A stretch of DNA of 33,205 bases from an uncultured Prevotellaceae bacterium (GTDB taxonomy: Bacteria > Bacteroidota > Bacteroidia > Bacteroidales > Bacteroidaceae). Where the stretch lies: NCBI GenBank assembly GCA_902800495.1, contig CADCET010000033.1:1-33205 (forward strand), written 5' to 3'. The position numbers and the translations under genes are program-made. A model generated the notes under the pieces. That model searched no databases. It worked only from the letters and a program-made list of their open reading frames with translations, and had not been told where the DNA came from. Shown here piece by piece: positions 1-33,205 of the stretch (positions are counted from its first letter, which is position 1; each line of letters starts with the position of its first letter).

Positions 1-1
1 G

Positions 2-157
2 CACGACTTTTACGTCGAAGCCATTGATACGAAGGTTGAGAGTGCCGCAACGTCATCTTCCGCGCCATCATCTCTTTACGACCTCCAAGGCCGCCGCCTC
101 GCCGCGCCTCCTGCCAAGGGCGTGTATATACAAGACGGCAGGAAGGTGCTGAAATAA
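2..157 (+). CDS. 3' end of a secreted protein with a Por-secretion-like C-terminal tail (partial)
   Basis: The frame is open from the left edge to a TAA at 155-157, so only the last 51 residues are in the window. They end in SSLYDLQGRRLAAPP followed by KGVYIQDGRKVLK. This matches the short C-terminal signature of many secreted Prevotella and Bacteroides proteins (YDLQGRxV, then KGIYIxNGKKVxxK), usually read as a sorting or anchoring tail of the type IX secretion type. The same tail closes the large protein ending at 6607 and the pseudogene ending at 30979. The catalytic or binding part lies outside the window, so the function cannot be given. Confidence 0.8.
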   Translation, partial: HDFYVEAIDTKVESAATSSSAPSSLYDLQGRRLAAPPAKGVYIQDGRKVLK

Positions 158-184
158 GAATCGTCATTACAAAACGCAACCATT

Positions 185-475
185 ATGAAGAACATTCTGA
201 GTATTGCACTATTATGCAGCAGTCTAACGGCTCAACTCTATGCCGTTGACGTTGAGAACGGTTACCGAGCGATGCTGGTCGAGGGTAAAGTGTGGAACTA
301 CACCCACCATACGTCTGACGGCGACCGGTCTTTCCGTGTTGAGGTGAAAGGCGATACAGTCATCGGCAACGTCACCTGCCATAAAGTCTATGCCTGTACA
401 GCCGACAGCCGTCAGCTTTATGGCTGCTATTATGAGGATAACAACTGTTGGGTAGATCGGGGGACGGTTCTCTGA
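185..475 (+). CDS. Truncated secreted protein of unknown function
   Basis: This gene encodes 96 residues. A clear signal peptide (MKNILSIALLCSSLTAQLYA, cleavage near residue 20) is followed by RAMLVEGKVWNYTHH and VEVKGDTVIGNVTCHKVYA. The phrases 'L.EGK.WNY' and 'GDTVIGN..C.KVY' recall a family of larger secreted Bacteroidales proteins, from memory well over 200 residues and often with the YDLQGRK tail. Here the frame stops shortly after YGCYYEDNN, so the rest of the domain and the tail are missing. The MITE-like element at 542-928 starts 66 bp after the stop, so rearrangement may have removed the 3' part. It lies 27 nt after the upstream tail-bearing gene and may be co-transcribed. It is probably a gene remnant; a short functional protein cannot be excluded. 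Confidence 0.6.
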   Translation: MKNILSIALLCSSLTAQLYAVDVENGYRAMLVEGKVWNYTHHTSDGDRSFRVEVKGDTVIGNVTCHKVYACTADSRQLYGCYYEDNNCWVDRGTVL

Positions 476-541
476 TCTGTTATAAATTATTAAAATAGGA
501 TGCTTTATGTTTTGGCATAATAACAAACATATATATAGGTG

Positions 542-928
542 ACACCTCTTACACCTGACACTTAACTGACTGAATGACAGTATACTTCTGTCATGGTGTA
601 AGTCGCACCAGTAGTCGCACCAATGGTCACACCACCTCACGGCCTCTCAGAAAAATTTCGCGGCGTGAAATTTTTACGAGAGGCCGTGACGTTTTTCTGA
701 GAGGCCGTGAAACATTTACGAGCGGCCGATATTTTTTTACGAGCGGCCGGGATATTTTCACGAGCGGCTTGTACGTTTTTGGCTTTGGGCGTGAAACATT
801 GGCGGAAGGGGTTGGTGCGACTATAGGTGCGGGTATTGGTGCGGGTATTGGTGCGACCACTGGTGCTACCTGCTTGCAAGAAAAGCGTGTTGATATTCAG
901 TTAGTTAAGTGCCAGGTGTAAGAGGTGT
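542..928. mobile_element. MITE-like element with 32-bp terminal inverted repeats
   Basis: Positions 542-573 and 897-928 are inverted copies of each other over 32 bp with two mismatches; the outer end reads ACACCTCTTACACCT. Inside the left end, 12-bp units related to GTCGCACCAGTA repeat about three times (about 603-635). Inside the right end, the reverse orientation (GGTGCGGGTATT type) repeats about five times (about 812-871). The core (about 640-800) is a 21-bp tandem array. No transposase is encoded. No target-site duplication is obvious, because the flanks are AT-rich TATATA. The element resembles a non-autonomous, MITE-like unit; I do not recognise a named family. Confidence 0.75.
640..800. 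repeat. 21-bp tandem array closed by an inverted unit
   Basis: Read on the minus strand, the unit is close to CGGCCGCTCGTAAAAATTTCA minus one or two changes and occurs about five times. At the low-coordinate end the last unit is followed by an inverted copy (641-661 against 663-685), which would form a strong hairpin. Because the unit is 21 bp, both strands have open frames with a seven-residue period (RPLVKIS on minus, FTSGRDI on plus). This probably explains the overlapping frames here, and I do not call a gene. Confidence 0.75.
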
Positions 929-1079
929 GGGTATATGATGATTTAAGTGGCATTGTGGCTCTTATCTGCACCACGCGAGGGCTGGCGGGAGGAAAAAATG
1001 AGCTTCCGGAAATAGTTTTAGCCAGATGAAACAATATCCTTTGTGATTCTTCGTTATATGAGAAACAAAAAGTAATTGT
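929..1079. other. Spacer without a recognised gene
   Basis: Between the MITE-like element and the first yraN-like gene there is a short plus-strand open stretch of 33 codons ending at a TGA near 1029. It has no start codon of its own and no family I recognise. No TAnnTTTG promoter was found in front of the gene at 1080; the closest string is TATCCTTTG, with one extra base between the TA and the TTTG. Confidence 0.4.
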
Positions 1080-1433
1080 ATGGCAGCGCATAATGAACTG
1101 GGAATCTGGGGCGAACAATGCGCAGAAGATTATCTCAGGCGTAAAGGATATGTGATCTTGGAACGGGACTGGAAGTCTGGTCATCGCGACTTGGATATCA
1201 TTGCTCTTGATGGTTCTGTGTTGGTCTTTGCAGAAGTCAAGACACGGCGCAACCGGATGTTTACTGATCCTGAAACGGCAGTAGACTACAGGAAAATCCG
1301 GAATCTGAAGATGGCTGCCAACCATTATGTCAAATACCGCCGTTTTGATGGCGATTTCCGCTTTGATATTGTTTCAGTTATTGGGCAAAATGGCGAGCTT
1401 GAAGAAATCGAACATATAGAAGATGCATTTTGA
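1080..1433 (+). CDS. YraN family (UPF0102) endonuclease-like protein, copy 1
   Basis: The 117-residue product has the length and pattern of the YraN/UPF0102 family: an N-terminal helix with LGIWGEQCAEDYLRRKGY, then WKSGHRDLDIIALDG and FAEVKTRRN. RDLDIIA plus EVKTR (residues 36-42 and 52-56) are the PD-(D/E)XK-type acidic and Lys residues of a Holliday-junction-resolvase-like fold. The cellular role of the family is not firmly known; DNA processing is inferred from the fold. A second copy, 117 residues and 92 identical by my count, lies at 6824-7177. Genomes normally have one yraN, so this is a duplication, and it is old enough to have diverged. The start ATG gives the conserved MAAHNELG shared with copy 2. 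Confidence 0.88.
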   Translation: MAAHNELGIWGEQCAEDYLRRKGYVILERDWKSGHRDLDIIALDGSVLVFAEVKTRRNRMFTDPETAVDYRKIRNLKMAANHYVKYRRFDGDFRFDIVSVIGQNGELEEIEHIEDAF

Positions 1434-1954
1434 TTTGCTTTTTCTTTGCCGTTAGATTTGATTTTATAAAAAAATGCCATTGTACCAGTGGTTCCTGCAT
1501 ACGACCGCAAACCGCTAGTACCGTTAATTCGAAGGTGCCTTGCAGTTGTTTCTTTATTAGCTATAGCATAATTTGTTCCTGTTACTTGTGTCGTACCAAT
1601 AATCAAGTCTGTATTAGTTCCTGTGCTTGTAGCCATACTAAAGGTATTAGATGTTGGAACTTGTAAGTAATACGTCGTAATTCCAATGGTTGTTTGTGCC
1701 GTGAAAGAATCTCCGTCATTTGCTTTTTTTAATGTGTATTTTAATGGCGTTTGTGCTGAGGGTAAAGCGCATAGTCCCCAAGAAAAAGTTCCCGAATAAT
1801 GGAAACCTGTCCCATCAACACCAAGAACATATTCTGCGGATTCGTCAATATTGGCAATTGATGTCAGTTGCTCATACGTGTCGCCCCACGCCACATTTCC
1901 TACCATTAGGGCACATAGCAGGAGTAATGATTTAATAAGTAATGGTTTTTTCAT
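1325..1954 (-). CDS. Truncated secreted protein with one endonuclease-associated beta-rich domain
   Basis: The frame encodes 209 residues, but only about the first 165 look like real protein. A signal peptide (KSLLLLCALMVGNVAWG, cleavage near residue 24) is followed by one domain running from YEQLTSIANIDESAEYVLG to GTMAFFYKI. Its layout (LTSIANID, then a ligand-like YYLQVPTS, TARHLRINGTSG, ending AFFYKI) resembles the domain at residues about 1068-1225 of the large protein encoded at 2216-6607, so the two are probably the same family. After about position 1462 the frame runs antisense into sequence homologous to the 3' flank of yraN copy 2 and then into yraN copy 1 itself. The C-terminal 40 residues are therefore probably not native. 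The original protein was presumably longer and was cut by the duplication that placed yraN here. Confidence 0.55.
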   Translation of the reverse strand: MKKPLLIKSLLLLCALMVGNVAWGDTYEQLTSIANIDESAEYVLGVDGTGFHYSGTFSWGLCALPSAQTPLKYTLKKANDGDSFTAQTTIGITTYYLQVPTSNTFSMATSTGTNTDLIIGTTQVTGTNYAIANKETTARHLRINGTSGLRSYAGTTGTMAFFYKIKSNGKEKANQNASSICSISSSSPFCPITETISKRKSPSKRRYLT

Positions 1955-2000
1955 ATTGATAATTGTTTATGTTAATATACGATTATTTGCGGTTTGTCTG

Positions 2001-2030
2001 CAAAGTTAAGAAAAAGATAGGAAACTCAAA
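2001..2030 (-). promoter_or_regulatory. Promoter for the minus-strand secreted protein gene
   Basis: On the minus strand, TAACTTTG (2001-2008) fits the Bacteroidota -7 box TAnnTTTG. A TTTG lies at 2027-2030 with an 18-nt gap. The start codon is about 45 nt downstream. The call rests on motif match only. Confidence 0.5.
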
Positions 2031-2154
2031 TACAAATAAACAAAGATTAAACACCGTAATAGCTGCTGTGACTATTCAGCGATTACCTACCGTCTGGTAA
2101 TCAGGAAAGCCGCTTGTCTCGTTTGTGCTACAATCGAAAGTTTTTGGGAAATAA

Positions 2155-2186
2155 TTTGGTTGTTCTGTAGAAATAGATTAAATTTG
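2155..2186 (+). promoter_or_regulatory. Promoter of the protease-nuclease gene
   Basis: TTTG at 2155-2158 and TAAATTTG at 2179-2186 are separated by 20 nt, the expected Bacteroidota sigma-ABfr arrangement. Transcription would start near 2193, leaving a leader of about 23 nt to the ATG at 2216, or 44 nt to the ATG at 2237. Confidence 0.65.
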
Positions 2187-2215
2187 CAAACTGAATAACG
2201 ATATAAATTGACGAT

Positions 2216-5200
2216 ATGAAAAACATCGAAGTTTTTATGAAAGTCAGACAGCGCAGCTTGATGCCTGTGACGCTGCTGATGCTGGCAGTAGCAACCTTTG
2301 CTGTGCCCGCCAAACCAGGTCTGAAACGACTGCTAACCCTTGCCGACGGCACTACCGTCAGCGCGACGCTCGTCGGCGACGAGCACGGACACTTCTGGAA
2401 GGGTGTCGACGGGAAAAGCTACCAGATGGTGGCTGGTACTGACGTCTATCAGGAGGTGGACGGTGAGAAGATTGTGCAGAAGTCGCGGCAACGCCGTACC
2501 CAGGCCAACAACCGCCGCACGAAGCGGCTGGCTCCGCGCCGAGTAGGCGAGGTAGGAGGTATCACGGGTCAAAAGAAAGGCCTCATCATCCTAGTAAACT
2601 TCAAGGATATGGCGTTCAAGGATGCCAACAATAACGCTCTCTACCAGAAAATAGCCAACGGGGAGAACTACTCTGAAGGCAAATTCAAAGGCTCAATGCG
2701 TGACTACTTCCTGGCGCAGAGCGAGGGGAAGTTCGAACTGGACTTCGACGTCGTAGGCCCTGTAACTGTCAGCGAGAACTACTCGTACTACGGTAAGAAC
2801 GACAGTCAGGGAAACGATATGTATCCTGGACAGATGGTGATCGAGGCTGTCAATGCCGCTGACGCTGAGGTGAACTTTGCCGACTACGACTGGGACGGCG
2901 ACCACGTGGTGGATCAGGTCTATGTGATCTATGCCGGCAAAGGCGAGGCTGACGGCGGCGCTGCCAACACCATCTGGCCGCATGAATACGACCTGACTTC
3001 GGCAAATTATTATGGCGACGGTAGCGGTGCGCAGACACTCGACGGTGTGAAGATCGATACCTACGCCTGCGGTCCCGAGCTGAACGGTGAAACGGGCGAT
3101 ATCGCTGGTATCGGCACGATGTGCCATGAGTTCAGCCACTGCCTGGGCTATCCCGATTTCTACGATACCGACTACAGCGGCGGACAGGGTATGTTTGTGT
3201 GGGACTTGATGGACAGTGGGTCGTATAATGACGACGGCTACCGTCCGGCTGGCTATACCAGCTATGAGCGCTGGGTGGCAGGATGGAAGGAACCCATAGA
3301 GCTGGATGCTACGCAGAACATCAGCAATATGAAGGCCCTGCAGGATGAGGGCTGCAACACCTATATTATATATAATAAAGGTAACAACAACGAGTACTAC
3401 TTGTTAGAGAACCGTCAGAAGACGAAGTGGGATGCCGAACTGCCAGGTGCGGGATTGCTCATCCTGCATGTAGACTATGACGCAACGGCATGGGCGAACA
3501 ATGCTCCTAACGATGACCCCAGCCACCAGCGTATGACGTGGATTCCTGCTGACAACAAGTATCAGTACGAGACCTATAACGGAAATAAGTATTATACTGA
3601 GGCAGGTGCAGCCAACGATCCCTTCCCCTACGGCTCGGTCAACGCCTTCGGCAAGAGCACTACGCCTTCGGCAAAGTTCTATAATAAGAATTCGGACGGC
3701 ACCTACTACCTTGACTCCCGCATTGAGAACATCACGCAGAATAACGATGGCACCGTCTCGTTCCGATTCGTAGGCGCCAGCAATGTGGCTACGCCGACGT
3801 TCTCGCCCAAGGGCGGACGTTATGCTGAGGCACAGACGGTGACCATCAGCTGTGCTACCGCGGGTGCCACCATCTACTACACCACTGACGGCACTACGCC
3901 GACCACGCAGTCGAGCGTCTATAGTTCGGCGCTAACCATCAGCGAGACAACTACCCTGCAGGCCCTGGCTGTAAAGGACGAGGAGGAGAGTGCCATTGCC
4001 GCAGCGACGTATAGGATTGGCGCAAGTGCCAGCAATCCTGACACCAAGACGTTCAAGCTGGTCGCGTCGACCAGCGACCTTGAGCCTGATATGCGCTACA
4101 TCATTGCCTGCGGAAGCAAGAAAACGGCAGCGGGATCCCTGAGCAGCACGTATCTGAGTAAGGAAGGCGTGACGATTAGCAATGATGTCGTAACCATCAC
4201 TGACGACGTGGCTGTCTTCGTGCTTGAAGAGACCAGCGACGGCTGGACGTTACAGAACGAGAGTACGAACGAATACTTGCAATGTAATGGCGAGAAGAAA
4301 GTGTCTTACAGCGACAAGGCATATAGCTGGACACTAAGTGACGGAACGACGACAGGTGTCATAATGGATGCTGGAGACTACGGTACGTTGCAGTACAATA
4401 GCAGCAGCCCCCGCTTCACTATCTATACGAGCAAACAAACGGTTGCCAACCTGTATATGGAATACAGCGACGGCAGCACGACACCTACGGATCCTACAGA
4501 TCCAACTGACCCTACCGACCCAACAGATCCTACAGATCCAACGGAGCCGACTGCCCCCACCTCTGTAACCGACTACTACAAGAATGCCAACGGCAAGAAG
4601 GGTGCTCAGCTGAAGACGGCATTGTGCAGCATTATCTATAACCGTACGGAGAAGAGCTATGATTATCTTTGGACGGCCTACAAGACGACCGACGTGCGTA
4701 GCGACGGTAAGATCTGGGATATGTATTCAAATGTAACAAACTATGTACCAGGCGGTTCTGACGAAGGCGGCACCTACTCAAAAGAAGGTGATTGCTATAA
4801 CCGCGAACACTCGTTCCCACAGAGCTGGTTTGGCGAGAGTGCACCGATGAAGAGCGACTTGTTCCACGTCTATCCCACCGACGGATATGTCAACAACAGA
4901 CGTTCAAACTTTCCATTCGGTGAGACGTCGGGTGATACCTACAAATCAGCCAACGGCTTCAGCAAAGTGGGCTCTTGCACCTATCCAGGCTATTCGGGTA
5001 CGGTCTTCGAACCAAACGATGAGTACAAGGGCGACTTCGCGCGTACCTATTTTTATATGGTAACCTGCTACGAGGAGAAAATCCCCGATTGGTATTCTAA
5101 AAATAGCGGATCACGCTCTACCCTTGACGGCAATAAATATCCTGGTCTGCAGCCCTGGCAGCTGGAGATGCTGATGAAGTGGGCGAAGAACGACCCCGTC

Positions 5201-6607
5201 AGCGAGAAGGAAACAAATCGTAACAACGCCGTCTATGCTATCCAGAAAAACCGTAACCCCTTCATCGACTATCCAGGACTGGAGGAGTACATCTGGGGTA
5301 GCATGACCTCGACGGCTTTCAGCTACGACAACTACGTGGAGCCGGAACAGACAACTGATCCAACTGATCCAACCGACCCAACTGATCCGACCGATCCAAC
5401 GAATCCTGAACCTGCTGTTACAGGCTCATACGCTTTGGTAACTGACGCCACAACGCTGGCTGCTGGCGACAAGATTCTTATCGCCTACGTCGACGGAGAC
5501 ACAAAATATGTGCTTAGCACGACGCAGCAAACCAACAACCGTAAAGCCACCAATGACGTGACGCTCAACAACGATGGTACACTTACGCCTGGCGACGAGG
5601 CACAGATTATCACGCTGGAGAAGGATGGCAGCAACTATCTCTTCAAGGTAGGCGACGATGGCTATCTCTATGCCGCCAGCAGTTCGGCAAATCACTTAAA
5701 GACTGAAAAGAAAAACACCGCTGGTGACAATGCCAAAGCAAGCATCAGCATCAGCGATGGCGATGCCACCATTGTGTTCCAAGGAACGAATACGCGCAAC
5801 AATCTGCGCTACAATTCGAACAATAACAGTCCCATCTTCTCGTGCTACGCTTCGTCTTCGACAGTTCTTACGCTGCCGCAGATTTATCGCGAAGTGTCCG
5901 CATCGTCCATTACCCTGAGCGAAAACGGTACCACTAATTCGAGTGTCATCACAACAAACAACAATCAGACGACCAACGTTACACTTGGTGGCCGCACGCT
6001 CAAGAAGAATGGCGAGTGGAACACTATCTGCCTGCCGTTTAGCGTGGCGCTTGAGGGGTCTGCCCTTGAGGGAGCTACGGCGAAGACGCTGGCTGATGCC
6101 ACGATGACGGGTACCCACGTGATACTGACCTTTGGCGAGCCTGTGACCACACTTCAGGCAGGTGTGCCTTATATCATCAAGTGGGCAAGCGCTGACGATA
6201 TCGTAAGTCCGACGTTCAATGACGTCACTCTGGTTAGCAGCTCTGCGGCTGACAGAACAGTCACAAAGGCTAACGGTAACGTGAAGTTCATTGGCTACTA
6301 CGACGCCTTTAACATTAATGCCAATGACGATGCCATCTACTATATGACCACCGGTAACAGGCTGGTACATACAGGCATTGAACGTACGCTGCCCTCTTTC
6401 CGCGCTTACTTCCAGTTCACGGCAACTGCTGCCTCACGCGACTTAATACTTGACTTCGGAGATGACGCAACGGGCGTTGGCGCTTCGCTAATGAATAGTG
6501 AAAAGAGTATAGGGAATAGTGACATCTACGACCTGCAGGGTCGCAAGGTAGTGAGTCCGACGAAGGGCATATACGTTAGGAATGGAGTTAAAGTGGTAGT
6601 AAAATAG
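2216..6607 (+). CDS. Secreted M6-type metalloprotease fused to endonuclease I
   Basis: This is a 1463-residue multidomain exported protein. A signal peptide ends near AVPA; a second Met at 2237 (residue 8) gives a more usual signal peptide and may be the true start. Residues about 110-520 are an M6 (immune-inhibitor-A type) metalloprotease with the zinc motif HEFSHCLGYPD at 304-314. Residues about 524-600 are a chitobiase-like C-terminal domain (ATPTFSPKGG...IYYTTDGTTPT). A beta-rich domain follows at about 610-750. A (DPT)n linker at about 757-782 leads into endonuclease I (EndA/NucM family, about 785-1035) with the signature NREHSFPQSW at 862-871, then DLFHVYPTD and NFPFGE. A second DPT linker at about 1046-1065 leads to another beta-rich domain. 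The protein ends in IYDLQGRKV...KGIYVRNGVKVVVK. Both active-site motifs are intact. It should degrade extracellular protein and DNA. A promoter lies at 2155-2186, and a 62-aa gene follows 9 nt after the stop. Confidence 0.9.
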   Translation: MKNIEVFMKVRQRSLMPVTLLMLAVATFAVPAKPGLKRLLTLADGTTVSATLVGDEHGHFWKGVDGKSYQMVAGTDVYQEVDGEKIVQKSRQRRTQANNRRTKRLAPRRVGEVGGITGQKKGLIILVNFKDMAFKDANNNALYQKIANGENYSEGKFKGSMRDYFLAQSEGKFELDFDVVGPVTVSENYSYYGKNDSQGNDMYPGQMVIEAVNAADAEVNFADYDWDGDHVVDQVYVIYAGKGEADGGAANTIWPHEYDLTSANYYGDGSGAQTLDGVKIDTYACGPELNGETGDIAGIGTMCHEFSHCLGYPDFYDTDYSGGQGMFVWDLMDSGSYNDDGYRPAGYTSYERWVAGWKEPIELDATQNISNMKALQDEGCNTYIIYNKGNNNEYYLLENRQKTKWDAELPGAGLLILHVDYDATAWANNAPNDDPSHQRMTWIPADNKYQYETYNGNKYYTEAGAANDPFPYGSVNAFGKSTTPSAKFYNKNSDGTYYLDSRIENITQNNDGTVSFRFVGASNVATPTFSPKGGRYAEAQTVTISCATAGATIYYTTDGTTPTTQSSVYSSALTISETTTLQALAVKDEEESAIAAATYRIGASASNPDTKTFKLVASTSDLEPDMRYIIACGSKKTAAGSLSSTYLSKEGVTISNDVVTITDDVAVFVLEETSDGWTLQNESTNEYLQCNGEKKVSYSDKAYSWTLSDGTTTGVIMDAGDYGTLQYNSSSPRFTIYTSKQTVANLYMEYSDGSTTPTDPTDPTDPTDPTDPTDPTEPTAPTSVTDYYKNANGKKGAQLKTALCSIIYNRTEKSYDYLWTAYKTTDVRSDGKIWDMYSNVTNYVPGGSDEGGTYSKEGDCYNREHSFPQSWFGESAPMKSDLFHVYPTDGYVNNRRSNFPFGETSGDTYKSANGFSKVGSCTYPGYSGTVFEPNDEYKGDFARTYFYMVTCYEEKIPDWYSKNSGSRSTLDGNKYPGLQPWQLEMLMKWAKNDPVSEKETNRNNAVYAIQKNRNPFIDYPGLEEYIWGSMTSTAFSYDNYVEPEQTTDPTDPTDPTDPTDPTNPEPAVTGSYALVTDATTLAAGDKILIAYVDGDTKYVLSTTQQTNNRKATNDVTLNNDGTLTPGDEAQIITLEKDGSNYLFKVGDDGYLYAASSSANHLKTEKKNTAGDNAKASISISDGDATIVFQGTNTRNNLRYNSNNNSPIFSCYASSSTVLTLPQIYREVSASSITLSENGTTNSSVITTNNNQTTNVTLGGRTLKKNGEWNTICLPFSVALEGSALEGATAKTLADATMTGTHVILTFGEPVTTLQAGVPYIIKWASADDIVSPTFNDVTLVSSSAADRTVTKANGNVKFIGYYDAFNINANDDAIYYMTTGNRLVHTGIERTLPSFRAYFQFTATAASRDLILDFGDDATGVGASLMNSEKSIGNSDIYDLQGRKVVSPTKGIYVRNGVKVVVK
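4484..4560 (+). repeat. DPT-coding 9-bp repeat, linker 1
   Basis: Roughly seven units coding Asp-Pro-Thr form the linker between the protease half and the nuclease half. Codons vary (GATCCTACA, GACCCTACC, GATCCAACG), so the repeat is kept at protein level as well as DNA level. Confidence 0.85.
5351..5408 (+). repeat. DPT-coding 9-bp repeat, linker 2
   Basis: A second run of about five to six Asp-Pro-Thr units follows the endonuclease domain. The two linkers share stretches such as GATCCAACTGA, so the nuclease module sits between two near-identical repeats and could be gained or lost by recombination. Confidence 0.85.
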
Positions 6608-6616
6608 GAAGTTAAG

Positions 6617-6805
6617 ATGAAAAAGGAATATATAGAACCTCAGATAGAGGTATTGACGATGACAACTCTGCAGATGCTGGCGTTCAGTGGGAATGACAGC
6701 GGTGAAGACGACATCATCATTGACCCGGTGCCCGACGTCAATAGCGGAATAAATAATTCCTGGATACTCTCGGGTGACCCGATGAACTTCTTTACGAACC
6801 AGTAA
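6617..6805 (+). CDS. Small MKKxYxxPxxxV protein of unknown function
   Basis: The product is 62 residues, starting MKKEYIEPQIEVLTMTTLQM and continuing LAFSGNDSGEDDIIIDP. Small Bacteroidales proteins that begin MKK-x-Y-x-x-P-x-x-x-V, carry an LLA.S-like stretch near residue 20 and have an acidic, poorly structured remainder are common but unassigned. The ATG is 9 nt after the stop of the protease-nuclease gene, so they almost surely share a transcript. A similar 51-residue protein at 30811-30966 occupies the same place behind another tail-bearing gene. There is no signal peptide or membrane segment, although the short hydrophobic TLQMLAF could be a recognition element. Confidence 0.65.
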   Translation: MKKEYIEPQIEVLTMTTLQMLAFSGNDSGEDDIIIDPVPDVNSGINNSWILSGDPMNFFTNQ

Positions 6806-6823
6806 AAAGAGATCAACCCAATT

Positions 6824-7177
6824 ATGGCAGCGCATAATGAACTGGGAACCTGGGGTGAACAGTGTGCGGTTGAATATCTTAGGCGCAAAGGCTATGTTAT
6901 CCTGGAGCGAGATTGGAAGTCCGGTCATCGCGACTTGGATATCATAGCTTTTGACGGCGCCACAATGGTGTTCGTCGAAGTGAAAACGCGTAGGAATCGT
7001 ATGTTTGCCGACCCGGAGATGGCTGTTGACTATCGGAAAATCAGTAATCTGAAGAAGGCTGCCAATCACTATATCAATTACCGGCATTATGATGGCGAGA
7101 TTCGCTTCGACATTCTGACAGTCATAGGCAGCGATGACCATCTTGAGGAACTGGAACATATAGAAGATGCATTTTAA
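6824..7177 (+). CDS. YraN family (UPF0102) endonuclease-like protein, copy 2
   Basis: The product is 117 residues with the family core GHRDLDIIAFDG and FVEVKTRRN (acidic and Lys residues of a PD-(D/E)XK-like site at residues 37, 39, 52 and 54). It is 92/117 identical to copy 1 at 1080-1433, same length and no gaps. Similarity continues about 25-30 nt past the stop (TTTTCTTTG then CGTTAGA), where this copy's downstream sequence contains the -33 part of the promoter for the esterase gene. Upstream sequences differ. It starts 18 nt after the small protein gene, so it could belong to the same transcript. Which copy is ancestral cannot be told from the window alone. Confidence 0.88.
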   Translation: MAAHNELGTWGEQCAVEYLRRKGYVILERDWKSGHRDLDIIAFDGATMVFVEVKTRRNRMFADPEMAVDYRKISNLKKAANHYINYRHYDGEIRFDILTVIGSDDHLEELEHIEDAF

Positions 7178-7188
7178 TTTGTTTTTTC

Positions 7189-7219
7189 TTTGTCGTTAGA
7201 CTTTTTCTTCGTACTTTTG
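7189..7219 (+). promoter_or_regulatory. Promoter of the acetylesterase-rhamnosidase operon
   Basis: TTTG at 7189-7192 and TACTTTTG at 7212-7219 are spaced by 19 nt, matching the Bacteroidota consensus. The ATG at 7249 is about 30 nt downstream. The -33 part lies in the stretch that is also present behind yraN copy 1, where the -7 box is missing. Confidence 0.7.
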
Positions 7220-7248
7220 CACAAGCAAATACTTAAGATACTAAAACA

Positions 7249-8481
7249 ATGAAAAGACAACTGATGATGTTATTGGGTGTATTGCCTTTCGTGGCTGCAG
7301 CTCAAACCTTTGATTTCGACATGACAAAACCTCAGCCTGTTTACAGTGCTGATGCAGGTTACGGTTATGACATCCTGCCGGCTCCGACGAAGAAGACACA
7401 GGACGAGCCGTTCTACTTCTCGGTGAAGGTCGACGATGGCAATTACCGCGTCAAAGTGGAGCTCGGTTCCAAGAAGCGGGTGGGGGAGACGACTGTCCGT
7501 GCTGAAGGTCGGCGACTGTTGGCACATAATGTGGCAACGAAGAAAGGCCAATTCGTTACTTATGAGTTTGTCGTCAACAAAAGGTCGCCGCGTATTGACG
7601 ACAAGTCGCAAGTGCGTATCAAGGATCGTGAGAAGGCATATCTGGCCTGGGACGACAAGCTGACGCTTGAGTTCAATGGCGACGCCCCGGCAGTCAAGTC
7701 CATCCATATTGAGCGCGACGATGAATGCCCCACCATTTACCTGTGTGGCAATTCAACGGTGGTAGACCAGAATAATGAGCCTTGGGCTTCGTGGGGACAG
7801 ATGATCACACGATGGTTTGGGCCGGAGGTTGCCGTCTCTAATCATGCCGAGAGCGGACTGACGGCCCGCACCTTTATAGCTGCTGGCCGCTTGGATAAAA
7901 TCTTGACAACTCTGAAGAAGGGCGACTACGTGTTTGTTGAGTTCGGCCATAACGACGAGAAAGAGAAGAAACCAGGCGACGGGGCGTGGTATCACTATGT
8001 CTACAACCTGAAGATCTTTGTTGACAAGGTGCGTTCAAAGGGGGCCGACATCGTGTTCTGTACACCAACACAACGTCGTGCTTTCGATACTGACAATATG
8101 ACCATACGCAATACCCACGGAGAGTTTCCTGCTGCTATGCTGTCTGTGGCTGAGCGCGAAAAGGTTCCCGTCATTGACTTGAATGGGATGACAAAGAAGT
8201 TCTTTGAAACACTTGGTTTTGAGGACTCTAAGCGTGCTCTCGTACATTATCCTAAAGAACTTTATGGGCGAGAGCTGGCCGACAATACCCACTTCAATCC
8301 CTATGGCGCCTACGAGGTGGCCAAGTGCGTGGTGATGGGTATGAAGCAGCTGAAGTTGCCCGTTGTCAAGTACTTGCGTCCCGACTGGCAGGACTTCGAC
8401 CCCACGCAGCCTGACGACTGGAAAACGTTTAAGTGGGTGCCTTCGCCCTTGAAGGATATTGTTAAACCTGACGGCAATTAA
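7249..8481 (+). CDS. Rhamnogalacturonan acetylesterase-like SGNH hydrolase (CE12 type)
   Basis: The product is 410 residues. A signal peptide (MKRQLMMLLGVLPFVAAAQT) precedes an N-terminal beta-sandwich (about 21-155) like the accessory domain of Bacteroides rhamnogalacturonan acetylesterases. The SGNH domain follows, with block I as GNSTVVDQ (Ser169), block III as GHND (234-237), and block V as D345-x-x-H348 in DNTHFNPYGA. It should remove acetyl groups from the rhamnogalacturonan I backbone or a related pectin, in the periplasm or at the surface. Block I has Asn168 where many SGNH enzymes have Asp; this does not remove a catalytic residue. The next gene, a GH106 rhamnosidase, starts 7 nt after the stop, which supports the pectin role. 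Confidence 0.87.
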   Translation: MKRQLMMLLGVLPFVAAAQTFDFDMTKPQPVYSADAGYGYDILPAPTKKTQDEPFYFSVKVDDGNYRVKVELGSKKRVGETTVRAEGRRLLAHNVATKKGQFVTYEFVVNKRSPRIDDKSQVRIKDREKAYLAWDDKLTLEFNGDAPAVKSIHIERDDECPTIYLCGNSTVVDQNNEPWASWGQMITRWFGPEVAVSNHAESGLTARTFIAAGRLDKILTTLKKGDYVFVEFGHNDEKEKKPGDGAWYHYVYNLKIFVDKVRSKGADIVFCTPTQRRAFDTDNMTIRNTHGEFPAAMLSVAEREKVPVIDLNGMTKKFFETLGFEDSKRALVHYPKELYGRELADNTHFNPYGAYEVAKCVVMGMKQLKLPVVKYLRPDWQDFDPTQPDDWKTFKWVPSPLKDIVKPDGN

Positions 8482-8488
8482 AATCTGT

Positions 8489-11092
8489 ATGAGAAAAATA
8501 TTAACAACGATGGTGGCTGCTTTCATGGTAACGGCAGCCGTTGCCCAGTCTTGGCCAGCCTCTACGCCAGAGGCCAAACCGGGCACAAGATGGTGGTGGT
8601 TAGGGTCGGCCGTTGACAAGGGGAACCTGCAATGGAATCTCCAGCAGTATGCCCATCATGGCATCGGTGCTGTTGAGATTACGCCGCTTTATGGCGTGCA
8701 GGGCAATCAAGCCAATAACATCCCTTATTTGTCAGACAAATGGATGGAGATGTTGCGCTACACGCAGGAACAATGCCGGCAGAACGGCATAGAGCTGGAT
8801 ATGGCCACGGGTACGGGTTGGCCTTTTGGTGGTCCGTGGGTGCCCGTTGAGGAGTCGGCCAATAAGGTGTTGTTCGTTGACAAGACGTTTACGGGCAAGA
8901 AAGTGGAGCTGCTTGATTTGCAGGCTCCCGAGAAAGACCGTAAGTATGCACGTCTGAACAAGGTCTTGGTTTATGGCGGCGAAACGGCTATTGACGTGAC
9001 TTCGTTTGTCAAGGACGGACAACTGACGTGGAAGGCCCCCAAGGGGACGAAGAAGACGCAGGAATGGCGCGTCATAGCTGTCTATATCCGCTATGCCGTG
9101 ATGAAAGTGAAGCGTGCCGCTCCCGGCGGTGAGGGTCTGGTCATCGACCATTTCGATCGTCAGGCTGTGGCCAACTATCTGAAGCATATAGAGGACGCTT
9201 TCGAGCGAACGAAGACGCCTTATCCGCATACCTTTTTCAACGATTCCTACGAGGTGGCCGACGCCACATGGACGCCGACGCTCTTTGACGAGTTTGCCAA
9301 GCGTCGTGGCTACAGGTTGGAAGAACATCTGCCAGAGCTGATGAGTGGCGATGTGAAGACTGTCAGCGACTACCGCGAAACGCTTGGCGACCTGCTGCTT
9401 GAGAACTTTACCGAGCAATGGACGGCTTGGGCGCACAGTCATGGTGCCACCACCCGCAATCAGGCTCACGGATCGCCCGCCAACCTCATCGACTGCTATG
9501 CCGCCGTTGATATTCCTGAGATTGAGGGTTTCGGCCTGTCTGACTTCGGCATCAAGGGATTGCGTACCGACCCGGGCAAGACCCGCAAGAACGACTCTGA
9601 CTACTCGATGTTCAAGTATGCCCCGTCGGCAGCCCATGTCTGCGGCAAGCCCTATACGTCGAGCGAGACGTTTACGTGGCTCACCGAGCACTTCCGCACT
9701 AGTCTGTCGCAACTGAAGCCCGATATCGACTTGATGTTCTGTGCCGGCGTCAACCACATGTTCTTCCACGGCACCTGCTATTCGCCGAAAGACGATGAGT
9801 GGCCCGGCTGGAAGTTCTACGCCTCTATCGATATGTCGCCCACCAACTCCATCTGGCGCGATGCACCTTACTTTATGAAATATGTCGAACGTTGCCAGTC
9901 GTTCCTGCAGATGGGACAGCCCGACAACGATTTCCTGGTCTTCCTGCCCGTCCGTGATATGTGGCAGAAGAACACCAATAAACTGCTCATGCAGTTCTCC
10001 ATCCACGCTATGGGCAAGCTGGCGCCCGAGTTTATCAAGACCATCCTCGACATCGACCGTGCCGGCTTCGACTGCGACTATATCTCTGAGCGCCTGTTGA
10101 TGGGTGTCACCTGTCAGGACGGACAGCTCGTCACCAAGGCCGGCACCCGCTACAAGGGACTGATTATTCCCGGTAGCGGACAGATGCCCGACGCCGTGAA
10201 GCAGCATATCGATGCGCTGAAGGCTCAGGGTGCCCACATCTTCTATCAGGTGGACGCCAAGACCCTGCAGACGGCTGCCAAGCCAGAGCCTATCAAGACC
10301 GAGTGCGGGCTGAAGGCCATCCGTCGACGCAACACAACGGGCTATCATTACTTCATGGCCAACCTGTCGCCCAACGACATACACAGCATCGAGCCTCTGG
10401 CCGTAGACTTCAAGGACGCCGTGTGGTTCAATCCGCTTGACGGCAGTATCACCAAAGCCAAGTTCGACAAAGACGGACTTGTCATCAACCTGCGCAGCGG
10501 CGAGTCGATGATTCTGCAGACGTATAGCGAGGCTTTGTCTCTAAATGATAATGATAAAAGAGACAATAACAATTGTCCATCCAGCGACATCGTCGCCTTA
10601 CATGGCCCATGGACGCTTTCGTTCGTCGAAGAGGCTCCCAAGGTTGGCAAGACCTTCCAGCTGACTGAGCTCCAGACCTGGGAACGGTTGGATGATGCAA
10701 ATGCCCGTGTGACGATGGGCACCGGCGTCTACACCACCCATCTGAAGCTGACGAAGAAAGACCTGAAGGGTGTCAATGGCTGGCAGATAGACCTTGGCGA
10801 TGTGCGCGAGTCGGCCCGTGTCTATATCAATGGCCAGCTGATAGGCTGCGCTTGGTCTGTACCCTTCGTGCTCGACTGCGGACAGGCTCTGAAAGTCGGC
10901 GACAACGAGATACGTATCGAGGTGACCAACCTGCCCGCCAACCGCATCGCCGACCTTGACCGTCGTGGTGTGAAGTGGCGCAAGATGGAGGAAATCAATG
11001 TCGTTGACATCAACTACAAAAAGACCCTCTACGACCAGTGGGAGCCCGTGCCGAGCGGTCTGAATTCCGAGGTGAAACTCATACGCTATTAG
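8489..11092 (+). CDS. GH106 family alpha-L-rhamnosidase
   Basis: I place the start at the ATG at 8489, giving 867 residues with a good signal peptide (MRKILTTMVAAFMVTAAVAQ); the frame itself is open from 8459. The mature N-terminus, PGTRWWWLGSAVDKGNLQWN, then GIGAVEITPLYG and DMATGTGWPFGGPW, is typical of GH106 rhamnosidases that act on rhamnogalacturonan or other rhamnosides. The C-terminal part (VYINGQLIGCAWSVPFVLD, then NEIRIEVTNLPANRIADLD) is a GH2-type sugar-binding jelly roll. The protein is shorter than the characterised BT0986-type enzyme (about 1,100 residues as I remember it). Located 7 nt after the acetylesterase, it probably works after deacetylation. The exact linkage cannot be told. 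Confidence 0.87.
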   Translation: MRKILTTMVAAFMVTAAVAQSWPASTPEAKPGTRWWWLGSAVDKGNLQWNLQQYAHHGIGAVEITPLYGVQGNQANNIPYLSDKWMEMLRYTQEQCRQNGIELDMATGTGWPFGGPWVPVEESANKVLFVDKTFTGKKVELLDLQAPEKDRKYARLNKVLVYGGETAIDVTSFVKDGQLTWKAPKGTKKTQEWRVIAVYIRYAVMKVKRAAPGGEGLVIDHFDRQAVANYLKHIEDAFERTKTPYPHTFFNDSYEVADATWTPTLFDEFAKRRGYRLEEHLPELMSGDVKTVSDYRETLGDLLLENFTEQWTAWAHSHGATTRNQAHGSPANLIDCYAAVDIPEIEGFGLSDFGIKGLRTDPGKTRKNDSDYSMFKYAPSAAHVCGKPYTSSETFTWLTEHFRTSLSQLKPDIDLMFCAGVNHMFFHGTCYSPKDDEWPGWKFYASIDMSPTNSIWRDAPYFMKYVERCQSFLQMGQPDNDFLVFLPVRDMWQKNTNKLLMQFSIHAMGKLAPEFIKTILDIDRAGFDCDYISERLLMGVTCQDGQLVTKAGTRYKGLIIPGSGQMPDAVKQHIDALKAQGAHIFYQVDAKTLQTAAKPEPIKTECGLKAIRRRNTTGYHYFMANLSPNDIHSIEPLAVDFKDAVWFNPLDGSITKAKFDKDGLVINLRSGESMILQTYSEALSLNDNDKRDNNNCPSSDIVALHGPWTLSFVEEAPKVGKTFQLTELQTWERLDDANARVTMGTGVYTTHLKLTKKDLKGVNGWQIDLGDVRESARVYINGQLIGCAWSVPFVLDCGQALKVGDNEIRIEVTNLPANRIADLDRRGVKWRKMEEINVVDINYKKTLYDQWEPVPSGLNSEVKLIRY

Positions 11093-11112
11093 CTTGCTGA
11101 AAAGGGCATTTA

Positions 11113-11175
11113 GGTTTGCTTACGGTAAAGTCCAGGTTTACCGTAAGCAAACTTGGACTTTACCGTAAGCAAACC
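11113..11175. repeat. Triple palindromic repeat (GTTTGCTTACGGTAAAG family), possible terminator
   Basis: The 22-bp segment at 11113-11134 is the exact reverse complement of 11154-11175. The spacer between them holds a third inverted copy of the core (11135-11153). The core GGTTTGCTTACGGTAAAGT recurs exactly at 32073-32091. The right arm is followed by TTTTT, so in RNA it could act as a terminator for the esterase-rhamnosidase operon, whose stop is 20 nt upstream. Two alternative hairpins are possible, because copy 1 can pair with copy 2 or copy 3. Confidence 0.75.
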
Positions 11176-11238
11176 TTTTTCTGCGAGCAGTATTAGGGCT
11201 ACGTTCTATTACCGAGATCCCATGCGGATATAACCATG

Positions 11239-11514
11239 TTATCTTGCACTCAGTTTGGCCTCTATCTCTGCTTTCTCTGGCTGTTCTTTAAATTTATCGA
11301 TGATGAAGCGATGATGGCCCCAAGGCACAGAAAACAAATCATTTTGTATTTGCTCCACAAGTTGTGGAGTGATTGCATTCTCCCTTTGCTCAGCAACTTG
11401 CTGAGTAATTTGCTCCCCAACTTGTGGAGCAATTTGCAGATAGGGCTGATAAAGCAGATAGAAGTTCTTCATATACAGCAGATTCGTCTCTGAAAAGCAG
11501 GTCGCATCATACAC
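11239..11514 (-). pseudogene. Remnant of a DUF1016 (YhcG-like) nuclease-family protein
   Basis: The minus-strand frame reads FSETNLLYMKNFYLLYQPYL, then a Gln-rich stretch, then PWGHHRFIIDKFKEQPEKA. Both blocks match the N-terminal domain of DUF1016/PDDEXK-type proteins (F...NLxYM+xFYxxY, and PWGHHxxIIDKxK). The family continues with a helical stretch and a C-terminal nuclease domain, which are absent: after EQPEKA the frame reads nine more codons and stops. The Gln-rich linker holds three 17-bp palindromes. The 5' end overlaps the end of the toxin-like frame. I read it as a fragment left by deletion. Confidence 0.6.
11353..11429. repeat. Three 17-bp palindromes in a Gln-rich coding stretch
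   Basis: CTCCACAAGTTGTGGAG (11353-11369), CTCAGCAACTTGCTGAG (11389-11405) and CTCCCCAACTTGTGGAG (11413-11429) each have 8-bp arms around one base; the third has one mismatch. They code for QVxEQI-like motifs on the minus strand. Confidence 0.8.
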
Positions 11515-11960
11515 AGAAGGGATGGTTCCTTCTGTGAAGTTCTTCTTTCCTTCATTGCAAGCATTTCTTGCGTTGCAATCCTCAGCAAGCTTGCTTTGTA
11601 TCTTGTTGCCATGACTAAATAATCTTCAAACTCTTTGTCGTTAAGGAACGGCATCTCTTTCCCATCATAAGCGAGGCTGAATACAGGATTGGCTTTCGAA
11701 TCAAAGTAAAGTGCGGCCTCGGTAATATAATCCTTATGCTTTTCTACAAATCCCATGGCACCGCCAGCTTTTCCGCGTCCCTTGCTCTTGATATTCATTC
11801 TTATCTTACGAAGCCCCCCACCAAGATCAACCCCCTGTTCAGGGTTATGTTCAAGACTCTGACGGAGTTGTAAGAGGTCAGACTTCAACGAAGGATAGCG
11901 TTTAGCCAGGGCTTTTACTCCCTTTACGAAGTCGGGTGATGGACGGAAATCATAGTTCAT
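11469..11960 (-). CDS. RelE/ParE-like toxin N-terminus with an unusual C-terminal half
   Basis: The frame encodes 163 residues. Residues 1-65 (RPSPDFVKGVKALAKRYPSL through LGGGLRKIRM and KGRGKAGGA) match Bacteroidales RelE/ParE-type toxins. The family then normally has a short RVITY...LLTIYDKSE end, about 110 residues in all. Here the sequence changes after GGA to GFVEKHKDYITEAALYFDSK, then DKEFEDYLVMATRYKASLLR, which I do not recognise. The last 20 residues run into the DUF1016 remnant. The antitoxin gene overlaps it by 11 nt upstream, as in real TA pairs. The product may be an inactive chimera or a new toxin arrangement. Confidence 0.55.
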   Translation of the reverse strand: MNYDFRPSPDFVKGVKALAKRYPSLKSDLLQLRQSLEHNPEQGVDLGGGLRKIRMNIKSKGRGKAGGAMGFVEKHKDYITEAALYFDSKANPVFSLAYDGKEMPFLNDKEFEDYLVMATRYKASLLRIATQEMLAMKERRTSQKEPSLLCMMRPAFQRRICCI

Positions 11961-12180
11961 TCATCATCTCCTCCCATGTGCCGAATTCGGTATTACCTTC
12001 TTTGAAGTCTTTGGCCTGAGCCACAGCATGACGAAACTCGCCAAGAAATTTCTTACGAGCTGCCGGATTGTCAGCAGGCTTTGCCGTAGTGACCTTCTCC
12101 ACCCCCACCAGCGACTTCACGATGCGCCGGATATTAGGCAGGTAAGACTGGTCTTTCAACGTAATTACTAACTGTGTCAT
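11950..12180 (-). CDS. Antitoxin of a RelE/ParE-type toxin-antitoxin pair
   Basis: The 76-residue protein begins MTQLVITLKDQSYLPNIRRI, then VKSLVGVEKVTT, with a charged C-terminus ending FGTWEEMMNEL. This is the form of the small antitoxin found before RelE-like toxins in Bacteroidales. The stop overlaps the toxin start by 11 nt, so translation is coupled. It lacks an obvious HTH or ribbon-helix-helix motif, so autoregulation cannot be claimed from sequence. The frame is intact even though the toxin's second half looks replaced. Confidence 0.72.
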   Translation of the reverse strand: MTQLVITLKDQSYLPNIRRIVKSLVGVEKVTTAKPADNPAARKKFLGEFRHAVAQAKDFKEGNTEFGTWEEMMNEL

Positions 12181-12205
12181 AACGATTGTCTTTCTTAATT
12201 TTGGG

Positions 12206-12213
12206 CAAAGATA
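12206..12213 (-). promoter_or_regulatory. -7 promoter box of the toxin-antitoxin operon
   Basis: TATCTTTG on the minus strand fits TAnnTTTG and lies 26 nt before the antitoxin start. No clear TTTG is present at the -33 distance. Confidence 0.5.
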
Positions 12214-12283
12214 CGAACTTTATGGCGAAAAAGCAAGAGAAAGAGTGAAAAAAGATTGGAAATGAAGAAAAAAGCGTTTTTCC

Positions 12284-12314
12284 TTTGTATTTCCCTCGAT
12301 TTTATGTAACTTTG
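12284..12314 (+). promoter_or_regulatory. Upstream promoter P1 of the M3 peptidase operon
   Basis: TTTG at 12284-12287 and TAACTTTG at 12307-12314 have a 19-nt gap. Immediately downstream, GCCGAAAAATCGGC (12314-12327) is a small hairpin overlapping the expected transcription start. P1 and P2 look like copies of one another. Confidence 0.6.
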
Positions 12315-12365
12315 CCGAAAAATCGGCGAAGATACTCTGTCTCGGCATAAAAAAGATTAAAATCT

Positions 12366-12396
12366 TTTGTTCTGCTCTCGATTATATGTATCTTTG
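12366..12396 (+). promoter_or_regulatory. Downstream promoter P2 of the M3 peptidase operon
   Basis: TTTG at 12366-12369 and TATCTTTG at 12389-12396 have a 19-nt gap; the ATG is at 12422. Around both boxes P1 and P2 share CTCGATT(A)T(A)TGTA.CTTTGC, spaced 82 bp apart, which suggests a promoter duplication. Confidence 0.65.
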
Positions 12397-12421
12397 CACG
12401 CTGTTATAGAGAAAGTATGTT

Positions 12422-14659
12422 ATGAATCAGGAGAATCAGCGGAAGAATCCGTTTTTTGAACCCTACAATACGCCGCACGACACGGCGCCGTTTGACCGTA
12501 TCCGACTGGAGGACTTCGAGGAGGCCTTCATGGAGGGCATACGCCGTGACGACGAGCAGATAGAGAAGATTATCAATAATCCGGCCAAGCCGACGTTTGA
12601 CAATACCATCATCTCAGTGGACGACGAGAAGGACAACTACTACGACCTGCTGTCGCGTACGTCGAGCGTGTTTTTCAACCTGCTGAGTGCTGAGACGAAC
12701 GACGAGATGGATGCCCTGGCACAGAAGATGTCGCCCATCCTGACGAAGCACGCCAACGACATACGGCTGAACGAACGGCTGTTTGAGCGCATCAAGTACG
12801 TGCATCGTCACCACCGCCGTCTGACACCCGAAGAGAAGATGCTGCTGGATAACTGCTACGACGGTTTTGTGCGTAGCGGTGCGCTGCTCGACGCTGAGGG
12901 AAAGGCCCGTCTGCGCCAGCTAACGGAGGAGGCCTCGATGCTGGGTCTGCAGTTCTCGCAGAACCTGCTGAAGGAGCAGAAGGCCTATACGCTGCACCTG
13001 ACCGATGAGGCTCAGCTCGACGGACTGCCCGAAACGGCCCGCGAGGCTGCTGCACAGGCTGCCCGTGAGCGTGATCTCGAAGGTTGGGTGTTTACGTTGG
13101 ACTATCCCAGCTATCAGCCGTTCATGACCTATTCGACGCAGCGGGAACTGCGCCGCCAGATGTATATGGCCCGCAATACCGTCTGTATTCATGACAACAC
13201 AGAGAACAACCTCGACATCTGCAAGCGACTCATTAACCTGCGCCGCGAGATAGCCCAGCTGTTAGGCAGCAAGACGTACGCCGACTACGTGCTCAAGCAC
13301 CGTATGGCCGGCAACGTGCGTAGTGTCTATAAGCTGTTGAACGACCTTATCGACGCCTACAAACCGACAGCCGAGAAGGAACGGGAGGAACTGAAAAAGG
13401 AAGCCTCCCCAAGCCCCATTCCCGAGCAAAGCTCGCCTACCCGTAGCCTTTCCAAAGGAGGGGGTGTTAAGTTGCATAAAACCCCAGACATATCAGCTTT
13501 AGGTAACCAGACATCCCCTCCTTCGGAGGGACTTGGGGAGGCTTTAGAACCGTGGGATGCGGGCTTCTACAGCCACAAGCTGCAGATGAAGAAGTTCAAT
13601 ATTGACGCAGAGATGCTGCGCCCTTACTTCCAGTTGGATAAGGTTATCGGCGGCGTCTTCGGACTGGCCACCCGACTGTACGGCATTACGTTCAAGGAGA
13701 ACAAGGCCATCCCCGTCTATCATCCTGACGTGAAAGCCTACGAGGTCTTCGATAAGGACGGCTCGTTCTTGGCTGTCTTCTATGCCGACTTCCATCCCCG
13801 TAAAGGTAAGCAGGGTGGGGCGTGGATGACGGAGTATCAGGGTCAGTGGATGGAGCGCGAGGACGTTCATAAGCCCTTCGGTCCCGACAACTGTAAGAAC
13901 GTGCGCCCGCATGTCAGCGTGGTGATGAACCTGACCAAGCCGACAGACGACAAGCCAGCCCTGCTGACACTCAGCGAGGTGGAGACCTTCTTGCACGAGT
14001 TCGGACACTCGCTGCACGGCATGTTTGCCAACACCCGCTTCGAGAGTCTCAGCGGTACTAACGTCTGGTGGGACTTCGTTGAGCTGCCTTCGCAGTTCAT
14101 GGAGAACTTCGCCATTGAGAAAGAGTTCCTGCGCACCTTCGCCTTCCATTACGAGACAGGCGACCCCCTGCCCGACGAGCTGATAGACCGCATCGTCAAG
14201 AGCCGCAACTTCATGTGCGCTACGGCCTGCCTGCGTCAGGTGTCGTTTGGTCTGCTCGATATGGCTTACTATACACAGCGCGACGAGTTTACGGACGACA
14301 TCATGGCGTTCGAGAAGCAGGCGTGGAAGAAAGCCATCCTCGGCAAGCAGCGTACGGACACTTGTATGACGGTGCAGTTCTCGCATATCATGGCTGGCGG
14401 CTATGCTGCAGGGTATTACAGCTACAAGTGGGCCGAGGTGCTCGATGCCGACGCCTTTGCCGTTTTCAAGCGCGAGGGCATCTTCAACCCTGAGACGGCC
14501 CAGCGCTTCCGCGACTGCATCCTCTCGAAGGGTGGTACGGAGAATCCTATGACACTCTATAAGAGGTTTAAGGGCGCAGAGCCCACAATAGAGGCGTTAC
14601 TGAAGAGGAACGGTATAAAGCCCACCCAAGCCCTCCCAAAGGGAGGGATGTCTAAATAG
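12422..14659 (+). CDS. M3 family oligopeptidase (dipeptidyl carboxypeptidase type) with a 48-codon insertion
   Basis: The product is 745 residues. The zinc-binding HEFGHSLHGMF (525-535), flanked by LSEVETFLHEFGH and later SHIMAGGYAAGYYSYKWAEV, identifies an M3A metallopeptidase (Dcp/oligopeptidase A group) that degrades short peptides. There is no signal peptide, so it is cytoplasmic or exported by another route. Residues about 327-375, from after ELKKE to before PWDAGFYSHKL, are coded by a palindromic element (13401-13544) of exactly 144 bp. Without it the protein would be 697 residues, the usual family size. The last 13 residues (KPTQALPKGGMSK) are likewise coded by a second element. The insertion falls in a charged stretch between helices, probably a surface loop, so activity may be retained. 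It is the first gene of an operon with a dCMP deaminase and an S41 protease. Confidence 0.92.
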   Translation: MNQENQRKNPFFEPYNTPHDTAPFDRIRLEDFEEAFMEGIRRDDEQIEKIINNPAKPTFDNTIISVDDEKDNYYDLLSRTSSVFFNLLSAETNDEMDALAQKMSPILTKHANDIRLNERLFERIKYVHRHHRRLTPEEKMLLDNCYDGFVRSGALLDAEGKARLRQLTEEASMLGLQFSQNLLKEQKAYTLHLTDEAQLDGLPETAREAAAQAARERDLEGWVFTLDYPSYQPFMTYSTQRELRRQMYMARNTVCIHDNTENNLDICKRLINLRREIAQLLGSKTYADYVLKHRMAGNVRSVYKLLNDLIDAYKPTAEKEREELKKEASPSPIPEQSSPTRSLSKGGGVKLHKTPDISALGNQTSPPSEGLGEALEPWDAGFYSHKLQMKKFNIDAEMLRPYFQLDKVIGGVFGLATRLYGITFKENKAIPVYHPDVKAYEVFDKDGSFLAVFYADFHPRKGKQGGAWMTEYQGQWMEREDVHKPFGPDNCKNVRPHVSVVMNLTKPTDDKPALLTLSEVETFLHEFGHSLHGMFANTRFESLSGTNVWWDFVELPSQFMENFAIEKEFLRTFAFHYETGDPLPDELIDRIVKSRNFMCATACLRQVSFGLLDMAYYTQRDEFTDDIMAFEKQAWKKAILGKQRTDTCMTVQFSHIMAGGYAAGYYSYKWAEVLDADAFAVFKREGIFNPETAQRFRDCILSKGGTENPMTLYKRFKGAEPTIEALLKRNGIKPTQALPKGGMSK
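13401..13544. repeat. Palindromic element inserted in frame in the M3 peptidase gene
   Basis: The ends AAGCCTCCCCAAG (13401-13413) and CTTGGGGAGGCTT (13532-13544) are exact inverted copies. A second pair, AAAGGAGGGGGTGT-like (13454-13467) against ACATCCCCTCCTT (13511-13523), lies inside. The left arm carries about 30 extra bases, including GAGCAAAGCTC, a small hairpin. GGTAACCAGACATCCC near the right arm matches GGTAACCAAACATCCC of the element at 14618-14742, so they are one family. Confidence 0.78.
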
Positions 14660-14742
14660 ATAATTACTCAGATATGACGATAGACAATCAACAAAATCAG
14701 GTAACCAAACATCCCTCCCTTGGGGAGAGCTTGGGTGGGCTT
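14618..14742. repeat. Palindromic element across the peptidase-deaminase junction
   Basis: 34-bp arms (14618-14651 and 14709-14742) match as inverted copies at 32 of 34 positions; the outer end reads AAGCCCACCCAAGC. The loop of 57 bp contains the stop codon of the M3 peptidase (14657-14659) and the start codon of the dCMP deaminase (14674). It belongs to the same family as 13401-13544. Confidence 0.82.
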
Positions 14743-15153
14743 AAACAGCATAAGCTGGACGAGCGCTATCTGCGCATGGCCCGTATCTGGGCTGAGAACA
14801 GCTACTGCCAGCGTCGCCAGGTAGGCGCCTTGGTGGTGAAGAACAAGATGATTATCAGCGACGGCTACAATGGTACGCCGACGGGTTTCGAGAATGTCTG
14901 CGAGGACGAGAACAATGTGTCGAAACCCTACGTGCTGCACGCTGAGGCCAACGCCATTACGAAGTTGGCACGGTCGAACAACAACAGCGACGGCTCTACC
15001 ATCTACATCACGGCCTCGCCCTGCATCGAGTGTGCCAAACTCATCATCCAGGCAGGCATCCGCCGCGTCGTCTATGGTGAGAAATACCGGCTCAGCGACG
15101 GCATCGAACTGCTGGAACGGGCTGGCATAGAAGTAGTCTATTTAGAAGTGTGA
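14674..15153 (+). CDS. dCMP deaminase (cytidine/deoxycytidylate deaminase family)
   Basis: The product is 159 residues. The zinc site is HAEANA (His89, Glu91) and SPCIECA (Cys117, Cys120), with GALVVKNKMIISDGYNGTP upstream, typical of bacterial dCMP deaminases that make dUMP for thymidylate synthesis. The conserved part starts at about LDERYLRMARIWAENSYC. The first 24 residues (through SLGESLGGLK) are coded by the palindromic element at 14618-14742, so its start codon and N-terminus are acquired. No other ATG before the conserved part was found. The stop is 1 nt from the S41 protease start, so the genes are co-transcribed and probably translationally coupled. Confidence 0.9.
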   Translation: MTIDNQQNQVTKHPSLGESLGGLKQHKLDERYLRMARIWAENSYCQRRQVGALVVKNKMIISDGYNGTPTGFENVCEDENNVSKPYVLHAEANAITKLARSNNNSDGSTIYITASPCIECAKLIIQAGIRRVVYGEKYRLSDGIELLERAGIEVVYLEV

Positions 15154-15154
15154 T

Positions 15155-16774
15155 ATGAACAAAAAGAATCGTTTTATGCCCTTGTGGCTGGCCGTGAGTG
15201 TGGTGATAGGCATTTTCATCGGCTCGTTTTTTGCCAACCGTTTCTCGGGCAACCGGCTCAGCATTATCAATTCGGGCAGTAACAAGCTGAACGACCTGTT
15301 GCATATCGTCGACGACCAGTATGTAGATACGGTCAACATCAACGACCTCGTCGAGAAAGCCATGCCTACCATTCTGTCGGAGCTCGACCCCCACAGCGTC
15401 TATATCACGCAGAAGGACGTGCAGCAGGCCAACGACGACCTGAAGGGATCGTTCTTCGGCGTAGGCATTGAGTTCACCATTCGCAAGGACACCATCCACG
15501 TGCAGAACGTCATCTCGAACGGTCCCTCCGAGCGTGCCGGGTTGTTGGCAGGCGACAAGATTGTAGAGATTGACGGCCAGTCTTTCGTGGGCAAGGACGT
15601 CACCAATGAAGAGGCGATGCACCGTCTGAAAGGCGACAAGGACACGAAGGTGAAGATTGGTGTCGTCCGTGGTAAGGAAAAGCAGATTCGTCGCTATACC
15701 GTCATACGTGGTGAGATTCCCATGAAGAGCGTCACCGCCACCTATATGCTTGACAGTCATACAGGCTATATCAAGATTAAGAACTTCGGCGACAAGACCT
15801 ATCCCGAGCTGCTCATCGCCTTGGCCCGTTTAGGACAGGAGGGACTTGAGAATCTCGTGATTGACCTTCGCGGCAATACGGGCGGCTATCTCGGTTCGGC
15901 TGTCCAGATGGCCAATGAGTTCCTCTCGCGCGGCAAGCTCATCGTCTATACCGAGGGTCGTCACTCGCCGCGTCAGGAGTATCGCAGCGACGGTCGCGGC
16001 TCTTATCAGCACATTCCGTTAGTGGTGCTTATCGATGAAGGATCGGCTTCGGCCAGCGAGATTTTTGCAGGTGCCATTCAGGACAACGACCGTGGTACCA
16101 TCATCGGTCGCCGCTCCTTCGGCAAGGGACTCGTACAGCAGCCCATCTCGCTGCACGACGGCTCTATGATCCGCCTGACCATTGCCCGCTACTATTCGCC
16201 TTCGGGCCGCTGCATACAGAAACCTTATACCAGCGGTGCCGACCGCAGCTATGAGGAAGACCTCATCAACCGCTACCAGCATGGCGAGTTCTTCTCACAG
16301 GACAGCATCAAGCACGAGGGACCGGAGTATCACACCTCCAATGGCCGTGTGGTCTATGGCGGCGGCGGTATCACGCCCGACATCTTTGTCGCCGAAGATA
16401 CGGCCGATGTCACCTCTTATTATAAGGAGGCTTCTATGTCGGGACTCATCCTGCAGTTTGCCTACGAGTATGTCGACGACAACCGTCAGCGACTGAGCAA
16501 ATACGACAGTATGGGTGAACTGTTGGCCTACCTGAAGAAGCTGAACACCGTCGAGCTGTTTGTCCAGTATGCCGAGAAGAACGGCCTGAAGCGTCGTAAC
16601 CTGATGATTCAGAAGAGTCATGCGCTGTTGGAGCGTTACATCAACAGCCGTCTGATTTACAACGTGCTCGACGAGCAGGCGTGGACGGAATACCTGAACG
16701 ATGACGATCCCGCCATCCGCGAGACTCAGCGCGTGTTCAAGAACGGCGAATCGTTCCCCAAAGCAAAAGATTAA
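15155..16774 (+). CDS. S41 family C-terminal processing protease
   Basis: The product is 539 residues. One N-terminal membrane segment (about 9-27, MPLWLAVSVVIGIFIGSFFA) anchors a periplasmic protein. A PDZ domain (about 90-180) has GSFFGVGIEF and GPSERAGLLAGDKIVEIDG. The peptidase domain follows with VIDLRGNTGGYLGSAV, the nucleophile motif GSASASE (296-302) and the general-base Lys324 in SFGKGLVQ. This Ser-Lys dyad protease trims C-termini of exported proteins. The last 110 residues (after VTSYYKEASMSG) form the helical extension usual in Bacteroidales homologues. It is the third gene of the operon; the gene downstream converges on it with a 2-nt gap. Confidence 0.93.
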   Translation: MNKKNRFMPLWLAVSVVIGIFIGSFFANRFSGNRLSIINSGSNKLNDLLHIVDDQYVDTVNINDLVEKAMPTILSELDPHSVYITQKDVQQANDDLKGSFFGVGIEFTIRKDTIHVQNVISNGPSERAGLLAGDKIVEIDGQSFVGKDVTNEEAMHRLKGDKDTKVKIGVVRGKEKQIRRYTVIRGEIPMKSVTATYMLDSHTGYIKIKNFGDKTYPELLIALARLGQEGLENLVIDLRGNTGGYLGSAVQMANEFLSRGKLIVYTEGRHSPRQEYRSDGRGSYQHIPLVVLIDEGSASASEIFAGAIQDNDRGTIIGRRSFGKGLVQQPISLHDGSMIRLTIARYYSPSGRCIQKPYTSGADRSYEEDLINRYQHGEFFSQDSIKHEGPEYHTSNGRVVYGGGGITPDIFVAEDTADVTSYYKEASMSGLILQFAYEYVDDNRQRLSKYDSMGELLAYLKKLNTVELFVQYAEKNGLKRRNLMIQKSHALLERYINSRLIYNVLDEQAWTEYLNDDDPAIRETQRVFKNGESFPKAKD

Positions 16775-16776
16775 GA

Positions 16777-17067
16777 TTAGCAGAATCGTACGTCGGCAAT
16801 CACCTGATTGCCGACGTATTCGTTTAGGCGGCTGACAAACTCCTGACGGCGCATCGACAGGTCGGCGCGCAGGGCAGGTGCGCTCAGCTTGACGTAGAGC
16901 GTCTGGTTGATGATATAGGCGTTGAGCGTGTAGCAGGCTATGGTCTCGCCGGCTACGACTGGCCACGCCTCGACTAACCGCTTCTGTAGAAGCGGCATCT
17001 CAAGACCCTGTTGGCGCAGGTTGCGCAGTATGAGGTCCTTGATGTTTTGTACGTCACGTCTGAACAA
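16777..17067 (-). CDS. DUF721 (DciA-like) protein
   Basis: The product is 96 residues, starting MFRRDVQNIKDLILRNLRQQ, then RLVEAWPVVAGETIACYT and APALRADLSMRRQEFVSRLN. It matches the DUF721 family, which includes the DNA-helicase loader DciA. In Bacteroidales it typically follows recF, and here its start overlaps the recF stop by 14 nt. A role in replication is an inference from family and neighbour. The last codons contain a perfect 30-bp palindrome (16789-16818). Confidence 0.85.
   Translation of the reverse strand: MFRRDVQNIKDLILRNLRQQGLEMPLLQKRLVEAWPVVAGETIACYTLNAYIINQTLYVKLSAPALRADLSMRRQEFVSRLNEYVGNQVIADVRFC
16789..16818. repeat. Perfect 30-bp palindrome at the 3' end of the DUF721 gene
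   Basis: TACGTCGGCAATCA (16789-16802) and TGATTGCCGACGTA (16805-16818) are exact inverted copies around a 2-base centre. The site lies between two convergent operons (stops at 16774 and 16777), so it may end transcription from either side, although no T run follows directly. Confidence 0.6.
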
Positions 17068-18148
17068 TGTTTCCGTCCTCCACGTTATAGATATGATAGT
17101 CGTGCGACGAACTGGCCAGAATCTGGTCTAAATGCTCGCGGTTGGTATCTGTCATGAAGATCTGGCCGAAGTCGTCGCCTGATACCAGGCTGACAATCTG
17201 CTCCACGCGCTGGGCGTCGAGCTTGTCGAAGATGTCGTCGAGCAGCAGCAGTGGGGTGGTGGGCATCACGCGCCGCAGCAGTTCGAACTGCGCCAGTTTG
17301 AGGCTGATGACAAATGTCTTCTGCTGGCCTTGCGACCCCTCACGTTTCAGGGAATGTCCGTCGAGCATGATTTCCAGGTCGTCGCGATGGATGCCGTGCA
17401 GCGAATAGCCCACAGCGCGGTCTTTCATACGGTCGCGCTGGATGACGTCGAGCAACGGTCCGCGTTGGCAGTGGCTGGTGTAGGTCAGCGACACCTGTTC
17501 GTGCCCGCCCGAGATGCGCTCGTAGAATTGCTGGAAAAGCGGCGTCAGCTGTTCGGTGAAGTGTGAGCGCTGGCGGTAGATGGCTTCGCCCGTGCTGGCC
17601 ATCTGCTCTTCGAAGATGCTCAGCATCTCTGCGTCGGGTTCCTCCTCCTGTTTCAGCAGGGTGTTGCGCTGTTGCAGGGCTTTGTTGTAACGGGTGAGGG
17701 CGTCGATGTATGTGTGGTCTGTCTGTGCTATCACCACGTCCATCAGCCGTCGCCGTTCCTCGCTGCCGCCCTCGATGAGATAGGTGTCGGCAGGCGAAAT
17801 CATCACGATAGGAATCAGTCCGATGTGCTCACTCAGCCGCTTGTACTCCTTCTTGTTGCGCTTGAAGTGCTTCTTCTGACCGCGTTTCATGCCGCAGGCG
17901 ATGGATAACTGTTCGCCGTCGTTCGTATATAAGCCTTCGAGCATCAGAAACTCCTCGTTGTGGCGAATGACCTGCTGGTCAATGGGATTGGAGGCCGAGT
18001 GACAGAACGACAGGAAGTAGACGCTGTCGAGCACATTGGTCTTTCCCGCCCCGTTGTGGCCGATGAAACAGTTCATCTTTGGCGACAACTGTAATGTTGC
18101 CTCCGGAATGTTTTTGTAGTTGAGGATGGTCAGTTTTTCGAGAATCAC
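17054..18148 (-). CDS. recF: DNA replication and repair protein RecF
   Basis: The product is 364 residues from a GTG at 18148, giving (V/M)ILEKLTILNYKNI, the normal RecF N-terminus. The frame is open 18 nt further, but that stretch holds the promoter box. Walker A is GHNGAGKT (30-37), the ABC signature is EGSQGQQKTFVISLKLAQ, and Walker B is LLLLDDIFDKLD. RecF loads RecA at single-strand gaps with RecO and RecR. It heads a two-gene operon with DUF721. The TAnnTTTG box only 4 nt before the GTG implies a leaderless or nearly leaderless message. Confidence 0.93.
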   Translation of the reverse strand: MILEKLTILNYKNIPEATLQLSPKMNCFIGHNGAGKTNVLDSVYFLSFCHSASNPIDQQVIRHNEEFLMLEGLYTNDGEQLSIACGMKRGQKKHFKRNKKEYKRLSEHIGLIPIVMISPADTYLIEGGSEERRRLMDVVIAQTDHTYIDALTRYNKALQQRNTLLKQEEEPDAEMLSIFEEQMASTGEAIYRQRSHFTEQLTPLFQQFYERISGGHEQVSLTYTSHCQRGPLLDVIQRDRMKDRAVGYSLHGIHRDDLEIMLDGHSLKREGSQGQQKTFVISLKLAQFELLRRVMPTTPLLLLDDIFDKLDAQRVEQIVSLVSGDDFGQIFMTDTNREHLDQILASSSHDYHIYNVEDGNIVQT

Positions 18149-18152
18149 GGTG

Positions 18153-18160
18153 CAAAGGTA
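18153..18160 (-). promoter_or_regulatory. -7 promoter box of recF
   Basis: TACCTTTG on the minus strand lies 4 nt before the GTG of recF. Transcription starting about 7 nt beyond the box would begin at or within the start codon. No good TTTG is found at the -33 distance; the region beyond is made of AAAGTTTGATGTTT repeats. Confidence 0.55.
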
Positions 18161-18280
18161 CAACAAACTTTGATGTTTAAAGTTTGATGTTTGAAGTTTT
18201 TTAATTCCTGCGGCAGTTAAAAAATCCTAAAGAGAAAACATAAACTTCATTCTTCAAACCTCAAAGTTCAAGAAAATTAG

Positions 18281-18288
18281 TACCTTTG
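18281..18288 (+). promoter_or_regulatory. -7 promoter box of the TPR protein gene
   Basis: TACCTTTG fits TAnnTTTG and lies 42 nt before the ATG at 18331. The recF promoter points the other way 120 bp upstream. Confidence 0.55.
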
Positions 18289-18330
18289 CAGCCGCAATTT
18301 GTATGGACATATAAAAAATAACAAAAAATA

Positions 18331-19005
18331 ATGGCAAATCAGAACAATCAGAAGGGCGCTCCCGTTGAGGAGACGCTCAGCAAGAATGAGGCTTTCTTCC
18401 TCAAGTATCAGAAACAGATTATCGGCGCCGTGGTGGCTTTGGTGGTCATCGTTGCCGGTTGTATCCTCTACAACAATTACGTAGCAGCTCCTAATGCTGA
18501 GAAGGCTAACACCGCTTTGGCCAAGGGTCAGGAGTACTTTGCTAACGAGATGTACGAGCAGGCTCTCAATGGTGACAGCACGGGCTTTATCGGCTTCGCC
18601 AAGATTGCCAGCGAGTTTGGTGGCGACGCCGCTAACCTGGCTAACCTCTATGCCGGTTTGTGCTATGCTAACCTCGACAAGTGGCAGGAGGCTGTCAACT
18701 ACTTGGAGAAGTTCGACCAGAAGGACGATCAGATGATTTCGCCCGCTACGTTGGGTGCTTTAGGCAATGCCTACGCTCACGTCAACCAGCTCGACAAGGC
18801 TGTTGCTACGCTGAAGAAGGCTGCTGAGAAGGCCGACAACAACTCGCTGTCGCCCACCTTCCTCATCCAGGCTGGCGAGATCTTGGAGAGCCAGAACAAG
18901 AAAGACGAGGCTCTGAAGCTGTATCAGACGGTGAAGGACAAGTACTTCAACTCTATGCAGTATCAGAACATCGACGCTTATATCGAGCGTGCTTCTGCAA
19001 AATAA
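18331..19005 (+). CDS. Membrane-anchored tetratricopeptide-repeat protein
   Basis: The product is 224 residues: a short charged N-terminus, one membrane segment (about 29-48, [19 protein letters not shown]), then TPR helices ([40 protein letters not shown], then a last repeat ending [17 protein letters not shown]). The layout resembles the YfgM/TPR_21 group, which works as an ancillary factor at the translocon or in stress responses; that role is only a family-level suggestion. Lumazine synthase follows 10 nt after the stop, so the two share a transcript, as is common in Bacteroidales. Confidence 0.8.
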
Positions 19006-19015
19006 ACAAGCGGCG

Positions 19016-19486
19016 ATGGCAACTAAAAATCTTTCTGAATATAATGCGGACAAAGTGCCCGACGCGTCGAACATGATTTTCGGCATCGTCGTGGCAGAAT
19101 GGAATCCAGAAATAACAGGCGCCTTGCTTCAAGGGTGTGTCGACACACTCGAGAAGCACGGCGCTTTGCCTGAAAACATTCACGTGAAGACCGTGCCCGG
19201 TTCCTTCGAACTGATCTATGGTGCGCGTCAGATGACCCTGAACGACGGCTACGACGCTGTTATCGTCTTAGGTTCTGTCATCCGTGGCGAGACCCCTCAT
19301 TTCGACTACATCTGTCAGGGTGTTACTCAGGGCATTGCCCGTCTGAACGCTACAAACAACATTCCCGTTATCTACGGGTTGCTGACGACCAACGACCTGC
19401 AGCAGGCCAAGGATCGTGCGGGTGGTCGCTTGGGCAACAAGGGCGACGAGTGCGCCGTTGTCGCCATCAAGATGGCGAAGTTCTAA
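19016..19486 (+). CDS. ribH: 6,7-dimethyl-8-ribityllumazine synthase
   Basis: The product is 156 residues from the ATG at 19016; the frame is open 27 nt earlier but overlaps the previous gene. It has the family blocks [49 protein letters not shown] (active-site His95) and [20 protein letters not shown]. It condenses the ribityl-aminopyrimidine with dihydroxybutanone phosphate in riboflavin synthesis. A bidirectional terminator follows at 19506-19543. Confidence 0.95.
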
Positions 19487-19505
19487 ACGTGACAAAAAGC
19501 AACAT

Positions 19506-19543
19506 AAAAAACAGCCGGGTGAGGAATCATCCGGCTGTTTTTA
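19506..19543. terminator. Bidirectional intrinsic terminator
   Basis: ACAGCCGGGTGA (19511-19522) pairs with TCATCCGGCTGT (19527-19538) with one G-T mismatch and a 4-nt loop. Runs of A before and T after make it work in both directions. It lies between the convergent ribH and kinase-like gene. Confidence 0.88.
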
Positions 19544-19563
19544 TATGGGTGTTCGGTTATCCT

Positions 19564-21063
19564 TTATGCGTCGTGTAGTGTCAGTACGAAGCGCGTACCC
19601 TTGGTGAACTCTGGGTCAACCTCCAAGTCACCGTTCATCTTAACAGCCATCTGCTTGCAGATAGGCAGTCCGAGACCGTCGCCAGTCGTCAGGTCCTTGA
19701 TTTCCAAGAAGGGCTTGAAGATGTCTTCACGCTTCTCTTCGGCAATAGCCTCACCCGTGTTTGTCACGAGGAACTGGTAGGTGTGTGCGCTGCGCTTCTT
19801 GAACTCCAGCGTCACCTTGCCGCCGGTTGCCACATATTCGGCAGCGTTCTCCAACAGGTGCTGCAAGATGTGTGAGACGTAGTCCTTGTTAATCTTGGCG
19901 CTCATCTTCGGTGCCTCCACGTGCAGGGTGACGCCAGTCTTCACCTTACTCTTTATCTGGTCCATGATTCCCTCGCAGAAAGATTGCATCTGGATGTCCT
20001 CCATTTCGACAGCCTCGCCCATCGTGTTCTCCAGTTCTGACAACGTCTGGATGTGCTCAGAGAAATCCTTCAGTGCCTTCACCTCAGGCTGGCGGCTGTC
20101 GAGCTTCTGCAGCGTAGGCTCTAACTGCGCCGAGATATTGCTGATGAACTTCGCCTTCAGCGCGTTGTTCTCGTTCAGCATATTGATGGTCTTCTTCTGG
20201 CGGCGTGTCTGCATGATGAAGCGCAGCAGGATGATGGCGCCAATAGCCAGTGCGGCGGCTAATGCTGCGGCCAGGATGCCAAGTCCGATGATGATGACCT
20301 GACGCGTGGTGAGCGACGAGTCATTCTCAGCTATCGATGCCTCGTTGTCGGCTATCTGCTGTTTTAGCGCATTAATCTGGTCGGCCACCTTGATGGCGTT
20401 GGTAGAGTCTTTCCAGGCCATGTAGCTGCTGTACGACTGTGCCACCATATTGGCACTGCCTGAGCGGCGGCCGCTGGCGATGAGCGACTTGTAGACGTCG
20501 TCCACCTTGTCGTATTCCTTCGAGGCGGTCAGCTTGTCGGCCATGACCTTGAAGACGGCGTTGCCCTGCTGCGTCTGGCCCATCGTGTAGTAGTAGATAG
20601 CCTGATTGTAGAGCAGGTCGTTCTTCACTTCGTCATCGTTCGACTTCTGGGCGTGGACTTCCATAATGTTCAGCTGCTCCTTGGCGCTGGCGCCCTTGTG
20701 CAGCTTGGTGTACATATTGTAGCGCTCCTTGGCGGTCTGGTAGAACAGGGCCGACTTCTTGGCAGCGTCTACCTGGCTGGCAATGATTGTCTGCTCGATG
20801 CGGCGTAGCAGTTCGAACGCCTCTTTATAGAGGTTCTCCTTATAATATAAGGTTGTAGCCTTGGTGCCGCACTCTACGGCCTGTTTCATCTGCCCCTTGC
20901 CTGCATAGTCCTCGAAGGCGCGGATATAGGTGTAGCGGGCCTCAATGGGCTTGCTGTTGTTGAGTGCCTGTTCGGCATGTTCCTGAAGACTGCTCTTCTG
21001 TGCAACAGCCGTGTTGAGGCTGAGCATCGCACAGAAGATGATGGATAGTACTCGCATATTCAT
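19564..21063 (-). CDS. TPR-containing histidine-kinase-like membrane protein without the phospho-acceptor His
   Basis: The product is 499 residues from the ATG at 21063, which gives the signal peptide MNMRVLSIIFCAMLSLNTAVAQ; the longer open frame lacks support. Residues about 25-225 are TPR-like helices in the periplasm, about 226-250 a coiled coil, about 255-283 a membrane segment, then a DHp-like helix and an ATPase domain. In the helix the H-box, normally NxSHELRTPL, reads NISAQLEPTL (309-318) with Ala312 in place of His. In the ATPase domain the N box (HLLENAAEYV, Asn406) and G2 (GDGLGL, 461-466) are kept, but G1 (normally DTGxGI) is TNTGEAI. It may bind ATP without phosphorylating itself, or act as a scaffold. 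There is no response-regulator gene nearby. Confidence 0.8.
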   Translation of the reverse strand: MNMRVLSIIFCAMLSLNTAVAQKSSLQEHAEQALNNSKPIEARYTYIRAFEDYAGKGQMKQAVECGTKATTLYYKENLYKEAFELLRRIEQTIIASQVDAAKKSALFYQTAKERYNMYTKLHKGASAKEQLNIMEVHAQKSNDDEVKNDLLYNQAIYYYTMGQTQQGNAVFKVMADKLTASKEYDKVDDVYKSLIASGRRSGSANMVAQSYSSYMAWKDSTNAIKVADQINALKQQIADNEASIAENDSSLTTRQVIIIGLGILAAALAAALAIGAIILLRFIMQTRRQKKTINMLNENNALKAKFISNISAQLEPTLQKLDSRQPEVKALKDFSEHIQTLSELENTMGEAVEMEDIQMQSFCEGIMDQIKSKVKTGVTLHVEAPKMSAKINKDYVSHILQHLLENAAEYVATGGKVTLEFKKRSAHTYQFLVTNTGEAIAEEKREDIFKPFLEIKDLTTGDGLGLPICKQMAVKMNGDLEVDPEFTKGTRFVLTLHDA

Positions 21064-21089
21064 GTTTCTTTTGTGTTTTTTATGTTTTG

Positions 21090-21121
21090 CAAAGGTACTA
21101 CTTCTTTCTGAAACACCCAAA
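21090..21121 (-). promoter_or_regulatory. Promoter of the kinase-like gene
   Basis: On the minus strand TTTG (21118-21121) and TACCTTTG (21090-21097) are separated by 20 nt. The ATG is 27 nt downstream. Confidence 0.68.
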
Positions 21122-21160
21122 TATTTTCGGGAAAAACTTGTGGGATTGAAAAAATATCCG

Positions 21161-21168
21161 TACTTTTG
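21161..21168 (+). promoter_or_regulatory. -7 promoter box of the exonuclease III gene
   Basis: TACTTTTG fits TAnnTTTG and is 21 nt before the ATG at 21190. The only possible -33 match is a TTGTGGG about 22 nt upstream. Confidence 0.5.
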
Positions 21169-21189
21169 TAGCATCAAAAACCTGAACTT

Positions 21190-21939
21190 ATGAAATTTGT
21201 CTCTTGGAATGTTAATGGCCTGCGTGCTTGCGAGGGCAAGGGCTTTAGTGATGTCTTCCGCAGTTTGGATGCTGACTTCTTCTGTCTGCAGGAGACGAAG
21301 ATGCAGGCCGGACAGCTCGACTTGCAGTTCGACGGCTACCAGTCCTACTGGAACTATGCCGACAAGAAAGGTTATTCCGGCACCGCCATCTTCACCCGCC
21401 ACCAGCCGCTCCAGGTCACATACGGCATTGGCGTCGACCTGCACGACCACGAGGGTAGGGTGGTGACGCTTGAGATGGAGCAGTTCTTCCTCGTCTGCTG
21501 CTACACGCCCAACGCCCAGGACGGCCTGAAGCGTTTAGATTACCGTCTGTCGTGGGAGGAGGCTTTCCGTCGCTATCTGAAACAGCTCGATGCCGTGAAG
21601 CCCGTCATCCTCTGTGGCGATCTGAATGTGGCCCACGAGGAGATTGACCTGAAGAATCCCAAGAGCAACCGCCGCAATGCCGGCTTCTCCGACGAGGAGC
21701 GCCAAGCCTTCACCGACCTCCTGTCCTGCGGTTTCACCGATACCTTCCGTACCCTTTATCCCGACCGCGTGGAGTACTCGTGGTGGTCTTACCGTTTCCA
21801 GGCTCGTCAGAAGAATGCCGGCTGGCGCATCGACTATTTCGTCGTCTCCGATCGTCTGATGCCGCAGGTGGCCGACTCCCTTATCCATACCACCATTACG
21901 GGCAGCGACCATTGTCCTGTAGAGCTACTGCTGAAATAG
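21190..21939 (+). CDS. xth: Exodeoxyribonuclease III (XthA family AP endonuclease)
   Basis: The product is 249 residues, full length. The metal and catalytic motifs of the exonuclease-endonuclease-phosphatase fold are all present: SWNVNGLRA (Asn7), LQETKM (Glu34), YSGTAIFTR, CCYTPNAQ, GDLNVAHEEIDL, RIDYF, and GSDHCPVEL. It cuts the backbone at abasic sites and removes 3' blocks in base-excision repair. It diverges from the kinase-like gene. A GH31 gene follows 40 nt after its stop without a visible promoter. Confidence 0.94.
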   Translation: MKFVSWNVNGLRACEGKGFSDVFRSLDADFFCLQETKMQAGQLDLQFDGYQSYWNYADKKGYSGTAIFTRHQPLQVTYGIGVDLHDHEGRVVTLEMEQFFLVCCYTPNAQDGLKRLDYRLSWEEAFRRYLKQLDAVKPVILCGDLNVAHEEIDLKNPKSNRRNAGFSDEERQAFTDLLSCGFTDTFRTLYPDRVEYSWWSYRFQARQKNAGWRIDYFVVSDRLMPQVADSLIHTTITGSDHCPVELLLK

Positions 21940-21979
21940 AAACGCTGAATTTTTAACCTATAACAATAACTAAAGAAAG

Positions 21980-24412
21980 ATGAGAAAACTGATGTTGAGT
22001 CTGATAGCCGTTGCCCTGATAGCAACGACTGGACAGGCACAGGTGACCATGACCACGCCCGATGGTACACAGGTGGGTGTGACGTTCTTCAACCCGCGTA
22101 CCGTACATATCACCAAGACGCCGAAGGGCAAGGCCCTGCGGAAGAGTCTGGTTGTTACTGCCGAGCCGCAGCAGGTTGACGTGCGCCGTGGCGAGAGTGG
22201 CAGCGAGCTGACGCTGAGCAGCCAGGAGCTGACCGTCCGTGTCAACAAGACGACGGGGCGCGTCGCCTTCGAGGGCCTTCGTCTGAAGAACCTCTTGAGT
22301 GAGCAAGACTATAGCTTCGAAGAGCGCACCAGCGGCCCCGACCGTGGCGCCTGCCGCGTCAGCACCACCTTCCGTCTGCAGAAAGACGAACCCGTCTACG
22401 GCTTAGGCACACTGCAGGACGGCCTCCTGTCGCACCGTGGCAAGCATGTGGTGATGGAGCAGTCAAACTTAGAGGACTTCCAGCTCGTGCTGCAGAGCAT
22501 CCGTGGCTGGGCTATTTATTGGGATAACTATTCGCGCACCACGTTCGATTCGCCCAAGGGTGGCACCACGATGTCGTTGTCGTCGGAGGTCGGCGACGCC
22601 GTAGACTATTACCTCATGTTAGGCGGATCGGCCGACGGCAATGTCCGCGAGATGCGCGCCCTGTCTGGGCAGGTGCCTATGTTCCCGCTGTGGACCTACG
22701 GCTACTGGCAGTCGAAGGAGCGATATAAGACGTCGCGCGAGCTGCTCGACGTGGTGAAGCGCTACCGTCAGGAACAAGTACCTCTGGACGGCATCATCCA
22801 GGACTGGCAGTACTGGGGTTCAAACTATACGTGGAACGCCATGGCGTTCATCAACGAGGATTTCAAGGACGGGCGGAAGATGATTGACGAGGTACACCGT
22901 CAGAATGCCCACTTTATGATTTCAATATGGGCAAGCTTCGGTCCGATGACGAAACAGTATCACGAACTCGACTCCTTAGGGCTGCTCTACGACTTCGAGA
23001 CGTGGCCGCAGAGTGGACTGCCCTTCTGGCCCCCGCGCAGGGACTATCCGTCGGGGGTGCGTGTCTACGATGCTTTTAGTCCCGTTGCTCGCGACATCTA
23101 CTGGCGCTACCTGAAGGCCCTTCTTGACGAGGGAACCGACGCTTGGTGGATGGACTCCACAGACCCTGACTGCTTCTATCCTAAGGAGAGCGACTACGAC
23201 CACAAGGCTGGCGACGGCACGTGGCGCCGCTACCGCAACGCCTTCCCGTTGGCAACGGTCAGTGGTGTCTACGAAGGCCAGCGCCGCGCTACCAGCGACA
23301 AGCGTGTGTTCATTATGACCCGTTCGGCCTTTGCCGGGCAGCAGCGTTACGGCTCGGGTCTCTGGAGTGGCGATGTCACCTCGTCATGGGACGTGCTGAG
23401 GAAGCAGTTGCCACTTGGCCTAAACTACTCACTGACAGGCTGTCCTAACTTCAATACCGACATCGGCGGTTTCTTCTGTGGACGTTACAACACCCGTGGT
23501 TCCGGTTCTGCACCACGCAATCCTCAGTTCCAGGAACTCTACGTGCGCTGGATGCAGTACGGCCTGTTCTGCCCCGTCTTCCGCAGTCACGGCACGGAGT
23601 GCTCGCGTGAGGTCTGGGAATTCGGCAAGAAGGGTGAGCCCGTCTACGACGCCATCGTCAAGCAGATTAAGTTGCGCTACCGTTTACTACCTTATATATA
23701 TAGTACCGCCTGGCAGGTGACATCGGCTGGCGAAAGCTACATGCGTCCGTTGTGGAGCGACTTCAGCGGCGACCGCCGCACGTGGCAGATGGGCGACGAG
23801 TTCCTCTTCGGTCGCAGCATCCTGGCCGCCCCCGTCGTTGAGGCACAGTACACAGAGGAGGATGTCGACCGCTCGAAACATGATGCACAGGGACTCGACG
23901 GATGGAGCAACAAGACGGCCACGGCCACCAAGAGCGGTAGCACCTCGGTAGACTTTACTCAGACAAAGACAGCCACGAAATATCTGCCCAAGGGCGCACA
24001 GTGGTATGACTTCTGGACGGGCAAGCTTTACAAGGGCGGTCAGGACGTCCTGCTGACGACGACCTTCGACCAGGTGCCGATGTTCGTACGTGCAGGCAGC
24101 ATTCTGCCCCTCGGTCCCGAGATGCAGTATGTGGGCGAACGTTCGTGGCAGCAGTTAGAGTTGCGCGTCTATCCCGGTGCCGACGGTCAGTTCACCCTCT
24201 ACGAGGACGAAGGCGACAACTACAACTACGAGAAAGGTCAGTACACCACGATTCCGATGACGTGGAACAACAAGACGCGCACGCTGACCGTCGGCCAGCG
24301 TCAGGGCCAGTATAAGGGTATGCTGCAGAGCCGCCAGTTTACGGTGGTGCTGCCCGACGGTACGCAGAAGACCGTTGACTACCAAGGTGCTGAGACTACT
24401 GTAACCTTCTGA
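21980..24412 (+). CDS. GH31 family alpha-glycosidase (alpha-xylosidase or alpha-glucosidase type)
   Basis: The product is 810 residues with a signal peptide (MRKLMLSLIAVALIATTGQAQ). The GH31 barrel shows EQVPLDGIIQDWQYWG, then the nucleophile Asp392 in WWMDSTDPD and the probable acid/base Asp465 in WSGDVTSSWD. GCPNFNTDIGGFF is also typical. The C-terminal DUF5110-type beta domain (YPGADGQFTLYEDEGDNYNY) closes the protein. WMDSTDPD (rather than DMNEP) points towards the xylosidase-like branch, but this is not proof. It pairs with a GH2 gene 12 nt downstream. No SusC/SusD pair or regulator is in the window. Confidence 0.9.
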   Translation: MRKLMLSLIAVALIATTGQAQVTMTTPDGTQVGVTFFNPRTVHITKTPKGKALRKSLVVTAEPQQVDVRRGESGSELTLSSQELTVRVNKTTGRVAFEGLRLKNLLSEQDYSFEERTSGPDRGACRVSTTFRLQKDEPVYGLGTLQDGLLSHRGKHVVMEQSNLEDFQLVLQSIRGWAIYWDNYSRTTFDSPKGGTTMSLSSEVGDAVDYYLMLGGSADGNVREMRALSGQVPMFPLWTYGYWQSKERYKTSRELLDVVKRYRQEQVPLDGIIQDWQYWGSNYTWNAMAFINEDFKDGRKMIDEVHRQNAHFMISIWASFGPMTKQYHELDSLGLLYDFETWPQSGLPFWPPRRDYPSGVRVYDAFSPVARDIYWRYLKALLDEGTDAWWMDSTDPDCFYPKESDYDHKAGDGTWRRYRNAFPLATVSGVYEGQRRATSDKRVFIMTRSAFAGQQRYGSGLWSGDVTSSWDVLRKQLPLGLNYSLTGCPNFNTDIGGFFCGRYNTRGSGSAPRNPQFQELYVRWMQYGLFCPVFRSHGTECSREVWEFGKKGEPVYDAIVKQIKLRYRLLPYIYSTAWQVTSAGESYMRPLWSDFSGDRRTWQMGDEFLFGRSILAAPVVEAQYTEEDVDRSKHDAQGLDGWSNKTATATKSGSTSVDFTQTKTATKYLPKGAQWYDFWTGKLYKGGQDVLLTTTFDQVPMFVRAGSILPLGPEMQYVGERSWQQLELRVYPGADGQFTLYEDEGDNYNYEKGQYTTIPMTWNNKTRTLTVGQRQGQYKGMLQSRQFTVVLPDGTQKTVDYQGAETTVTF

Positions 24413-24424
24413 TAGACAGACCGT

Positions 24425-27166
24425 ATGAGAAGACTGCTCACACTGCTCGCCCTGTTTGGTGCGCTGACCGTCGAGGCTCAGAACTTCATCTCGTTGGAGG
24501 GTAGCTGGGACTTTGCTATCAGCGATGGTAAGCCCGCTGCCTATACCGACTACGTCATGCTGCCCGGCTCGATGCTGACCAACGGCAAGGGCGATCCCGT
24601 CGGCGTGAAGACGCAGTGGACAGGCTCGCTCTACGACTCGTCGTACTACTTCAACCCCTATATGGAGAAGTACCGCGTGGAAGGCCAGATGAAGTTTCCC
24701 TTCTTCCTGACGCCTGAGCGCCACTATGTCGGTCCGGCGTGGTACCGCCGTAAGGTCTACGTGCCGCAGGAGTGGCGCGGTCAGCCCGTAACGCTCTTCT
24801 TGGAGCGGGCACACATTGAGACGAAGGCTTACGTCAACGGCCATGAGATAGGACGGCAGATGTCGCTGTCGACGCCCCATCGCTATGACGTGACGGACGT
24901 CATCCGCTTCGGTGAGCCGAACGAGATAGTGCTGCGCGTCTATAACGGCATCGAGAACGTCTGCGTCGGACAGGACTCCCACAGCGTCACCGACCAGACG
25001 CAGGGCAACTGGAACGGTGTCGTCGGACGTATCGAGCTGCAGGCTGGCGTCAATATATGGCGCAAGCGGGTGGTGCCCCATCTGGAAGACCACTACCTTG
25101 ACATCACCATCAACGAGCGTCACTACCGCGTCAACTTCGACGCCAAGGCCGAGCTGTGGGATGAGTTCACCCCTCGGCTCTATACCCAGGTGCTGGAGTA
25201 CGACGGCTGGGACGTGCCTGTCACCTTCGGTCTGCGCGAGCTGACGGCCAGGGGGCGCCAGCTCTATATCAACGGTCGTCCGCTCTTCCTGCGCGGCACG
25301 GTCGAGAACTGCTGTTTCCCCGAGACGGGCTATCCACCGACCGACGAACCGTCGTGGGAGCGCGTATTCCGCAAGTGTAAAGAGTACGGCCTGAACCACA
25401 TCCGCTTCCACAGCTACTGTCCGCCGGAGGCGGCTTTTGCCGTTGCCGACCGTCTGGGGCTCTACCTGCAGGTGGAAGGTCCGACGTGGCCTAACCACGG
25501 TGTCCGCTTGCGTCGCGGCATGAAGATTGACGAGTACCTCGTAGAGGAGTCGAAGCGTATTCTCGACGAGTTCGGCCATCATCCGTCGTTCGTGATGATG
25601 GCTGCCGGCAACGAGCCTGCCGGCGACTGGGTGAACTATTGCAACGACTGGGTAAAGCAGATGCGTAAGTATGATGCGTCGAAGCTCTACTGCGGTGCCA
25701 GCGTCGGTGGCGGTTGGGCTTGGGACGGCGGTTCGGAGTATCACGTCAAGGGTGGAGCCCGAGGACTCGACGAGTGGAACCGTTCGGCACCATCGTCTGA
25801 CAACGATTACTACAGCGGTATCGCGTTCCCGCGCAATTATAAGGACACGGTGCCCAACCAGACGCCCATCGTCGCCCACGAGCAGGGCCAGTGGTGCGCC
25901 TTCCCCGACTTCAAGGAAATCAGCCAGTATACGGGTGCCTATAAAGCCCGTAATTTTGAAATCTTCCGCGACTTGCTGCGCGATAACGGCATGGAGCCGA
26001 TGGCCGAGAAGTTTCTCATGGCCAGCGGTCGCCTGCAGGTGCTCTGCTATAAATACGAGATTGAGCGTAACCTGCGTACCAAAGACTATGCCGGCTTCCA
26101 GCTCTTGGGACTCAACGACTACAGCGGACAGGGAACAGCCCTCGTGGGGCCGCTCAACGTCTTCTGGCGCGAGAAGGGCTATTGCACCGCTGAAGAGTGG
26201 CGCCAGTTCTGCTCTGTCATCGTGCCACTGGCTCGCTTCCCGCGCTTCGTCTATACCACTGCCGATACGCTCCGCGTGCCCGTTGAGGTCTATAACGCCT
26301 ACTCTACTAAAGTCACAGGGCTGCATACTGTCTATACCATTACCGACGACAGTGCCCGTGTCGTGAGTAGCGGCTCGCTCTCGTCGGCAGACCTGCCCGT
26401 AGGCAAGAACACCCCCTTGGGCGTGGTCACACTGCCGCTCAGCGGTATCAAGGCTCCCCAGAAACTGACGCTCACCGTCCAGCTCGACGTCAAGAACTGG
26501 AAGAACCACTGGGACTTCTGGGTCTATCCTGCCGAAACGAATTATGCTGAGAATGTAGGTGCGCTCGTCGAGACCGCCGACTACAAGACTGCCCTCAAAG
26601 CCTTGCAGCAAGGCAAGACCGTGCTGCTGACGGCTGCCGGCAAGGTGACGCTGGGCAGCGACGTGAAGCAGACTTACCTGCCCGTCTTCTGGAACACCTC
26701 GTGGTTCAAGATGCGCCCGCCACACACCACGGGTGCCTATATCGACACGACACACCCGCTGTTCAAGTACGACTTCCCGACCGACGACTGGTCGAACCTC
26801 AACTGGTGGGAACTGCTGAACCGTGCCCAGGTGATGAATCTCCGCGAACTGCCCAAGGACTATCAGTCGCCCATACAGCCTATCGACACGTGGCACGTCT
26901 CGCGCAAGTTAGGCATGCTTGTTGAGGCTCGGGTGGGGAAGGGGCGCCTGCTGATGACGACGATGGACATCACGGACCGTCTCGACAGTCGCCCCGTGGC
27001 CCGCCAGATGCGGCAGGCCATCCTCCGCTATATGCAGAGCCGCGACTTCCGTCCCGCGCTGACGCTGACGCCCGCCGTCGTCGCCGACTTCTTTACGAAA
27101 CAGGCACCGCCCGTCAATATGTTCACCAACGACTCGCCCGACGAGCTGAAACCGAAGATTAAATGA
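24425..27166 (+). CDS. GH2 family glycoside hydrolase (beta-galactosidase-like)
   Basis: The product is 913 residues with a signal peptide (MRRLLTLLALFGALTVEA). The N-terminal sugar-binding jelly roll reads FISLEGSWDFAISDG, then GPAWYRRKVYVPQEW and KAYVNGHEIG. In the TIM barrel, GLNHIRFHSYCPPEAAF leads to the acid/base Glu397 in AAGNEPAGDW and the probable nucleophile Glu486 in VAHEQGQW. A C-terminal part continues with beta domains and ThuA-like GKGRLLMTTMDI. It starts 12 nt after the GH31 gene. Together they could remove beta-linked and alpha-linked side sugars from a plant polysaccharide such as xyloglucan. Substrate is an inference from the pairing only. Confidence 0.88.
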   Translation: MRRLLTLLALFGALTVEAQNFISLEGSWDFAISDGKPAAYTDYVMLPGSMLTNGKGDPVGVKTQWTGSLYDSSYYFNPYMEKYRVEGQMKFPFFLTPERHYVGPAWYRRKVYVPQEWRGQPVTLFLERAHIETKAYVNGHEIGRQMSLSTPHRYDVTDVIRFGEPNEIVLRVYNGIENVCVGQDSHSVTDQTQGNWNGVVGRIELQAGVNIWRKRVVPHLEDHYLDITINERHYRVNFDAKAELWDEFTPRLYTQVLEYDGWDVPVTFGLRELTARGRQLYINGRPLFLRGTVENCCFPETGYPPTDEPSWERVFRKCKEYGLNHIRFHSYCPPEAAFAVADRLGLYLQVEGPTWPNHGVRLRRGMKIDEYLVEESKRILDEFGHHPSFVMMAAGNEPAGDWVNYCNDWVKQMRKYDASKLYCGASVGGGWAWDGGSEYHVKGGARGLDEWNRSAPSSDNDYYSGIAFPRNYKDTVPNQTPIVAHEQGQWCAFPDFKEISQYTGAYKARNFEIFRDLLRDNGMEPMAEKFLMASGRLQVLCYKYEIERNLRTKDYAGFQLLGLNDYSGQGTALVGPLNVFWREKGYCTAEEWRQFCSVIVPLARFPRFVYTTADTLRVPVEVYNAYSTKVTGLHTVYTITDDSARVVSSGSLSSADLPVGKNTPLGVVTLPLSGIKAPQKLTLTVQLDVKNWKNHWDFWVYPAETNYAENVGALVETADYKTALKALQQGKTVLLTAAGKVTLGSDVKQTYLPVFWNTSWFKMRPPHTTGAYIDTTHPLFKYDFPTDDWSNLNWWELLNRAQVMNLRELPKDYQSPIQPIDTWHVSRKLGMLVEARVGKGRLLMTTMDITDRLDSRPVARQMRQAILRYMQSRDFRPALTLTPAVVADFFTKQAPPVNMFTNDSPDELKPKIK

Positions 27167-27204
27167 GCGGTTTGCTGAACCAGCACGCCATTTCGCTGAA
27201 TTAT

Positions 27205-27236
27205 TTTGCAAGACTCAGACGATAGTACTAACTTTG
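27205..27236 (+). promoter_or_regulatory. Promoter of the VTC-DUF4956 operon
   Basis: TTTG at 27205-27208 and TAACTTTG at 27229-27236 have a 20-nt gap. The chosen ATG is at 27260. Confidence 0.68.
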
Positions 27237-27259
27237 CACCGTCAACGAAACCAGAAGCA

Positions 27260-28036
27260 ATGCAAGAAATACTCAACCAGTTTGACCCCATCACCCTCGA
27301 CGAGATGAGCGGCATACGCCTGATGAACCGCACGGACACGAAGTTCGTCACCACCAGGCCGATGCTCGAACGCCTTCTGGCGATGGCACGCCATGACTAC
27401 TTCGCACAGGCGATTGGCGGCCAGCGCATTGCCGCCTACTTCACTGTCTACTTCGATACGCCGGATTGTAATATGTACACCGTCCACGAGACGGGACACA
27501 CCAACCGGCAGAAGCTCCGCGTGCGCTCCTATGTCGACTCGCACCTGAACTTCCTTGAAGTGAAAACCAAGAATAATCGCGGAAGGACGAAGAAAAAGCG
27601 GGTGGCGCTCGACGACTTCAACCCTGACGACTCAGCACGCTTCGACCTGCAAGCCGATTGTTACGGAGAATTCCTCCATCAGTATCTGCGCTACGACCCG
27701 CAGACACTCTGCCGACAGTTGGAGAACCGCTTCGACCGCATCACACTGGTCAACAAGGCCAAGACCGAGCGGCTGACCATCGACACCAACCTGCGCTTCT
27801 GTAATGTGGCTACGGGCAGGCGGCGTGCTATGGACGACATCGTCATCATCGAGCTGAAACGTGACGGCCTGCAGCCGTCGCCCATTCTCCACATGCTCCG
27901 CGACCTTCGCATCAAACCCCACGGCTTCTCGAAGTACGTCATCGGCTCTGCGCTCACCAACCCTAACCTGCACTGCAACCGCATGAAGCCCAAGGTCAAC
28001 GACATTGAGCGACTGCTGAATCATCAAACTCTGTAA
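27260..28036 (+). CDS. VTC domain (polyphosphate-polymerase-like) protein
   Basis: The product is 258 residues from the ATG at 27260. The frame is open from 27206, but that part contains the promoter. Motifs of the VTC4-type tunnel fold are seen in order: RTDTKFVTT, AYFTVYFDTPD, RQKLRVRSYVDS, FLEVKTKNNRGRTKKKRV, KAKTERLTIDTNL, and IVIIELKRDG. In yeast Vtc4 such basic residues bind nucleotide and polyphosphate. Bacterial members are thought to make or handle polyphosphate, but this one is unproven. It precedes a DUF4956 membrane protein, a well-known pairing. Confidence 0.85.
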   Translation: MQEILNQFDPITLDEMSGIRLMNRTDTKFVTTRPMLERLLAMARHDYFAQAIGGQRIAAYFTVYFDTPDCNMYTVHETGHTNRQKLRVRSYVDSHLNFLEVKTKNNRGRTKKKRVALDDFNPDDSARFDLQADCYGEFLHQYLRYDPQTLCRQLENRFDRITLVNKAKTERLTIDTNLRFCNVATGRRRAMDDIVIIELKRDGLQPSPILHMLRDLRIKPHGFSKYVIGSALTNPNLHCNRMKPKVNDIERLLNHQTL

Positions 28037-28080
28037 ATCGTAAATAAATAGTAAATCGTAAATAAATAGTAAATCGTAAA
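28033..28080. repeat. 18-bp tandem repeat between the VTC and DUF4956 genes
   Basis: GTAAATCGTAAATAAATA occurs twice exactly (28033-28050, 28051-28068) and then partly (28069-28080). Two shorter ATCGTAAAT copies follow. The first copy includes the stop codon of the VTC gene. It is probably slippage of an AT-rich spacer. Confidence 0.85.
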
Positions 28081-28096
28081 TTTAAAAATCGTAAAT

Positions 28097-28753
28097 ATGC
28101 TTGACTTTCTGACTTTATCCCCGAGCTTTGCCCAGATGCTGGTGCGACTGCTCATCAGTTTAGTAGTAACGTGGTTCATCGTCTTCCGACTTTATTACAA
28201 GAAGAGTAAGAACCGCGAGTTCTGTTTCACCTTCATGCTCATCTCCATTGCCATCTTCTTCATCGTCTTCTTCATGGTCTTCGTCCTTGAGGATATGAAG
28301 GGCAAGACGTCGATGGGTATTGGCATCGGACTCTTCGGCATCTTCTCCATCATGCGCTACCGTACCGACGCCATGCCTGTGCGCGAGATGACCTACCTCT
28401 TTATCATCATCGCCCTTGCCCTGGTCAATGCCATCGCCGAGGGGGTGCCTATGCTGGAGCTGATTCTCACCAACGTTATTGTCGTCGTTGCCGTCTGGTC
28501 CTTTGAGCTCAGTCTGAAGACCAAACCCACGAAGTACGTCCAGTACGACCGCATGGAACTGATAGTCCCCGAGCGGCGCGATGAGCTGAAGGCCGACCTT
28601 GAGAAGCGGCTTGGCGTGAAAGTCATCAAGCTCGAAGTAGGCTCCGTCGACTTCATCCGCGACATGGCCATGATTCGCATCGTCTACGAAGGACTCGAAA
28701 CCCCTGCCAACAAGAAGTTGAAACTCAAGAACAGCGAACTCACCGACTTCTGA
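28097..28753 (+). CDS. DUF4956 membrane protein
   Basis: The product is 218 residues. Four membrane segments are visible: about 14-33 (LVRLLISLVVTWFIVFRLYY), about 43-66 (FTFMLISIAIFFIVFFMVFV), about 71-115 (GIGIGLFGIFSIMRYRT, then LFIIIALALVNAIAEG) and about 120-137 (LELILTNVIVVVAVWSF). A soluble C-terminal domain follows (about 150-218). FGIFSIMRYRTDAMPVREMTY is the conserved block of DUF4956. It is 60 nt from the VTC gene. The pair may form a membrane-bound polyphosphate polymerase or channel, by analogy with yeast VTC. Confidence 0.85.
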   Translation: MLDFLTLSPSFAQMLVRLLISLVVTWFIVFRLYYKKSKNREFCFTFMLISIAIFFIVFFMVFVLEDMKGKTSMGIGIGLFGIFSIMRYRTDAMPVREMTYLFIIIALALVNAIAEGVPMLELILTNVIVVVAVWSFELSLKTKPTKYVQYDRMELIVPERRDELKADLEKRLGVKVIKLEVGSVDFIRDMAMIRIVYEGLETPANKKLKLKNSELTDF

Positions 28754-28776
28754 CGTGGTGACGCTTACGGAAATAA

Positions 28777-28806
28777 GAATCCCCGAACCGCTTGCCGGTT
28801 CGGGGA
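28777..28806. repeat. 30-nt hairpin repeat, copy 1, possible terminator
   Basis: CCCCGAACCG then CTTGC then CGGTTCGGGG forms a 10-bp stem with a 5-nt loop. The 30 nt are identical to 30669-30698. It follows the DUF4956 stop by 24 nt and could act as a terminator, though no T run follows. The next 55 nt begin GCATCC and end GGATGC. Confidence 0.8.
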
Positions 28807-29059
28807 AGCATCCACCCTGCTTGCCGCTGATGACGCTCTTGGCCGTCAAGCTTCAGGATGCAGAATTACTAAGAAAATGAAAATCATAATAAAGATAGCG
28901 CATCCTGCACGTTTTATGCCCATTGGCAAAGTGGAATTGAAAGAAGAAGGAACCGTAACAAGATGAACTAATTATGGTAAAATATCGCGATACTGGGCGA
29001 AAGTTGGTGTTTTTATATGCATTTTCGCCCGCTATCGATGTTTTTTTGAAAAAAAGTTG
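28807..29059. other. Spacer before the ATPase gene
   Basis: No gene is visible. An inverted repeat GGGCGAAA (28995-29002) against TTTCGCCC (29023-29030), with TATCG just outside each arm, may be an operator or hairpin in front of the ATPase gene. The rest is AT-rich. Confidence 0.45.
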
Positions 29060-29067
29060 TAACTTTG
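29060..29067 (+). promoter_or_regulatory. -7 promoter box of the ATPase gene
   Basis: TAACTTTG fits TAnnTTTG and lies 21 nt before the ATG at 29089. AGAGGAA precedes the ATG and may serve as a weak ribosome binding site. No -33 TTTG at the right distance. Confidence 0.5.
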
Positions 29068-29088
29068 CGGCAAAATTAGAAGAGGAAT

Positions 29089-30516
29089 ATGCAAAACTCA
29101 ATTATTGGCCGCAAAGAAGAAATCGCTCTGCTGGAGAAGTATATGACTTCCAACCACTCAGAGTTCATAGCCGTTTATGGACGCAGACGTGTGGGCAAAA
29201 CATTCCTCATACGTCAGTATTTTCAAAATCAATTTGCCTTTGACATGACTGGCATTATCGAAGGAAAGAAGGCGGAGCAATTGACTGCTTTCAATCATGC
29301 GATGAAACAATACGGTTACAAAGGCAGGAAACCTGTTACATGGTTGGACGCGTTCTTCGCCTTACGTGATTTGTTGGAGCAAAAGTTGGAACAAGGGAAG
29401 CCATGCGTGATATTTATAGATGAGATGCCCTGTCTTGACACTCCTAAATCAGGTTTCGTTCATGCGCTGGGGCATTTTTGGAATAGTTGGGCTGCATGGC
29501 AGGTAGAAATTAAACTGATAGTCTGTGGTTCTGCAACCTCATGGATGGTGCGAAATATCATTGACAATCATGGTGGACTGCACGACCGCGTGACTCACGA
29601 AATAGCATTGAAACCCTTTACGCTCAGTGAGACGGAAGAGTATTTTCAGTCCTTTGGCTTTCCCTGGTCACGTTTAAGTGTGCTGCATACTTACATGGCA
29701 GTGGGTGGCGTACCTTACTATCTCAGTCTGTTCAACCCCGATGAAAGTCCGGCACAAGGAATTGACCGCCTGTTTTTCTCGGAAAATGGAGAACTGCAGA
29801 AAGAATACAGACGGCTGTTTGCTTCTCTTTTCAGGAATCCAGGACCTTATCTTGCTGTCATCAAACTGTTGGCAGCAAAGCCATCGGGAATGACTCGCGA
29901 AGAGATACGTGAACAGTTGGGCGGTAGTAACAACGGGCATCTGGGCGACCTGCTGACAGACCTTGTCTATTGTGATTTCCTGCGCCAGTATAAGGTAAGA
30001 GAGAAAAAGGTGAAGGCCAATTCGTCCATCTACAAGTTGGTGGACTTTTATACATTATTCTACCACACATTCATCGGCAAGGCTTCCATGAACACAAGCT
30101 ATTGGACACGCCTGCAAGGCACGCCCACAGTGAATACATGGCTCGGACTGGCGTATGAGCGTGTCTGTATGGCTCATGTATCGCAGATAAAGAGAGCCTT
30201 GGGTATTGGTAGTGTCGTGACGGAAGCTTATTCATGGCGAAGCAAAGACTCAGAACATCCTGCTCAAATCGACTTGTTGATAGAACGTGCAGACAAGATG
30301 ATTAATCTTTGCGAGATAAAGTACAGCGAAACTGAATACAATCTTTCGCAGGAAGAGTATTTGAACATTGGGCGCAGGGTTGAAAGTTTCAGAGTTGCCA
30401 TACAGACACATTATGGTATCGTCCCTACGCTCATCACCACCTTTGGTCTGTCAAGGGGCATGTATGCAGACTCCATCCATGCCTCGGTGGTTTTGGATGA
30501 CCTGTTTACCAACTGA
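29089..30516 (+). CDS. AAA-type ATPase with DUF234 nuclease-like C-terminus
   Basis: The product is 475 residues. The N-terminal ATPase_2 domain begins IIGRKEEIALLEKY and has Walker A GRRRVGKT (31-38), Walker B CVIFIDEM (106-113) and a sensor-like IVCGSATSWMV. A winged-helix segment (about 265-330, PSGMTREEIREQLGGSNNG) follows, then a DUF234 domain with AQIDLLIERADKMINLCEIK, a PD-(D/E)XK-like core (D...EIK). The family is common in archaea and Bacteroidales; its role is unknown, with defence or mobile-element links suggested by distribution. The gene is intact, stands alone and sits between two identical hairpins (28777-28806, 30669-30698). Its AT-richer codon use differs from the neighbouring housekeeping genes, which fits acquisition. 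Confidence 0.85.
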   Translation: MQNSIIGRKEEIALLEKYMTSNHSEFIAVYGRRRVGKTFLIRQYFQNQFAFDMTGIIEGKKAEQLTAFNHAMKQYGYKGRKPVTWLDAFFALRDLLEQKLEQGKPCVIFIDEMPCLDTPKSGFVHALGHFWNSWAAWQVEIKLIVCGSATSWMVRNIIDNHGGLHDRVTHEIALKPFTLSETEEYFQSFGFPWSRLSVLHTYMAVGGVPYYLSLFNPDESPAQGIDRLFFSENGELQKEYRRLFASLFRNPGPYLAVIKLLAAKPSGMTREEIREQLGGSNNGHLGDLLTDLVYCDFLRQYKVREKKVKANSSIYKLVDFYTLFYHTFIGKASMNTSYWTRLQGTPTVNTWLGLAYERVCMAHVSQIKRALGIGSVVTEAYSWRSKDSEHPAQIDLLIERADKMINLCEIKYSETEYNLSQEEYLNIGRRVESFRVAIQTHYGIVPTLITTFGLSRGMYADSIHASVVLDDLFTN

Positions 30517-30668
30517 CACCAAGGAACTGGAGAGGGTTATAGCCAACATAGGCATCAAGCTGAGCGTGGACATGGGCATTGACGAAGTCAAGACGCCAAT
30601 TATTTGGAAGAATCAAAAGAATTGCATGTCTTTGCGGTCGGAAATATTTGCAATTATTCTACCAAAGT
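30517..30668. other. Open stretch after the ATPase gene, no recognised gene
   Basis: After the ATPase stop, the +2-shifted frame stays open to a TGA at 30668-30670 (ELERVIANIGIKLSVDMGID, then TPIIWKNQK). It has no own start in a good position. It may be the 3' end of a lost gene, but I do not recognise it. Confidence 0.3.
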
Positions 30669-30698
30669 GAATCCCCGAACCGCTTGCCGGTTCGGGGA
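30669..30698. repeat. 30-nt hairpin repeat, copy 2
   Basis: Identical over 30 nt to 28777-28806, same orientation, 1.9 kb apart. The stem is CCCCGAACCG with CGGTTCGGGG. Confidence 0.8.
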
Positions 30699-30810
30699 TA
30701 ATCTGGAGTATAAGACTACTGACAGAGGAGCTGTCAGAGTCCTCGACTCAGTGCGATAATCTCATCAACAAACACGCCCATTGATTTCCAAGTGACTTTC
30801 GTTTTCCGAT

Positions 30811-30966
30811 TCATAGTTCAAAAAGATCAAAAATGAAGCGTGATTCAGCATTCTCTGGGTTCTCAGACTCGTTAGAATCTATATCTATAACGATACTGGC
30901 AGCAAGAACCTCTTCCTGTTTTATAGTAACAACATCAACTAATGGACGTAAATAATTCTTTTTCAT
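30811..30966 (-). CDS. Small MKKxYxxPxxxV protein, 51 aa
   Basis: The minus strand reads MKKNYLRPLVDVVTIKQEEV, then LAASIVIDIDSNESENPENA, and ends FIFDLFEL with a TGA at 30811-30813. It matches the 62-residue protein at 6617-6805 in the MKKxYxxPxxxV start, an L-L/M-A-x-S-like stretch near residue 20 and an acidic second half. I start at 30966, where GGAA stands 3-4 nt upstream; an ATG at 30969 is possible. It lies about 12 nt behind the stop of the tail-bearing pseudogene at 30979-31542, as the other does behind the protease-nuclease gene. The frame is intact even though the partner gene has decayed. Confidence 0.62.
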   Translation of the reverse strand: MKKNYLRPLVDVVTIKQEEVLAASIVIDIDSNESENPENAESRFIFDLFEL

Positions 30967-30978
30967 CATTTCCAAACA

Positions 30979-31542
30979 TTACTTAATGATCACTTTTTTA
31001 CCTTTAAGAATATACAATCCCTTCTTTGGCTGAAAAATGCGCTGACCGCTGATGTTGTAGTAGCGTTCAATATCCTCACCGCTATGGCCGATGACTTCAG
31101 ATACGCCTGTAAGTTCGGCGTCAATCAGTATAGCGTCGCGGGTCTGGGCTGTTTCAAGTCGCAGGTAGGCTTTGCCAGCCTTGATGGTGCCAGTAGTGGC
31201 TGCTTGTGTAAGTCACCGTATCCTTCAACATATCCACCATAGCGTAAGTGCTGACGAAATCAAACGTTTCACTATACTGCTCACCCCATTGCTCCAACAG
31301 ATTCTTAGCCTTGAAATTGAAGGCGTGAGTACTGTTGTCGAGAGCAGACAAATCGATACGGAAGGTGTTCTCGCCTGTTGTGCCTTTGCCCGTCACCTTA
31401 TGACTGGTATCCCAGTAGCACTACCCACCGTTCGGCTGGCATAATCGTCGTCTGTCCAATACTCATATTGAGAAATGCTTTGAGCCGTAGCTCCGCATAG
31501 CAGCAATAGGAGTAACGACAGACTTGTTATTACTCTCTTCAT
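30979..31542 (-). pseudogene. Decayed secreted protein with Por-secretion-like tail
   Basis: On the minus strand an ATG at 31542 opens a signal peptide (MKRVITSLSLLLLLCGATAQ) followed by SISQYEYWTDDDYASRTVGS. That frame stops after GIPVIR. A second frame continues VTGKGTTGENTFRIDLSALD, then AFNFKAKNLLEQWGEQYSE, to about 31210. A third frame goes on GTIKAGKAYLRLETAQTRDA and ends ERYYNISGQRIF, then KKGLYILKGKKVIIK with a TAA at 30979-30981. So at least two frameshifts break one gene. 'QYEYWxDxDY' and 'NFxAKN...EQWG' suggest a family of larger secreted Bacteroidales proteins, so internal sequence may also be lost. Confidence 0.75.
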
Positions 31543-31555
31543 AAGCTATACGTCT

Positions 31556-31753
31556 TTATTGCGGAGAAACGGTCAATGTCACGTTCAATTCTTTCTTCTC
31601 ATTGTCCAACTGCAGGTCGCTGCTGGTGACTTTGGGTACTGACGGAACAAGGGTGAATGGAGTGTCGCCACCATCAATGCCAACGACCGTGCCGTCTGTG
31701 CCAAGATAGCCATTAGACTGAAGATATGGCAAAAAAGTAACTCGGCGCAACAA
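31556..31753 (-). pseudogene. C-terminal remnant of a secreted protein
   Basis: The minus frame reads SNGYLGTDGTVVGIDGGDTP, then PKVTSSDLQLDNEKKELNVT and stops at 31556-31558. There is no ATG; the frame begins with a TTG just beside AT-rich sequence before the MITE-like element at 31806. It appears to be the end of a longer gene whose 5' part is gone. The next gene on this strand begins 13 nt after its stop, so they once formed an operon. Confidence 0.5.
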
Positions 31754-32029
31754 AAACCTCTCAGTTAGGGCAGAACATAGTGGTTTTTCGCGTTTCTCCT
31801 CCTTTGTAAAAAGTGCGATTATCCGCTTATCCGCAAACTCTGCTGAGCGTCAGATGTTTAGCGAGAAATTATCCGCCAATTATCCGCCAATTATCCGCCA
31901 ATTTTGCCTCTTTGGACGCTTTTTCCGACCATTTTAGCCTTTGTCCTATACCGTCAGCCCCTTTGTCCTATACCGTCTGAGCCTTTATCTTCGCCCTTTG
32001 TCGCTGAAACGTAACGGCCATTTAGGAAG

Positions 32030-32069
32030 AGTCCGACGGGTGCGGACTTTTGTCCGTGCCCGTCGGACT
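32030..32069. repeat. Strong hairpin in the core of the second MITE-like element
   Basis: AGTCCGACGGGTGCGGAC (32030-32047) pairs with GTCCGTGCCCGTCGGACT (32052-32069) with two mismatches around TTTT. It could fold as DNA cruciform or RNA. Confidence 0.78.
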
Positions 32070-32072
32070 GTT

Positions 32073-32091
32073 GGTTTGCTTACGGTAAAGT
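32073..32091. repeat. Dispersed GTTTGCTTACGGTAAAG repeat
   Basis: GGTTTGCTTACGGTAAAGT is an exact 19-nt match to 11113-11131, where it occurs three times in a palindrome. Confidence 0.8.
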
Positions 32092-32327
32092 TTACCTTTC
32101 ATCCCAACTCTCGTGGCCAGATGCAGCTGCAAGTCATCGTGCTCATACATGGCGGATACTTGGCGGATACATGGCGGATAATTTTGCGCTAACCATCTGA
32201 CGTTCAGTGGAGTTTGCGGATAAGCGGATAATTGCATTTTTTTACGCGGTTAGTCTGAAATCGCTTCCGACAAAAAGCGAGTACTACGTGCAAAAAATAG
32301 CGAAAAAACCCATAAGATGAATGCATC

Positions 32328-32548
32328 TTAAGTGCACAGCGGAACCGTCCCTGCTGTGTACTCTATGCGGCAGTTGTGCGTCTTCGTCTCGCGGTCATAA
32401 TTGATGCCGACGAGCAGCAGGCGGTCGGCAAAGCCCTTACCCGTGGGCTACTGTTGACCACCTCGATAAGTCCAGACTTGTCGACATATTCACCATTGCG
32501 AACCGACTGGAACCCTGCATTACCTATATTAATATATGTACCCATCAT
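32328..32548 (-). pseudogene. Collapsed AAA-ATPase/PDDEXK_9-type gene (both ends joined, middle lost)
   Basis: On the minus strand, MMGTYINIGNAGFQSVRNGE then YVDKSGLIEVVNSS is the typical N-terminus of the AAA-ATPase-like (PF09820) family (usually GNxGFxxIxxxxYVDKTGLI). A few bases later, in another frame, GKGFADRLLLVGINYDRETK then THNCRIEY looks like the C-terminal end of the same family's PDDEXK_9 nuclease domain. It runs to a TAA at 32328-32330. Full proteins have about 500 residues, so well over 1 kb, including Walker motifs and nuclease core, is missing between about 32441 and 32455. Confidence 0.65.
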
Positions 32549-32618
32549 CTTTACTCTTATACGGAAACTTAGGTAAGCGTCTCCGTTTTTCCGCATTGTA
32601 GCATTGCTCGAAAGTTGC

Positions 32619-32626
32619 TACCTTTG
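32619..32626 (+). promoter_or_regulatory. -7 promoter box of the HTH gene
   Basis: TACCTTTG fits TAnnTTTG; the ATG at 32654 is 27 nt downstream. A TTG at the -33 position (32597-32599) is a partial match. Confidence 0.55.
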
Positions 32627-32653
32627 CACCCATGTATCAAAAAGTGTACAATT

Positions 32654-33037
32654 ATGGATGCAAGGAAAGATTATAGTCATGTGATCAGCGGCTACAGGAA
32701 TGAGCTGCGATTAAACGGCAAGGCTACTCTGTCGGCCTATTGTCGCAGTGTCGGTGTAAGTATCAGTGCCGTCCACCACTGGTACAGGAATGAGCTGCGA
32801 TTAAACGGCAAGGCTACTCTGTCGGCCTATTGCCGCAGTGTCGGTGTAAGTATCAGTGCCGTCCACCACTGGATGGAGAATTATGGCATAACTACCAAGA
32901 AGATAGAGGGTAGTGACTATCCCTTCATCGTCCGTATAGCCTGCATACAGCACATCAAGCGACGGTTCATTGATTTTGCAAGGCGTAACATCAGAGACGC
33001 TTACGATGATACGAGTTACTCAAGAAAAATGGACTGA
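32654..33037 (+). CDS. Helix-turn-helix protein with a duplicated 30-residue HTH unit
   Basis: The product is 127 residues from the ATG at 32654, starting MDARKDYSHVISG. Residues 14-43 and 44-73 are identical copies of a unit beginning YRNELRLNGKATLSAYCRSV and ending SISAVHHW; the DNA copies (90 bp each) differ at one base. The unit (SAYCRSVGVSISAVHHW) reads as a helix-turn-helix similar to those in OrfA-type transposition accessory proteins of Bacteroidales. The remainder (NYGITTKKI, then a basic C-terminus) would give about 97 residues without the duplication. No second transposition gene follows. It could be a regulator or an orphan IS gene. The stop codon lies in the terminator hairpin. 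Confidence 0.7.
   Translation: MDARKDYSHVISGYRNELRLNGKATLSAYCRSVGVSISAVHHWYRNELRLNGKATLSAYCRSVGVSISAVHHWMENYGITTKKIEGSDYPFIVRIACIQHIKRRFIDFARRNIRDAYDDTSYSRKMD
32693..32872 (+). repeat. 90-bp direct tandem duplication
   Basis: 32693-32782 and 32783-32872 match at 89 of 90 positions (TATTGTCGC against TATTGCCGC). The unit is 30 codons, so the frame is kept. Confidence 0.93.
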
Positions 33038-33057
33038 TGTTTGGTCAGTCCGTTTTT
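33031..33057 (+). terminator. Intrinsic terminator after the HTH gene
   Basis: GGACTGA (33031-33037) pairs with TCAGTCC (33045-33051), followed by GTTTTTT. The first arm includes the TGA stop codon. Confidence 0.78.
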
Positions 33058-33071
33058 TATTTGTACATTTG
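33040..33071 (+). promoter_or_regulatory. Promoter of the last gene
   Basis: TTTG (33040-33043, in the terminator loop) and TACATTTG (33064-33071) have a 20-nt gap. The ATG is at 33121, leaving a leader of about 43 nt. Confidence 0.6.
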
Positions 33072-33120
33072 CAGACACAAAACAACAAACTAATTAAAAC
33101 AAGTCAAAAACGAAAAAGCT

Positions 33121-33205
33121 ATGAGAAAAACTCTTCTGTCGCTGATGGCGCTGGCGGCGATGACGGCCAGTGCACAGTACAAATCAGAGGTATGGTCGCC
33201 CGATA
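33121..33205 (+). CDS. 5' end of a secreted protein gene (partial)
   Basis: The first 28 codons are in the window: MRKTLLSLMALAAMTASAQ is a signal peptide, followed by YKSEVWSPD. The gene runs off the right edge. The short mature part gives no family. Its own promoter precedes it at 33040-33071. Confidence 0.8.
   Translation, partial: MRKTLLSLMALAAMTASAQYKSEVWSPD

What the first reader, a model, noticed from the sequence alone, without database searches (positions are those of the whole stretch)
542..32246. Two MITE-like elements with the same architecture but different sequence
Elements at 542-928 (387 bp) and 31806-32246 (441 bp) each have terminal inverted repeats, then three to five short iterations of 11-12 bp (12 bp in the first, 11 bp in the second) pointing inwards from both ends, then a core of 21-22-bp tandem units with a strong hairpin. 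The primary sequences are unrelated. Convergent layout suggests one mechanism, for example iterated binding sites for a transposase or a recombinase given in trans. The layout is seen directly; the mechanism is inference.
Basis: partly seen in the sequence, partly recalled or inferred. Interest (0 to 1): 0.72.

Follow-up and report, generated by a model that had tools for sequence, protein, structure and literature searches.

The report
Related repeats sharing ends with primase-helicase
Two short gene-less repeats in a Prevotella-like genome turn out to be distant members of one family of scattered, mobile-looking elements whose ends share a strict layout, and in a related genome the same kind of ends enclose a gene for a primase-helicase-like protein rather than a transposase.

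Summary
The layout is real and far beyond chance, but not convergent. Element 1 belongs to a family with 38 ends in its own genome and many in a few related Prevotellaceae; edges coincide with the inverted repeats. Element 2 has one more copy in its genome and one in a relative. Both families share a subterminal motif at the same place, and elements in three other genomes of the genus carry both recognition motifs, so they are homologous. Nearly all ends follow one geometry: two copies of a motif 8-9 bp apart, a gap of 42-43 or 53-54 bp (one helical turn more) holding an IHF-like sequence, then several copies of the same motif every 11-12 bp. No target-site duplication was found. In one genome such ends lie 2,420 bp apart around one long gene, a BT4734-N/VapE primase-helicase-like protein; four of five other relatives of it in held loci lie beside such elements or ends. 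Best reading: non-autonomous elements mobilised in trans through a nucleoprotein end complex, with this protein the leading candidate. Movement, binding and the protein's role are inferred.

The parts
538..931 (+). Element 1, family 1, type AA (two A ends); outermost GGTG on the left and GGG on the right
   Evidence: an orthologous stretch in G051 matches window 645-1459 at 98%, the G051 contig ending inside the element
542..555 (+). Left terminal pair ACACC-TCTT-ACACC, CACC motifs 9 bp apart
559..580 (+). Left subterminal A-type motif (CACTTAAC + imperfect palindrome), IHF-like at 2 of 9 mismatches (counted by hand)
601..634 (+). Left 12-bp iterons
634..800 (.). Core: first unit inverted, then 21-bp units (consensus GCGGCCGTGAAATTTTTACGA); strong hairpin
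812..866 (-). Right 12-bp iterons (GGTGCG...), inverted relative to the left set
890..911 (-). Right subterminal A-type motif
915..928 (-). Right terminal pair
31808..32242 (+). Element 2, type BB; recognition motif TTATCCGC
   Evidence: copies at G000:C12:80194-80648 and G051:C71:15491-15856
31819..31834 (+). Left terminal pair TTATCCGCTTATCCGC, spacing 8
31843..31863 (+). Left subterminal B-type motif CTGAGCGTCAGATGTTTAGCG (weak IHF match here, 3 of 9 mismatches by hand; the ends C12_b and G051_a have 1)
31867..31903 (+). Left 11-bp iterons AATTATCCGCC, 42 bp after the second terminal copy
31936..31986 (+). 22-bp units AGCCTTTGTCCTATACCGTCAG
32027..32072 (.). Core hairpin AGTCCGACGGG...; similar GTCCG/CGGAC stems lie in the cores of L393 and L409 (by eye)
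32145..32183 (-). Right 11-bp iterons
32187..32207 (-). Right subterminal B-type motif
32216..32231 (-). Right terminal pair

Best explanation
Both window elements are non-autonomous members of one superfamily of intergenic mobile elements in Prevotella. Each end is an assembly site for a nucleoprotein complex: a terminal pair of one short motif, then a subterminal site resembling the consensus of IHF, a DNA-bending protein, then several more copies of the same motif in helical phase. A sequence-specific protein supplied in trans would bind the pair and the iterons, a bending protein of the IHF/HU kind would fold the end so that both lie on the same face, and the two ends would then be paired. 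Families differ in the motif read (CACC, TTATCCGC, or both) and keep the geometry. The leading candidate for the trans factor is the BT4734-N/VapE primase-helicase-like protein, which in one genome is encoded between the same kind of ends. Shown: relatedness, geometry, motif sharing, a gene between the ends. Inferred: binding, pairing, mobility, and the role of the protein. How DNA is cut and joined is unknown.
For: Copies and edges: 17+21 ends in the own genome and 15+17 in G051, none in the other 147 of 149 genomes at up to 2 mismatches; 76 loci distinct by both flanks, 34 if either flank may match. Geometry: pair spacing 9 in 147 of 149 ends, gap 53/54 in 100 of 105 A ends and 42/43 in 35 of 44 B ends, iteron spacing 12 in 346 of at least 384 steps (the printout is capped); element-2 ends 8, 42, 11 in 5 of 6; bridging ends pair 8 in 19 of 20 and gap 43 in 20 of 20. 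IHF consensus at 1 mismatch or less in 93 of 152 subterminal windows, 2 of 269 core windows, 13 of 564 flank windows. Gene: L414, ends 2,420 bp apart, one 697-aa ORF with PF08800 and PF05272; gene-less copies with the same ends in the same genome. Relatives of the gene in 5 other held loci, 4 of them with an end or element close by, by eye; inverted repeats around a B. finegoldii gene. Presence/absence between close relatives: L062 filled, L180 empty.
Against: No target-site duplication: mean longest direct repeat between flanks 2.42, re-paired flanks 2.53, n 19; 0-1 bp in 9 of 9 bridging elements. Only 2 of 17 tested primase-helicase loci have clear inverted repeats around the gene, and in one of these, L436, a direct reading also scores high (67 inverted, 45 direct; its downstream end is partly palindromic). 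No gene-bearing copy of family 1 was found: 0 facing ends 800-7,000 bp apart among 199 neighbouring end pairs. The primase motif I acidic residues are replaced in L414 and L207 (my assignment). The gene was not sought genome-wide in the window's own genome, and none was seen in the stretches held from it. No covariation supports a folded hairpin at the subterminal palindrome: outer pair 60 of 106, shuffled 61. Window element 2 itself matches the IHF consensus poorly. All counts contain related copies. The only clean empty site may be a deletion between GGTG repeats.
Confidence: 0.55

Rival explanations
1. MITEs of a conventional DDE transposon with multi-site, IHF-assisted ends (as in Tn7-like elements), whose autonomous copy is absent from these draft genomes. 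The primase-helicase gene would be a passenger.
For: The layout is like that of type I-F CAST left ends, where an IHF site lies between transposase sites and spacing matters with about 10-bp period (PMC10201428, passages). The own genome is 82% complete in 86 contigs, so a repeated IS could be missing.
Against: No duplication of target; in 447 held loci the only facing ends 800-7,000 bp apart enclose the primase-helicase gene.
Confidence: 0.2
2. Tyrosine-recombinase-type ends: terminal pair as core sites, IHF-like site, iterons as arm sites, as in phage attachment sites.
For: No target duplication; pair, bend site and 11-12-bp repeats in that order (the lambda parallel is recalled).
Against: The terminal and inner motifs are the same, whereas lambda Int reads two different ones (recalled). 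No integrase between ends in the one gene-bearing copy.
Confidence: 0.1
3. Invertible regulatory switches (invertons) controlled in trans.
For: Inverted arms of suitable length; dispersed copies.
Against: Five AA copies match a relative as one unbroken alignment through the element and at least 19 bp of both flanks (L054, L062, L070, L074, L076), so these have the same orientation; I did not screen for broken, inverted pairs. AB elements have unlike ends. The TANNTTTG promoter motif (recalled) is in 19 of 76.
Confidence: 0.04
4. Nucleoid or regulatory repeats that spread by homologous recombination and gene conversion only, with no enzyme of their own; the primase-helicase reads them for replication or autoregulation.
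For: Ends are exchanged between copies (AA and AB types; W and L051 share the left part and differ at the right); no TSD; core arrays also occur without the ends.
Against: Edges coincide at many unrelated sites and some sites differ between close relatives.
Confidence: 0.1
5. Unrelated elements with convergent layout.
For: Different recognition motifs and cores in the two window elements.
Against: Shared subterminal motif and intermediates with both motifs.
Confidence: 0.03

Closest known systems
BrickBuilt and MITE464/PgRS of Porphyromonas gingivalis (PMC4596501; abstract, section 5 and section 7 part 1 read)
   Same: Multi-copy, intergenic (BrickBuilt), inverted ends, internal tandem units of 23 (41) nt; PgRS segments beside the tandem units are themselves repetitive
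   Different: 12-bp TIRs there are most like IS5-family ISPg1/ISPg9; TSDs there are irregular; no pair-bend-iteron geometry is described in what I read; sequences differ
IHF-bearing MITEs: QMITE1 of Coxiella and Correia of Neisseria (PMC5896051 and PMC10969869, passages)
   Same: Short elements with TIRs (QMITE1) and an IHF site
   Different: No terminal pair and iterons read by one motif in the passages seen; QMITE1 there has flanking direct repeats
Type I-F CAST (Tn7-like) left ends (PMC10201428, passages)
   Same: Several protein sites with an IHF site (5'-AATCAGCAAACTTA-3') between them, 10-bp periodic spacing effect
   Different: Those sites belong to a transposase (TnsB) and only the left end has the IHF site; here both ends are alike and no transposase was found
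BT4734-like primases and VirE/VapE AAA+ proteins of mobile elements (PMC5862659, passages)
   Same: Same protein domains; VirE ATPases predicted there to be helicases for replication of mobile elements
   Different: The passages seen describe no single-gene element with such ends

Membership tests
MITE | Short, non-coding, multi-copy, intergenic | tested here: met
   262-723 bp in 76 loci (pairing was limited to 200-800 bp, but one search found no facing family-1 ends 800-7,000 bp apart); 1 of 76 inside one long ORF; longest closed ORF median 73 aa against 50 shuffled, which in-frame 12/21-bp repeats could explain
MITE | Terminal inverted repeats at the edges | tested here: met
MITE | Target-site duplication | tested here: not met
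MITE | A transposase-encoding partner with the same ends | tested here: not met
   The one gene-bearing copy encodes a primase-helicase-like protein; the drafts are incomplete
BrickBuilt/PgRS | IS5-type TIR (GAGACC...) | tested here: not met
   Ends are GGTGACACC... or TTATCCGC... against Table 2 of PMC4596501
Tn7-like/CAST ends | Multiple sites with IHF site in helical phase | tested here: met
   By sequence only
Tn7-like/CAST ends | TnsB-type transposase and 5-bp duplication (recalled) | tested here: not met
   No transposase between ends in held loci; no duplication
Inverton | Both orientations occur | tested here: inconclusive
   Five AA orthologues in the same orientation; no screen for inverted pairs and no reads
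REPIN/RAYT | Partner Y1-type transposase gene | not tested
BT4734-N/VapE element | Gene enclosed by the same ends | tested here: inconclusive
   L414 clear, L436 likely; 15 of 17 loci without clear inverted repeats around the gene

The most novel reading that the evidence does not exclude
An undescribed class of minimal mobile element in Bacteroidales: one gene, a primase-helicase-like protein with a degraded primase site and an intact helicase, between composite ends (motif pair, bend site, iterons). It moves or copies itself without a transposase and without target duplication, for example by initiating local replication at iteron ends. Its recognition motif has changed repeatedly while the geometry stayed fixed, and each change left its own swarm of gene-less copies.
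Probability: 0.3. Interest if true: 0.85.

Novelty: new variant of a known kind. Interest (0 to 1): 0.7.

Why it matters
BT4734/BF3469-family genes occur in several Bacteroidales in the collections searched here, and their purpose is not known to me. Linking them to defined DNA ends gives a testable function. The families also form a natural series in which geometry is kept while the recognition motif changes, which would let one ask how a DNA-binding protein and its sites change together. If movement without a transposase were shown, it would be a new way for small elements to spread.

Tried and rejected
Coding reading: element 1 holds a 115-aa ORF (574-921), which fits 12 and 21 being multiples of three; element 2 uses 11 and 22, and Pfam gave only a sub-threshold glycine-zipper match. 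RNA reading: no Rfam family in 13 sources; no covariation in the outer pair of the subterminal palindrome. TA duplication: TA on both sides in 6 of 12 readable AA copies, while TA is the commonest outside dinucleotide anyway (28 of at least 57; the printout is capped), so not evidence. Solo footprints: ATAGGTGTGGGTAT has exact matches in G000 (L359), RUG200 (the known empty site) and G010; L359 looks like coding sequence by eye and has no element match nearby. L413, the one viral-contig match to a bridging motif, lies inside a long ORF and is taken as chance. Phages and plasmids: no DNA match of window element 1 (both collections), of element 2 (phages only) or of L409 (plasmids only); viral contigs gave 0 for five motif patterns and 0 for the protein. 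Motif hits inside genes that I take, by eye, for integrases are chance (L383, L386, L410, L411). Four further flank comparisons (L063/L290, L174/L283, L187/L268, L239/L266) and L137/L261 gave no clean empty site. A lone family-1 end in L189 is followed by other genes and by another element, with no facing end of its own.

Rows dropped: one search paired only ends 200-800 bp apart, kept only elements with at least one A end and with 25 bp of flank, and cut 127 pairs to 76 by both flanks; one search gives 34 under a stricter rule that also merges conserved tails, so the true number lies between. L207 and L133 may be wrongly paired there. In one search, 3 of 152 ends gave no geometry. One search tested element 2 out of register; one search repeats it in register.
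Full report
What was checked. The two elements were read directly and their repeats measured. Element 1 has 34-nt inverted arms, 12-bp iterations on both sides and a 21-bp core. Element 2 has 93-nt arms, 11-bp iterations, 22-bp units and a hairpin. Random controls are far below the observed values once element 2 is put in register, and both strands fold much better than shuffles. The coordinates are right to within a few bases.

Copies. In the window's own genome (G000, 3.12 Mb, 86 contigs, 82% complete) element 1 gives 173 matches. Its 25-base end, at up to 2 mismatches, occurs 17 times forward and 21 times reverse there, 15 and 17 times in G051, and in none of the other 147 of 149 genomes of genus and order. 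In GTDB contigs a 24-base end is found in 71 stretches, all titled Prevotellaceae or Prevotella; two titles name roe deer reticulum and goat abomasum, the RUG names I take for rumen assemblies (recalled), and the SRR11784280/282 titles name no source. The genus name Prevotella rests on these titles. Element 2 has a second copy in G000 (77%) and one in G051; of 90 genomes only G033 gave anything else, three 27-bp core matches. Its end was found in 2 of 398 genus genomes. GGTGACACCNNNNACACC is multi-copy in 4 of 398 genomes (G000, G051, G163, G429); 29 others hold 31 hits against 18 for the reversed control (summed by hand), and at least one of them, in G022, is an element.

Edges. Aligned copies share the same edges while flanks differ. 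76 loci are distinct by both flanks and 34 by the stricter rule. The family has two kinds of ends. A ends carry TGGCACTTAAC and then an imperfect palindrome; B ends carry CTGATTATCAG and then GTTAGCG or similar. Elements are AA (like element 1) or AB; AB elements have a conserved tail outside the B end, so their outer limit is less clear. Element 2 and the bridging elements are BB. No facing family-1 ends lie 800-7,000 bp apart among 199 neighbouring end pairs in the held loci, so no long family-1 copy was seen.

One empty site. At the L062 site G000 and G051 carry the element and RUG200 (L180) does not: AAACAATAGGTG-TGGGTATAG in the empty genome, with the element between the two halves in the filled ones. 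GGTG is present at both junctions, so the empty form could also be a deletion between short repeats. Other flank comparisons are less clean. RUG200 has an element at the L174 site where G051 has none but also differs around it; L137/L182 are filled in G051 and RUG200 while G000 is about 79% alike and unclear there. G051 stretches matching the flanks of L061 and L075 hold no exact end, and the one matching L053 holds core-like repeats without an exact end.

No target duplication. The longest direct repeat between the flanks is 2.42 on average, and 2.53 for re-paired flanks. Bridging elements show 0-1 bp in 9 of 9.

The two families are related. Between the terminal pair and the iterons, element-2 ends and family-1 B ends share a segment of the form TGANTATCAGNNGGTTAGCG: mean score 9.31 against 5.48 for shuffles with sd 0.26; best 18 against a mean best of 9.83 and highest 15 in 100 shuffles. 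A search for this form in 398 genus genomes gave 53 places in 28 genomes, against 11 for the reversed control (both summed by hand). Some are hits inside genes. In G429, G446 and G201 places are ends of elements with TTATCCGCTTATCCTACACC at the edge and both TTATCCGC and TTATCCTACACC inside. Family-1 B ends of one type (ACACCTGATACTGATTATCAG) differ by one base from the L409 end (ACACCCGATACTGATTATCAG). So the families are steps of one series.

Geometry. In family 1 the two terminal CACC copies are 9 bp apart in 147 of 149 ends. The distance to the first iteron is 53 or 54 bp in 100 of 105 A ends and 42 or 43 bp in 35 of 44 B ends, about one helical turn apart. Iterons are 12 bp apart in 346 of at least 384 steps. 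Element-2 ends read 8, 42, 11 (5 of 6; the sixth has changed iterons). Bridging ends read 8 in 19 of 20, 43 in 20 of 20, then mostly 11. Within 1.47 Mb of held sequence, itself chosen for these elements, inverted sets of such iterations had only CACC/GGTG-type (24 loci) or TTATCCG-type (22 loci) units, sorted by motif alone. Copies are related, so these are not independent events; the agreement across families is the stronger point.

A bend site. The subterminal segment resembles the IHF consensus WATCAANNNNTTR (consensus seen in PMC5896051). At one mismatch or less it is matched in 93 of 152 subterminal windows, 2 of 269 core windows and 13 of 564 flank windows; shuffles give means of 2.56 (A) and 3.01 (B) mismatches against 1.28 and 1.12. 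A and B ends mostly carry it in opposite orientation (86 of 103 and 39 of 40). The IHF site shown to act between transposase sites in a CAST element is AATCAGCAAACTTA (PMC10201428), with the same G after ATCA as here. In the window's element 2 itself the match is poor. Whether Prevotella IHF/HU proteins read this site is not known from any call. Genes for HU-family proteins lie near the BT4734/BF3469 gene in 3 of 6 annotated Bacteroidales stretches (L435, L438, L439).

A gene between the ends. In G446 (L414) the left and right ends face each other 2,420 bp apart, and one 697-aa ORF (1856-3949) fills most of the space, its stop codon touching the right iterons; other long frames there overlap it. 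It is the only such pair 800-7,000 bp apart in the held loci. It matches PF08800 (BT4734-like N-terminal, E 6.8e-20) and PF05272 (VapE-like, E 9e-23), both above the Pfam cut-offs; PHROGs gives helicases and primases, PADLOC PrimPol, and NCBIfam only sub-threshold primase models. PMC5862659 lists BT4734-like proteins as a primase family and predicts VirE ATPases to be helicases (passages). The gene-less copies of the same genome share these ends (mean 73% and 80%, at most 85% and 93%, over 86 nt ungapped). In the held loci, relatives of this protein were found in five other places. In L424 (76% identity) an end follows the stop. In L207 (51%) and L179 (45%) a family-1 element lies roughly 80 and 200 bp upstream. 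In L326 (38%, partial) a compact element with GGTGACACC edges lies about 200 bp upstream. In L143 (31%, partial) only a GTCCG hairpin like that of element 2 lies upstream (distances by eye). These loci were chosen because they hold an element or a motif, so presence is biased; the short distance is the informative part. Beyond Prevotella, a B. finegoldii gene (L436) has CTGACAATA repeats on both sides: inverted score 67, direct 45, while mismatched pairs reach 34 apart from L414 with L424 (104), which share their ends; 95% of mismatched pairs reach at most 23, and L442 (25) is just above that. The other 14 of 17 loci do not exceed it. In an alignment of 8 proteins the helicase motifs are largely kept and the canonical primase acidic pair is seen only in L439 (motif assignment is mine).

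How it may work. Inferred: the protein binds the pair and the iterons, a bending protein folds the end, two ends pair, and the element is moved or copied. The chemistry is unknown. A transposon of ordinary kind with a missing enzyme remains possible.

Literature. Searches for BrickBuilt, MITEs with Prevotella and tandem repeats, BT4734, VirE N-terminal, dispersed palindromic repeats in Prevotella, and primase with terminal inverted repeats and iterons showed no description of these elements in their listings; the library holds only openly licensed papers. PMC4596501 was read in its abstract, section 5 and the first part of section 7; the other cited papers in passages only.

Noticed in passing
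window 11113-11175 and 32073-32091; L028-L050: A unit GGTTTGCTTACGGTAAAG occurs in short arrays, about 22 bp apart and in mixed orientation, at many mostly intergenic-looking places of the own genome, also inside element 2.
   Followed up: partly
L077-L089 (own genome): The 21-bp core unit of element 1 also forms arrays without the inverted ends, some beside GC-rich alternating palindromes and 7-bp CACTTCT/TTACCTC repeats.
   Followed up: partly
window 1080-1433 and 6824-7177: Two paralogous genes in the window; the first matches PF02021/UPF0102, the second is similar by eye.
   Followed up: no
window 32693-32872: A 90-bp tandem duplication (98%) inside an ORF (32615-33037) that weakly resembles IS66 accessory TnpA (below cut-off), about 370 bp from element 2 and near the contig end.
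   Followed up: partly
L391, L392, L396, L397: Compact stem-loops in other genomes of the genus with the same subterminal motif in the loop region; they may be still smaller relatives.
   Followed up: partly
L390, L399, L388/L412: Other iterated layouts near the motif with different units (GGTGCTACT; GGCAAATTACC; TTTTGGTTGCACC), possibly more families.
   Followed up: no
L129: A solo A end about 500 bp from a complete element, cutting a small gene pair that looks like a YafQ-type toxin-antitoxin module (by eye).
   Followed up: no
L441, L444: Iterated motifs directly after the stop of BT4734-like genes in human-gut phage-labelled contigs (ATCGACACC; TATCTGCAAC).
   Followed up: no
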